A stretch of DNA of 64,000 nucleotides from Liopterus haemorrhoidalis (lineage: Eukaryota > Arthropoda > Insecta > Coleoptera > Dytiscidae), in NCBI GenBank assembly GCA_963971575.1, contig OZ020611.1, positions 6,522,882-6,586,881 of the forward strand, read 5' to 3'. The notes under the pieces are model-generated. The model ran no database searches. It was not told the origin of the DNA and saw nothing but the letters and a program-made list of their open reading frames with translations. Positions 1-64,000 of the stretch are shown in pieces. Numbering within the stretch: position 1 is the stretch's first letter; each line of letters begins with the position of its first letter. Both the position numbers and the translations under genes were made by a program.

Positions 1-207
1 AATAAATAAAATCATTAAAAATACGCATACTCAATAAAAGAAATCTTGCACGGACAAATACAATTATATAATATAAAAGGTCTGTTTGAAAAAATGAACG
101 GACGCAGGGTGATGGTAAGAGGCTGTAAAGGGGCCAATTACCATCGAATATCACAGGTTAATAATAAACACATTAAAATAAAGTGCAAGACTTCACACAT
201 AAAACAC

Positions 208-520
208 TTAGTTCGATTCTCTCAGGAAGAGTATCAGCCTGTCCATGAGTACTCTGTCGTCACCTAAAGCAACTGACAGGTCATAGCACAGGCCTAGCCT
301 CTCCCTGACATCCTTGAACTGTACACATTCAGTTAAAAAGTGTAAGACGGACAAATCTGTGTTACACGTCTCACAGATAGGGGACTCTTCACCTCGGAGG
401 AGGTGTCTATGGGTCCACCAACAGTGACCTATACGGAGGCGTGTGATGGCGGTTTCCTCCCTGCGGTTAATCCTGCAGGAAGAACCCCATGGTTTAATGC
501 CTCCCTTAATCTCTGGACCA
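208..520 (-). pseudogene. C-terminal fragment of a non-LTR retrotransposon ORF2
   Basis: Read on the minus strand this is an open frame of about 100 codons ending in TAA at 208-210. It contains the run INRREETAITRLRIGHCWW, then a cysteine/histidine knuckle (CETC, then H-x4-C in LHFLTEC), then a leucine-rich tail ending LRESN. The arrangement 'RREE.. TRLRIGH.. H..L ..C..C ..H....C' is what I know from the region after the reverse transcriptase (and RNase H where present) in I/Jockey/R1-group LINEs. No RT motif is present, so only the 3' end survives or lies in this window. The frame is uninterrupted, which suggests moderate age. It is more GC-rich than its surroundings. The clade is uncertain. 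Confidence 0.7.
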
Positions 521-679
521 CTAATAATAATTGTTGGTTCATTATATACATGAAAACAAATATATTGAATGTGCTGCTAAATACATTTATTTTATTTGTA
601 GAAAATCACAGAAAGTTTACAGTTAGTAAACAAATAATAAATTATTTACATAAAAAATGTGCATAAAATTTAAAAAGAA

Positions 680-770
680 ATGCAAAAAACACATACAAAA
701 ACTTATGCGGACCACAAAATTTTTTCTGGGGACCACTGTTGGTCCGCGGACCACCTGTTGAGAAACACTG
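680..770. mobile_element. hAT-like terminal fragment
   Basis: The stretch GGTCCGCGGACCACC followed by TGTTGAGAAACACTG ending at 770 resembles the common hAT terminus CAGTGTTTCTCAAC read inward. I found no matching opposite end or 8-bp duplication, so this is a terminal relic. Confidence 0.4.
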
Positions 771-2154
771 TCCTAAACTATGTTTTTGACACCATTATTA
801 TTATTGATATAACGTCCTATTATTCCAAATTTGGAATCAGTCGGTTTATATCTATTTTCTCTACCTCTCGTTTTCTACTAATTCCAATTGCCATGTCTCT
901 TATTGTTTTCATTGTAAAATCGTTTGATTAATTTATTTACCTACGGCCATTAAATAATAATTGCATTATGTGTCCAACTGTAAATCCGTAAAGCTGCTCA
1001 TATTGCACGTCGTGTATAAAAATGCCCCTTAGCCCCTCAAATATGAATGTTACTAAAAGAATATATAGATGCAGAAATGGTTTGCTTATTTTAAACAACT
1101 TTCGTTCCATTCATTTCCTTTTCAGTAAATACTTTTCTAAAGAAATGTCTTTTTGTGGACTGTCTTTTTTTAACTCTTTTTTGCCTCAAATGTTAAAATT
1201 TTAAACCGTAACACAAAAGTGACCATATATATGTGATCTAAGGCTAAAAATTTATAAGTGTGAATTAAGTTGCTTGGGGGCCTTGGTCGGTAAAATTTAA
1301 ATGGGCCCTCTATTATTTTAAATAGAATTGAAATATTTGTATATAGGCTTAGGTAGGCCCCCCGGCTTCGTGGGCTCGGGCAGTCGCCCATCCGCCCACC
1401 GCTTAATTCGCCTCTGAGTATACAAAATAACCAGCAAAATTTAAAAAAAAAATCTCCTCAAATATTGAAATTTAAATCCAAATTCTTTTGACTTCGATTT
1501 TAGCCAAAATATAGTTTTAAGCTAATTTTGGACTGAGAATTATGAAAAAATCAAGCTTTCCTAGATTTCGAGTTAGAGCCGGTTTGGGTCAGTTCTTTGC
1601 CTATAATTCTAAAAGTTTTGCCCACACTTCAAAATGGACCTAATTTTGTTGGTCTACGACCAAAAATGCATATTTGTACCAATTTTAAATAAAATCGGAG
1701 ACTAAATTTTTTTGCTTAAAAATCACGATTTTTTAAGTTCTACCCCTTACGATTTTTACGATTACTGGCCATTTTCAAGGATTTTGGATTACTGGCTATA
1801 CAAAACTTAATAATTGGTTTATTAAAGTCCAATTTTTTTAGAATAATCAATGTAGGAAAATTTTTAAAATTCTAACTGCAGATTTCTATCCCGAAACATT
1901 TTTTAGTTTCGGGAGTAGTAGTTAACACTTGAATTTATCAGTATTTTCAAAAAAATAAAAATAAAATAAAAGTAAAAGAAAAATTTTAATCTCTTTATTT
2001 TATTTTTAAATGTAGTCTAGTATTTTAAACAAGTCAATTAGTACCTCAAGTTTTCCAAAATTACAACCGCAGGTCTTTATCGCATTTCGTTTTTGATAAA
2101 CGTCCATGCGAAGATCACGCCATATTAAAATTTGTCATAAATTCAAATTTTTCT
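771..2154. other. AT-rich sequence without recognisable gene
   Basis: No coding similarity is seen. A GC-rich stretch at about 1340-1415 (GGCCCCCCGG, then CGCCCATCCGCCCACCGC) may be the end of a decayed hAT-type element. The remainder is low-complexity AT-rich DNA. Confidence 0.4.
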
Positions 2155-2460
2155 GGACTAAATAAACTACGATGAATCCAAAAATTCGAACCGGAGGTCT
2201 CTGTCTATAACCGTTTTTCACTTGTAATTTTTTTTTAAATTCAGAATTTTCACAAATAATGTAAATTATGCAATTAAAAAAAATTGTCGTAATCCTAAAC
2301 GCGTTAAACGATTGAAGTTCCAATTTATTTTTAGACTAAATAAACTACGGAAAACCCAAAAATTCTAACCGGAGATCGCTATCTCTAACCGTTTTTCAGT
2401 TTTTTTTCAATTCAGAATTTTTACAAATAATGTAAATTATGCTATAAAACAAACTGTAAA
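2155..2460. repeat. Two-copy tandem repeat, period about 178 bp
   Basis: The block beginning ACTAAATAAACTACG at 2157 recurs at 2335, followed each time by CCAAAAATTC, an AACCGGAG motif, AACCGTTTTTCA and CAAATAATGTAAATTATGC. The copies have diverged by substitutions and small indels. Function is unknown, and the block may be the interior of an old transposon. Confidence 0.7.
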
Positions 2461-3522
2461 ATATATTTAAAAAAAAAGATTTGTCATATACGTGTTTTTG
2501 TTATATACGTGTTTGCTGTTTAGTCAATAATAAGAGAGATATTTCAAAAGTTTAGCTTTAGGGTAATCCCCGTAACTCCCCAAATATTCATCTAAATGAA
2601 AAAACGACATATATTTGTTTGTGGATATTGTCTTACAATCATCTGAAATGTGTAGAAACCAAATATGAGACCGAAAAATAAAAAATCAGATATTGTCTCC
2701 TTTGGCATTACAGAATAAAAATAAATTAATAAATATATTTTTTACAGCATTAGAACGAGCAGGAACAACGAATATTCAGTTTTCCTTTCCAAACTCCTTT
2801 ACTATATTTTTATTTTTCATCCACGTCTGCTGTTCTGCTACTGTAATCGTCTTTCTTCCCTCCTACGAGACATGGCTTCGAGTAGAGAGCTAGAACATTT
2901 TCATTATTTACACTTATTTACCATTAATTTGGAGCAAACCTGTATTTTTCTCAAGTACCTGGTGTATCGAAAAATTTCAAAAATAAAAGAATCCGAAATA
3001 TAATATTTTATCCTAAAACATTCTCCAGATTTAATAACCTTTCTGTTGTTGAAAATATCAAAATTCCAGGATGACAACATTGATACAAAATTGCTATGAT
3101 TATGAACGTAATTATATTTTAGTTAATCGTCATTAATTGTTGTAGTACAAGGTGTGAGAGAAGCAAGCAGACAGACAGGGAGGCAGTTCATTCATTAGAT
3201 GCTGTTGAGTTAGAGGGGAATTATCCAGCAATTACCCCCGATTATCTGAACAAAGGGGAGATGGAGAGCAGTGCTTGCAACAGACTGCGCTCAGGGAGAG
3301 ACGGGGTGAGACACCTGTTACACACAGTTTCAACGGTTACTACTGTTTCCTTCATGGGGCATTTGCTTTTACGCATTGTTACGTAAATCGAGGGTAACAA
3401 AAACAGGCAATTTAAAGATCTGTGAATTTGTGAATATTTGCATTTCATATATATTTACAAGATTTCGTAGATATAACTAAGAAATTGTTATTCCTCCACT
3501 TATGTATTATATCTGTCTGATT
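2461..3522. other. Intergenic sequence, nothing identified
   Basis: No recognisable gene. The patch at about 3150-3400 is richer in G and C than its neighbours (AAGCAAGCAGACAGACAGGG, later GGGAGAGACGGGGTGAGAC) but shows no convincing coding frame. Confidence 0.4.
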
Positions 3523-3829
3523 GTCTAGACCAGTGGTTCTTAACCTTTTTGAAGTCACGGAGCACTTTTGACCATAAGGTAAATTCGCGGAACACCAAAA
3601 TCAAAAAGGCAAAAAAACAAACAAATACATCAAAACAAACACATAATTTTTATTGAAAATTAAACATAATTATTACATAATAGGTAAAAATAACATTGAT
3701 TATACATTGTAAATAATCAATTATACATATATATATAGAGTTAATGCTCTATCTGGGTAATAAGATATGATTGGAGTCAACACTATAATTCGGATTTCTG
3801 AACACCGGTTCAGAACCAGTGGTCTAGAC
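3523..3829. mobile_element. hAT-type MITE with perfect 8-bp target duplication
   Basis: A 291-bp element (3531-3821) begins CAGTGGTTCTTAACC and ends GGTTCAGAACCAGTG. The ends form an imperfect terminal inverted repeat. It is flanked on both sides by GTCTAGAC, a perfect 8-bp duplication, which with CAGTGGTTCT ends is diagnostic of the hAT superfamily. It has no coding capacity. The interrupted sequence (CTGTCTGATT and GGTAGAAATTGT on the two sides) resembles the microsatellite junction of the A2-type HINE described below. Confidence 0.88.
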
Positions 3830-4170
3830 GGTAGAAATTGTGACTAATTGACCTAGAGCATTTTTTAAAGCGTAAAGAAGACTTTTTTTTACGCGGACCA
3901 GTAAATATCTAATATTTTACTCAGACAGAAAGAAACTCTAGACACTCCTATATCCTTTGACTGATCCTTGATCCTTATATGAATAATATTTTGCAGATTT
4001 ATTCTCTAATAATCTACAAATATAATTACATACAGAAATGTCTAGGGTTTCTTAGGCATAAACGAAAAACTCTTGACACACGTATATGCTTTGACCGATA
4101 TGAACAATATTTTGCAAATTTATTCTATAAAAAACTGTGGAACTAATGATTGTGTATTTTTTTTTTTTTG

Positions 4171-4668
4171 TTTTTACCGACCGCCAACATATATAAGGGA
4201 CGTATTGTGATCATATCGATTTTAACATTTCGAGATTTCGATTGATCTCCACGAATTGAGGTCCCTATCGGTCTGGCTGTCTCTCTGTCTGTCTGTCTCT
4301 CTGTCTGTCTCTCTGTCTGTCTGTCTGTCTGTCGGTCTGTCTGTCGGTCTGTTTGTCGGTCCATGTACACATGCAGAACAAATTCGGCTAAAAGGATTTT
4401 TATGAAACTTTATATTTAAGCTTTTGACGTCAATGGCATAAGTTGATCAACTTTTGGTAAAAATCGGTTAACTAGAAATGGGAATTTAGTCGTCGATTTA
4501 AGATTTTTACGAATATTTCACAACAGAGAAATATTTCGAAAAAATTTATTTAACATCTTGCTATAAAATCAATAACTAACAACTTTTATTTGAGACATTT
4601 TTTGATAAAGCAGCATAAATTAAACAAGTACTTTGCGATAGCGGTCGGTTGTGGTGACCACAGCTGAT
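4171..4668 (+). mobile_element. HINE-B copy (non-autonomous Helentron-like)
   Basis: The 5' end reads TTTTTACCGACCGCCA and the 3' end contains AGCGGTCGGTTG, which pairs with it as a subterminal inverted repeat. A CTGT microsatellite lies at about 4280-4345. The 3' terminus is a hairpin TGTGG-TGA-CCACA (4650-4662) followed by GCTGATTTTT. This order (5' subTIR, GTCT microsatellite, body, 3' subTIR, hairpin, T-rich border) matches DINE-1/HINE Helentron derivatives. There are no terminal duplications and no coding sequence. A related, more complete copy lies at 27561-28208. Confidence 0.72.
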
Positions 4669-4999
4669 TTTTTTCAGTATTATGAATTTTTATTATTTAA
4701 CGATAATGTCGTGTGATAATTTTATGTGGTTTTGCAATAATTAGTCTATTATAATTCGTTGTTAATTTTATACCTGTATATATTTTGTTCTTAAAAAACG
4801 TTTTTACAATTACGAATAAAAATAATTATTATATTTATGTATTTCAAACAAAAAATGTTTTTTGACCACAGCTTTTTGAAAAATAAATATTTTTGTTAAT
4901 GAGTGTCACAAAGTTGATTATTTTTCGTTAGGGTGGCGCAGTAAAATAAATTTAGAAACCACTGGTGTAGAGTATCAAATGAAAGCTATTATAAAAATT
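4669..4999. other. AT-rich spacer between HINE copies
   Basis: No gene. A weak hAT-like end (AGAAACCACTGGTG at about 4955) is the only feature seen. Confidence 0.3.
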
Positions 5000-5966
5000 G
5001 ATGTGAAGTGTGAATTTTCACACATTTCTGGGTTTTGCAGGTATTTAGTAACTGAATGATGATTATTTGGGATGCCAAAACAAATTTTATGTCAAAATAT
5101 TTTTTTATGAATTTTAATTCGAATGCCTAATACCATTATTTGAGTTTCTAAATATATGCAGTATTTTTTTTATATAGCAAAGTTCATTAAGATTTTGAAA
5201 ATTGCACCTATGGCTTCCATTGGTTGCTTACATCATAAGTCCCGCCCTTTGATTTCGTCAAACATAGAATTACATTATAATTTCAACACTTTCCACTGGT
5301 TATTAAATTTACGCTTTTAAAAATTAAATGCACTATTTACCAAACATAACTAGAATTTTAACAAAATAATTTAAACAAAATAAAAATGCAAAAAAAAAAT
5401 AAAAAATAAAATCAACAGGATTCGAACCCTAGTTTGCAAGTTAACTTATATTATTAAGCGCACGACGAATACAACCACGCCACGAGTTACTGTTGCGATA
5501 TGTTACACAACGTATTAAATAGTTAACATATTTTAGTTAAAAACACAAAAAATGCGTTATTTTCCGAAAACATAATCTGATCAAAAATTCCTGTTGTACT
5601 ATTCCGGTTCACACCAAAGTACATTACTTAGAATTTTTTCAGATTTTTAGTTTAAACCATCTGGGCTACAGGGTGTGGGACAAAAATTTTTTTGCACAAT
5701 TTTGGCAAAAATCGCATCAAAATAATTTATTTTGCAAAAATAAAATTTTGATCATTAATCCACGTACTAAGGGCTTTTATTTGATACCCTACTCAGAATT
5801 TAAAAAAAATATTTTTTTTTTCGATGAGCACATATTTGTTTATATTTTTATATGGATATGTTTTTTAGATGTTTTAGTATTTTTCCTATGTGCGGGTCAA
5901 CGAGTTGTATAAGCATGCCAAATTTCAACTCTCTAGGTTTAGCCGTTTGGCTACAATTTTGACCGA

Positions 5967-6040
<74 letters not shown>

Positions 6041-6092
6041 GACAAAATGACGGTATAAGGGTTTTTTGGTCATACCTACAAAACCCTAAAAA
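5000..6092 (-). mobile_element. HINE-A copy 1, full length
   Basis: In its own orientation (minus) it begins AGGGTTTTGTAGGTAT (6072-6087) after a T run and has a GTCT microsatellite at 5967-6036. The body contains a tRNA-like module at 5412-5497. It ends with ATACCTGCAAAACCC (5030-5044) and the hairpin GTGTGAA-AA-TTCACAC (5008-5023), then TTCACATCAATTTTT. The two 16-bp subterminal repeats are inverted copies with one central mismatch. No target duplication is visible, as expected for rolling-circle insertion between T residues. It is about 1.09 kb long and non-coding. Confidence 0.82.
5412..5497 (-). pseudogene. tRNA-like module inside HINE-A copy 1
   Basis: On the minus strand the module reads CGTGGCGTGGTTG...CGTGCGC, a plausible A box, then GGTTCGAATCC, a perfect B box at 5418-5428. 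A T-rich run that could stop Pol III follows. Acceptor-stem pairing is poor, so a working tRNA is unlikely. The module sits between the same conserved HINE-A flanks as the modules in the other copies, but its sequence differs from theirs. Confidence 0.6.
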
Positions 6093-6529
6093 TTAGTTTC
6101 GTATATGCCAAACAACTTTATGCCAGAAAACTCATGTCTCTACCCTATTTCCTGGAGGGGGGGGGTCTGGTTTAGAAATCTGAAAGAATAAGAATGTTCA
6201 ATTTTCCTTTCGAAATCTTTTTTACCATTCTGTCCTCTTTCATCTTCTTCTCATGTCTATCCAATGTCGAATATTTGAACTAAAAATTTAATTTTAAATT
6301 CTTTATTTTTTAAATTGACGTATAATAAAAATAAAAAATTATGTGCTGACCACATCATTTTAGATATCATACTCAATGATTTCGATATACCTGTTTTATA
6401 ATAAAAGAAAATCACATAAAATTTCATTATCTCCCCTTACAAAACACTCGTATCAAAAACAACTTGTCTCCATCAAATCGTAAATTTTTTCCTGGAATAA
6501 AATAGGCTAAAAAAATTTAGTAGGTAAAG

Positions 6530-6745
6530 ACTCCCTCCGTCTCATACCCCTGACCTGTCTGCGATCCTTGAGGGTTTGTCCGAACGGGGTAAAAACGGCA
6601 AGCCCGAATTCCAGCATCCCTGGCACAAAAAACCGCCAGGCTAACGTCTCTCGCCGCACCACCTCACCACCACCTAGGGGTTGCGGACCGCCAATGTATC
6701 CGGGGTACGATACGACTACCTACTCCGGCTTGTCTGGGGACAGGT
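6530..6745. other. GC-rich island of unknown origin
   Basis: About 210 bp with CpG-rich stretches (GTCCGAACGGGGTAAAAACGG, ACGTCTCTCGCCGCACCACC, ATCCGGGGTACGATACGAC) contrasts sharply with AT-rich flanks. It ends ATTATTGAATAAAAC, like the 3' end of a retroelement. No open frame is convincing. It could be a transposon untranslated region or a decayed host exon. Confidence 0.4.
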
Positions 6746-7006
6746 AGATATTATTGAATAAAACACTTTTACTTTCTGACACCCTCATATTATTGATTTT
6801 TAGGTAATTTTTTGGTATTGTCCAATTTTGTGGCCGATTTAACTATATCACTAACTACCTAGGGCAGATACGTGATAAATTATTTGCAAAACAATACGCC
6901 ACAGGTAACGGGAATGCATGACAGACTTCGGTTAAATTAAACCAAATTATCAGTAAAATTAGTGTATTTCAATGACACTTCATTTGTTTTGATAAAATGT
7001 ATAGTA

Positions 7007-7642
7007 CACTAGATTAGCGTTTTCCAACAGGGGGTACGCTTATGGTGGCATTTTGTTCCATATATGTGTGAAACAGGATTTTCGATTATGACTTCTATAA
7101 AATCGAAAAATAGAAACCGATTACATCCATCTCTTGACGCTTGTACCATGAGTTCAAAAAGAAATTACATAAGGGTTGGCTGTGGAAAAATAAAATAATG
7201 TCTATTGCAAGCTTTATATAACAATTGACTAACTAATTTTCAATAAAAACTTATGACAACAACAGTTATGACAGTTAATTAATTGACAGTTAAGGCTTGC
7301 AGTACCTACACATTATTTTATTTTTCCACAACGAACCCTTATGCCTAGCGCTTCTAGACTCCATTTAAACCAGGTTGTATTTATGAACAAAACAAATTCA
7401 AGAACAGAAATCGCATTAAGTAGCATTATTTCTTTATTAGTTAAATATATATATTTCTATGTTTTGTTATTTTTTATGAATTTAAATTTATTTAATAGTA
7501 ACATTAAAAAGATGTGTTTGTTTTTTATATAACCATATTTCAGACTTCCCCCTACCAGTCTCCTTGATGGGGATCCGCCAACTGTAAAAGGCATTGTAGG
7601 GGCTCCTTGATGCCAAAAAGGTTGGAAAACGCTGCATTAGAT
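7007..7642 (+). mobile_element. hAT element remnant with near-perfect target duplication
   Basis: The left end TAGCGTTTTCCAAC starts at 7015 and the right end GTTGGAAAACGCTG closes at 7634. Together they form a 13-14 bp inverted repeat. The flanks CACTAGAT (7007-7014) and CATTAGAT (7635-7642) are an 8-bp duplication with one mismatch. The interior keeps a fragment of hAT transposase and an internal inverted duplication. The element is internally deleted to 620 bp. Confidence 0.8.
7049..7197 (+). pseudogene. hAT transposase C-terminal (dimerisation) fragment
   Basis: The frame starting CAT TTT GTT at 7049 translates to FVPYMCETGFSIMTSIKSKN, then RNRLHPSLDACTMSSKRNYI. The motif 'CETGFS.M..IK.K.RNRL' is the conserved start of the hATC dimerisation domain, close to the C terminus of hAT transposases. 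Only about 45 residues remain and the catalytic core is absent. It lies inside the TIR-bounded element at 7015-7634, which supports the assignment. Confidence 0.75.
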
Positions 7643-7649
7643 GACCATT

Positions 7650-9200
7650 TTTAGGGTTTTGTAGATATGACCACAAATAAAACCCTTATAACGTCACTCA
7701 TGTGTCTGTCTGTCTGTACGGTAGAAATTGTAACCAAACGGCTTAACATAGAAAACTGAAATTTGGTATTATACAACTCTTTGACCTACGTGCAACACAT
7801 GTAGGAGAAATACTAAGAGCTCAAAAAACGCATCCCGAGATAAATATAAACAAATATGTATTTAATAAAAACCAGTGGCGAAGGGAAACCTCCGCTAGAC
7901 TTGCCCTCCCATAAAAAATATATTTAAAAAAAAATGTAAATTAAAAAAAAAAAAATTTAAATATTTAGGTAAATCTTCAAAAATACATCAAATTATGTTT
8001 TATACAAATTTTTGTCCAAGGCTTGCTTTACAAGTTACGAATTAATTATCATGACCATGGAAACGTTACATATAAATATGAAAAAATTGAGACTTGGAAA
8101 AATTTTAAATAATTTTACAAAAATTTTTCGAAATTTTTCGTTTTATCAAAAAACGTCTCAAATAAAAGTTATTAGTTATTGCATTTATAGTAACTTTTGT
8201 TCAATAAATTTTTTCGAAATATTTTTCTGTTGCTAAATATTCGCAAAAATCTTAAAATCGACACGAGTTAACTCCCATTTCTAGTCAACCGATTTTCATA
8301 AAAAACAATAGGGTTCTTCCTATTTAATAGGAGAATTTTTTAGTACCAGAACGAACTCTTTAAGTTAAACCGTTTTTGAGTTATCGTGTATACACACAGA
8401 CAGACACACACACACACACACACACACACATACGGACGGCACTTCGAAAATAGGTTTTTTGGATTCCCTGGACCATGAAACGTGGTCATCCGTCAAAATC
8501 TCGACATCGAAAATTTTCGCAATTACAATACTTGCCCCTTATATATTAAGGTCGGGCAAGTAAAAATCATATTTTTTTAAAATTTTGCGTAGCATATCAA
8601 ATGAAACAAACCTTCCGATGGGAGAATCAACAAGCTTTTTTTATTTTTGAGACATTTTCGTTTTAATATGTAAAAAAACTTTTGCCCCCCAATCTATCTC
8701 TCAGAGGGGTCTATCTAAAAATCTGAAAAAAATCTCCATAATAAACATTGATGGAAACCAGAATAGTACAACAGGAATTTTTGATCAGATTTCTTTTTCG
8801 AATTTTTGTGTCGTCGATAAAATAAAAAGAATTTCAAAATTTATTGTGTGATATCAAAAGAAAGCTCTTAAAACGTAGATTAAGGAACAAGACGTAGTTT
8901 TTTTAAATTCGTTTCTCTTAAGACTATTTTAGTCAATAATGTGCTAAAAAGTTTCTTTTACCCAAAGGAGTTAAACTAAAATTCTGAAAAAAATTTAGGT
9001 AATGTTTAATGATCTGAGCCGAAAACGTATGAGAGTAATTTTTGATCAGATTACGATTTTGAAAAATATTGCAGTTTTTGGGTTTTTGACAAAATTAATT
9101 AAATTATAATTCATGGCTAAATTACGACTAATTATGTTATGGATTTTTTGTATTTATGGCTAAGAAAGAGGGTCTTTATTTGAAAAAATATAATAAAAGA
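7650..9200 (+). mobile_element. HINE-A2 copy, split by a HINE-C insertion
   Basis: Begins TTTTTAGGGTTTTGTAGATATGACC-like at about 7650, with a short GTCT run at about 7706-7721 and ACGGTAGAAATTG. It then follows the body also seen at 35500 (GATAAATATAAACAAATATG). After 7868 a reversed HINE-C copy intervenes. The A2 body resumes at about 8570 (TATCAAATGAAAC) and fades near 9200. The 3' subTIR and hairpin were not found. The end coordinate is approximate. Confidence 0.55.
7869..8566 (-). mobile_element. HINE-C copy inserted in HINE-A2
   Basis: On the minus strand it starts TTTTTACTTGCCCGACC at about 8566, with GGGGCAAGTATTG as an inverted match nearby. It carries a GT/CA-rich microsatellite (8398-8430) and ends near 7869 with CGGAGGTTTCCCTTCGCCAC. 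It matches 24660-25248 but lacks the 3' hairpin. Sequence at 7990-8290 shares blocks with family B (the ATTTCG, AACTTTTGTTC and AAACGTCTCAAATAAAAG runs), so B and C share interior modules. Confidence 0.62.
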
Positions 9201-9421
9201 AACAGCTGAGAACCGAGTTTATTTATGTACGCATATTAATTCCACATTACACTCTACGCTATAGAGTGTAGTGTGTAGTGTTCAGTTATTTTTTATACTA
9301 TTTTACGTTGTGATTCAACCTATTGTTTGAATGATTTTAGATTTTTGTTTTTAAGGTATCAAAGAGGAATAAATCATTTATAGTATACCACTCAAAATTA
9401 AAGAAAAATGTAATTTTTTCA

Positions 9422-10190
9422 TTAAGGCTGCGTATAACCCCCGGTGGTTACCAATTTCTTATACAAAATTAACAAACTGAAATAAAATTAGTATCAATCT
9501 ATACATCAAATTTTGCACCGAATTTTTATCTATCTAATAGAATATTTTAAATTGTAGACATATTTATTGTAAAAATATTATCGCTGAATAACTTAATAAT
9601 TGACATCAGCAACATTGTTCTGTAATTTCTTAAATCTATTTATGGGTTTCAAATAACTTTTATATTTATATAGTTTTGTGTAGAAATGTTCAAATAATAC
9701 GTCAACATGTTTTTCGACTTGATTACTTATAGTTTAGAACCTTCGTCGCAAAATATTATACTTGATGATAATGGAATGCCACTTGGTACACGTATTCTTC
9801 ACAAAAATTAAATCATTTTTACCCGTTACAACTATTTTGAGAACCGCGGCAGAATCAAGATGGCGGCAAATATAGACTACCAAGTACAATAACTATAAGT
9901 AGTTTTCACAATAGAACAAAATAGCTAAAATCCTTTTTGTAGAATGAAGCTTTAGCTACAATTTGCCGCATCGTACACAAATATGTGTCGATTGGTTTAC
10001 AAGATGGCGCCTATAATGCAATTTGCTTAATTACAATTACATAACAGTTTTTTCTAAAATTTAAAATATCCTATTAGATAGATAAAAATTCGCTGCAAAT
10101 TTTGATATATAGATTGTTATTAATTTTATTTCCGATTATTAGTTTTGTATAAGAAACTATAGGGAACTATAGGGTTGTGCGCCGCCTTAA
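9422..10190. mobile_element. Long-TIR element flanked by TTAA
   Basis: The two ends are inverted copies over about 130 bp. The left end begins GGCTGCGTATAACCC and continues through TTCTTATACAAAA and TTTTTATCTATCTAATAG. The right end is the reverse complement with scattered mismatches and closes GCGCCGCC. Both ends touch TTAA (9422-9425 and 10187-10190), the target duplication of piggyBac-type elements. No transposase frame is seen. The interior carries GGCAGAATCAAGATGGCGGC and a second ATGGCGCC stretch. Confidence 0.7.
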
Positions 10191-10231
10191 ATGTATATTT
10201 GTTTATGTTTATCATGGGATATTTTGTTTTG

Positions 10232-10592
10232 AACTATCATTATTTTTCCTATATGTGGGTCAAAGACTTGTATAAACATGCCAAATTTCAACTTTTTATG
10301 TGCCGCGTTAGGCACAAATAGCCATTGTTGCTGTGCGCCAAAATTTTTACTAATAACTTAACTTTCTATGTTAAGCCATTTCGCCACAATTTACACCGTA
10401 CACACAGAGACAAACAGAGAGACAGACAAACAAGCAGACAGACTGACTAGTAGACAGACAGACAGACAGACAGACAGAAAGAAAGACAAGCAGACGGACA
10501 GGCAGATAGACAGACTGACAGGTGACAGAGCAGACAGACAGACAACGAGTGAAATTATAAGGGTTTTTTTGGTTCAATACCTACAAAACCGT
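10232..10592 (-). mobile_element. HINE-A2 5' end fragment
   Basis: In minus orientation it starts GGTTTTGTAGGTATT at about 10590 and continues AAAAAAACCCTTATAA. It has a degenerate GTCT array (about 10395-10545, interrupted by TCTTTC and TCCG units), then the GAAATTTGGCATG and ACAAGTCTTTGACCCACATA blocks. It stops near 10232 beside the TTAA element. The microsatellite is the most degenerate in the window, suggesting an older copy. Confidence 0.6.
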
Positions 10593-10689
10593 CCTTGCTT
10601 CTAAACTGCCTTTTTTTTAGTAATGACTAAATAAAAGGCTTAGGAACTACAGAATTAAACTGTGCACTAGTTTAGCCTAGTGCCTAAAT

Positions 10690-11306
10690 TAGAGTACACG
10701 AATACAATCTGGAGCCCAAAAACAATGTCCCACTAAAATCATATAGAAAAAGTACAAAAGAGATTTGTACGAAACCTGATCTTGAAATTAACCGGAACAT
10801 ATCCTTTTCGTATTTCTTATGCAAACTAGTTAAAAAACCTAGCTGTCAATAATAGCAAGATATTTCAAACATTAGAATGGAGACGCGACATCCACACTTT
10901 GAATTTCGCGTTTAAATTATTTAACAATAAACTATATTGCCCCAGAACTTCTTCAAAATTTAAATATTCGAGTCCCTGACATGAGAATTAAAAACGATCA
11001 CTTTTTCAAAATTTGAGAATCTATGTCACCACTGAACAAAATGCCTGTCTAGTTAGACAAACAGTCTAGTAAACAAGCAAGTCTCCATCAGAGACTTGCA
11101 GATAATGTTGATGTAGATAATTTTTACGACAATTATAAAAAGTATGTTGGTATAAAAACAAAATTAGACTAGTTATATTGTATCTTATTGTTTTATTCTT
11201 TATTTTATTCATTAGTATTTTTATATTATTATTATAATTGTATTGTGTTTTTACAGTACTATGTAACTGGACTTGTGCACTACTGCACAAATCTGTATAG
11301 TTACTG

Positions 11307-11351
<45 letters not shown>

Positions 11352-11355
11352 ATTA
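10690..11355 (+). pseudogene. LINE 3' end: RT-distal ORF2 fragment plus (AAAT)n tail
   Basis: Broken frames give HIEKVQKRFVRNLILKLTG, then FRISYAN, then SKIFQTLEWRRDIHTLNFAF, KLFNNKLYCPRTSS and RVPDMRIKNDHFF. 'IEKVQKRF.R' followed by a W-R segment and 'RVP..R.....F' is the usual C-terminal region of Jockey/CR1/L2-group LINE ORF2. Stops and frame changes are present. An uninterrupted (AAAT)n run at about 11308-11353 is the likely 3' tail. Only the last few hundred bases were copied, a typical 5' truncation. Confidence 0.6.
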
Positions 11356-11379
11356 AAGTGTATTTCTTAAATACACTAA

Positions 11380-12482
11380 AACCCCGTGATTTTTGTCTTC
11401 TTGGGGGTGGCTCAAACTCTGGAGCCACCCCCCCCCCCCTGGGTACACACTTTTATTGAAAAGACTTCTTTATAAAACTGAATTGTAGTCGATTTATTGC
11501 AGCTGTATAAGTATTTCTTGGTTTTATGTACGAAATTCTAAAATGGCTATAATTTTTTAATTATTTTTTTAAGTAGTATCAAAATAGAATTAATAAAAGT
11601 GTTTGGTGTATTTGGTTGCGCGGAAAAACAAGTCGATTATCGACGTAGGACGTAGGTAATACGTAATTCAGTGACATACATTTGTCTCTGCAACGAATAT
11701 TCACGGCTGGTAATGAAACTAAATTATAGACGTATTTTCGGGGTCCGCTTCATTCGTTTCCAATCAATATTACATACTTCCAGGAAATTGCTATTTAACC
11801 TACGTACACGTACAGGTATATGTCAGATCGCGAACTACAATCGACATATTTGTTTTTGACCAAGTCTCCTTACTACCTATAATTGTTTCCTGGTAAAAAT
11901 GTCAACCTTCTCATTTCAAAATAGAACACTGATATATTTTTAATTAACACAGGTTACATAAGAATTCGATCAATTTAGAAGAAAAAAGCTTATTATTAGT
12001 AGTAATAATATTTATTCTTGCCTTTCGGCTTCGAATTAGAGGACATTATTTTTTCCATGTTACACAATACTTACATGAAATTGAAAATACCGTATGAAAC
12101 TAGGAACATAGCAGTTTTAACATGGAATCTTAAATAGGTGCAGAAATTGGCTCTTTTGTACATTTTAGAGCAAAAATACAACAATAAAAAGTTGTTTAAA
12201 ATTAGTTTTTATTTGTAAAAAGTCTAAATTTGATGCCATAGAATGGCTGTAATACTAGATATTAGGACAATAAAATATAACGTTTTCATTAAAATACAAA
12301 TTGACGTGCAAAATTAAACACAACCAGGGTGCGTAAAAATCGTGAAAATGGAGAAAAACTGAACAGGTTATGCCTGGAGTAGAAATAGTATAAAGTCTAT
12401 TCCATAAGAGGGTTATTACATATGATAGACAACAAAAAAAAAACAGGTCCTCGTCTCTTTTTAAATCCATTTATTTAAAAAG
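11380..12482. other. Intergenic sequence, nothing identified
   Basis: A C run at about 11428-11440 next to GGAGCCACC may be a hAT end. Otherwise AT-rich, with no coding or structural signal that I can support. Confidence 0.35.
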
Positions 12483-13421
12483 TGATGTGAAGTGTGAATT
12501 TTCACACATTTCAGGGTTTCGCAGGTATTTATTAACTGTGTGATGATTATTTGGGATGCCAAAACAAATTTTATGTCAAAATATTTTTTTATGAATTTTA
12601 ATTCGAATGCCTAATACCATTATTTAAATTTCTACATATGTGCAGTATTTTTTTTTTTTTATATAGCAAGGTTCATTAAGATTTTGAAAATTGCGCCTAT
12701 GGCTTCCATTGGTTGCTTAAATCATAAGCCTCGCCCTCTGATATCTTCAAATATAGAATTAAATTATAATTTCAACACTTCCCACTGGTTATTAAATTTA
12801 CGCTTTTAAAAATTAAAGGCAACATTTACCAAAATATAACTAGAATTTTGACAAAATAATTTAAACAAAATAAAAATGCAAAAAAAAACTGAAAAAATAA
12901 AAATTGACGGGATTCGAACACAGTGTCTTACAGTAGCTTCAACTCACTAAGCGAAAACGCTACCACTGTGCTATACAGGATCACTCGTTTACTATGCTAA
13001 ATAGCGGATTAAATATATTACATATTTTACTTAAAAACACAAAAAATGCGTTATTTTCCGAAAACATAATCTGATCAAAAATTCCTGTTGTACTATTCCG
13101 GTTCACACCAATGTACATTACTGAGAATTTTTTCAGATTTTTAGTTTAAACCATCTGGGCATTTTTTTTGCACGATTTTGGCAAAAATCGCCTCAAAATA
13201 ATTTATTTTGCAAAAATATAATTTTGATCGTTAATCCACGTACCAAGGGCTATCATTTGATACCCTACACAGAATTGTAAAAAAATATATTTTTTTTGGA
13301 AGAGCATATATTTGTGGGGGATATGTTTTTTAGATGTTTTAGTATTTTTCCTATGTGCGGGTCAAGGAGTTGTATAAGCATGCAAAATTTCAACTCTCTA
13401 GGTTTAGCCGTGTGGCTAAAA

Positions 13422-13477
<56 letters not shown>

Positions 13478-13530
13478 GACAAAATGACGGTATAAGGGTT
13501 TTTTGGTCATACCTACAAAACCCTAAAAAA
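12483..13530 (-). mobile_element. HINE-A copy 2, full length
   Basis: In minus orientation the 5' subTIR AGGGTTTTGTAGGTAT sits at about 13509-13524, the GTCT microsatellite at 13421-13477, and the 3' subTIR ATACCTGCGAAACCCT at about 12513-12528. The hairpin GTGTGAA-AA-TTCACAC lies just outside it. About 1.05 kb, non-coding. It lacks a short piece (CTACAGGGTGTGGGAC) found in copy 1 at the equivalent point. It carries the tRNA-like module at 12904-12987. Confidence 0.82.
12904..12987 (-). pseudogene. tRNA-like module inside HINE-A copy 2
   Basis: The minus strand reads TAGCACAGTGGTAGCG, a near-perfect tRNA D-arm/A box. About 30 bases later comes GTGTTCGAATCCCG, a T-arm/B box, with T-rich DNA downstream. 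This is the best preserved pair of internal promoter boxes among the modules. The anticodon arm cannot be assigned with confidence. Its sequence differs from the modules in copies 1, 3, 5, 6 and 7. Confidence 0.65.
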
Positions 13531-13794
13531 TGATTTTTCAAAAATTAAATTTGCTTGTTTCCGCACATTTAGAGGTTTCATTTTATTTGTGTCTCAAAAT
13601 AAAAAAAAAATCATTAAAAACATATATTATTAAAATAAATGTTAATAATCATTCACGCGAAAACAAAAAAATAATGGCAGCCATTGTGGTCGTCGGAATG
13701 ATATAATTTCCGTCAGAAAAATTTGTATGTAAAAATTCATAAAGTCTCCTTCCTTCTTTTAGTCTTTTTATTCAATGAGTACGACACATCAAAC

Positions 13795-15483
13795 TAGTAG
13801 TACAGGAATACGCAATTTTTTCGTCCAGCATCGATTTGAATAAAAATTTGGAATTAGGCTCATTTCACCCTCTAGTTCATTTTCTACATTGTGCCGTTGT
13901 ACGCTTTTTGTTTTTTAAGGGTGAAAACAACCCCTAATTCTAAAAAATTATAAAATAACATTTTAAACCTTAATATGGGTAATATTTGGTTTGGATTAGC
14001 TAAAAATGGATCGTTTTATGCTTTAGAATACAATTTCATAATGTTTCAACCCTTAAAAATCAACCCTTGTTGGATTAAAAAATGATTTCATCTTGCATCG
14101 ATTTGCACCAAAATTTGAAATTAGGTTCGTCTCACTCTCTACTTCAAATTTTTATCATGCTCATGGGCACTGTTTATTTATTAAGGGTGTAAACTAACCC
14201 TAATTGTCAAAAATTATAAAATAACGTTGTAAACCTTAAGATGGGTAAAATTTGGTTTGGATTAGTTGAATAATGATTGTTTCATGCTTTGGAATACAAT
14301 TTCTAATGTTTCAACCCTTAAAAACCCACCCTTGTTGAGCTTGATATAAAAAAAATCGCTCCGAACCGTGCTATTCGAATGTTTCGAAAAAAAAAATATT
14401 GGTTTTTTAAACATAGCTCCTTCATTTTTAGTGATAGAAAGTTTTTTCAAAAACGATTTTGTAGGGCTTTTCAAGAAATATAAGACTATGTAAATTAAAT
14501 TCCTTAAGATCCCTTAGTTTTTAAATGGGGTGAGTTTGAAGGGCTCGAATAAGGTGGTGTTCGCTTGTAAATAGAGGTTTTAAATGGCTATATCTCGTCA
14601 AATATTCACTGTACAGAAAATATATGCACAGGGAAATTTAAGTCATTAAAAAAGCTACAATTTAGTGCTCTATCATTTTTTTTTGTATCTCCAATAATTT
14701 CGGAGATATTTTGAAGAAAAGGGTGAAAAATACGAAATCGCAAAAAATCGTTTTATCTTTAAACTCCAATTTTTCTAAAATTAGGCATTTTAAATTGGTC
14801 AAACTTCTTGGGTGTACTGAAAATACATATATGAAGAGAACCACAGAAGGGTGAGGATCAATTTTAATTAGGGGGGGTAAATAGGGGGTTGTTTTCACTG
14901 ATTTTTTTGTAGAAAAAAGTAGGTACCGACCTTATTTTGATCATTAGGTCGCTTAATTTTTATGCTAGAGACTTTTTTTTTTTTTGTTTGAAAGGTCTAA
15001 TCAAATACTTTAAAACAGATTCAATGAGTTTTCCTCGAAAAATGCAAATTTTTCCTGTTATTTCACTTGAATCTTTCAAATTATGCATTTGGCGAAAAAA
15101 AGTTAACCATTAACATGCCGTATCTCGGTTCTTATTGGTCGTAAAAAAATAATAAAAAAAGGATTTTGTTTGTTTTTTTAAAAGATATAATTTTTCTTTC
15201 TCCGGTTTTTTTGATAAAATGCATATTTTTCGAGTTATTCGCAAAAAACTTTTTAAAAACATCGATTTTTTCGTCGAAAAACTGTTACTTTCAATCGCGA
15301 ATAACTCGAAAAATATTAGTTTTACGAAGAAAACGTAAAGAGCATTTTTTTCTTAGAATTACTTTTCCCATCGATTCCTATAGTTAAAAAGTAGGCTATT
15401 CCCTACCTTCTGTGAAAATTTCACGTAATTCCATGCTGGACGAAAAAATTGCGAGCCAAAATGCTTTATTTCCTGTACTATAG
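13795..15483. mobile_element. 1.7-kb TIR element, non-coding, unclassified
   Basis: The left end TAGTACAGGAA (13798) with GCAATTTTTTCGTCCAGCAT is mirrored at the right by ATGCTGGACGAAAAAATTGC and TTCCTGTACTA (15480). TAG flanks both ends, a possible 3-bp target duplication. The interior has a 267-bp tandem duplication and many short stretches such as CGAAAAAT around 15190-15330, but no long frame. The superfamily is not clear from the ends. Confidence 0.62.
13829..14362. repeat. Tandem duplication, period about 267 bp, inside the TIR element
   Basis: The block starting CATCGATTT at 13829 recurs at 14096. Shared runs in both units are TTAAGGGTG, AAATTATAAAATAAC, GGTTTGGATTAG, GGAATACAATTTC or close variants, and TGTTTCAACCCTTAAAAA. 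Divergence is substantial, so the duplication is old. Confidence 0.75.
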
Positions 15484-16214
15484 CGTTTCAAGATCGTTCG
15501 TTTTTCTACTTGAATGCAAGATCTGTATTCTTATCCGCAGCTCATGATTTGCTATCACTACTTGAAAGCAATGTACCGGTCTTCACTTCTTCTACTGATT
15601 GGGCGTCTAGCAGCTCTGACCTAAAAATGAAAAACCAGTATTGTGAATTGTTATATTAAGGTATTTTGTGCTAATTTGTCAACAAATATGGCACGTTGAT
15701 TATTGCATTGGTACTTGATCAACAGCATAGTTTAAAAAACGTGAGAACGGGGAATGTTATGTAAAGTGGTTAAAAATCTGTGAGTTTTGGATGGATGAGT
15801 GGATCTTGTCCGTGGAGCAGTGAAGTTAGTTAATAAAGCAGTAACGGTAATTGTGATGTGTCGTGGCGTGGTTGGTTAGGTTAGGTTGTAGATGTCCTTG
15901 ATGCAACAGCCAGTGTTGCATTCAGAACGCGCAACCCAACTCCCCGTGTCTCAGTCTGCCCAGCCTCTGGGTCATAGAATACACAGGGTTCACTGCACTT
16001 CTCCGCCATCATCTGCCCCCTCGTCCTCTCCACCCCCCCGCGCTGCACCAACAACAACCCTCTGCCCCCGCATGCACCGCTCATCATCACATCTCCCCGT
16101 CAGCTTCACCAATTTCAGATTACTAATCATTAAGAAAACATCACTCTGACGAAAATCTTATGTTTGATTTATAAATTTTTTGTTGTAAAATAAATATTTT
16201 TTTGTTGTTTACGA
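15484..16214. other. GC-rich, CpG-containing patch within AT-rich DNA
   Basis: GGTTGGTTAGGTTAGGTTG at about 15871-15889 is followed by about 220 bp rich in C and G (15890-16110). Both strands are open over 69-85 codons, mainly because of the base composition. The proline/serine-rich plus-strand reading and the minus-strand reading resemble nothing I know. It could be an untranslated first exon, a CpG promoter remnant or foreign transposon DNA. Confidence 0.35.
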
Positions 16215-16230
16215 TTAAGTTTGTTTGATA

Positions 16231-16485
16231 ATGCATCTTAAGAATATTTTTAGCAGGGAGTTTTTTTTTATCGGTAAAAGTTCAGTCACATTTGACGAGA
16301 GATATGGTAACGACATAGATAACAAAAAATGTGCAGCAAAACGTGCTGTTCGACGTGTACCGCAAAATGTTGAATATATGTGGATAATTTTACACAAGGT
16401 ATGGGCAAATTCCAGAATTCATCAGCAAATTAATCGATTAATTCAATCAATGACGTTATCGATGGAACCAATGCAATATGATTAG
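16231..16485 (+). CDS. Unrecognised open reading frame, 84 aa
   Basis: From ATG at 16231 the frame is open for 84 codons. It is rich in lysine, arginine and aromatic residues (FSREFFFIGKSSVTFDERYG, later KKCAAKRAVRRVPQNVEYMW) and does not look like simple AT-driven sequence. I do not recognise the family. No splice sites or neighbours help. It may be an exon, a transposase fragment or chance; coding status is weakly supported. Confidence 0.2.
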   Translation: MHLKNIFSREFFFIGKSSVTFDERYGNDIDNKKCAAKRAVRRVPQNVEYMWIILHKVWANSRIHQQINRLIQSMTLSMEPMQYD

Positions 16486-16489
16486 CATT

Positions 16490-17570
16490 GAAATCTAGAA
16501 CGATTTGTTAATTTGTGTAATATTTACCTGACCTAATTTTGCTAACTTCATAACGCTGTTATTATTTTCAAAATAAGTGCAAAATGATACATCCTCTTCG
16601 ACTGATTCTGATGTGAAGTGTTTCAGATGAAGAATTATTATAATACGTGACAAAACAATACACTGCAAAGTGATCAATTATGTAGCGAATAAATATGGAA
16701 ATAAATAAATATTTCAATGACTAGTGCACCCGTTGCCAACCGTGTCAAACAAATCATAATGTGGAACTTGCTCGATACTTCAGACTTCTTTCTCTAGCCA
16801 TACGCCTAACTTCATCCAATTCAAATTGAATTAACTCTTCGCCCATTACTAAAAACTGGACAAATAATGAGTATTATTCCGAATTATTTACTCATTAACT
16901 TTTTAAGATGGGAAAACGATTCATTTTCACTTAGTGCCCTACCTTTATAATGTTAAAACTAAAAAGGATTTGAGACGTTAAATTTAAAATATATTTATTA
17001 CAATAAATTTTCCAATTACTTCTATAATATAAAAAAGCGCACATGAAAAAATACACACACGGAAAAAAGGGCACACGCAAAAATACACACGGAAAAAAGC
17101 GTACTTACACAATATCTCAAATCAGTTTGGAATAAATCGTGAGAAACTATTACACAGTAAAATTATTATTCACTTAACAGCAAAAATATATATGAGAAAA
17201 GAAACTATTCCTCTCTGTTTAATGCAGTTTTTGATAAGATATATATTTGATAGATATATAATTAACATCAAAAATATATACCAAAGAGATTTAGAATATA
17301 GAAATTATTATTTTATGACATTTGATATACTTGACATTGAAATATACCACTTATCATTAACATTACATCAAAATATACATTACAATATCCTTACGAAGTA
17401 CGGGTACTCCAGCTAGTTCCTAATAAAACCAGAAAGTTTACTGAAAATATCTACGATAAATGATATTTTAGTTTACTTTGTCCCCTTATACAAACTATAT
17501 ATTTTATGTTAAGTATTTGAAAAAAAAATAACAAATAAACATATGAATATTGCACTTATGGCTCATGGAT
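16490..17570. other. Intergenic sequence, nothing identified
   Basis: AT-rich. Short imperfect duplications (ACACACGGAAAAAAG at about 17053 and 17084) are the only structure seen. Confidence 0.35.
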
Positions 17571-17571
17571 A

Positions 17572-17622
17572 CCTAGAGGTCCGTTGACCGCCGGTTGAGG
17601 AACGCTGCTATAGAACATTTGT
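17572..17622. mobile_element. hAT-like terminal fragment
   Basis: GGTCCGTTGACCGCCGGTTGAGGAACGCTG has the GGTTGAG-AACGCTG ending typical of hAT termini. I found no partner end. Confidence 0.35.
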
Positions 17623-17979
17623 GAGATGAATAGGGGATAGGCATGATTTTTTTAAATTTTTTTAATTTTTTTTATTATATTCCTCTTGTTGCATATAAAC
17701 ATAAAAAACAGTTTTTTTTTTTTTTTTTTAATTTGAAGGCTTAAAAAAATCATAAATGTATGTAGCGCGCGATAACGACGTGTGACGTCATACCCTCCTA
17801 ACTGACACATGACACTACTAGTCTACACAGCGTACATAGTCTGCTCTGAACTTATTTGTTTGTATAACTTTTATAGGTTATGTAAAGTTAGAGTGATTTT
17901 AATTAAAATAAAGTTTAATTCTATAAAAACAATTTATACATGTTTACCGAATTAAATTTTATATTAAAATATATAAAAT

Positions 17980-18183
17980 ATGGAAGATCCAGGCCCCAGT
18001 ACTTCGAAACATAGTCGAAAATATTGTTTAGTACCAATGTGCACAAATAGTTCAATTAGAAATCCAAAAAAATAATTTATATCATTACCTGATGACGAAA
18101 AACAACAGAAAAGCTATGAGGCGAAATAAAACCGATATTTCAGAAAAAAGTAAACTTTATGTTTGTGAAGACCATTTTAGTGT
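17980..18183 (+). pseudogene. THAP-type zinc-finger exon, disrupted
   Basis: The translation begins MEDPGPSTSKHSRKYCLVPM and continues CTNSSIRNPKK, then a TAA stop, then FISLPDDEKQQKSYEAK. A change of frame leads to RRNKTDISEKSKLYVCEDHF. The pattern C-x4-C ... P.K.F..LP ... YVCEDHF.. is the C2CH signature of the THAP DNA-binding domain, found in P-element-type transposases and host factors. A GTGAGTA splice-donor-like sequence follows directly at 18181-18187, so this may be a first exon. One stop and one frameshift make it a pseudogene, unless sequencing errors are responsible. Confidence 0.72.
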
Positions 18184-19045
18184 GAGTACATATATTTTAT
18201 AAATTATTTTATTAATAAATGCGTGAAAAATTGTTTAAAAACAAATACAAAACTCTCAAACAATACAATATAAACACGTAAACATTATGTTTTGTCTGTA
18301 TCTGTGACGTCAAACCCTTACAGTCTCAGTCGTATCTACTCGGCAACCTTCGCGGCGTGGTCGGCTTATTTCAAATTTACAATATTTTAATTAAAAAATT
18401 TGGCTATAATATTAATTAAAATGTGATTTTTGTTGTGTTAGGTGACATAACTAACATTAAAATATCAAAAAAATGTAGTTTTAAGGAAATATAAATTTTA
18501 TGCGTATACCCTATTTAACAAATATAACAAACGTTTTTTTGCATCATTCAGTCTCATTGAAGGAAGGTATAATATTTTACGTCATAACTAACAGTAACAA
18601 AACAAGTTGTTTTAAATTTAAAATCACGTGCTGCAAAAATGGCCTGTTAGTGACTAATTATGATTATGATTTATTCAAGGTATTTAAATATTTAAATTAC
18701 GGTATTTCCTTGATATTGTTGCAGAAAAACCTAATATTAATTCCTAGAATTGTTTACATTTTGCGTTTTGTAAACAATTATGTATAATCCGCAATACTCT
18801 TCCGGTTTATATTTGCTAATTTAATTATTTTAATTCAACAACAATTTTTTTGTAGATTTTTACAAAATAAAACCATATACAGACGATTCCGCTTAATTGG
18901 GCCACCGCTTAATTGGGCCAAATCTCAAAGAAAAGAAACCAAACCAAGGAACCAACAGTAAATTTAAGATCACAGTACATATTATGTTACACATATTCTC
19001 AAGAAAAAATATGTACAAAGAATTTAATATTACAGCGTTATTTTA

Positions 19046-19302
19046 TGCAGGAACAGGGTCGCACATAAAGGGGGGGGGTCGGGACCCCCCCCGTACTGTG
19101 AGAAATGAGGACTTTTTGTTTTGCTCTTCACTTAAAATTTAGAAGGAAGGACCTTTTTTTTGCTCTTCACTTAAAATGTAGAAGAGAGGACCTTTTTTTT
19201 GCTCTTCACTTGAAATTGAAATTTTGCCCTGTGTTTATAAAAATTATGTATAATTGGACCCCCCCCCCAAGCCAAAAATCTGTGTGCGCCCCTGTGCAGG
19301 AA
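19046..19302. mobile_element. hAT MITE with perfect 8-bp duplication, nested in the pogo-like element
   Basis: The element spans 19054-19294 (241 bp). It starts CAGGGTCGCACA and ends TGTGCGCCCCTG, flanked by TGCAGGAA at 19046-19053 and 19295-19302. Long G and C runs lie just inside the ends. The interior holds three copies of an about 40-bp unit (reverse form GAGGACC-T8-GCTCTTCACTT), also found in other hAT-type elements in this window. Confidence 0.9.
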
Positions 19303-19410
19303 GGAAATGAAGGGAGCCCTATATCCGCACTGAATACCTGTGCTGATTTTGTAGAAGTGAAATGTTACAAAAACAAAAGACAGACTACAGTTGACACATT
19401 TTTGCATTGA
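19303..19410 (+). pseudogene. C-terminal tail of a pogo/Tigger-like transposase
   Basis: After the MITE the frame reads ALNTCADFVEVKCYKNKRQT, then TVDTFLH and stop. The ending 'KRQTTVDTFL' matches the usual 'KQTTLDSFF' tail of Tigger/pogo and jerky-type transposases. The DDE core and HTH are gone. Its position just inside the right TIR fits the polarity of such elements. Confidence 0.5.
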
Positions 19411-20476
19411 ATTAAATTGTATGTACCTATTTATCATTTTATTTTGGAATTTATTATTATTTTTTCTTAAAAGTTTATATTTTTTGGTTATATATCATTT
19501 AGTTTTGTCCAAAAGTTTATAAAATAAAATTATTGAAAGAAAAATATGCATTGTTTAATTTTATGTGAAATTCGCTTAATTGGGGCAGCTGCTTAATTGG
19601 GCCAAAATACCTAAATCCCGATGTGTCCCAATTAAGCGGACTCGACTGTATTAAATTCCGCTAGGCCTTGCGGCGTTTAGGATATTAACTACGAATAAAA
19701 TAAAATAACGTTACAATATGAATATTATTACAATACTTTTTATTTCATTTCTTTATTCTTCCTCCGGTGTTCCTCTCTTTTTCCCTATTCTCATTCCGGC
19801 TTCTCAAAATATTTCAGTATCAAGTAATTTCTCAACCCCCCTGTGTTTTAATTCTAACACATTTTAGGATTCGTACGTATATTCGTACGATTTTACTAAT
19901 ATCAAAATGTTAATATCATTAAAATTTTATTTGTTCTACAGAAATTAGTACATTTTATAAAAAATATATACAAACAAAAATTTATCAAAATTGTGATATG
20001 ATGAAAAGAACTTGTTGATCTAAAAAACAGTGCATCGAGTATCTGAAAGAGAATTTGAACTTAAAAATATAAAAACAGCCGTTATGATAAGAGGCATGAA
20101 TTTAAAATAGACTTATTTGTTGGCATTGTATGTACAATACTATACAAACATTGGGAGATGAGATAGGGAGTGAGGAGAGAACGAGCTGATAACAGTTGCA
20201 CACTGATAAAAATTGCTGGATTTTGACTCTGACTTTAGGATAACACCTCTCACAGGCTAGACTAGACCACTACTAACACATTTTAGTAAACAATTTCGTT
20301 TAAAAAAAATATCAGTTGAAATGCAAAACAATATTCTCATGTATGTAATACTGTTATTACGACAAATTGGAGATTATGAATAATCAAATATATTTGAAAT
20401 ATAATAAATTTTTGTAAAACCTTATAAGTTTTTACAAAAATAACAAGGGTTACCTTATAAGTTTTTACAAAAACTA

Positions 20477-21041
20477 AAGCCGCATTCAGAGCTCTTAAAT
20501 CAATAGCTTATGCACTGTAGCTTATGGACTGTTCACTGTCACCAGAAGTTTGTCATATGGTAAGATGTGAAACCGTTCAGACCTCCAAATTTAATACGCT
20601 GATTGTTGTGGATTGTGCATAATTTTCTAAACTTATAGCTAGTGAGATGTTTTAATGAGACAGACTTATAAACACATTGGCTATCGCATTCTATCAGTGA
20701 CACCGTAGTTATAGAATGCCTTTACATAACCTAACATAATGTCATCATTAACAAATCTTGCTCAAAATTACAAAGACGGACAGTAAATATGATCAATTTA
20801 GGTAATTAGGTAGTTAGAATCTAAGACAACAGAATTATAAGAACGATAATACATATAAAATATTTTACGAAGCTAAATAGTTGGTTTCAAAATTCACAGA
20901 TGGAGGGCTATTCGTAACGTACTATTTTATAACAGATGTGAACGGTACATGGAACGTTAAAAGAATGCATTAAAACATAACTCAGAGCGACACAACGCAC
21001 AGTCTATAACTCGTTAATTTAAAGAGGTCTGAATGCGGCTT
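20477..21041. mobile_element. 565-bp TIR element, non-coding
   Basis: The left end AAGCCGCATTCAGAGCTCTT (20477) and right end AAGAGGTCTGAATGCGGCTT (ending 21041) are inverted over about 25 bp with one or two mismatches. No open frame lies between. The target duplication is unclear. The interior contains hexamer pairs such as AGCTTATGCACTG and AGCTTATGGACTG. Confidence 0.68.
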
Positions 21042-21162
21042 GAGAAAGAATTTTTTTATTAAGAACAATCTGTTTTATTGCTTTACAAAATATTTGCCTT
21101 TAAGATTTATACATTTTAGCATGCGTTCAAACCAACTCTCGAAACATTTTTTCCACTCTGAA

Positions 21163-21731
21163 TAGACCGGGAGCTCATGGCAGTTTTTGGTCTCCGATTT
21201 CATACAGCATGCCTTTTGGAGGAGATAATATTTACCCTGTGACAACAAAAAAGGGATGGTACTAAACCCCTGCACGCTTTCCGGTCATAGGGAAAATTGC
21301 ATTTCCACTTAAACACAAAATTTTTGTGCTTTTCTCTGATTTAATATTGCTTGCCCTTTTGTCAAAAGAAAGTTATAACAAATTTAAAGTCTTTTAAATA
21401 TATGCATGCGATTCGGAGGGTCCCAAAGGGCTCAAACGGTCATGTGATCTTGTAATAAAAAAATATGATTTTCCGCGTTTTCATACAGCATGCCTATAAT
21501 TAAAAGACTTTAAATTTGTTATTACTTTCTTTTGACAAAAGGGCAAGCAATATTAAATCAGAGAAAAACACAAAAATTTTGTGCAAGTGGAAATGCAATT
21601 TTCCCTATGACCGGAAAGCGTGCAGGGGTTTAGTACCATCCCTTTTTTGTTGTCACAGGGTAAATATTCTCTCCTCCAAAAGGCATGCTGTATGAAATCG
21701 GAGACCAAAAATGTCATGAGCTCCCGGTCTA
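21163..21731. mobile_element. 565-bp palindromic MITE, copy 1 (TA target)
   Basis: 21165-21729 starts GACCGGGAGCTCATGGCAG and ends with the inverse CATGAGCTCCCGGTC. The arms pair over more than 200 bp (for example GCATGCCTTTTGGAGGAGA, TACTAAACCCCTGCACGC). TA flanks both ends, as for Tc1/mariner-type MITEs. It is inserted in the mariner transposase C terminus. A second copy of exactly the same length lies at 52090-52654. Confidence 0.88.
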
Positions 21732-22016
21732 GAAGTTGGTATCTCAAAAACATGCTTTTCGAAGGCTTCAACAGCTTCTTGAGGTGATGAAAATCGCTGT
21801 ACACGCATTATTTGTTGGGATAAATCAGGTGAATATGGGCAATGAGACATTAATTCGATATTTTTCTCCTTCAAATAATCAATTGTTTGACGTGCTGTGT
21901 GGGAGCTTGCATTGTCATGATGAAGAATGATGCAACGTGTTTGGTTGTGTTTCTTGGTTTTGTCGATGACTTCTGGCAAACAAATTGTTGTATACCATTC
22001 AGCATTAACTGTTCTC

Positions 22017-22479
22017 TGATCCTCTAAAGCAGTGGTCAAACTTTTTCGAGTCGTGGAACCCTTTACAGTCTAACAATATTCCGTGGAACCACAAAAAATA
22101 CCTTAGATTGAAAAAAAAATATATATATATGGAAGTATAGTATATTTTATTAAGTTTTGCTCAGCTCCAAAATGTAAGTGATGAGCAAAAAAAGGTCCCC
22201 ACCTCTAAACTCCAAATGATGAGCAAAAAAAAGGTTCTCACCTCCAAAATTCAAGTGATGAGCAAAAAAAAGGTCCTCACCTCCAAAATTCAAGTGATGA
22301 GCAAAAAAAAGGTCCTCACCTCCAAAATCCAAGTGATGAACAAAAAAAAAAAGGTCATCACCTCTAAAAAGTATCAGCCAACGACCAAGTAATTTGTTTA
22401 TTGTTATTAAGTTAAAAAAAAGCTCGTGCAACCCCAGGATTCCATGGAACACAGTTTGAATATAGCTTGATCCTCTAAA
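22017..22479. mobile_element. hAT-like MITE carrying a 40-bp minisatellite, nested in mariner
   Basis: The insert (22029-22467) starts GCAGTGGTCAAACTTTTTCG and ends with CCATGGAACACAGTTTGAAT plus ATAGCT, hAT-like but imperfect ends. The mariner sequence TGATCCTCTAAA is present on both sides (22017-22028 and 22468-22479), a 12-bp duplication and longer than the usual 8. The interior has at least five copies of an about 40-bp unit (AAAAAAAGGTCCTCACCTCC, AAAATTCAAGTGATGAGC) at about 22170-22370. Confidence 0.75.
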
Positions 22480-23104
22480 AGAATTGTTGCGACATGTCCA
22501 GTACAACCGAAGAAACAAGCGATAAGTTTTTTGGAAGTGCTTCGTGAACGAACAACTTGTGTGGGTTCGGTTCATCTTGGAGGACCCAAACAGTGGATAG
22601 TTGCTTAGTTTCCGGTTCATATGAATAAATCCAAGATTTGGCAGTTCTAAGGTTGATTTTTTTAGCATTCCCTTACACCAATCAACACGAGCCTTTTTTG
22701 AGTTTCGGTCAAATTATGCGTAATCCATCGGGAACAGATCTTTTTCACAAAATGTTCATGCAAAATCGAATATATGTCAGTCTGCGATATGCCAAAGGAT
22801 GCCTCTATCTCACGGTAAGTCACATGCCGATCTTCTTGAATCATTTTGCGCACAGCATCGATGTTTTTTTGAATCACAACCTATTTTGGTTGACCTACAC
22901 GAGATTCATCACTGACGGACGCACGACTACTACGAAATTCTACAAACCAATTGTAAACAGTCTTTTCTGATGGTGCTGCATTACCAAAAGTTGAACGAAG
23001 CGAATCTATGCATTGTTGTTGAGTTAGGCCTTTACTAAAATCGTAAAAAATCATCCAACGAAAACCTTCATGAGTAGAGTGACCATTTTCTTAAGAAGGC
23101 AATG

Positions 23105-23215
23105 CGGGACGGAGCAAAAAAAAAGGTCCTCATCTCTCCAATCCAAATGAAGCGCAAAAAAAAGGTCCTCACCTCCCAAATCCAAGTGAAGAGCAAAAAA
23201 AACGTACGGCCGCTG
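23105..23215. repeat. 40-bp minisatellite block, two to three units
   Basis: Units of the form AAAAAAAAGGTCCTCACCTCC followed by CAAATCCAAGTGAAGAGC match those in the hAT-type MITEs at 19054, 22029 and 49612. The host element ends here are unclear. Confidence 0.7.
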
Positions 23216-23910
23216 TAATTGTATATTTTATAATTATTTCTGAATGTGGATTATAATGAAATGAAATATTTTATAAAATGGTGGTGCGTTGAGTGTAAAA
23301 AGTGCATAAGGTGAACGGATGTGCTAAGCGATGCGATTGCATTTTATACGCGACTGTACAGGCTGGATGTTTATTCAAGCAGTGCATTGAGGCCCACGTA
23401 CACGGGTAGGGCCGCAATGTTGCCCGCCATCGCCGCAGAGCCCTCGCCCGCTCTCGCCCGTTTCTGGCGGATGTCGCATGTAGGGTTGGGTCGAAAACCT
23501 TACAACAATCTGGACATCGGAATTCACATTGTTTGCTTTCGGACTATCGCGCTTTTATAAAGACTTTATTCAAGATGAACCCCATAAAAAAATATCACCG
23601 TATAAATAGTATGGGAAACAGGAAAAGCAAATAATCCAGATACATTCGAATTTCCATAACTCGAACTTTTATAAGTCAATTTTTTCTATATATCGAATTT
23701 TTTCGAAACATTTTGCGTCAATTTCGCATTTTACATAAAAATTTGTTTCTATTGTATATCTCGAATTTCGAAGTTAAATTTTTCTGTAATTCGAAGTTAA
23801 ATTTGAGATTTTTGAAGATAGTCAACTTTCTAAATTCGAATTTTTTATAAACCTACAAACGAAGATTAGCGTCATATTTTAAGCAAGTGTAGCGAATAAT
23901 TGTTATCGGT

Positions 23911-23918
<8 letters not shown>
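23216..23918. other. Intergenic sequence with a CpG-rich patch
   Basis: About 23390-23480 is GC-rich (TAGGGCCGCAATGTTGCCCG, CGCTCTCGCCCGTTTCTGGC). The 79-codon frame across it is not recognisable. The segment from 23640 to 23880 has many TTCGAATTT/TCGAAGTTAAATTT motifs in both orientations. Confidence 0.4.

Positions 23919-23923
<5 letters not shown>

Positions 23924-23961
<38 letters not shown>
23924..23961. repeat. (AT)n microsatellite
   Basis: A pure dinucleotide run of about 37 bases. It ends at ACAGTGGGGCATA, which may be the end of an adjacent element. Confidence 0.9.
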
Positions 23962-23964
<3 letters not shown>

Positions 23965-24119
23965 TGGGGCATATTTTTATGTTAACCATTTCAAAATGGC
24001 GACCATTTATTTACAAAATAATAATCAACATAAGTTTTACAAAGTTGAACGTAACAAGCTTTGAAAACAATAAAAAAAGAAACAAAATTCTCGTAGTTGA
24101 CGCATATTAATTAAATTTA

Positions 24120-24652
24120 GTTACAAAATATTTACTTCTAAAATTAAATAATTTTTTTATTTATTTATTCAAAAGAACACTTAAATGTACTTAAGCCAAC
24201 CCTTAAAATAATTTTTTTTATTTATGTAGTAAAAAGAGCACTAAATTTTACTTAATCTAACCCTTAAAATACATTTTTTTTTATTTATTCCCACCAAAAT
24301 ATACTTAATCAAACCATTAAAATATTTTTTTTTCAAAAGTACACGCAATTTAATTTATGCCAACTTGTAAAATAAAACTCTAGCTCTTATAGTTATGGCC
24401 CAAGTTGTCAAAAGCCCCAATTGTGAACGGCCCGAATTGTCCATCGCCCCAGTTGTCAATGGCCCCAGTTGTGCAAAGCCCCAATTGTGTACGGCCCGAA
24501 TTGTCCATCGCCCCAGTTGTTAATGGCCCCAGTTGTGCAAAGCCCCAATTGTGAATGGCCCGAATTGTCCATCGCCCCAGTTGTTAATGGCTCCAGTTGT
24601 GAAAAGCTCCAATTGTGAACGGCCCGAATTGTGTTACGGCCCCTGTTGTCAT
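24120..24652. mobile_element. Foldback element arm, solo copy
   Basis: AT-rich subterminal blocks (TACTTAAGCCAACCCTTAAA, CTCTTATAGTTATGGCCC) lead into an array of 16-bp monomers such as GCCCCAGTTGTGCAAA and GCCCGAATTGTCCATC, ending CAGTTGTCATGGAACC at 24652. It matches the right arm of the element at 49518-51553. Only one arm is present. Confidence 0.75.
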
Positions 24653-24659
24653 GGAACCT

Positions 24660-25248
24660 TTTTACTTGCCCGACCTTAATATATAAGGGGCAAGTATTGT
24701 AATCGCGAAAATATTCGATGTCGAGATTTTGACTGATGACCACGTTTCATGGTCCAGGGAATCCAAAAATCCCTATTTTCGAAGTGCCGTCCGTATGTGT
24801 GTCTGTGTGTGTGTGTGTCTGTGTGTATACACGATAACTCAAAAACGGTTTAACTTAAAGAGTTCGTTCTGGTACTAAAAATTCTCCTAACAACTGGAAA
24901 GAACCCTATTGTTTTTTATTAAAATCCGAAACCGGAAACGGAAGTTATTAAACATTGAAATTTAAAAAAATTCGTAACCAGTAAACCAAGCCTTGGACAA
25001 AAAATTGTATAGGACATAATTTGATGTATTTTTGAAGTTTTACCTAAATCTTTTTTTAAATTTAAAAAAAATATATATATATATATATATATATTTTTAT
25101 TATTAGTATTATTATTATTTTTATGGGAGAGCAAGTCTAGCGGAGGTCTCCCTTCGCCACTGGTTTGATATATGTACGTACGTTTCTATTACGGTAAGTT
25201 CTTTAAGTACTTTGTGGTGACGGTTGGTTCTGTGGTGAACACAGCTAA
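24660..25248 (+). mobile_element. HINE-C copy, most complete in the window
   Basis: The 5' end TTTTTACTTGCCC is followed by GGGGCAAGT (24687-24695), an inverted match that could form a 5' hairpin. It carries GT-type microsatellites at about 24796-24830 and an (AT)n run at 25070-25093. The 3' end is TGACGGTTGGTTCTGTGGTG plus AACACAGCTAATTCTTTTT, with a CTGTG...CACAG hairpin. That 3' end is a diverged form of the family B end, while the 5' end is different. Non-coding. Confidence 0.65.
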
Positions 25249-25493
25249 TTCTTTTTTTCTAATGTTTTTTAGGCAAACAATATTTTTATTTTTTATATAA
25301 TTACTTTGGCTGTCAGCATAAGTATACGGAAGCATAGAATATAATTTGGTTGAATACTATTGGAACAAGTTTTTTTTTTTTTTTTCTTATTTTGTTCTTA
25401 GCTACTTATGGCCATTAACTAGTATATGTTATTTATTTTTATTTTTGGATACATTAGTAATTTTTATAACAAATACAAACAACCATGCCATTA

Positions 25494-25585
25494 CTGGGAT
25501 TCGAACACGACTTACGTGAACGCCCTATCTTATTAAGACTTTCGCTCAAAGAGAAAATCTTGGTTGGCTTTACGTTACATATGTT
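25494..25585 (-). pseudogene. Isolated tRNA-like sequence
   Basis: On the minus strand GTGTTCGAATCCCAGTAATG is a good B box/T arm. TTTGAGCGAAAGTCTTAATA upstream could be a degenerate A box. The flanks are not family A, so this may be a SINE head or the same kind of module inside another element. Confidence 0.4.
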
Positions 25586-26238
25586 ACTCACCATCGCCAT
25601 CGGTGGATACAACTTTTTTCATTTTCCAACTCTGTTGCACGCAATGGTTAATTAAATGAGCAAAAGTGCAACCAAGAACAATCATTTTTCCAAGTATCGC
25701 AATCACTTATTAATATTTTTTAGTAGTCCAATAATTTTGCCATGAATAATAGAAGGGGAGCAGTGATTATAGTTTGAATAAAATTGCAAGTTACGACTGG
25801 CGAGTTAGTAGTTGAACTAATGGACATCTTAATATGTATAACGTATAATGAAAACTTAAATAATTTATTGAAATCAGATTTCGCGTGCGCACCAAATGGT
25901 GTCTTTCCACGAATCAATAAAGAATTAACCTGCATGATCTGATTGCAATTTTGTTTTCTCTGAAATACACAATAAAATATTCATTATTACATGTGATGTA
26001 TAGAATAGATTATAGCAGAGGAAATGTTTTCAGTATTAATAGTCAAAAACAAAGTTCCCAGACTTTGGTTTTAGATGATCGTGCTGACTAAAAGCTTTTT
26101 CCACCTCGGCCGATCTTGTGATTAGGATTCGTACAATAAGCCATAACTCTATAAATTTAATAACTGCATTGAAGAAAAGGAAACAAAATGTTTCTTTCTA
26201 CACATTTTTGATGTAAAGTAAACTATACAACAAAAAAT

Positions 26239-27219
26239 TGATGTGAAGTGTGAATTTTCACACATTTCAGGGTTTTGCAGGTATTTAGTAAGTGAATGAT
26301 GATTATTTGGGATGCCAAAACAAATTTTATGTCAAAATATTTTTTTATGAATTTTAATTCGAATGTCTATTACCATTATTTAAGTTTCTAAAGATGTGCA
26401 GTATTTTTTTTATATATCAAGGTTGATTAAGATTTTGAAAATTGCGCCTATGGCTTCCATTGGTTGTTTTTAGTCATAGCTCCTCCTCTTTGATTTCGTG
26501 TACATTCTGTACACGAAACTCATTCGTGTACACTGGTTATTAAATTTACGCTTTTAAAAATTAAATGCAACAATTGCCAATATAACTAGAATTTTGAAAA
26601 AATAATTTAAACAATATAAAAATGCAAAAAAATAAATAAAAAATAATATTGTCTCCTCTCGTAGGATTCGAACTCAATTTCTCGGGCAGAATGCAAGTAT
26701 CTTAGCCACTGCACCAAGAAACACGTTACTGTTTAGCGTCTATATAACTATATAACTATAACATTATTAGCAAAAAAACACAAAAAATGCTTTTTGTTCC
26801 AAAAACATAATCTGATCAAAAATTCCTGTTGTACTATTCCGGTTCACACCAATGTACATTACTTAGAATTTTTTCAGATTTTTAGTTTAAACCATCTGGC
26901 TACAGTGTGCCGGACAAAAATTTTGTTTTCACAATTTTGGCAAAAATCGCGTCTGAATTATTTATTTTGCAAAAATAAAATTTCGATCGTTAATCCACGT
27001 ACTAAGGGCTTTAATTTGATACCCTACTCAGAATTTAAAAAAAAAATATTTTTTTTTCGATGGGCACATATTTGTTTATATTTTTAGGGGAATATGTTTT
27101 TTAGATGTTTTAGTATTTTTCCTATGTGCGGGTCAAAGAGTTGTATAAGCATGCCAAATTTCAACTCTCTAGGTTTAGCCGTTTGGCTACAATTTTTACC
27201 GAACAGACAGACAGACCGT
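26239..27219 (-). mobile_element. HINE-A copy 3, truncated at its microsatellite
   Basis: The 3' hairpin (GTGTGAATTTTCACAC on the plus strand) and subTIR GGGTTTTGCAGGTAT are at 26246-26284. The body is intact, including the tRNA-like module. It runs to CCGAACAGACAGACAGAC at about 27204-27219, where it switches abruptly into CTGT repeats of the opposite strand that belong to HINE-B. The 5' subTIR is therefore missing. Confidence 0.78.
26658..26726 (-). pseudogene. tRNA-like module inside HINE-A copy 3
   Basis: The minus strand gives TTGGTGCAGTGGCTAAGATA, an A-box/D-arm form close to Gly or Glu tRNAs, and GAGTTCGAATCCTACGAG, a good B box. GGAGACAATATTATTTTTT follows. The last part (GAGACAATATTATTTTTT) is shared with copies 6 and 7, whereas the tRNA-like core is different. 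Confidence 0.62.
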
Positions 27220-27560
27220 CTGTCTGTCTGTCTATCCGTCCGTCTGTCTGTTCGTCTGTCTGTGTACACGTGCAGAGCAAATTCGGCTGAAAGGATTTTT
27301 ATGAAACTTCATATTTAAGCTTCTGCCATCAATGGCACAAGTTGATCAACTTTTGGTAAAAATCAGTTGACTAAAAATGGGAGTTTACTCGTGTCAATTT
27401 TAAGATTTTTGTGAATATTTCACAACAGAAAAATATTTCGAAAAAATTTATTGTACCAAAGTTGCTATAAGAGCAATAATTAATAACTTTTATTTGAGAC
27501 GTTTTTTGATAAAACGAAAAATTTCGAATAATTTTTGTAAAATTTTTCGAAATTTTCTCA
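27220..27560 (+). mobile_element. HINE-B fragment fused to HINE-A copy 3
   Basis: From GTCTGTCTGTCTATCCGTCC the sequence follows the family B body (GTGTACACGTGCAGAGCAAA, TTTTGGTAAAAATCAGTTGA) to about 27560, where a new HINE-B 5' end begins. It lacks its own 5' subTIR and 3' end. Confidence 0.65.
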
Positions 27561-28208
27561 TTTTTACCGAACGCCAACATATATAAGGGTGATATTGTGA
27601 TCATACCGATTTTGACATTTCGATATTTCGATGGATCTCCACGAATTGAGGTCCCTACATAACGTTTTGACTATTTTTAGCATGATGTCTGTAGGTCTGT
27701 CTGTCCGTCCGTCTGTCTGTCTATCCGTCCGTCTGTCTGTTCGTCTGTCTGTGTACACGTGCAGAGCAAATTCGGCTGAAAGGATTTTTATGAAACTTCA
27801 TATTTAAGCTTCTGCCATCAATGGCACGAGTTGATCAACGTTTGGTAAAAATCAGTTGACTAAAAATGGGAGTTTACTCGTGTCAATTTTAAGATTTTTG
27901 TGAATATTTCACAACAGAAAAATATTTCGAAAAAATGTAATGAACAAAAGTTGTTATAAAAGCAATAACTAACAACTTTTATTTGAGACATTTTTTGATA
28001 AAACGAAAAAAATTAGAAAAATTTTTCCAAATTTTTTTTAAATCTCAATTTTTTCCTACTTATATGTAACGTTTCCATGGTCATGATAAATAATATCTCT
28101 GTTAGAAAATATAAGGCCAAGTTATTTCTACTCTGCTGCTAAATAAATACATTATTTTATATAAGAACTTAATGATGGCGGTCGGTCCTGTGGTGGTCAC
28201 AGCTGATT
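27561..28208 (+). mobile_element. HINE-B copy, complete
   Basis: TTTTTACCGAACGCCAACAT at 27561 is the 5' end. It continues with TATATAAGGGTGATATTGTG, a CTGT/CCGT microsatellite (about 27690-27752), and a body shared with 27220-27560 at high identity. The 3' end is GATGGCGGTCGGTCCTGTGG then TGGTCACAGCTGATTTT. The subTIR pair is ACCGAACGCCA/TGGCGGTCGGT, one mismatch. It sits in tandem after a HINE-B fragment. Confidence 0.75.
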
Positions 28209-28335
28209 TTTTTTTTCTAATATGATTTTGCTGTTAAGTCGATAATAAGGGAGATGCATGTACACAACCGTTTTTGAGTTATGATTTTTTTAATTTACAA
28301 TTTTCACAAATGATGTAAAAATATTGATATTTGTG

Positions 28336-28560
28336 GCTAGACTTCAAGATGACAGATGGACAAAGAAGATTCTAGATTGGAGACCCAGAGATGCCAACAG
28401 AAGCAGAGGAAGACCCCCAACTAGGTGGACGGATGACGTAAAGAGAGTTGCGGGGAGTTGGAAATCAATAGCACAAAATGGTTCCGAATGGAAAAAGCTT
28501 GGGGAGGCATACGTTCAGCAGAGGACAAGAAAGGCTGATTAATGATGATGATGATGATGT
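28336..28560 (+). pseudogene. RTE-clade LINE C terminus with (GAT)n tail
   Basis: The frame reads ARLQDDRWTKKILDWRPRDA, then GRPPTRWTDDVKRVAGSW, then GSEWKKLGEAYVQQRTRKAD and stop at 28542. This is the well-known end of RTE-type ORF2 ('RW...L.WRP....R.RGRP..RW.DD......W...A......W..L.EAYVQQ'). It is followed by ATGATGATGATGATG, the short repeat tail usual for RTE. The frame is intact over its 69 codons, but the rest of the ORF is absent: a 5'-truncated insertion. Confidence 0.85.
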
Positions 28561-28599
28561 ACGACCAAAAGTCGCACGTAGTGGGTTCCAGTGTGAGTC

Positions 28600-29435
28600 C
28601 AGCCTTGAGGATTAAGTAAGTAATGGAGAAGCCAATGTTTAGCAGTAAAATAATTCGCCTGGTAGATGTTGATGGTTGGTAGAACTCATAGTTCAGCATA
28701 CATTTTACTACTACCATTTTTTTCTCAATTTTTCGTATGTAATTCTGTCCAGCCTAGTCTAAAATAGTTATTTATCTCCTCATTTATTTTATTGTGAGTT
28801 ATTTTTGTTGTTAAAGTACAGTAATTTTTCATGGAAGTCAAATTTCTATTCCATAAATAATTGAATTAATTGAAACAAATGATAGTGTATATTTGTAAAT
28901 AAGAGGCAGCCTAAAATCAATGGTGTAACATATAAAACATGTTATTTTTAAGCGACATATCCACCAAATCGGTAACAACGTCAATTTAGTGTAATTTCAC
29001 AGCAACACACACCGAGTATTATTCTCTGTCTTTTTATATCACTAATGTGTTTCTGATGTCGGTAAGTAACTACCCGTACTGCAAAACAATATTAATTTTT
29101 TACCGGATCATTTCAATTTCCTAAAGTAAAATATATTCATCAATTATCTACTTTAAATAATGTTCAGGAAAACGAAAATAAAACGATCAATGCAAAGTGT
29201 ATTGTGAAGTTGGTAAACCACTCATTTTATGTTGGCACGCCTTGTAATTTTGCAAAATTACTAGTTTGCTTATTGAAACGTACTTCCACAAATTGCTATT
29301 GTGTTTTATAAGTGAATTACTGCTAATATTATTACTACGTAGCACAATTTTAACTCATCAATTTTTTTGATAAATTTGTTATCACGAAAACGTCTTTTGT
29401 AGATGTTCTATGATGAATTTACAAATATCGAACGA
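28600..29435. other. Intergenic sequence, nothing identified
   Basis: AT-rich without recognisable coding or inverted structures. Confidence 0.4.
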
Positions 29436-29581
29436 ATGCGATAGTATACATTCGACCGAATATTCAATTTTTCCTTTCAAAATTCGTGATATGCGTAGGG
29501 CGCTAGAAAAGTTTTGAAATACGGGCTTTACTGTTTCAAAGTACTTCCCATCACGGTCAATACACTTCCTCCTTAATATGT

Positions 29582-31028
29582 CTTCCCACCAAGGCCGGAT
29601 CATGGCATAGACAAATGAGACAAATGTCTAGGGCCCGGTTTTTGAGGCGGCCCAGTCAAACCGTCTTTTGAAAAAAAAAAAATGTAAAAAAAAAATAAAA
29701 GTTTCCTTTTATTTCACAAAATGCGGAAAAAAATAAACATTTTACAGTAAAAAAAATATGTACTACTAGATGGTCTTGTAGAGCGAATTGCCTTAACTGC
29801 AGTTAAAGCAACTCGCTCTGGGTTCAACCAAATAAAAAAATGCTCTACTTGATATACATATCTCTAGATGAATCTCAGAAATGTTCTGTAAAAGTGGAAT
29901 CACGAGAAATAGCAAACAAAATTAATAATTTAGAATTCATTTTATTAACAGTTATTTGGGATAAAATTCTTTCCAGAATAAATTCAAACAGTAAATCCTT
30001 ACAAGATCCTGCTATGCCAATCTCGTTTGCGGCAAATATTTTTGACAATTTATTTAATTATGTTAATAGTTTAAGAAGTTTATTTCCTGAAATAGAAGCG
30101 GAGGCATTAAACGCGTCAGAAATAAAAACTTATTCCGATTAAAAAAAGAAAGGTCCCGAAATAGGAAAGGATTTTTTGATGAAGTTCATCATGATGAGGA
30201 AGACGCAAGTTCATGTAGTCAGGGTCAAGAAGCCTTAAACGAAATTGTTTTTATGTGATTTGTGACAAAATATCTTTTGAACTAAAACTACGTAGCAAAA
30301 GTTACAAAGACATTGACGAGATATTAAAATATTTCATACAGATTTAGATGACGACGTATCAATTAGATCTGAACATACCGCATTGCTAAAAAAATGGTAC
30401 AATGAAGACATTGATACTGAAGAATTGGACGAGGAACTGTTGCAATTTATGTTAATTTGTAAAAACCAAAATTTAAAGTTGCCATCTGATATGCTACAAT
30501 TTATAAAGACCACAAAAATTGTATCCATATTTCCAAATATAGAAATCTTATTGTGCGTATATTTAAGTTTGCCTGTATCAAATGCATCTGGTGAAAAGTC
30601 GTTTTCAGTATTAAAACGTGTAAAAAATTATTTATGAAACTCATTGAGCCAATCAAAATTAACTTCTTTAGCTGTACTATGTATCGAACAAAATGCTTTG
30701 GACAATATCAGTTATGATGAAATAATTGATAATTTTACAGAATTAAGAGCAAGAAAAATTAATTTTTGAATTGTCGTTTTTCCCTATTTATTCTACTGGA
30801 CTAAAAACTAAAATTTATTTATTTTGTTTTGTATTGGAAATTATTTTTTTAACAACAAATTAACATATGCAATAGTTTTTTAACTACCCCAGGAACATTA
30901 TTAATTTTTTTTAATTTCATTTGTTTTCTAATTTTTTAGAGTATTTTTTTTTGTCTATTTCTTGTGGGTGCCCGGCAGGGCAAAATGTCTAGGGCCCCAA
31001 AATAGGTTAATTCGGTCCTGCTTCCCAC
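29582..31028 (+). mobile_element. hAT element with perfect 8-bp target duplication
   Basis: The element 29590-31020 (1431 bp) starts CAAGGCCGGATCATGGC and ends GGTTAATTCGGTCCTG, imperfect inverted repeats. CTTCCCAC flanks it at 29582-29589 and 31021-31028. GTCTAGGGCCC occurs just inside both ends. It carries a degraded transposase, so it was once close to autonomous but is internally shortened. Confidence 0.9.
29840..30770 (+). pseudogene. hAT transposase (SCAN/ZMYM-like group), frameshifted
   Basis: The first block reads VKVESREIANKINNLEFILL, TVIWDKILSRINSNSKSLQD and FPEIEAEALNASEIKTYSD. After a shift come FFDEVHHDEEDASS and QEALNEIVF. The last block holds LKKWYNEDIDTEELDEELLQ and the hATC dimerisation motif LPVSNASGEKSFSVLKRVKN with YL. 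A stop at 30635-30637 precedes NSLSQSKLTSLAVLCIEQNA. The order matches the second half of hAT transposases in which 'SNA.GE.SFS.L.R.K..L' is conserved. The N-terminal zinc finger and catalytic core are missing. Confidence 0.82.
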
Positions 31029-31060
31029 TTTTCAGTTGGTACTTTTGCACCTGTTTGATC

Positions 31061-31300
31061 CAATGGTGGCGCTAGCTCTTAAAATATGGGGGGGTAGGAA
31101 ATTTTTTAGTAAAATTTGGGGGGCCAAATACAAGTGATGACCTAAAAAAAGGTCCTCACATCTAAAATACATTTTACTCCAAACAATTCTGGGGGGCCAA
31201 CTGGGAGCCAGATCAGATTTGGGGGGGGTCTCCTCGGACCCTTGCTTCGGATTGGTTTAGATCGTCATCCCTATTACACTGTTAAAATATTGTTTTTTTT
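31061..31300. mobile_element. hAT-like fragment with G runs and one 40-bp unit
   Basis: GGTGGCGCTAGCTCTTAAAA, then repeated GGGGGGCCAA stretches, ACCTAAAAAAAGGTCCTCAC (one unit of the 40-bp repeat) and CGGACCCTTGCTTCGGATTGG. The last segment, with ATTACACTGTTRAAATATTG, recurs at 33357-33415. Ends are not defined. Confidence 0.45.
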
Positions 31301-31321
31301 TTTATTTTTATTTATTTTTTT

Positions 31322-31751
31322 TTTTTATGGGAGGGCAAGTCTAGCGGAGGTCTCTGTTCGCCACTGGTTTTGATATGTTAATGTTAGTTATGTCACCTAA
31401 CAAAACAAAAATCACATTTTAATTAATATTACAGCCAAATTTTTTAATTAAAATATTGTAAGTTTGAAGTAAATACGACTGAGCATGACGTCGATTTTCA
31501 TAAAAAACAATAGGGTTCTTCCCAGTTAATAAGAGAATTTTTTAGCACCAGAACGAACTCTCCAAGTTGAACCGTTTTTGAGTTATCATGTATACACCCA
31601 CACAGACACACACACATACGGACGGCACTTCGAAAATAGTTTTTTTGGATTTCTTGGACCATGAAACGTGGTCATCAGTCAAAATCTCGACATCGAAAAT
31701 TTTCGCGATTACAATACTTGCCCCTTATATATTAAGGTCGGGCAAGTAAAA
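31322..31751. mobile_element. HINE-C pieces in opposite orientations
   Basis: 31322-31375 matches the C family 3' half in plus orientation (GGGCAAGTCTAGCGGAGGTC). 31491-31751 matches its 5' half in minus orientation, with CA microsatellite and terminal TTTACTTGCCCGACC on the minus strand. Between them, about 31385-31490 is an inverted copy of sequence at 18350-18465. The arrangement implies an inversion or several insertions. Confidence 0.55.
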
Positions 31752-32025
31752 ATGTAGTTTTAAGGAAATATAAATTTTATGCGTATCCCCTATTGGCAAA
31801 GAAAAAGTTTTCAAAAAAATTGATAAATAAATTGATGTCTGAAAACGGTTCTCTTATTTTCAAGGTTATCAAATAAATTGTTCAATTAATTGATTTAAAA
31901 AATAATCAGTTTATTGCTCAATAAATTGAACTGTGTAAAACCAACTTAACAAAGTAGCTAGAAACATTCATAAGTATTATATGTAAACAAACTCGAAATG
32001 CCGTATGAAATAATGCTTCCTTGAA

Positions 32026-32232
32026 ATGATGATGTATTGTTTATATGGCAGTAGAGGAGTAGAGGGTACAGGTAGTGAGGTGATTGTTTCAGGACTCACG
32101 GAAGTGGCTGTGTGGATGCTGACTATGAAGGCCGACACATGCAACAGCTGCGTGGAAAGGGTTAACAGGCTGCTCTCTGATGATTGTGGGAATCTTAGAT
32201 TGCGCTCGGATTATATTCACTCAATCAAGTAG
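32026..32232 (+). CDS. Orphan small open reading frame, 68 aa
   Basis: The frame has balanced base use compared with its surroundings and encodes GSEVIVSGLTEVAVWMLTMK, then ADTCNSCVERVNRLLSDDCG. Four cysteines (CNSC, later C) are notable. No family is recognised, no splice context is decisive, and chance cannot be excluded. Confidence 0.2.
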   Translation: MMMYCLYGSRGVEGTGSEVIVSGLTEVAVWMLTMKADTCNSCVERVNRLLSDDCGNLRLRSDYIHSIK

Positions 32233-32563
32233 TCAACTACATCAGACCTGCGGGGGAATTTAATTATGCACACTATAGGCAATTCAAATAAAACTGCGAA
32301 ATTCAGCAGTTCATTAATTCAGCTCTAACAAGAAGCTTGCTGAGAAACATGGTGTGGTTAAAAAGAAAATATAATTAGTTTCTAGTAACGTTTCTTAAGA
32401 AAGATACATCTCAGGGTATAATAGATTGGCCGAAATTTTTAATATTTCATATGTTTTCCTAAAAATATCAATTTTTTTGTAGTTCTTAAAACCTATCTTT
32501 AAATTTAATGTAAGCTTTCAGTTTTGCGGACGTAAAAATATTTAAAAAATAATTTTTCTTGAG

Positions 32564-33292
32564 GTTATGGCCAGTGATCGGCGCGTAAGTTACATGATGT
32601 AAGTTACCTCATTGTTGACGCGTAAACAATTGATGTAAAGTAAACACAAAACTCTTGTAAACAATGTAAACAATGTACGCAATGATTTAGACATGCGCAC
32701 TTGTTTTGAATTACAGAACCTCATTATCAATACATTTTTATAAATAGTTAAATTTTAATGAAACGATTTTAAATGAAAAAGTAAGTATATAAAATTAGGA
32801 CAAGTTAATATACATATTAATAAAAATCGAATTTGCATCATTATACAGGTGTTACATACAAATTATTAAATATGAATATGAAAAATAAAAAACTTTTTTA
32901 TTTAAAAAATTCAGTCTAATTTTTTTAATAACAAAATACATTAAATTTCAGTTTTAAGAAAATCAGCCTATATTTTTTAATAACGAGATTCATTGCAAAT
33001 TTTGCATAACGCCCTATATGTTCTTCCATTTTCTTTAATTAAAACAAAACCTAGTTCTTCAGAACTATTCCTTCGGTTTCTTCCCACCATTTTTTTAATA
33101 AATTTATTGTTTTGAACTGAATAGTAACTCTCTATTATTCGTATTAAATAACTAAAACTAACCTCATTATTTGGCAGTTTACAAAGTTTACATTGTTTAC
33201 ATTGTTGACAAGTTTACCAATTGTTTACATAAGTTTACACGTAAACGTAAACAATTAAAGTTTACGTGTAAACTCCCATCACTGGTTATGGC
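32564..33292. mobile_element. hAT element remnant with perfect 8-bp duplication and GTAAAC subterminal repeats
   Basis: 32572-33284 (713 bp) begins CAGTGATCGGCGCGTAAG and ends with the inverse ...TCCCATCACTG. GTTATGGC flanks both sides (32564-32571, 33285-33292). Both subterminal regions are packed with TGTAAACAAT/GTTTACATTG motifs (for example 32610-32680 and 33175-33270), as expected for transposase binding arrays. A BED-like coding relic lies inside on the minus strand. Confidence 0.9.
32978..33090 (-). pseudogene. BED-type zinc-finger relic of a hAT transposase
   Basis: Minus-strand frame MVGRNRRNSSEELGFVLIKE, then NGRTYRALCKICNESRY and stop. 'A.C..C' after a short basic leader matches the first half of the BED finger at the N terminus of hAT transposases. 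The histidine half is lost. Its location inside a hAT-bounded element supports the reading. Confidence 0.5.
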
Positions 33293-34584
33293 ACACAAAT
33301 AAAGTTCTATGCTCTATGTCACCTTAGAAAATAGTGTGTAAGAAGATAGGAGCTGTTTGTCCTTGCTTCGGATTGGTTCAGAACCTCCCTATTACACTGT
33401 TGAAATATTGTTTTTAGTCCAAGTTGACAGATGTTCAGTGTCGTGCATTGGAAATATATATTATTTATATTATTTTACTTTTCTCGTATATTTTGTTATT
33501 ATTTACATATTTAGACTTTTATTTATATTCTTGGCGTAGATTTTATGGAGAAAATTCTCCATGTAATTTGTTTCTAGGCAGTTATATATTTTTTAGGTTA
33601 TCTGACATATAAATATTTTTTGTCACTTGACAATTAACAGATCAAGATAGAAGACTAATGTGAGGCCAAAAGACAGCCCAGCTGATTGTGCCCAAAGAAG
33701 AAGTTATTGATATAATTTTTAGACCTTCATATATACATTTATTTTTATTTACAATAAATATTTAAATAAGAAACTTTAGCTCTGAAGATATATTGTTTGT
33801 TTTATTGCTTTATTTAAACTCTTAGCTAAATCTCTCTTTTTATATATAGTACATAATTTTTGAAAATTAATATTTTTTTAACTTTTTCTAATTTCTCATT
33901 AAACTGAATCTATGTCGTATAAATAACGTAAGTGTATTATTTGCATTGTTTATTTCAATATCTTATTAACCTTTTTTATATTTAAAAAAAAATCACTTGC
34001 TAACCCAGTTACTACGCCCATGCCCTAGTTGTAACTTATTTTAAATTTTCCGCTATACTGTATTGGTCTAGTGTAAATCGTACTCGGTTCGCAGCGCTAT
34101 CTACTTTTTTCTAATTTGAAATAGACCATAGTCATATAGGGAAAAGGGATACGAGTGAAAATTTAATTCAAAATGTATAAATGTGATTAGGTATTAAAAT
34201 AGGTCATTGACTAAATAAAGGTAAACGTTAGATTGCATATTACAGTTCGAAATAATTACACAATAATATTTATTTTCGGCCGCAAATGTCAATATTTATA
34301 CAAGCAAAAAGTATTACTAATCAATAGACACTTGAAACTAAATAAAATATAATGAAACACTCTTTAACACAAAGACACCATTGTATTAAAACAGCAAAGG
34401 TTGTCATCAAAACTATACCTTAAATAAAACTTTTTTATTAAAGATAAAAATATGGAAAAATGAATCTTTAAACAACTTGTAAATAAAAATAATATGAAAA
34501 GGTTTTTTACACACACGTTAAATTGATCGAAAACTGAAAGTTGTAAAATAAGCTGTCTATAATTGTGTATATATTTCAAGTTCC
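33293..34584. other. Intergenic sequence, nothing firmly identified
   Basis: 33357-33415 repeats the segment at about 31243-31290. The rest is AT-rich with short hydrophobic frames that look compositional. Confidence 0.4.
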
Positions 34585-34714
34585 CTTAAAAAACCCTTAT
34601 AACCTCACTCATGTGTGTGTCTGTCTGTCTGTACGGTAGAAATTGTAGTCAAATGGCTGAACATCGAAAGTTGAAATTTGGCACATTTGTACAACTTTTG
34701 ACCCACATTTATCA

Positions 34715-35043
34715 AATGTGTCGGATCAAATTAAATTTAATAATATGGTTCTCATTTACAAAATTACCAATGGTCAGCTGCCATTTTACTTGTATAAATT
34801 ACTTAACTTAATTCAAATATGCATAACTATCCAACAAGAGGTCAAAATAATTTTTAAGTTAAATCAGTTAAAAAAAAAACATCTACAATGAATTCAATTT
34901 TCTTTAAAGGTATTATCGAATATAATAAGCTGCCCTTGAGTGTAAGAAAATGTTCAACAATTAATCAATTTAAAATTAAATATAAAGATTGGTTAGTAAA
35001 CGCTGTTGAACGTTGAGCAAATTATTGTATATTTTTAATGATT

Positions 35044-35126
<83 letters not shown>

Positions 35127-35487
35127 TTTTATTTTATTTTATTTATTTATGTATTTATTTATTTTTGTCATTTATATTGATTTTATGTTAATTTTATTTT
35201 GTTGTAATTACTATATTTACTATATTTTATTTAAGAATTGTTTTATTAATATTTTAAATGTGTACAATGTATATCTTTTATATTATGAATGTGATAATGC
35301 TCTAATGTGATATTTTAAAATTTTATACATAGTTTTTTTTTTAACTCCAAATTTATATATTTATATTTTTTAATATGTTTAATTAGCTACACTTTGTATA
35401 TTTTGCATGTATTTTATCTTTTTTTATTTTTTTATTTTTTTATTGTAGCTTTAACTATTTAATAAAGCATTATTATTATTATTATTT
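34715..35487 (+). pseudogene. LINE 3' fragment nested in HINE-A2
   Basis: Frames give TSTMNSIFFKGIIEYNKLPL, then SVRKCSTINQFKIKYKDWLV and a stop near 35015. This is the usual last segment of Jockey/CR1-group ORF2 ('F..G...YN.LP..IR......F.....L'). A 120-bp (TTTA)n array and a 3' UTR ending AATAAAGCATTATTATTATT follow. The A2 element resumes directly after. ATTT is present at both junctions. Confidence 0.6.
35041..35160. repeat. (TTTA)n microsatellite
   Basis: About 30 near-perfect tetranucleotide units within the 3' UTR of the nested LINE fragment. Confidence 0.92.
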
Positions 35488-36239
35488 AGGAAAACTATAG
35501 AGAGTTCAAAAAAATATAGCGCGGGATAAATATAAACAAATATGTATATAATGGAAAAATAAATATATTTTTAAAAATTTTGAGTGGGGTATCAAATGAA
35601 ACCTCTTAATGCGTGGATGCATAAACAAATTTTTATTTTTGAAAACTCATTTTTTTATGAGGTTTTTGTCAACATAATGGCAAAAACTTTTGTCCCCCAC
35701 CCTCCCAGAGGGGTTGAACTAAAATCTGAAATAAATCTCAGTAATGTACATTGATGGGAACTGGAATAGTTCAACAGGAAATTTTGATCAAATTGTTTTT
35801 TCGCAAAATATTGATTTTTTTGTGTCGTCGAAAAAAAAATTATTGGGTTGTATCAAAGAAAGCTCTTAAGACTTAGATAAAGGAATGGGAAGCAGTTTTT
35901 TATTTATTTATTTTTTTTTTATTTTAATACGATTTTTTTCAAAAAGTACCTCCCGCACCCTTTAACCCTGTGGGGTTAAATTAAAAATCTGAAAAATTTC
36001 TAAGCAATGTATATTGCTATGAACCAGAAACGTACGAGAGGACTTTTTTATCCGAATTTGTTTTTAGAAAATATTACAGTTTTTTTGTTACTGAAACAAA
36101 TTTTTTTTTTAATTTAAATTTTATTGTGAGGCACTTTTATTTTATTGTGGAGCTCTTTATGTGCGAATTAAGGAATGGTAATTGATTTTTGAAATACATT
36201 TCATTTTGAGTAAATTTGGCAAATTATTAAGATTTTCGT

Positions 36240-36700
36240 TTAATATCTTAGCTACAATAAAAAAAATATATATTTGTATATAAATGGATACATTTTGTTA
36301 TGGGCAGAGAAGAGGTATGTAAATTTATTTTGCAAATGTCGACTAGGAAAATAAATAAATAAATAACTGTCCGGTTGCTGGGATTCCATTTCTTGAGCAT
36401 CTGTTAGTTTTTCATATAGTCGCAATATAAACAATGTCTCTGTAGGCGTTATACTCTTGCGTGACAAAAGATTGTCCGCAGTGTTGTCTGGATTTGAATG
36501 ATATATTTGCAAATATGCAAAAAAAAAAAAAAAAAAAATGCCTTAAAATATATATTATGGTATTATTAGAGATATATGATACACGGTAGAAAAAATCTAA
36601 CTGCAACCCTCTTGTCGTGCCTATTGATTTAAAGGTTTTAAAACCAGCACTTGTAATTGTGTTATGTAGTGACAGGCATTCATCGTTTGGCCTTCTAATA
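36240..36700 (-). other. Foreign segment with protein-like minus-strand frames and a poly(A) run
   Basis: The minus strand is open for 86 codons with PDNTADNLLSRKSITPTETL and FILRLYEKLTDAQEMESQQP, a composition unlike the AT-rich background. In another frame RRPNDECLSLHNTITSAGFK appears. A 21-base A run lies at about 36519-36538 on the plus strand. I do not recognise the family. It interrupts the HINE-A2 copy. Confidence 0.35.
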
Positions 36701-36892
36701 ATCATCATTCACTGACAACCTACAAAATCCTGAAATGTGTGAAAATTCACATCTTCACGTCAATTTTTAAGTCAATAATAAGAGATATTTTAAGTTAAAA
36801 AAAAACAGTTTTAGCCCCGAACACCCTATGGTCGAATCCTGGTTCCACTCTGTCATCATACCAAATTATGTGAAAATATGTCCATCGTGTTT

Positions 36893-37165
36893 TTTCGTGA
36901 ATCTCGGACAGACAGACAGATAAAAATTGATTTTTTATCTGTTTATATTTGATGATCTGAAAAGCGTATATATGTAAAGTGTATCCCAAAAAAATTAAAA
37001 ACATATATAAACCTCCAATTTTATTATCGTAATATAGATATTAGCAAAAAATCAATTTTTGTCTGTCTGTCTATCTATCTGGCCAAGATTCACGCAAAAA
37101 CGGCCGTGAAGAAGACACATGAGTGATAGCATAAATGATTCTTGGTTATATCTATGAAACCCTAA
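36893..37165 (-). mobile_element. Further HINE-like fragment
   Basis: On the minus strand TTTAGGGTTTCATAGATATA (37160 region) precedes ACCAAGAATC. The segment also carries CTGT and ATCT runs near 37060-37080 and ACAGACAGACAG at 36907-36920. The layout resembles HINE-A2 but the sequence is different, so it may be a fourth family. Confidence 0.4.
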
Positions 37166-37699
37166 AGATGATTATATAATTTTTAAAAAACAAATAATAT
37201 TTTGAATTGAAGATTTACATTGTCATGCCCGACTTGATAGATTGAATAAATAACTGGTCGACTATTTTAACCCTTTTTTTCTAATCATATTGGGCAATCA
37301 GTGCGCAGAACTCTTTCCTGAAGCATTATAGGTCGAATGTAGGCCAAAGAGATTTAGGGAACAGCCCTACACCTGCATTTCAGTATCAGATTTACCATAT
37401 GCCATCACTGCAGCGGATTTGACACGGAAAACAATCATTTGTTGTTTTTTTTTTATACTATATACTATTTTTTGTTATACTGGTTTGGATTTGTATTATT
37501 TTTAATAGAACAGTTGTTGAAATGACACAAGTTTAGGCCCACCAACTGGGATTCTAAGCTTTTAAAACTAATTGAAAATTTTATGATAAAATTACCGTTT
37601 ATCTTTTTCATAAATTTTTTATAAATTACTATTTTATAAGTTCTTAGCAATATCGAATTTACGTATAAGTTTAACCAACTACATATTAAGGATTCACAT

Positions 37700-38237
37700 G
37701 ACTAAGTTTTAAGAGCTTGATACCACACAACAAATTTAAAGAAAATATTTTTTTTTCGACGACACAAAAAATCAATATTTTGTGAAAAACCAATTTGATC
37801 AAAATTTCCTGTTGAACTATTCCGGTTCACATCAATGTATATTATTGAGATTTTTTTCAGATTTTTAGTTCAACCTCTCTGGGAGATAGGATGGGGGACA
37901 AAAGTTTTTTGCCATTATATAGACATTAACCCCATAAAAAAAAATATTTTTCAAAAATAAAAATTTGTGCATCCACTCATTTAGAAGTTTCATTTAATAT
38001 TCTACTCAAAATTTTTAAAAAATATTTATTTTTCCATTCCCTCGCTGTATTTTTTTGAACTCTAATTTTTCTATATGTGAGTCAAAAAGTTGTTCAAGTA
38101 TGCCAAATTTCAACTTGCTATGTTCAACCGTTTGGCTACAATTTCTACCGTACAGATAGACAGACATACAGACACATAAGTGACGTTATAAGGGTTTTTG
38201 GGTGGTCATACCTACAAAATCCTAAAAATGTGTACAA
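37700..38237 (-). mobile_element. HINE-A2 5' portion
   Basis: The minus strand starts TTTTAGGATTTTGTAGGTAT at about 38237, then GACCACCCAAAAACCCTTAT, a short degenerate GTCT run (38152-38180), ACGGTAGAAATTGTAGCC and the body to GATCAAATTGGTTTTTCAC. The 3' half was not found next to it. Confidence 0.6.
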
Positions 38238-38239
38238 CA

Positions 38240-39530
38240 AAAATTGTCTATAGTAATAATATTTACAATGTTTTTTTGCGGTTATTGTCTTATAATCATC
38301 TGAAACATGTAGAAACCAAATATAAAGCAGAAAAAATAAAAAGAAACAGATACAAACTCCAATTTTATTAATATAGATGTTAATTTTGTATACGAAACTT
38401 ATAATCTGTGGGGATTGTAGTATCCTGCCTTATATCCGTTATTATTTGATCACACTAGGAATAGGGATTGATAATCAAACACAGTATTATTTCTACCTCA
38501 CTCGCCGCACTCCAGATAACAACTGAATATCATGGTCATCTAACCAATTCAACTCATTATCTAAGTTGGCGGATTACTTTATTTTACCGTTAACTGATTA
38601 CTAAGGCCCGGGTAAAATAAGTTTTTCTAAGAAATTAGTTCGTTTTTCATTTTTCATTTTTAGGAGGCTGCAAAAATATTTGTATTTTTTAGTAATCTTT
38701 CTTGTGTTAGATTTAATTATCCGCAACTCAAACAAATCGAACTGATACTCCTTATAGTTGTTCATTAAAATATGAACTATCAAGTGTTATACGTGTCAAT
38801 CAGATTACATAATTGGAAGACTGTAGCTCATTAAAATTTTATAAGAGATAAGATTTAAAATATATTCCATACCTATGCATATTAGGTTTTTTATAATTTT
38901 TGAATATTTTTGTCAACTGAATTTATTTGAGTGAAAATGTTTTTTAATATTATTTGGACGATTTTTTTTTTGTGATGTAATTGGCTTTTTGATTTCTCGA
39001 TTGCCAGGTACGATTATTTAGTTGTTTGTCTTTTTACCTAATCTATTTTAACTGAGAATGATGAGTATGATTTGAGAATTGGACAAGGGGGGAGGTGGAC
39101 GGGAAAAAGGGGGTTTGCCAGTGAGGCCCGTCACGGCAGGACTTTGGTAGCACTATTTGAAGGGGGGCCATGGAAGGTTTAACAATAGAGTTTGTATTTT
39201 ATTTAATGAATATGATTTCCTAGTTCGACATTTTTTAATTTAGCTAATTTAACAAATTTATATAATAATCAAATATGGTTTATTAAATTTAGTCCTTCAT
39301 AGATTAATATTTGTAGACTCTAAATATGAGGCTACAGCTTCATAATTGTTTTATGAAGACTCAATATAATTTTTATGTTGGTAGGTAGAGGTATCTGTTC
39401 AGAAATTAAGGATTTTATTCATTTTGTTCAACTTTGTATTTTGTATATGATAGTAGTAGTTTGTCAAGTGGTTTGGATCAGCAGGTATATTACACAAACG
39501 AAAATTTAATGTATATATATATATATATAT
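38240..39530. other. Intergenic sequence, nothing identified
   Basis: A G-rich patch at about 39085-39180 and an (AT)n run at 39513-39532, which is the 5' boundary of the next LINE, are the only features. Confidence 0.4.
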
Positions 39531-39534
39531 ATGC

Positions 39535-41386
39535 GTGATAAACTTCTCATCCTCCAAAAGCAGTACTTAAATATCCCAATCAACAATCCTACACAGAGAG
39601 AAATACGTTTAAAGCTAAATATAGAAGGGCAATTAAACATGCTAAACTTACGGCGAATTCTAATTTTATCAAAAATTCAAATAATATTCCGAAAGCAACT
39701 TGGCAAATTATAAATAATAACCGGTTAAAAAATACACGGACCAATTGCGCTTCAACTCTTACTGCAAACAAAATTAATTCTTTTTTTGTAGATATTGCAA
39801 GCAATATAATTAATTCTTTACCCACTACTGACATTTCTCCTTTATCTTTTTTTCAACCAAATCTTATTCTTTCAAATAATCTTTTCACATTCGAAACTGT
39901 TTCTTTCAATACTGTAAGAGATATAATTAACTCCTTGAAAAATAGCAACTGTAAAGATGCATATGGTTTAAGTATGAATGTTGTGAAAAAGGTTAAAAAT
40001 ATTATAATATATCCTTTAACAAGAGTAATAAATACATGTATACTATCTAATTCTTTCCCCGACTCTCTAAAACTGGCATCAGTTATTCCGTTACATAAAA
40101 AAGGCGAACTGAATGATCCGAATAACTACCGTCCTATATCATTGCTCCCTGTCTTCTCTAAAGTGTTTGAAAAAATTCTTTTTAACCAGATAACGTCTTA
40201 TTTCGAATCCAATAACCTCTTTAGTGAGTCACAGTTTGGTTTTAGGAAAAATAGATCCACCACACAAGCTATTTTGGAATTTATTCTCGAAATATCCAGA
40301 TGTTTTGAAGCTAAAGAGTTTTGCTTATCTACTTTCTTGGATTTAAGCAAGGCTTTTGACTGTGTATCGCATGATATATTACTGGCTAAACTTGCTATGT
40401 ACGGTTTCAGTCACAGTAGCTGTTCACTTATAGAATCGTATCTAACAAACAGAAAACAGTTTGTATGTATAAATAATTCTAAGTCAGATTCGCTCAATAT
40501 TATGTATGGAGTACCGCAGGGTTCAATTTTAGGTACATTACTATTTTTAATTTATTTCAATGATTTCTCTTCTGCTATTGAGACGAAATCTATTTTATAT
40601 GCCGATGATACGACCCTTATAACAAGATCATTGTCCCTGGAACACATGCAACATGTTTCTAGTGATAATTTATCTAAAGCAAAAGACTGGTTTTTGTCAA
40701 ATAAATTATCATTAAATGAGGAGAAAACGCAAAATTTACTCATAACAACAAAAAATCATAACCATAATAATCCGGATTGCATTAAATTTTTAGGAGTCCA
40801 TATTGATCCTCATTTGATATGGGACCATCACGTTGCCCATATATGTGAGAAATTGTGCAAAACCATCTATCTTCTAAAAAACCTACAAAAAACAGTTACA
40901 AGGGATGTTTTATTAATTACGTATTTTGCGTTATTTCAGTCGCACATAGCATACGCTCTTTTAGCATGGGGACACTCTGCCTCTGCTGAAAGAGTTTTTA
41001 GACTACAGAGGCGTGCAATAAGAGTTATGGAGAGTGCATCTTATAGAGTCGATTGTAGGTTACTCTTTAAAGAATTTAGAATCATGACACTACCATCACT
41101 TTTTATCTATCATTGCTTAGTATATGCCCATCAAAACCTAAATTCTTTTGTCTCTTATGAAGACGTTCACAAATATAACACACGTAATAAATCAAATATT
41201 TACCCCAATTTTACACGAATAAATAAATCTAGATATAGTATTAACTATTATTCTATAAAGTTTATGAATTTGTTACCAGTCTCCACCAAAGAATTAAGTT
41301 CAGTACAATTTAAAAAAACAATTAAAAACTTATTGACTGAAAACCCAATGTATAGTTTTAAGGAATTTTTTGAACTTAATTTATAA
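39535..41386 (+). pseudogene. LINE ORF2 reverse transcriptase, 5'-truncated (Jockey/CR1/L2 group)
   Basis: The first about 400 bp encode the linker before RT (KYRRAIKHAKLTANSNFIKN, SNNIPKATWQIINN) with one frameshift near 39600. From 39935 a 483-codon frame is open. It has NNYRPISLLPVFSKVFEK, STFLDLSKAFDCVSHDILL, GVPQGSILGTLLFLIY, the catalytic ILYADDTTL (YADD at about residues 223-226), the thumb region KFLGVHIDPHLIWDHHV, and a C terminus YNTRNKSNIYPNFTRIN. It lacks the endonuclease domain. A stop at 41384-41386 is followed by a short 3' UTR and (ATT)n at about 41490-41512. The RT is otherwise intact, so this is a fairly young insertion into an (AT)n run. It is closely related in layout to the LINE at 44842-46881. 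Confidence 0.9.
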
Positions 41387-41389
41387 CTT

Positions 41390-41515
41390 CTGTGTATCAA
41401 TTATCATTTTGTAATTAATTCATGTTATTGTAATTTATCTGATTGACTGTCCATTAATGATTATGTATTGTATGTGGACAATAAATAAATATTATTATTA
41501 TTATTATATGATTAT
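41390..41515 (+). repeat. LINE 3' UTR and (ATT)n tail
   Basis: GTATGTGGACAATAAATAAA followed by ATTATTATTATTATT is the same type of 3' end as that of the minus-strand LINE at 44745. Confidence 0.75.
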
Positions 41516-41529
41516 TATTATATACTAAA

Positions 41530-42600
41530 AAAAAAAAATGTTTAAAATAACAAAAAAAAAAAAAACTACAAACAAACAACTTTTATTTGCTTTCAATAAA
41601 TCAAACTAAATATTAATTTTGTAACGTGTACTAGCTAAAAGACGAAATGATACTTAAACGTCTAGTAATTTCTGACAGTCAGAACCGCTTCTGCGACCAG
41701 GTTTAATATCTAGAAATTCCGTTTATGCACGTTCGATAGTCGCTAATTTTGTCAGTATCGTATTGATGCCTTAAATTTTTTGTATATAAAGTCTGTTCCT
41801 TTGGTTTAGGCAGAACCAGATTTTCAATTATAGTTACTTTTACCGATTGATTTACCGATCATTTTGTTCACGAAAAGCCAACTTCAATATACAAACAAAA
41901 TAGCTAATGACAATTTACAAAAATGAAAATTCCGGTTAGTTCCACCTAATCGTTTGGAATAGACTGTATATTTTGATTTTCTGTATTTTTTAAATTAATT
42001 TATACATTTTAATATAATATATTTAAAATATTATATATTTTAGTTATTAATATAAGTTTAAACTATATGAGTCCATCGAATAAATAGACACGCCACTGGC
42101 AAATCTAATTACGAACTAATAGACAATTAAAAACTTATTTTACCCGGGCCCTACTGATCACAAACCTATACACTACAGGTATTACACGAATCGTTAATCA
42201 TCTTATTTTCAAACAAATCAAACAGGTGCAGTCTATGAATTTTTAATAAAAAGCCAGTTTGAAGAAGTTTGTTTAACAAATTTGCAAAGGTATAATTTCG
42301 CTGTAGGTATGTAATGAATGATGTTCATGTTTCTGGAAGCGAATTAAATATGCAGTAATTCATATGGTAATTTATGTTGTGAATTGGTTGCGAAAGTATA
42401 CCTCCGAGACATCCACTACTGCCATTATCGTAGATTACTGTTTGACTAATGCATCCACTAATGGTGCATAAGGTAATTGATATAATAGCTTACTCCCACA
42501 TCAATGCCAGGCAAAATTAAAATAATCTATTATATTAATTCATATACATTATATGCTTTTTTTTTGCAATATTCGTCGTCATCAAGATACTATATAAGCG
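41530..42600. other. Intergenic sequence, nothing identified
   Basis: Two A runs near 41526 and 41560. No coding or inverted-repeat structure seen. Confidence 0.4.
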
Positions 42601-43559
42601 CCTTGCTCAATACCTAGTAAGTGGGGAGGAAAACTAGCAACTTAATATGATGCAGCAGTTATTTGCTAATTGCATTAGTCATGACATTTTACTCATAAAA
42701 TTAAATAAATATGGGTGGTGTCGTTGCACACTAGTTTAGTTTATACCTCACAAATAGATTCCAGTTTGTGCAGTTGTCATTCAAGATAGAAAAGGTAATA
42801 TAACAGATGAAAACTCATGTCTTCTTTCGTTTAGGGCCGAATTCAGAAACGTTCCTAATCCTCATCTCATCCTCACCACAAACTCAATTGGCAATAAGTC
42901 ACTCATTTGGAATTCAGAAACAAAAGTTGGATATTAGTAACTCATTGCCCACTCACTTATCTGTCAAATTTGAGTGAATAGTGAGTGAGATTTGAGGCCA
43001 GTAGCTGGTAACCTTAAATTTGACTCATTTAACATTTTGCTTTATATAAATATAGAAATATATTTGTATTAATGTGGATAATGATTTTTTAGAGTATGTA
43101 GAAGTTGAAAATGTTTATTTAAATGTGCATCGATACATTTGGAACGTAAAAAGAAACAGTAATCTATTTTTTAATACAAAATAATTGTTTTTATCAGGCG
43201 GTATATGCGGGACGCTTAAGATCCTCTTCAAAATATCACTAAATATGAACTTATTCAGATATTTCATTTCTTAAGAAACACTATAACACATAAATTATTT
43301 CCTACAGTATATCCAAAAATTGAGGTACTACAGAAGCATAGGTTGTCTATTCCTCCATCTGTGGCAGGCATAATTTTATTAGATATGACAAATTATATTT
43401 CTTAATTCATTATAATGTATCTTTATTTAAGAGAACACATGGCGACTTACATTTACTTAATCAACCTTTGATATGCAAAATAATATAATAAGTTGCCGAA
43501 AATATTGCTGTATACCTGGGTAGATATGTTAGATTTCTCGGAACTAACGAGAATATCGG

Positions 43560-43893
43560 GAAAAAAATCTTGGATTTAATGAATATCGCTGGTTTTCCTG
43601 AAGTCACTGGTTGGATTGAAGGTACCCATATCGAAATAGGAAATCCAGGAGGCAGAAATGTGGAACTATTTTGAAATAGAAACGGCTAGATGTGATTAAA
43701 CGTGCAAGTAGTAGCAGGTGCAAACTGTAAAGTATTTGACAATGATATTTGCTGGCCAGGATCTGTCCATAATAGCAGGATATTTAATAGTAGTTCTGTT
43801 AAAATGATAATCGAAGAAAATCGATTGTCTGGGCTTATTCTCGGTAGTAATGCTATAAAAGCAGCTTTTATTCTGCACCATTTTATAAACTAA
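43560..43893 (+). pseudogene. HARBI1-like DDE transposase remnant
   Basis: Frames give VTGWIEGTHIEIGNPGGRNV (the 'GCIDGTHI' first catalytic motif with Asp replaced by Glu), then LNVQVVAGANCKVFDNDICW and PGSVHNSRIFNSSSVKMIIE (the 'WPGS.HDSRIF' motif with Asp to Asn), LSGLILGSNAIKAAFILHHF. These are the hallmarks of Harbinger nucleases. An internal deletion joins 'LILG' to the C terminus, removing the last catalytic acid. Weak similarity starts near 43190. Several stops precede the open part. Not active. Confidence 0.85.
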
Positions 43894-44286
43894 TAAAAAA
43901 ATAATAATTATAAATACATTTATTATAATTATGTTGTATATTTATTTATAATAAATTATTTAAATAACATTATAAGTTTTCCTAAAATTTTTGTTTTTAA
44001 AGTTTCTTGCATTAATTATTGTTCGGCATATTTTTTTCTTATTTCTTGCTTTTCTACTTGCAGCTCTTGTTTACACATATATTTTAAGCCAATATTCTTC
44101 GGGACGAAAGATATGAATTTTTTCATCTTGCGGGATATTTTTTTCTAAGCTCTTCATTATACCTCTAATTCTTTTTCAATTGCAGTAGCTCTTGATGTGT
44201 ACGCAGTTTTCTTAATTGTTTGCCTATTTTCCTATTATTTTTAATTTGGTAATTCGATTATTTGCCTATTGTAAAAATTAATCTAT

Positions 44287-44388
44287 TTAAAAATTACATC
44301 CCCTGGGAGTAGAGTCGTCTTTTGAAGGTGTAGTCATCATCTGTATGCATTGGGCAGCGTCACCCGTCATAAATATTCTATTTGCCAT
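44287..44388 (-). pseudogene. Harbinger second-ORF N-terminal relic
   Basis: A minus-strand frame starting MANRIFMTGDAAQCIQMMTT, then PSKDDSTPRGCNF and stop, lies just inside the right TIR in opposite orientation to the transposase. That is where Harbinger elements keep their Myb/SANT accessory gene. The Myb domain itself is not visible. Assigned by position. Confidence 0.4.
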
Positions 44389-44744
44389 GATAAAAACAAC
44401 AATATATATAAAATACACTATATTTTATTGAATTGAGTTTTGACAATACACTACTGTCAAAATGTTTATTACAATCACTACCAAAAGGTTTCCATGGCTA
44501 TTACGTATTGACGTCATAAAATTAGTGACGTTTTCCCTCAACCGTCCCTCAAGTTAGTGACTCATTTACAATTGTTTATGAATAACAAAAGTGAGTGAGG
44601 GAACGACTCAACCTAAAATGAGTGAGATATGAGGTGAGGCTGAGGTGAGGATGAGGTGAGGATTAGGAACGTTTCTGAATTCGGCCCTTAATCTCGGTTT
44701 TCCCCAGGGATCTTCGTCCCCATTCTATTCATAAATGATTACTA

Positions 44745-46882
44745 CTATAATAATAATAATAATAATAATAATACATTTATTGACTACATTACATAAAATA
44801 TGTTTACAGTCAGTCTTAGTTACATAATGAAATAATATAAATTAAAAATGAACATTATTAAAGTCATCAATTTCATAAATGGGATTTGTCAATAAATATT
44901 CTTTAAGTTTGTTTGAAAATGTCTTGATTGGTAGGGATCTTATTTCCTCAGGTATTATATTGAAAAATTTAATGGCGTAGTAGTTTGCGCTATTTCTTGA
45001 TTTTTGAAGACGAAGGAAATTACTACGTATATTATTTTTTTGCCGTGTGTCATGTCCGTGGTTGGAAGAGGGGAAGTTAGATAAGTTCCTGTGCATGAAC
45101 ATTAGGCCTTGGTAGATAAATAAGGCAGGTAAAGTCATTATTTTTAATTTAATGAAGAGCTCACGACAGTCAGCTCGAAAAGGAGCACCAGCTATGACCC
45201 TAACAACTTTGCGTTGAAGAGCGAAAATTCTATGGGCTGCTGGTGAGTGTCCCCAGACAAGAATGCCGTAGTTCAGGTGTGACTGAAATAACGAAAAGTA
45301 GGTCATTAGCACGACTTTTTGGCAAACTTCTGCTTTCAAATTACGAATTAAAAATACTGTAGACCTCAGTTTTCGGCTTAGGAATTCACAGTGCTGATCC
45401 CAGCGAAGTTGTGGGTCGATGTGGATACCAAGAAACTTGACGTACGGGGGGTTTGAAAAATCGTGTTTCTTAGTGGAAATCATCATTGATTCGGTTTTGC
45501 CAGTATTTAAAGTTAATTTATTCCTGTGAAACCAAGATGCGGCGTGTTCTACTACGGATTTACTCTCTAAGCGAAGGGAATTTAGGTTCGAATTTTTGCA
45601 GAATAAGATGGTATCATCTGCGTAAAGAATAGATTTTGAATTTATAAAGAGAGGAAAGTCATTTACGTACAGCAGAAATAGCAAAGGGCCAAGAATAGAT
45701 CCTTGCGGGACACCAAAGTGTATAGGAAGAGTTTCAGATTTGACATCACCAAAAAGTATAAACTGCTTCCGGTCTGATAAGTATGATTTGATTAGAGAAC
45801 GGCTGTTGTCATCAAATCCATAGAATATAAGTTTATTAATTAAAATATCATGCGAGATGCAGTCAAATGCTTTACTTAGATCTAGAAAGGTACTAAGGCA
45901 GTATTCTCTAGATTCAAGGGCGTCAGTTATAAAAGATATATATTCCAGAATTGCATCTGTTGTACTTTTACCGTATCTAAAACCAAATTGAGAGTTTGAC
46001 AGCAGACCGTTATCAATTAGGTGCTGAATCATTTGCTTGAAGAGCACTTTTTCAAATATCTTGGAAAATACAGGCAAAATGGAAATTGGTCGATAATTGT
46101 TAGCATCGTTACTGTCTCCCTTTTTCAGTATCGGTAGGACTTTAGCCAATTTAAGTCTGTCGGGAAAGCAGTTACTTGAAATTGAAAGATTAATTAGTTT
46201 CGTGAGAGGAGAAATGATAGGTTCTTTTACGGATTTTAATAGTTTTACGGGTATGTCATAAGGATCAGGAGTGTTACCGGTTTTAAGGGAGAAAATTATG
46301 TCTCTAATAGTGATTTCACTAACTGGTGAGAAAGAAAAATTTAGGTTTAGATTTGAGAAATTTAGAAGAGAGGTATTTGGAGATTGGTTAGATAAGGGAA
46401 GTTTATCGATAAGCGATTTGGCAATGTGAGAGAAGTGTTCATTAAATTGGTCTGGTGAGATGTTTGTATTGGGGAATCTTTTCGTGGTATTTCTTCTCTT
46501 ATTAATAATACTCCAAGAAGCTTTCTGTAAGTTATTTGACCTTATTATAAAGTTGGAGTGCGCTTCGATTTTGGCCTTTGATATTTCGCTACGATAGATG
46601 CCTTTAAATTTATTACGTGCAGCTTTATTTGCATTATTAGGATTTTTGAGGTATTGCTGGTTTAAGAAAGACAGGACATTTCTCATCTCACGAAGATGAT
46701 CATTGAACCACTTTACTTTTTTCAATAAGGTAGGCTGAGACGAAGTTTTGATTTTCTTTAGGGGAAAAGATGTTTCAAAATTCATATGAAAGAATTGAAA
46801 GAATTGTTCAAACATCTCGTTGGCGTTAGATGTAGAAGATAGAAAATCCCTACTATTCTTATTACATAAATTATCATCTTAC
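44745..46882 (-). mobile_element. 5'-truncated LINE insertion with (ATT)n tail
   Basis: On the minus strand the element starts at about 46882 in mid-ORF and ends with AATAAATGTATTATTATTAT at about 44755. It sits inside the RT of the older LINE, between its GFPQGS and ADD boxes. No clear target duplication could be read. Confidence 0.82.
44842..46881 (-). CDS. LINE ORF2 with intact reverse transcriptase (endonuclease missing)
   Basis: The frame is open without a stop from the 5' truncation point at 46881 (about 22 codons before the first ATG at 46815) to TAA at 44842. From that ATG, in order: linker KKVKWFNDHLREMRNVLSFL (about 31-50), NNYRPISILPVFSKIFEKVL (about 239-258), TFLDLSKAFDCISHDILINK (about 309-328), GVPQGSILGPLLFLLYVND (368-386), catalytic SILYADDTIL (YADD 398-401), KFLGIHIDPQLRWDQHCEFL, SLFQSHLNYGILVWGHSPAA, and a C-terminal domain ending NPIYEIDDFNNVHF. 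All RT catalytic aspartates are present. The AP endonuclease and ORF1 are absent, so it cannot mobilise itself. It is the longest and best preserved coding region in the window. Clade: Jockey/CR1/L2 group; finer placement needs a tree. Confidence 0.92.
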
Positions 46883-47789
46883 AATGTTCACCGACGATAC
46901 ATCCGTTGTTCTCTCAGGCAAAAATAACGCAGAAATAAATGAAAAAATAATCCCTCTTATACATGAACTCAACAACTGGTTCCTGTTTAATAAATTATAC
47001 TTAAATGCCTCCAAAACTAGCTATATGATCTTTAGAACTTTGCAAAGTAATGGTCAAATCAATTTAAATATTAAAATAAATAATGAATATCTAAAATCAA
47101 AAAATGAAACAAAATTTTTAGCCTGTACATAGACGAACATTAAAGTTGGAAAGCCTACTGTAAAAAACTACTGAAATCATTAAATTCAGCTCACTTTTAA
47201 ATAAAAAAATAAAAAAATATTGTAGGTCATTTGACCATTATTAAATTTTATAATGCACAATTTTATACTAGGCTTAAAAGTATGGAATATGCTTCTGGGG
47301 ATCATCAACTATGGCCGATGACATATTTATTTCCCAGAAAAGAATAATACGTTGTATAGCAAATAAAAGACGCACTGAATCATGCAGACCTCTTTTTGTA
47401 AAATACAAATTATTAACAGTTCCTGGTATTTCCATCTTAGAGTTGCTGGTCTATGTATTTAAAACTCAAATATACTTTGTTCGCCATTTGAACCAGCATT
47501 CATATAACACCAGAGGAAAAGATTGTTTCAGAACTCCAGCAAACATGCTGGAACTAACAAAAAATTACCAAAAACTGTTGGTATTAAATTATTTAATTCA
47601 CTGCCATTCCATGTCAGAAATGAAACGAAGTTTGCTGTATTTAAGCGGAAGATTAAGGTATTCCTAATTTTGTAAGGACTGGTGTAGTCATGCCAATAGG
47701 GAACATTGATTTTGGGTAATTTAATGTTTGATTTTATTGTTTTATCAATTGTTTTATCAACTTGTTTTACTAATCAAAATCTGTGTAAA

Positions 47790-48620
47790 ATTATAAATGG
47801 ATCCTAATTTAATGATCTATTAATAATTCAAATATTACCTATGAAATTTTATATTTTTACGTATAGAAAAATCAATCATTTACCTATAGATAATTAAAAA
47901 ATGATCTATAGTAAATTAATAGTTGACCTATAGAAAATTATCAATTGATCTATAATAAACTACCTATAGACAGTAGTGACATCTGCTTACTAAGCTAACC
48001 TAACCTAAGATAGTGTTTTGTCATTAAACTAGAAGATGGGTAGCTCGCTTCGCTCGGCTTCTTCTAACCAAACCCTTACTAACCTAACCTAAGATAGTGT
48101 TTTGACATTAAACTAGAAAATGGGTAGCTCGCTTCGCTCGGCTTCTTCTAACCAAACCCTTACTAACCTAACCTAACCTAAGATAGTGTTTTGACATTAA
48201 ACTAGAAGATGGGTAGCTAGCTTCGCTCGGCTTCTTCTAACCAAACCCTTACTAACCTAACCTAAGATAGTGTTTTGACATTAAACTAGAAGATGGGTAG
48301 CTCGCTTCGCGATAGAGTGCAAGAGTACTTATAGCCTTATAGGTCAAGTATTAATTTTATGGATCAAATTTTATAGATCAATAATTATATCAGTAGGTAT
48401 ATGATTATTTCCATAGATCTATTAAATATTTACATAGGTTGATAATTATTTTCATACGTCGATAAATATTTCTATAGCTCAATAATTAATTCCATAGGTC
48501 AAAAATTAAAACCATAGATCAATTATTTAATACATAGGTAAACTATTATTTTCATAGGTACTATTCTGTAGGTCATATATTTTTTCATAGGACAAATATT
48601 TTTATCCATTATAAATTCAT
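47790..48620. repeat. Inverted arrays of a degenerate about 26-bp AT-rich repeat around a tandem core
   Basis: Left of the core, motifs read TGACCTATAG and TGATCTATA (47840-47970). Right of it they appear in the opposite orientation as CATAGGTCAATAATTATTTC-like units (48335-48600). The spacing is about 22-30 bp. This foldback arrangement suggests one inserted element lying between the old LINE's ORF end and its (ATT)n tail. Confidence 0.55.
47993..48312. repeat. 84-bp tandem repeat, four units, with CTAAC pentamers
   Basis: AAGATAGTGTTTTG occurs at 48007, 48091, 48180 and 48264, spacings 84, 89 and 84. Each unit contains TTAAACTAGAAGATGGGTAG, CTCGCTTCGCTCGGCTTCTT and TCTAACCAAACCCTTACTAA then CCTAACCTAA. 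The 89-bp unit has one extra CTAAC pentamer. Units are nearly identical, so the array is recent. Confidence 0.9.
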
Positions 48621-48624
48621 GTAC

Positions 48625-48698
48625 TGACATATCCTACATGCAGTCCTGTGTCTAAAGGATTAATAAATATTATTATTATTATTATTATTATTATTGAC
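48625..48698 (+). repeat. (ATT)n tail, probably of the old LINE
   Basis: TCTAAAGGATTAATAAATATT leads into about nine ATT units, like the tails of the other two LINEs. Confidence 0.55.
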
Positions 48699-48699
48699 A

Positions 48700-49517
48700 A
48701 TCGTTAAATTTGTTCCGCTAAGATATTTCTTTTATATTGTATAGCGGTTTTTGTAATTCGATTTTCTATACCTTGGCGATGTTTAAGATGAACCTGAAGA
48801 TCAACGTGTCTGTGTGAAATTTTGTATCGAACTTGGAAAGACGGTGACATAAACACTTTTTTTTTAAATATATTTATTTAGGGGTTCTTCAATTGCTTGG
48901 TTATTAGCACCCCGGAATATATGTATAACAAAATTAATATAATTACATAATAAATATAATATGTCGGCGCCAAAAGATTATTAACTAAATCAAAAAGATT
49001 AAGATATTTTTTAATGAGGCATGAATTAGGAATTTACTAACTAAAATTTTATTTATTAAGACTCAGTTAATCAGTTGTGACTTGTACTGTGCAAAGATGC
49101 ACACTGAATATAATATGTTGAGATAAAGAATTTGATAGTGTATTGGTTTTCGTTGTTAATAAAGTGATTATGTAAAAGTGATTGTTGTTTTGCTGTTCCA
49201 TTCTACAACTACATTATCCCAGTGAATAGTTAATTATGAATTAACGAAGGGTCGGAATCTCAGTACGGTATCCGCTCCGGTAAATATATAAATATTTAAT
49301 ATAATAATTTAAGATTATTAGGAACTGCTTGAAATGTTATATGTCGATCAGATTTGAATCTTCTAGAAATATTAAAATATTGGAAGTTTGTGTTTTATTC
49401 TTTGTGTTGTGTATTGTGGACATTCTAGAAGTATGTGTTCCACCCTAAGTTGTGTGTTGCAGGTGGGGTCTTTTTCTCGAATGTGCGTTGATGTGTGTCC
49501 ATTTTAATTCGGTAACC
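48700..49517. other. Intergenic sequence, nothing identified
   Basis: AT-rich. A short T-rich stretch near 48860 and no coding signal. Confidence 0.4.
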
Positions 49518-49603
49518 AGACAACTGGGGCCGTAAGACAATTCGGACCGTTCACAATTGGAGCTTTTCAAAACTAGGGCCATTAACAACTGGGGCGATGG
49601 ATA

Positions 49604-49967
49604 GGGTGACCAGATTTCAGTGAAGGGTAACCGGGACACAGAGAAAAAAGAAAGGTCCCCATCTCTCAGATCCAAGTGAAGAGCAAAAATAAAAGGTCCT
49701 CACCTCCCAAATTTAAGTGAAGAGCAAAAAAAAAAGTTCTCGCCTCCCAAAACTAAGTGAAGAGCAAAAAAAAAGGTCCTCACCTCCCAAAACTAGGTGA
49801 AGAGCAATAAAAAAAAAAAAAAGTTTTCACCTCTCATATTATAGATATATTTTCTTACAAATGCAGGATTATCTAAAAACCGGGACATTCAACCGTCCCG
49901 AAAACATTTTTCGGGACACCGAGACAATTAACCTAAAACCAGGACGGATGGTCACCCTAGCGATGGA
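49604..49967. mobile_element. hAT-type MITE in the foldback left arm, perfect 8-bp duplication
   Basis: 49612-49959 (348 bp) starts TAGGGTGACCAGATTT and ends GATGGTCACCCTA. GCGATGGA flanks both sides. It contains four to five of the 40-bp units (AAAAAGGTCCTCACCTCCCA, AAACTAAGTGAAGAGC) at about 49640-49840. CCGGGACA motifs lie near both ends. Confidence 0.9.
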
Positions 49968-50984
49968 CAATTCGGGCCCTTCACAATTGGGGTTTTTGAC
50001 AACTGGGGCCATAACTATAAGAGCTTGAGTTTTCTTTTGTTTAAAATAAAAAATAATTATTTTACAAGTTGGCCTAAATTAAATTGCGTGTTCTTTTGAA
50101 AAAAAAATATTTTAATGATTTGATTAAGTACATTTTGGTGGGAATTAGAATAAATAAAAAAATTGTTAGGGTTGGCTTAATTAAATTTTTGTGTTCATTT
50201 GATTAAAAAGAAATTGTATTTTAAGGGTTAGATTAAGTAAAATTTAGTGCTCTTTTGACTACATAACTAAAAAATGTATTTTAAGGGTTGGCTTAAGTAC
50301 ATTTAAGTGTTCTTTTGAATAAATAAATAAAAAATATATTTAATTTTAGAAGTAAATATTTTGTAACTAAATTTAATTAATATGCGTCAACTACGAGAAA
50401 ATCAGTTTTGTTTGACTATTTTATTTCCATAGTTTTTTTTTTTTTTATGTATGATAGTATTTTTTTGTACATAGCTATTTTATATATCTCGTTTATAAAA
50501 AACAGGCAAAATTTTCTAGATTAACATAATAATAATTTAAAATTGATAATATCATGCCTCTAATGTGACTAAATTTTCAAATACATAATCTTCATAATAT
50601 TTGCTGCTTTCAGATTCTCGCCGATCGTAAAATTTTATGAGAATATTATCTTCGAATGCACGTGTACATAAACATTTTCTATTGGTTCAGAATTTAATGA
50701 ATGAGGGGAATATATAGTCAAAAGAGTACCAAATTTTACTTAATCTAACCCTTAAAATACATTTTCTTTTTAATCAAATAAACACGAAAATTTCCTTAAG
50801 CCAACCCTTAAAATACAATTTTTTTTATTTATTCTAGTTCCCACCAAAATGTACCCAATCAAACCATTAAAATATTTTTTTCAAAAGAACACGCAAATTA
50901 ATTTTGTTAGTTATGCCAACTCGTAAAATAATTATTTTTTATTTTAAACAAAAGAAAACTGTAGCTCTTATAGTTATGGCCCCA

Positions 50985-51540
50985 GTTGTCAAAAGCCCCA
51001 ATTGTGAACGGCCCGAATTTTCCATCGCCCCAGTTGTTAATGACCCCAGTTGTGAAAAGCCCCAATTGTGAACGGCCCGAATTGTCCATCGGCCCAGTTG
51101 TTAATGGCCCAGTTGTCAAAAGCCCTAATTGTGTACGGCCCGAATTGTCCATCGCCCCAGTTCTTAATGGCCCCAGTTGTGCAAAGCCCCAATTGTGTAC
51201 GGCCCGAATTGTCCATCACCCCAGTTGTTAATGGCCCCAGTTGTGCAAAGCCCCAATTGTGTACGGCCCGAATTGTCCATCGCCCCAGTTGTTAATGGCC
51301 CCAGTTGTGCAAAGCCCCAATTGTGTACGGCCCGAATTGTCCATCACCCCAGTTGTTAATGGCCCCAGTTGTGCAAAGCCCCAATTGTGTACGGCCCGAA
51401 TTGTCCATTGCCCCAGTTCTTAATGGCCCCAGTTGTGCAAAGCCCCAATTGTGTACGGCCCGAATTGTCCATCGTCCCTGTTGTTAATGGCCCTAGTTGT
51501 GAAAAGCCCCAATTGTGAACGGCCCGAATTGTCTTACGGC
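50985..51540. repeat. 64-bp higher-order minisatellite of four 16-bp monomers
   Basis: The 64-bp unit is GCCCCAGTTGTTAATG, GCCCCAGTTGTGCAAA, GCCCCAATTGTGTACG and GCCCGAATTGTCCATC in that order. It is repeated about eight times with small changes. Four monomers share GCCC(C/G)A(A/G)TTGT. Because 64 is not a multiple of 3, the apparent 60-80 codon frames on both strands shift with every unit and are not genes. Confidence 0.92.
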
Positions 51541-51653
51541 CTCAGTTGTCATGGAACCCGTACCACATATACCTACAAAACCTTGAAATACATGAAAATT
51601 AACACTTCACAAAAAAAATGTCATTACTGATAATTAATAGTATATTCTGTAAC

Positions 51654-51755
51654 AAGGTTGGAATGAGAAAATTCGATGCGAGTGGAACATTTCGAGCGCG
51701 AGCCGCAGGCAAGCGTGAGGAACTACGAGCATCGAATTTTCTCTTCCAACCGAGT
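51654..51755. repeat. Short inverted repeat around a GC-rich core
   Basis: GGTTGGAATGAGAAAATTCG plus ATGC is mirrored by GCATCGAATTTTCTCTTCCA plus ACC, with about 45 GC-rich bases between (TCGAGCGCGAGCCGCAGGC). It could be a small MITE or a hairpin-forming element. Confidence 0.6.
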
Positions 51756-52087
51756 CACAGACCCTACTTTCTCCACGACCACCAGAAAGAAAAATAATTA
51801 ACAAATAATTATTTTAACAAACATTTTATCTTAACACTTAATTTATATTACATAACAAATTAATCAATTAATGAAACTATTTTTTTTATTTATAATTTAT
51901 TTAATTTTAATTTAATTTGCTGCACATCGGCCACTATTTTAGGTTAGGAAGTTATGTTGCATTTATTTAATGTAAACGTTGCATATATCTTAATGTAACT
52001 CTACAAAAACAAAAGACAACAAGTATGGAATGGTTATTCCATAACAAGTGATGGAATGAAATACACGCAAAATGCATAAGAAGATAA

Positions 52088-52656
52088 TAGACCGGGAGCT
52101 CATGACAGTTTTTGGTCTCCGATTTCATACAGCATGCCTTTTGGAGGAGAGAATATTTACCCTGTGACAACAAAAAAGGGATGGTACTAAACCCCTGCAC
52201 GCTTTCCGGTCTGAGGGAAAATTGCATTTCCACTTAAACACAAAATTTTTGTGCTTTTCTCTGATTTAACATTGCTTGCCCTTTTGTCAAAAGAAAGTTA
52301 AAACAAATTTAAAGTCTTTTAAATATATGCATGCGATTCGGAGGGTCCCAAAGGGCTCAAACGACCATGTGATCTTGTAATAAAAAAATATGATTTTCCG
52401 CGTTTTCATACAGCATGCCTATAATTAAAAGACTTTAAATTTGTTATAACTTTCTTTTGACAAAAGGGCAAGCAATAATAAATCAGAGAAAAACACAAAA
52501 ATTTTGTGCAAGTGGAAATGCAATTTTCCGTATGACCGGAAAGCGTGCAGGGGTTTAGTACCATCCCTTTTTTGTTGTCACAGGGTAAATATTCTCTCCT
52601 CCAAAAGGCATGCTGTATGAAATCGGAGACCAAAAATGTCATGAGCTCCCGGTCTA
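52088..52656. mobile_element. 565-bp palindromic MITE, copy 2 (TA target)
   Basis: 52090-52654, same length, ends and arms as the copy at 21165-21729, with TA on both sides. Visible differences are few, so both insertions are recent or the family is young. Confidence 0.9.
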
Positions 52657-52659
52657 TAA

Positions 52660-53570
52660 GTGCTTTAGAATAACATTCCAACTCTTGTGTTAGAATATTA
52701 ACTTTCTGTAGTCAAAATTGGTTTTAGAATTGGTAAATTCTATAGTGGTCGTGGAGAAACATATTTTACGAGCTTCAACGTCAATATGGTCGTTAATGTT
52801 TAACTTATTTGAAATAATATTAATTCCTAATTATTTTTTGGAAATTGAAATTAATTTTTCCGCCTACGAAGTTTCTAAAGTAACTACCCTTTATTTCTTG
52901 GATTATTTTATATAAAAGTTTAGTAATAATTATTTCAATACCACATCGCCTAATGCTATTGATTTTAAAATCAATGTAAGAAAAAACAAAAAAGAAATTA
53001 ATACACTTTTTCTTTAACAAAAGACTTTTATCATATTTAAAAACTTTTCCCTGTGAATGTACAAGGTGATTTGATGCAGAGATATTTTACACATAGCTCG
53101 TAGCTATGTCTGTATGTATGTTTGTATGTATGTATTTGTGTAGGGTTGTAGGTGGGTATAGTACGTTTGCGCGGATTGCTAAATAATTAATGAAGCAGGT
53201 AATGCTCGTTTGGAAGCAAATTACATACAACTGGACAGAGACGCCATTTCCCTAGATTGAAAATCGATAATCGGACCTCGGGACTACAACTTAGCTACCT
53301 GTAATAACCCGCAATTATTACTTTAATAACCAAAGTTTTTTACCGACACGAAATGGACAATACATGGTACAAAAAAAAGTTTGCACTGTCATTATTATTT
53401 CAGTTACCGGTAGACGGTGCTGGATATAATTATTTAAAGTTGTTAGATTATGTTTGTTGACGAAATTGTACACTTTCGCATTTTTAAATTGACTCCATTT
53501 AATATTTACGAATTATACATACATGCAACAGAGACGGATAAACATGACGAATGGGGATTTTTGTGATGTC
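52660..53570. other. Intergenic sequence, nothing identified
   Basis: GTGGTCGTGGAGAAA at 52746 is the inverse of TTTCTCCACGACCAC at about 51768, perhaps the ends of an older element enclosing the MITE. A TGTATGTATG run lies at 53110-53140. Confidence 0.35.
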
Positions 53571-53579
53571 CTTCTGGAA

Positions 53580-53820
53580 GACACAATTCGTTGTTCCAAA
53601 TGGATCAACCACAGGGTGTCGACAGGGTTGATATATTTCAAGCGTTGAATTTTCCAGGGAGATTCCTTAAGCCCGCTACTATTTTTCATCGCACCTCTAT
53701 CAATCGAGTTTAGACGCGCAGTGGCTACACGGCGGGTCCCATGTCGAAGCGAAAGCAAAAAATTACCCATCTTTTTTACATGGATTACACTGGTCAACAC
53801 AATTTTTGCTGACTTACATC
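53580..53820 (+). pseudogene. Reverse transcriptase relic (R2-like 'QGDSLSPLLF' type)
   Basis: Frames give FQGDSLSPLLFFIAPLSIEF, then after a shift KITHLFYMDYTGQ. 'QGDSLSPLLFC.A..PL' followed by 'HLFYMDDLK' is a recurring pattern in R2-like RTs. Here the second catalytic Asp is Tyr. About 80 codons, no flanking domains. Confidence 0.5.
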
Positions 53821-53977
53821 TAAAGCCTGGTTTATAATAACTCCATAACATAACGCATAAGAATTGAACAATAAGTTTGACCCTTCAAAACATCTGTTTG
53901 TAATAAACAGAACAAAGAAAGTACTGTAATTTTTATGCTTATGTATCCATAAAATATCTATTATAAACCAGGCTTAA
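53821..53977. mobile_element. 151-bp MITE with TAA duplication
   Basis: AGCCTGGTTTATAATA starts at 53824 and TATTATAAACCAGGCT ends at 53974, a perfect 16-bp inverted repeat. TAA flanks both sides, as for Tourist/Harbinger-type MITEs. Confidence 0.85.
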
Positions 53978-54249
53978 GACTTGTTTCTTACTAATTTGGT
54001 GCTGCTGAACTCAAATATCACATCAGTTATTGCGTATCACATCATATTTTTGCTCTACAACCAATACATATTTTCGGCCAAATAATGCTTCTATCGTTTA
54101 GTTTGAGACGTCGATACTGTAATTGGTACAAATTTGGCGAACAATAAGGACTAAATAATTATAAAATATTCTTAAAATTTTATTTATAGTGAAAGAAAGA
54201 AAATGAGAACAGTTTTAATTACATTTTAATGCATTGGAGTGTTAAAATA

Positions 54250-54672
54250 AAAATACAAAATAATTTAAGGATTAAATGGTCGTTTGTAAGATCTTCTGGA
54301 GTGCACACCATTCCCGATAAGTCTCTTTTAATACTCTAACAGTAGTCAGGCATCATGTGAGTATCCCACCTTCCTCGATAACGTCTCTCCATCTCTTTTA
54401 AATCCTGATGGAAACTTTCACCCTGTTCATCACTAACATCTCCAAGATTGACAGGAAATTTGTCAAGATGACTGTTTAAAAAATAAAGTTTCACGTTCAT
54501 GTTGCACCCCAGATGGTGATAATTTTATTTTTCAACGACAATCAAATTTTCAACGGCCTCCACAAAGGTTTCGGCTTTTTTATTCCCAAGAAAATTTTTG
54601 ATGAGCGCCACGAAAGACATGCATTCTTCTCCATATCATCCATATGTACAGTGAAATGTGGATCATTCACTA
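54250..54672 (-). pseudogene. Uncharacterised transposon-associated protein, C-terminal part
   Basis: The minus strand encodes LVNDPHFTVHMDDMEKNACL, KAETFVEAVENLIVVEK, LGCNMNVKLYFLNSHLDKFP, NLGDVSDEQGESFHQDLKEM, ERRYRGRWDTHMMPDYCWSI-like and KRDLSG. I know 'SDEQGERFHQD...ME.RYQGRW...M..DYCW.LKRD' as a widespread arthropod multi-copy protein of unknown function, thought to belong to mobile elements. At least one frameshift (near 54580) and a stop (YC-stop in place of YCW) break it. Its upstream part is cut at 54673 by HINE-B sequence. Confidence 0.65.
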
Positions 54673-54675
54673 ATT

Positions 54676-55072
54676 TTGCATATTTAAGCTTTTGACATCA
54701 ATGGCACGAGTTGATAAACTTTTGGTAAAAATCGGTTGACTAGAAATGAGAGTTTACTCGTGTCGATTTTAAGATTTTTACGATTTTTTAGCAATAGAAA
54801 AATATTTAGAAAAAATTTATTTAACAAAAGTTGCTATAAATGAAATAACTAACAACTTTTATATGAGACATTTTTTGGTAAAACGAAACATTTTTGAAAA
54901 ATTTATCTAAATTTTTTCCAAGTATCTATATGTTCATACTTATATGTTTCCATGGTCATGATAAATAATATATCTAGAAAATATTAGGCCAAGTTATTTC
55001 TACTCTGCTGCTAGAATGTATTTTATACAAGTACTTTATGATGGCGGTCGATCCTGTGGTGCCCACAGCTGA
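54676..55072 (+). mobile_element. HINE-B 3' portion
   Basis: Family B body from TATTTAAGCTTTTGACATCA to the 3' end GATGGCGGTCGATCCTGTGG then TGCCCACAGCTGATTTTT. The next base run is the HINE-A 5' end, so B and A abut head to tail. Confidence 0.7.
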
Positions 55073-55151
55073 TTTTTAGGGTTTTGTAGGTATGACCAAA
55101 AAACCCTTATACCGTCATTTTGTCGTCTGTCTGTCTGTCTGTCTGTCTGCC

Positions 55152-55192
<41 letters not shown>

Positions 55193-55195
55193 GCC

Positions 55196-55266
<71 letters not shown>

Positions 55267-55702
55267 TCGGTAAAAATTGTAGCCAAACGGCTAAACCTAG
55301 AGAGTTGAAATTTGGCATGCTTATACAACTCTTTGACCCGCACATAGGAAAAATACTAAAACATCTAAAAAACATACCCCCCTAAAAATATAAACAAATA
55401 TGTGCTCATCGAAAACAAAAATATTTTTTTTAAATTCTGAGTAGGATATCAAATGAAAGCCCTTAGTACGTGAATTAACGATCAAATTTTTATTTTTGCA
55501 AAATAAATTATTTTGATGCGATTTTTTCCATGGTCATGATAAATAATATATCTAGAAAATATTAGGCCAAGTTATTTCTACTCTGCTGCTAGAATGTATT
55601 TTATACAAGTACTTTATGATGGCGGTCGATCCTGTGGTGCCCACAGCTGATTTTTAGGGTTTTGTAGGTATGACCAAAAAACCCTTATACCGTCATTTTG
55701 TC

Positions 55703-55780
<78 letters not shown>

Positions 55781-56040
55781 TCGGTAAAAATTGTAGCCAA
55801 ACGGCTAAACCTAGAGAGTTGAAATTTGGCATGCTTATACAACTCTTTGACCCGCACATAGGAAAAATACTAAAACATCTAAAAAACATACCCCCCTAAA
55901 AATATAAACAAATATGTGCTCATCGAAAACAAAAATATTTTTTTTAAATTCTGAGTAGGATATCAAATGAAAGCCCTTAGTACGTGAATTAACGATCAAA
56001 TTTTTATTTTTGCAAAATAAATTATTTTGATGCGATTTTT
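54947..56040 (+). repeat. Direct tandem duplication, unit about 578 bp
   Basis: TTTCCATGGTCATGATAAAT at 54947 recurs at 55525. From there both copies run through the HINE-B 3' end, the HINE-A 5' end and its microsatellite to GATGCGATTTTT. They appear essentially identical except that the microsatellite is about 64 bp shorter in the second. The junction is at TTTTT.CCA microhomology. Confidence 0.88.
55075..55524 (+). mobile_element. HINE-A copy 4, truncated by the tandem duplication
   Basis: 5' subTIR AGGGTTTTGTAGGTAT (55078-55093), the longest GTCT array in the window (55125-55266, about 140 bp with three CTGC interruptions), and body to GATGCGATTTTTTCC. The 3' half, including any tRNA-like module, is absent because the second duplication unit starts here. 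Confidence 0.8.
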
Positions 56041-56620
56041 GCCAAAAATGTGCAAAAAAAATTTTGTCCCACACCCTGTAGCCCAGATGGTTTAAACTAA
56101 AAATCTAAAAAAATTCTAAGTAATGTATATTGGTGTGAACCGAAATAGTACAACAGGAATTTTTGATCAGATTATGTTTTTGGAAAATAACGCATTTTTT
56201 GTGGTTTTTTGTTCACAAAGTACAAAAGTTATACCAATGTAAGACACTAACATGCATGGCGTGCGATGGCTACATGCGTTAGAGCACTCTTAAACTGGCT
56301 GGAAAACGAAGGGTTTCGAGTTCGAGTACGGAGTGAATTTTATTTTTTCTGTTTTTTTTTTTGCATTTTTATTATGTTGAAATTATTTTGTCAAAATTCT
56401 AGTTATATTTTGACAAATGTTGTATTTAATTTTTATGAGCGTAAATTTAATATCCAGTCTTATTATATGATTAACAGACGATAAATTATTTTAAAAATAT
56501 CGTTTATTTTGCCGTGATTACTACAAAGTAAAATTTGTCCTACACACTCAGCATACCGCCTTCACTTATTATATACCTGCGAAACCCTGAAATGTGTGAA
56601 TATTCACACTTCACATAAAT
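55655..56620 (+). mobile_element. HINE-A copy 5
   Basis: 5' subTIR at 55656-55671, microsatellite 55704-55780, body, tRNA-like module at 56257-56335, then a shortened 3' region ending ATACCTGCGAAACCCT, TGAAATGTGTGAATATTCAC and CACTTCACAT. One base change (AATA for AAAA) sits in the hairpin. About 130 bp of the 3' body (the ATGGCTTCCATTGG segment) is missing compared with copies 1, 6 and 7. Confidence 0.8.
56257..56335 (+). pseudogene. tRNA-like module inside HINE-A copy 5
   Basis: GATGGCTACATGCGTTAGAG then CACTCTTAAACTGG resembles a Lys/Ile-type D arm and anticodon arm. GTTTCGAGTTCGAGTACGG contains a B box with a small insertion. A T-rich run follows. Not folded convincingly into a full cloverleaf by eye. 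Confidence 0.55.
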
Positions 56621-56624
56621 TTTT

Positions 56625-57470
56625 TACAAGGTTTTTGTCTCAGGTTATCATCTAAGACAGACAAAACCATACGGAAAAAGCAGAAGAAGAAACTAAAAAT
56701 ATAGAATTAGGGAAATTTTACTGAATAAATGTTATATAATGTATTGCTGTTACAGATGCCCAAAATTTTTGTTCTGCTGGTATTTAACGAAACAATTTTG
56801 GTTAGTGAATAAATTTGATAACAATATTTTATAAAGAGCATCACGTATGATTATTTTAATGAAAAATATTAAATTTGTGTCCAGTTGGCAACAATGCAGG
56901 TATCCCTTAACTGCAAAATTGATCAAAAACTCGTTGATGCAGTAAATTTCCGGTCGGTTTGTTTTTTAAATTTGAAGGTGACTTTTGGCATTGCGCAGTG
57001 AAACGTATCGGGCATTAATTAAGGGAACTTACAACAGGGGAACACACATAAGAATGGTTTACTTATTACTTCCTGCCCCCACCCCTCCCAACAATACACC
57101 GTTGCAATTTTAAATGGAACACTAAACGGAAAACAATAAAATATATTTTACACATCCTTTATTTAGTTTATATCAATGAAATTAATTTAATTGCTGAAAA
57201 ATGTAAATACTTATGACAATTTCAAAATAATTCGGAGGATATATTAATTTTGTTCTTAAATTGAACCATTAAACGTCACTTAATTGAGAGAAAATGAAGA
57301 CAAAAAAATAATAATAATGGAATAAAGCGGATATGATAAAAGCATACTTTCATATTACAAATATTTACGGGTTTGAAAATGTATTAGTTGCCAAAATTAG
57401 TTACTTTTACTTTTTTTATGTTGATTGATATGGGGAAATTAAGAAATTATCCAACATTTTCATAATTGTT
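56625..57470. other. Intergenic sequence, nothing identified
   Basis: AT-rich with a C-rich spot at about 57075-57090. No coding signal. Confidence 0.4.
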
Positions 57471-57473
57471 TTT

Positions 57474-57520
57474 AGGGTTTTGTAGGTATGACCAAAAAAC
57501 CCTTATACCGTCATTTTGTC

Positions 57521-57568
<48 letters not shown>

Positions 57569-58522
57569 GCTCGGTATAAATTGTAGCCAAACTGCTAAAC
57601 CTAGAGGCTTGAAATTTGGCATGCTTATACAACTCTTTGACCCGCACATAGGAAAAATATTAAAACACTTAAAAAACATATCCCCCTAAAAATATAAACA
57701 AATATGTGCTCATCGAAAAAAAATATTTTTTTTTTTTAAATTCTGAGTAGGATATCAAATGATAGCCCTTGGTACGTGGATTAAAGATCAAATTTTAATT
57801 TTTGTAACATAAATCATTTTGAAGCGATTTTTGCCAAAATTGTGCAAAAAAATTTTTGTCCCACACCCTGTAGCCTAGATGGTTTAAATTAAAAATCTGA
57901 AAAAATTCTAAGTAATGTACATTGGTGTGAACCGGAATAGTATAACAGGAATTTTTGATCAGATATGTTTTTGGAAAAAAACGCATTTTTTGTGTTTTTT
58001 TGCTAATAATGTACACAAATTATAGCTTTGTAACACGCTAAACTAGAAGGTGTATGCTGGTCTAGTGGTTATGACGCTGGCTTTTCACCCAACTAACTCG
58101 ATCCGAAAGGGATCGAACCCTGCAAGAAGAGACAATATTATTTTTTGTTTTGTTTTTTTTGAATTTTTATATTGTTTAAATAATTTTTTCAAAATTTTAG
58201 TTATATTTTGGCAAATGTTGCATTTAATTTTTAAAAGCGTAATTTTAATAACCATTGGAAATTGTTTAAATTATAATTTAATTCTGTTTCAATGTACACG
58301 AAATCAGAGGGGCGGTGCTTATAACAACCAATGGAAGCCATAGGCGCAATTTTTAAAATTGCACATATTTAGAAACCTAAATAATGGTATTAGGCGTTCG
58401 AATTAAAATTAACAAAAAAAATATTTTAATATAAAATTTGTTTTGGCATCCCAAATAATCATCATTCACTTACTAAAATACCTGCTAAACCCTGAAATGT
58501 GTGAAAATTCACACTTCACATA
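57474..58522 (+). mobile_element. HINE-A copy 6, full length
   Basis: 5' subTIR at 57474-57489, microsatellite 57523-57570 (shortest among the plus-strand copies), tRNA-like module 58050-58132, ATGGAAGCCATAGGCGC segment, 3' subTIR ATACCTGCTAAACCCT and hairpin GTGTGAAAATTCACAC, ending CTTCACATAATTTTTTTT. A T5 run precedes the 5' end. Confidence 0.85.
58050..58132 (+). pseudogene. tRNA(Glu)-like module inside HINE-A copy 6
   Basis: ATGCTGGTCTAGTGGTTATG, then ACGCTGGCTTTTCACCCA closely follows the D arm and anticodon arm of eukaryotic tRNA-Glu (TGGTCTAGTGG; CTTTCACCC with a UUC anticodon). AGGGATCGAACCCTGCAAG gives the B box. GAAGAGACAATATTATTTTTT downstream includes a Pol III stop. The acceptor stem is not preserved. 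Confidence 0.68.
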
Positions 58523-58660
58523 ATTTTTTTTCATTTCACATAATTTGTTAGCCGATGTAAGAATGTTTTCATCCTTTCCTTGCATACATATATTGACAGT
58601 ATTAAAGTAATCAAAAATATCAGACAAATATGCCAATTTATTCCACCAATCATCATTTTT

Positions 58661-58707
58661 AGGGTTTTGTAGGTATAACCAAAAAACCCTTATACCGTCA
58701 TTTTGTC

Positions 58708-58785
<78 letters not shown>

Positions 58786-59765
58786 TCGGTAAAAATTGTA
58801 GCCAAACGGCTAAACCTAGAGAGTTGAAATTTGGCATGCTTATACAATTCTTTGACCCGCACATAGGAAAAATACTAAAACATCTAAAAAACATATCCCC
58901 CTAAAAATATAAACAAATATGTGCTCATCGAAAAAAAAAATATTTTTTTATAATTCTGAGTAGGGTATCAAATGAAAGCCCTTGGTACGTGGATTAACGA
59001 TCAAGTTTTTATTTTTGCAAAATAAATTATTTTGAACCGATTTTTGCCAAAATTGTGCAAAAATTTTTTTGTCCCACACCCTGTAGCCCAGATGGTTTAA
59101 ACTAAAAATCTGAAAAAATTCTAAGTAATGTACATTGGTGTGAACCGGAATAGTTCAACAGGAATTTTTAATCAGATTAGGTTTTTGGAAAAAAATGCAT
59201 TTTTTGTGATTTTTGGCTAATAATGTACACAAGTTGTAGCTTTGTAACACGCCAAACTGTAAGCTGTATGCTGGTCTAGTGGTATTAGACGCTGATTTTT
59301 CAACCAAGTAACCCGATCCGATAGGGATCGAATCCTGTGAGAAGAGACTATATTATTTTTTGTTTTTTTTTTTTTTAATTTTATATTGTTTAAATTATTT
59401 TTTCAAAATTCTAGTTATATTTTAGCAAATGTTGCATTTAATTTTTAAAAGCGTAAATTTAATAGCCAGTGGAAATTGTTTAAATTATAATTTAACTCTG
59501 TTTCAATGTACACGAAATCAGAGGGGCGGAACTTATAACAACCAATGGAAGCCATAGGCGAAATTTTCAAAATCTTAATGAACCTTGCTATATAAAAAAA
59601 TACTGCACATATTTAGAAACCTAAATAATGGTATTAGGCGTTCGAATTAAAATTAACAAAAAAAATATTTTAATATAAAATTTGTTTTCGCAACCAAAAT
59701 AATTATCATTCACTTACTAAATACCTGCAAAACCCTGAAATGTGTGAAAATTCACACTTCACATC
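58661..59765 (+). mobile_element. HINE-A copy 7, full length, inserted in a hAT pseudogene
   Basis: 5' subTIR AGGGTTTTGTAGGTAT at 58661-58676, microsatellite 58708-58784, tRNA-like module 59263-59348, ATGGAAGCCATAGGCG, 3' subTIR ATACCTGCAAAACCCT and hairpin GTGTGAAAATTCACAC to CTTCACATCAATTTTTT. The hAT transposase frame continues on either side, proving that both edges are true insertion boundaries and that they sit at T runs. Confidence 0.88.
59263..59348 (+). pseudogene. tRNA(Glu)-like module inside HINE-A copy 7
   Basis: TATGCTGGTCTAGTGGTATT then AGACGCTGATTTTTCAACCA, and TAGGGATCGAATCCTGTGAG with AAGAGACTATATTATTTTTT. It is the same module as in copy 6 with scattered changes, so these two copies share a recent ancestor. 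Confidence 0.65.
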
Positions 59766-60186
59766 AATTTTTTAGATAATTTACAAAAGTTTTTCGATTT
59801 CTTGTTAAAAAAATTAAAAAAAAAAAACAAGTAATTCATTTTTTAATTTCAACACACGATTTAAAACCTTTCCTCGTGACAACCACCTCACTTCGGAATG
59901 AAGAAGTAAACACATATAATCTGCTTCCATCGATGAACAAAGTTCTTTGAAAATTCGGTTTTTCATCGGTCTCATTTTAATACAATTAACCATGGTAACT
60001 ACTTGGTCAAATACTTCGTTTAATGTCTTGGTCATTGGCTTTATGACAAGTACTTCTCAGTGTAAGAAACAATGATGAAATATTATATTTGAATTTATGG
60101 TTTTAGCTAAATCCACAAATTCTTTGATTGAATTGAATATATTGAAAAAGATTTAATTAAATTCTATGTAGAGAGATCTTCGTCTA

Positions 60187-60342
60187 AAGCCGATTCTACA
60201 ATTAAAGTCTTACGTAGTTACGGATGTCGGGCGCGTTTCTCAATTCATTCGCCCGAGAGGACTCCCCCTAGCGAAAGAGTAAAGGAACCCGCATGCGCCC
60301 GACATCCGTAACGACGTCAGACTTTAATTGTTAAATCGGCTT
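60187..60342. mobile_element. 156-bp palindromic MITE
   Basis: AAGCCGATTCTACAATTAAA starts at 60187 and TTTAATTGTTAAATCGGCTT ends at 60342. Further in, TTACGGATGTCGGGCGC pairs with GCGCCCGACATCCGTAA. The arms are about 50 bp, with a short loop near 60245-60290. It is inside the hAT remnant. No clear duplication. Confidence 0.75.
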
Positions 60343-60479
60343 GAGCAGAATTTTGATAACTGCAATATTTTATGTTTCCAAGAAGTCATTTTAACCCGAA
60401 AGATATTTTTAATCATACAAAGCCGAATGGTACGTGTAAATTTTACATTGAATTGATTTTTATTTGCAAACAATTTTTA

Positions 60480-60570
60480 ATTAAATTGTACATTTGATTT
60501 TTTCGCGAAACACTTGAAGGTTCATCGCGGAACACCAGTGTTCCGCGGAACACGCTTTGAGAACCAAGGC
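60480..60570. mobile_element. hAT terminus, probably of the split transposon
   Basis: GTTCATCGCGGAACACCAGT then GTTCCGCGGAACACGCTTTG and AGAACCAAGG form the GTTCCGCGGAACAC subterminal palindrome and GGTTCTCAAA end typical of hAT-Charlie elements. Confidence 0.6.
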
Positions 60571-61140
60571 TATACGGTACTATAATTTTGGTCATATGTT
60601 CATACCGCCATTTTAATTCTGAATAAAATGAATAGCATTAATTAAAATCACTAATTCTTTTATAAACACCTGACATCCAGTCTAGACAGGGTAGAAACGT
60701 CAAAATGCCTGCCCTGACGTTTCCAGATAGATTATCAAATAATATAATGGGTATAGTGAGCCCATGAGGAGCACCTGTCTTCTCAGGGTACTCAGGGTCG
60801 TGTCGAATGTTGGGATGGCGCTGAAAATGGGTCACGACTCAGGTCATGGTATATCGATGGATTTGCGGTCATATTAAATAAGTTTGTCCTGAAATTATAA
60901 TTGATGCCAACGGTTGACCTTGTAGGAACTTGTTTTTATAAGGTTATGTAATTTTGCCTGAATTCACATGTTATTATCGAGTTAATAAGAAAATTTTTAT
61001 GATGAATGCTTGACAGGCAATGCTACTGAACTTGTTTTAAATATTTCGTAATATGTTCCTGTGGATGACTAATATTTGAGAAAACATTAATATTATTATT
61101 TTTATTAACTAGCTGGAGCACTCGTACTTCGTACGGTTTC
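60571..61140. other. Intergenic sequence with an unrecognised minus-strand frame
   Basis: The minus strand is open at 60638-60835 (HPNIRHDPEYPEKTGAPHGL, GNVRAGILTFLPCLDW). It looks protein-like but I do not recognise it. Confidence 0.25.
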
Positions 61141-63710
61141 TGTAATGCAGGGGCGTACCTAGGGTAAATGGCGCCCATGGCAAACATTAAAATTGTGCCC
61201 CTATCCAAACAGGTCACATCCACTTTTTGAAAATTAAAATGTAAAATAACTTGGCTGGAAATCTTTATATATAAAACTGAATATTTGCGGGTATGTCTGG
61301 AAATTCTAACCCACTTCCAGATATGCTACCGAGTTGAAATTTTGCATACAGGTAGGAAATGCCTTCATCATAACTAGAAAATCTCAAAAAAGTCCCACTA
61401 GAAGTGAGATATTAATAATTTTGTTTTTAATTATATTGGACCATTGGAATATCTATTAAATAAGCAGTGAGGGGATAGGAATTTTCGTTCAATAGTTGAT
61501 TGGATGACTATATTCTAATAGTGGCTCTTCGGGTGGCATCGGAAATGTTCGGCTCAAATATTGTCGGTAAACAGCACTGATCTTTATTCAGTTATTTAGC
61601 AAAACTATGATTAGTCTATGTAGAACGAGACATCTATATTATATTTTTTTATTTTTGCCGATATTTATGAACTTAATTATTTTGGTTTATTTATTTTTGC
61701 TTTTGACAAATCTTTTTTAAAAACAGTTTGACATATTTTAACCAAATTTAGTATGATAATAGATTAAAACGAGGATTCAAACAGAGGCCATATAGCATCT
61801 CAAAATTCTCATTCTAAGGGAGTGTTCCGGGATTAAAACTGTTAACTTAAAAACTTAAAACATCTTTTTAACATACTTTTTTAATTGCACCCCGAAAGGA
61901 GTAAATTGCTATTTTTTATTCTATAAAACGTCCCTTGGACATAGTAATGAAATTCGAAAAGAATATTTTCTCCATGATGTAAGCACCCAAAAACAAGAAA
62001 TTTTTTGTAATTCGACCCCTAACGGGGTGAAATATGTTGATATATGATTTCAAGGATTCTTCAATGTATCTTGGAACCAATAAGATATCGACTTAGTTTT
62101 TGCTTAAAAAGGTTACAAATATTTATGAACGAAATTCAGAATTTTGCCCTAAACAACCCTTAAATCTACATTCGGGGTCAATTGTAGAACGCTTCGCATT
62201 TCCTATGTTTATTGAGATAACATTCCGTTTTGGCATATAAATCTTTTCGTCTTTTTAAAATCTTTAGAAACTTATTGAGTTGTTTTTTAAATAATTTCAC
62301 CCCTAAAGGGGTAAAATGCTTTCTCACTTTTTTTATTCTTTTTGTTTTGTTTTCCTTTTTTATTTATTTTTTGCCATTTTGCGCCCCCTTAAAGTGATGC
62401 CCAGGGCACCTGCCATGCCTGCCATACCCCCAGGTAGGGTTGCCAGGCGTCCGGATAAAGCAGGACATAGTTAGGCTTTTTAATTACGTGTCCGGCCAAA
62501 ATAATCGGTGTCCGGCTTGTCCGGCTTTTGTTAGGCTTTTTACATTTCGCAAACGAGCGAGCGCCGAGCGAGGCCGATCACAGGCGAGTCGACTTAAAGG
62601 TCGACTAGCAGATATCCAACCAAAAATATGAATAATTATTTTTATTGTTTAACTTAAAGTTTTGTTTTGTTTTTGTTTTGTTTAGATTGTTTTTTTATTT
62701 TGTTTTGCTTTGGGAAGTAATAGAGAATTATGGCAACCTCTGTTCTACTGATCTTTTAATAAAGTTTTCCTTTATTTGACATGTGCGCATGCGCAGTTGA
62801 TATATCCTTAATTTCTTTCTTTTATTAAAATACAGGCAACCTATATTTAATTTAAATAACGGCAAAGCATTTTTTATTTAAAGCACCTTAATTTTGACAG
62901 GTCTTCTGTCAATGTAACCTCAAAATTAACAACGGAGTAAATTCGAACAAAAAATTGGTGACTTTTCTTGTGAGTAATGATGCAAGCTAAAGATAAAAAA
63001 CGTTGACGATTTAAATACGAGGACGATGTTATTCTTCTCCGAGAAATTGTGTCACGAAACCCTTTTGCGAATGGTTGTGCCGTATGCGAGTATGCCGTAT
63101 GGGAAAAAAATAGTCTGTTGCAGTTAACTCATATAAGAGTTGCAGTTAACTTCTATATTCATTACGATTTCGATCTATCAATTTGGCATATTTGTCAAAA
63201 TAAAGTATGAAGCAAGAGCACCGTTGAAATAACACTCTTTAAAACATCATGAAAAATTTTAATACAGGATACTTTATTAGAGGTTTCTTTTAATAAAGTC
63301 AGCTTTTTTTCACTTTGCAATATCTCTCTATTAGCAAGTAAATAAAACTTATTTGTGCAATTGCCTTTATTTAATTTAAGAAGAATTTTAAAATGTCGAT
63401 AAATGTTTATCTAGAATATAATTTTGGCTGATGACTTTATTTGACTGATTAATAATAACTGATTTGGCGTTTTATTTATTTTTTATTTATTTTTCATTAG
63501 AATTTAACAAGATTTATGGTAATAATCAAAAAAGCCTGACTCTATATAATTTTTTTTTGTCGTACCTATTAATACTGAGAAACAAAATCCTCAATAATGT
63601 AGGCTGTCCGACTTTTTTACCCAAACGTCCGGCCAAACTGGCTGGTCTGTTCGGCTATTAGGTTTGGCGACCTGGCAACCCTACCCCCAGGTATGCCTCT
63701 GCATTGCACC
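61141..63710. mobile_element. TIR element containing a nested hAT element
   Basis: Left end TGTAATGCAGGGGCGTACCT and right end AGGTATGCCTCTGCATTGCA are inverted with several mismatches. AATGGCGCCCATGGCAAACA just inside the left end and GGCACCTGCCATGCCTGCCA at the right continue the relation. The interior has repeated CACCCCTAAAGGGGT-like motifs (about 61890, 62020, 62300) and no long frame. No target duplication read. The right end is interrupted by the element at 62435-63683. Confidence 0.6.
62427..63691. mobile_element. hAT-type element with perfect 8-bp duplication
   Basis: 62435-63683 (1249 bp) begins TAGGGTTGCCAGGCGTCCGG and ends ACCTGGCAACCCTA, a 13-bp perfect inverted repeat. CCCCCAGG flanks both ends (62427-62434, 63684-63691). 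Subterminal GTCCGGC motifs are repeated near both ends. No transposase frame is recognisable. Confidence 0.9.
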
Positions 63711-64000
63711 CACTGACGATATCATTCTACAATCAATATTCTCGAAGGAATTTCCAATATATTTCTAAAATTATTATAAATATTTTGAAACTAACTGATC
63801 ACAAAATGGCATCACTTATTTTCGATAATGCCGAATACAAAACGCCATCACTTAGAGAACAGTCTAAGGGGATAGTGCTGTGTGCATAAGTGACAGGACA
63901 GTGTGCAAATGATTGTGGACGAGTCACAGAATAGGCCCCCAGAAAATCTGATAGTTTAGATGCACAAATTTTGAATAAGTTACGACTATTTGTTGCCCCT
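63711..64000. other. Intergenic sequence at the window end
   Basis: No feature identified. The 61-codon frame at 63704-63889 is not recognised. Confidence 0.35.

Follow-up and report, generated by a model that had tools for sequence, protein, structure and literature searches.

The window, by which we mean the whole 64,000-nucleotide stretch of Liopterus haemorrhoidalis DNA analysed here, holds seven related copies of a DINE-1/HINE-like element of about 1.0-1.1 kb, identified by BLAST and alignment.

4993..6092, minus strand: C1, full-length HINE-like element, both ends found
12477..13529, minus strand: C2, full-length element, both ends found
26232..27216, minus strand: C3, without an identified 5′ terminus; on that side the copy passes into an inverted (GTCT)n array
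55073..55530, plus strand: C4, 5′ part only, no module
55651..56628, plus strand: C5, unrelated sequence in place of some of the 3′ part
57469..58528, plus strand: C6, full-length element, both ends found
58655..59773, plus strand: C7, full-length element, both ends found

Six of the seven copies reach the position of the module described below; C4 is truncated 5′ of it. Direct inspection shows AGGGTTTT...AAAACCCT at the 5′ end of C1, C2 and C4-C7. The subterminal inverted repeats, 12-16 bp in HINE/DINE-1 elements, are represented by AGGGTTTTGTAGGTAT and an inverted 3′ copy that agrees with it at 15 of 16 positions in the commonest form; the 5′ repeat is absent from C3 and the 3′ one from C4. 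The copies also contain (GTCT)n/(AGAC)n arrays, a microsatellite of the GTCY type, and near the 3′ end a palindrome, which reads TGTGAAAATTCACA in C1, C2, C3, C6 and C7 and TGTGAATATTCACA in C5. T-runs stand at both ends of the element; insertion of HINE/DINE-1 elements takes place between two T residues and leaves no target-site duplication. Because the inverted repeats, the (GTCT)n array, the 3′ palindrome and the terminal T-runs occur together, the element is HINE/DINE-1-like, and likely a non-autonomous, rolling-circle transposon; the repeats, array and palindrome bear out the HINE/DINE-like family proposed in a first-pass annotation of this DNA. Six open reading frames of at least 120 amino acids in the window were read by eye. 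A reverse transcriptase open reading frame lies at 44842-46815; among the best 120 of 7924 protein hits to it, those that carry a species name are from Callosobruchus, which points to an insect as the likely source. No copies were found beyond the window. A contig scan retrieved nine loci in archaeal and bacterial contigs, which we took as chance, their similarity to the elements being confined to at most 24 nt around the search pattern. Scans of viral contigs gave nothing, except for four loci in one scan that had only the 17-mer in common with the elements.

In C1-C3 and C5-C7, a block of 153-166 nt occupies one position in one orientation. It begins with an AT-rich spacer, after which come the A box, the B box and a T-run.

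5390..5543, minus strand: C1 central block; tRNA-like stretch 5417-5489; A-B spacing 55 nt
12880..13037, minus strand: C2 central block; tRNA-like stretch 12909-12980; A-B spacing 54 nt
26626..26778, minus strand: C3 central block; tRNA-like stretch 26663-26723; A-B spacing 43 nt
56204..56362, plus strand: C5 central block; tRNA-like stretch 56260-56330; A-B spacing 53 nt
57995..58160, plus strand: C6 central block; tRNA-like stretch 58051-58121, Glu-like; A-B spacing 53 nt
59209..59373, plus strand: C7 central block; tRNA-like stretch 59265-59336, module type as in C6; A-B spacing 54 nt

These stretches lie where the first-pass annotation had placed an A-box/B-box pair of fixed position and orientation in six of seven copies. 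The A-B spacing is 53-55 nt in five of the six modules, C3 being the exception. The left anchor of the block, ATCTGATCAAAAATTCCTG, is exact in C1, C2, C3, C5 and C6 and has one mismatch in C7; an older relative matches it perfectly at 8772, and it occurs with two mismatches at three further sites. C1, C2, C3 and C5 keep the right anchor, GCATTTTTAT, unchanged, whereas it is altered in C6 and C7. A perfect GAGACAATATTATTTTTT is present in C3 and C6; that of C7 departs from it at one position. A direct repeat, GCATTTTT, at both block edges in C1, C2, C3 and C5 was considered as the scar of one ancestral insertion, for which its T-richness makes it weak evidence. The upstream spacer of about 55 nt is diverged yet homologous (z ≥ 3 in 12 of 15 pairs), so that variation extends over more than a tRNA-sized unit. 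A second variable stretch follows 3′ of the module, at about +190 to +260; the element is therefore mosaic in more than one place. In three of three stretches from older relatives, the 526-751 nt that follow the anchor contain no exact B box, which is weak evidence of absence given their decay.

Both boxes are exact in C2, C3, C6 and C7, while C1 has one mismatch in the A box and an exact B box, and the boxes of C5 are degenerate. We scanned both strands of the window for box pairs 28-70 nt apart, with 25 first-order Markov sequences as the null. Exact A and B boxes pair four times in the window, always within modules (Markov mean 0.28, maximum 3), but with one total mismatch allowed there is no window-wide enrichment (11 rows against a Markov mean of 13.3). 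Seven of the 11 relaxed rows fall in five modules, and C5 misses the cut. Among the five distinct modules identity is 0.58 in the A box and 0.82 in the B box, compared with 0.27-0.29 between them, and the boxes are more similar than any equally wide window of spacer or interior, although they were placed by consensus, a procedure that favours similarity between them. TTTT follows 7-21 nt past the B box in all six modules. T-runs are common in the AT-rich DNA here. The A box, B box and T-run terminator stand in the order of a Pol III type 2 unit in all six modules (with degenerate boxes in C5), and we predict that the central block is a small self-terminating RNA polymerase III unit. Any RNA made from it would be expected to stop at the T-run, after about 90-100 nt, and so to leave out the element body, which a SINE transcript includes. 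SINEs have their Pol III head at the 5′ end and are transcribed through the body; here the boxes are internal, some 470-610 nt in from the 5′ side in C6, with TTTT soon after the B box.

The modules were then compared with known tRNAs. ARAGORN reported no tRNAs, Rfam gave no tRNA match at gathering or relaxed thresholds, and the module folds are unremarkable (z -0.09 to -1.75). Against a set of reference tRNAs, the anticodon region of C6 and C7 is Glu-TTC-like (P 0.006 and 0.032, uncorrected) and C5 is Asn/Lys-like (P 0.014, uncorrected). C1, C2 and C3 show no isotype resemblance to these tRNAs beyond the boxes, and the attempt to assign them an isotype failed. Within this reference set, an A-B spacing of 54-55 nt is found only in the Ser and Leu tRNAs; in the other isotypes it is 43-46 nt.

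The block and its flanks differ sharply in divergence. Flank differences amount to 6-9% in all 15 pairs and are mainly private to single copies: the 379 columns of the 5′ block contain 49 singletons and 10 two-state shared sites, the latter in nine conflicting patterns, so that the flanks look star-like, and together with the proximal 3′ flank (464 columns) the counts are 65 and 13. Between the boxes, C6-C7 is the one pair that beat all 1000 shuffles; four of the remaining 14 pairs reach 0.010-0.050, and none of these survives correction for 15 pairs. C6 and C7 differ here at 8 of 42 positions, where every other pair has 14-23 differences in 32-35 positions, and yet their flank distance (0.071) is the same as that of other pairs. 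These results agree with the earlier observation of conserved flanks around differing modules, of which C6 and C7 alone are alike. Flank distance is uncorrelated with spacer distance (rho -0.20) or interior distance (0.10), and in 14 of 15 pairs the interior has diverged more than expected from the spacer of the same pair. Even in C6-C7 the block has changed more than the flanks (20 of 164 against 38 of 606 differences, p 0.018). At the level of shared variants, the values are 0.305 for the spacer and 0.556 for the interior against 0.027 for the flank, or about 11-fold and 20-fold. The identity dip is graded towards the module and centred between the boxes, and does not consist just of clean breakpoints. 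Being discordant with its flanks, the block did not descend along a single tree through point mutations as slow as those of the flanks, the outcome that the first-pass annotation had set against exchange. The discordance, together with the similarity of the boxes, indicates that in the source elements the block was either replaced or exchanged, or else evolved some 10-20 times faster. A mosaic make-up of C3 and C5 has modest and alignment-dependent support: in two alignments, max-chi p values are 0.028 and 0.001 for C3 and 0.013 and 0.04 for C5, and neighbour-agreement p values 0.106 and 0.0038 for C3 and 0.052 and 0.435 for C5; Fisher tests give 0.20 and 0.010 for C3 and 0.15 and 0.019 for C5.

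Arguing from six copies in one window, we give close to an even chance to the reading that a HINE/DINE-1-like element carries a putative Pol III block of about 155 nt, present in five versions in six copies and likely exchanged between lineages. The block, an old one on this reading, would have entered the family once or rarely and then diversified in separate element lineages, while selection for TFIIIC/Pol III binding would have maintained the boxes and the distance between them. The resulting blocks may then have moved onto one recently active backbone by rolling-circle copying or gene conversion, the exchange proceeding through recombination or template switching between element lineages.

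Repeated capture, by which differing host tRNA genes, tRNA fragments or SINE heads would have been copied into the same element site, we regard as unlikely. It would account for the Glu- and Asn/Lys-like modules, for the exact boxes of four modules and for the fact that most interior pairs align no better than chance, but ARAGORN and Rfam find no tRNA, tRNA-like folding is not in excess, C1, C2 and C3 fit no isotype, the spacer beyond the tRNA-like part is diverged yet homologous, and five of six modules agree on an A-B spacing of 53-55 nt, which would be surprising after independent captures, the reference isotypes other than Ser and Leu having 43-46 nt. Of the two processes first proposed for these modules, cassette replacement and capture, capture has partial support at most, and we favour recombination of the block between element lineages. 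Rather unlikely as well is a single ancestral block that underwent very rapid change within the source elements, through Pol III transcription-associated mutation for instance, with its boxes selected and no exchange. The graded dip, the near-constant block lengths, the homologous spacer and the excess divergence already seen in the C6-C7 block are what such a history would leave; however, it requires the 11- to 20-fold excess of change in shared variants, the block has no transition excess (ts/tv is 0.41 in the spacer and 0.56 in the interior, while the 5′ flank has 0.80 and the proximal 3′ flank 0.59, from pairs that are not independent), and C3 and C5 are possible mosaics. That the boxes are chance matches in a mosaic element whose centre is variable overall seems very unlikely: the lack of enrichment of one-mismatch pairs, the second variable stretch and the description of DINE-1 central regions as variable in passages of PMC2374699 would agree with it, but all four exact pairs of the window lie at the same place and in the same orientation within the element, and B-box identity reaches 0.82 among the five distinct modules in a region otherwise at 0.27-0.40.

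If exchange of the block is accepted, its function might be that of a promoter cassette. Since the predicted RNA lacks the element body, any benefit to the element would be local, and we speculate that open chromatin or an exposed single strand could be offered to a Helentron enzyme acting in trans. A rolling-circle family with an exchangeable Pol III promoter cassette, whose lineages trade the entire unit at one internal site but retain the boxes as a renewable recruiter of Pol III that aids mobilization or evades version-specific silencing, is a possibility that we consider doubtful. Pol III recruitment would be a new trick for HINE-like transposons, and exchange of such cassettes would give a concrete, testable account of how certain non-autonomous copies could prevail over others.

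The element shares with DINE-1/HINE elements, non-autonomous Helentrons as described in parts of PMC4067079 and PMC2374699, the subterminal inverted repeats with an inverted repeat beside the 5′ one, the GTCY microsatellite, the 3′ palindrome, the T-rich ends and the variable centre. Among the repeats of Drosophila melanogaster, DINE-1 has the highest copy number (PMC4067079). For that species and other flies, the relevant passages of PMC2374699 report no Pol III sites or tRNA-related structure, and for D. melanogaster DINE-1 neither a Pol III promoter consensus nor any similarity to tRNAs, whereas here A and B boxes are present in all six copies that reach the site and exact in four. Hel-2 and related lepidopteran Helitrons, which have a broad insect distribution, resemble the element by description in that a (CTGT)n microsatellite follows their 5′ subterminal repeat (PMC4344730); unlike the element here, they are presented in a main text that does not use the word tRNA. 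A parallel for the exchange itself is provided by the SINEs HaSE1 and HaSE3, which, according to the relevant part of PMC3272025, join one body to differing Pol III heads, attributed to template switching. Those are retrotransposons with a 5′ promoter and an RNA intermediate, while in the present element the boxes are internal, T-runs follow them and transposition is likely rolling-circle. Exchange is thus known for SINEs, whose RNA is the transposition intermediate (PMC3272025); if the reading given here is correct, promoter cassettes are also exchanged in a likely rolling-circle element, in which the RNA would not be one.

Six of the seven close copies of the DINE-1/HINE-like element (C1 to C7, numbered along the window; the exception is C4) carry, at a single position, a block or module of 153-166 nt in which a 54-57 nt spacer is followed by a 61-73 nt tRNA-like stretch bearing the A and B boxes and then by a T-rich end. 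The feature is real and unusual: throughout a HINE-like family a Pol III-like block keeps one fixed position, and its sequence is uncoupled from that of the flanks. All four exact A plus exact B pairs in the window fall within modules; 25 simulated sequences gave a mean of 0.28 such pairs and a maximum of 3. Pairs with one mismatch are not enriched (11 rows in the window, 13.3 expected), so the strength of the box signal lies in position and orientation rather than in raw number. The A box of C1 has one mismatch and the C5 boxes are degenerate. Averaged over the five distinct modules, pairwise identity is 0.58 for the A box and 0.82 for the B box; in ungapped windows it is 0.40 for the spacer (maximum 0.52) and 0.27-0.29 for the interior between the boxes (maximum 0.34). 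The boxes were positioned by consensus, which biases these values toward a contrast between box and surroundings. The B box lies within one arm of a hairpin in C6 (58100-58125; TCGATCC/GGATCGA) and in C7 (59315-59340), and a lone B-box-like GTGTTCGAATCCCAG lies at 25507 on the minus strand, outside all element copies.

BLAST of two copies against the AT-rich window (31% GC) retrieved the seven close copies of ~1.0-1.1 kb and older fragments. In box orientation the element starts with TTTTTAGGGTTTTGTAGGTATGACCAAAAAACCC and a (GTCT)n array and ends with AAATACCTGCAAAACCCTGAAATGTGTGAAAATTCACACTTCACAT and a T-run; its 5' subterminal repeat recurs inverted near the 3' end, with 15 of 16 positions matching. 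The T-rich ends would be compatible with a TT insertion preference. The look for a Helentron protein covered six ORFs, read by eye. A search of the copies for their ends did not find the 5' terminus of C3, which is lost where the (GTCT)n array meets an inverted (GTCT)n array (27200-27263). C4 is a 5' fragment that stops short of the module site; since it shares an identical 5' flank, GATCCTGTGGTGCCCACAGCTGA, with C5 (55050-56640), it probably arose when flank and element 5' end were duplicated locally. The 3' part of C5 includes an unrelated stretch and the element has a second variable stretch at ~+190 to +260, so variation extends beyond the module. Older relatives and other repeats are as follows.

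7647-9097 (+), older, diverged element relative
10590-10195 (-), older, diverged element relative
34614-36769 (+), older, diverged element relative
38228-37725 (-), older, diverged element relative
24395-24651 and 50976-51533, minisatellite arrays that share a 64-base unit rich in GGCCCCAATTGTG
39935-41386, non-LTR reverse transcriptase-like long ORF, judged by eye
44842-46815, non-LTR reverse transcriptase-like long ORF, matched PF00078 proteins
21653-22039, mariner-like fragment, judged by eye

Some older relatives have tandem copies of the block preceding the module, and in the three checked no exact B box occurs within 526-751 nt after the anchor, the conserved sequence on the left side of the module site.

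All 15 pairs have flank distances of 5.8-8.8%, measured over the 5' block and the nearest ~90 columns of 3' flank. The 464 gap-free flank columns contain 65 singletons and 13 two-state shared variants; with singletons in the majority, the flanks seem to have changed mostly after insertion and the source elements to have been nearly alike. Between the boxes only C6 and C7, whose flank distance is an ordinary 0.071, align clearly, with 8 of 42 positions different. The remaining 14 pairs differ at 14-23 of 32-35 positions, and four of them reach uncorrected shuffle P values of 0.010-0.050. Flank distance predicts neither spacer (rho -0.20) nor interior distance (0.10). When only shared or multistate columns are counted, pairs differ on average by 0.027 in flanks, 0.305 in the spacer and 0.556 in the interior, for which random expectation is 0.74. 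The earlier description of a fixed, box-bearing site within conserved flanks, with modules mutually different save in C6 and C7, is thus borne out, as is the divergence of module and flank histories.

No tool used calls any of the modules a tRNA. ARAGORN reported zero tRNAs, and Rfam found none at gathering cut-offs or, at relaxed cut-offs, in the whole window, in 56200-59400 (C5-C7) or in C3, C1 and C2 being covered by whole-window runs only; module folds are unremarkable (z -0.09 to -1.75). Against a set of 29 human tRNAs, and with P values uncorrected for six modules, C6 and C7 come out Glu-TTC-like (P 0.006 and 0.032) and C5 is Asn/Lys-like (P 0.014), while C1, C2 and C3 fail (0.414, 0.326 and 0.224). 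The Glu-like character first noted for C6 and C7 survives as a resemblance but not as a tRNA call. In this yardstick only Ser and Leu tRNAs have an A-B spacing of 54-55; the rest have 43-46.

Repeated capture of tRNA genes or SINE heads at the module site, a model of the first-pass annotation, may instead account for the modules, although simple swapping of tRNA genes is probably not the explanation: the spacer is homologous (z >= 3) in 12 of 15 pairs, and five of six modules have their A and B boxes 53-55 nt apart (43 in C3). Identity drops ~65 nt ahead of the A box, reaches a minimum of 0.37 between the boxes and recovers ~50 nt past the B box, and interior divergence exceeds the prediction from the pair's own spacer in 14 of 15 pairs. 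Taken together, the homology, graded identity, spacing and interior excess make the block look like a single old unit that diversified with its promoter boxes retained. Fast evolution of one such block in the source elements may also be the explanation. C6 and C7 differ more in the block (20/164) than in the flanks (38/606; p 0.018), as a fast-evolving block would. Transcription-associated mutation is known at tRNA genes.

Exchange of the block between element lineages is the reading we prefer, judging from six copies in one window. At core-alignment columns where C1=C2 differs from C6=C7, C3 sides with C6/C7 in 10 of the 11 columns between -86 and -21 and in all 4 between +79 and +154, but with C1/C2 in all 6 between +319 and +372. 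C5 sides with C6/C7 in 8 of the 10 columns between -58 and -5 and with C1/C2 in all 10 between +10 and +130; the other alignment gives 7 of 10 for this last stretch. In the two alignments, p is 0.028/0.001 (C3) and 0.013/0.04 (C5) by max-chi, 0.106/0.0038 and 0.052/0.435 by neighbour agreement, and 0.20/0.010 and 0.15/0.019 by Fisher test of spacer versus 3' columns. These patterns are suggestive of recombination in C3 and C5.

The module would recruit TFIIIC through its A and B boxes and be transcribed by Pol III into a predicted RNA of ~87-101 nt, with an assumed start 13 nt before the A box and an end in the T-run. Such an RNA would lack the element body and hence would not be a transposition intermediate. 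The most economical putative role is a local effect on chromatin or on strand opening for the Helentron enzyme; alternatively, the RNA itself may act. Among the matches listed from a library of mostly open-access papers, no title or displayed abstract describes tRNA-like or Pol III modules in a Helitron or Helentron. The terminal and subterminal anatomy of the element is the same as that given for DINE-1/HINE in passages of PMC4067079 and PMC2374699.
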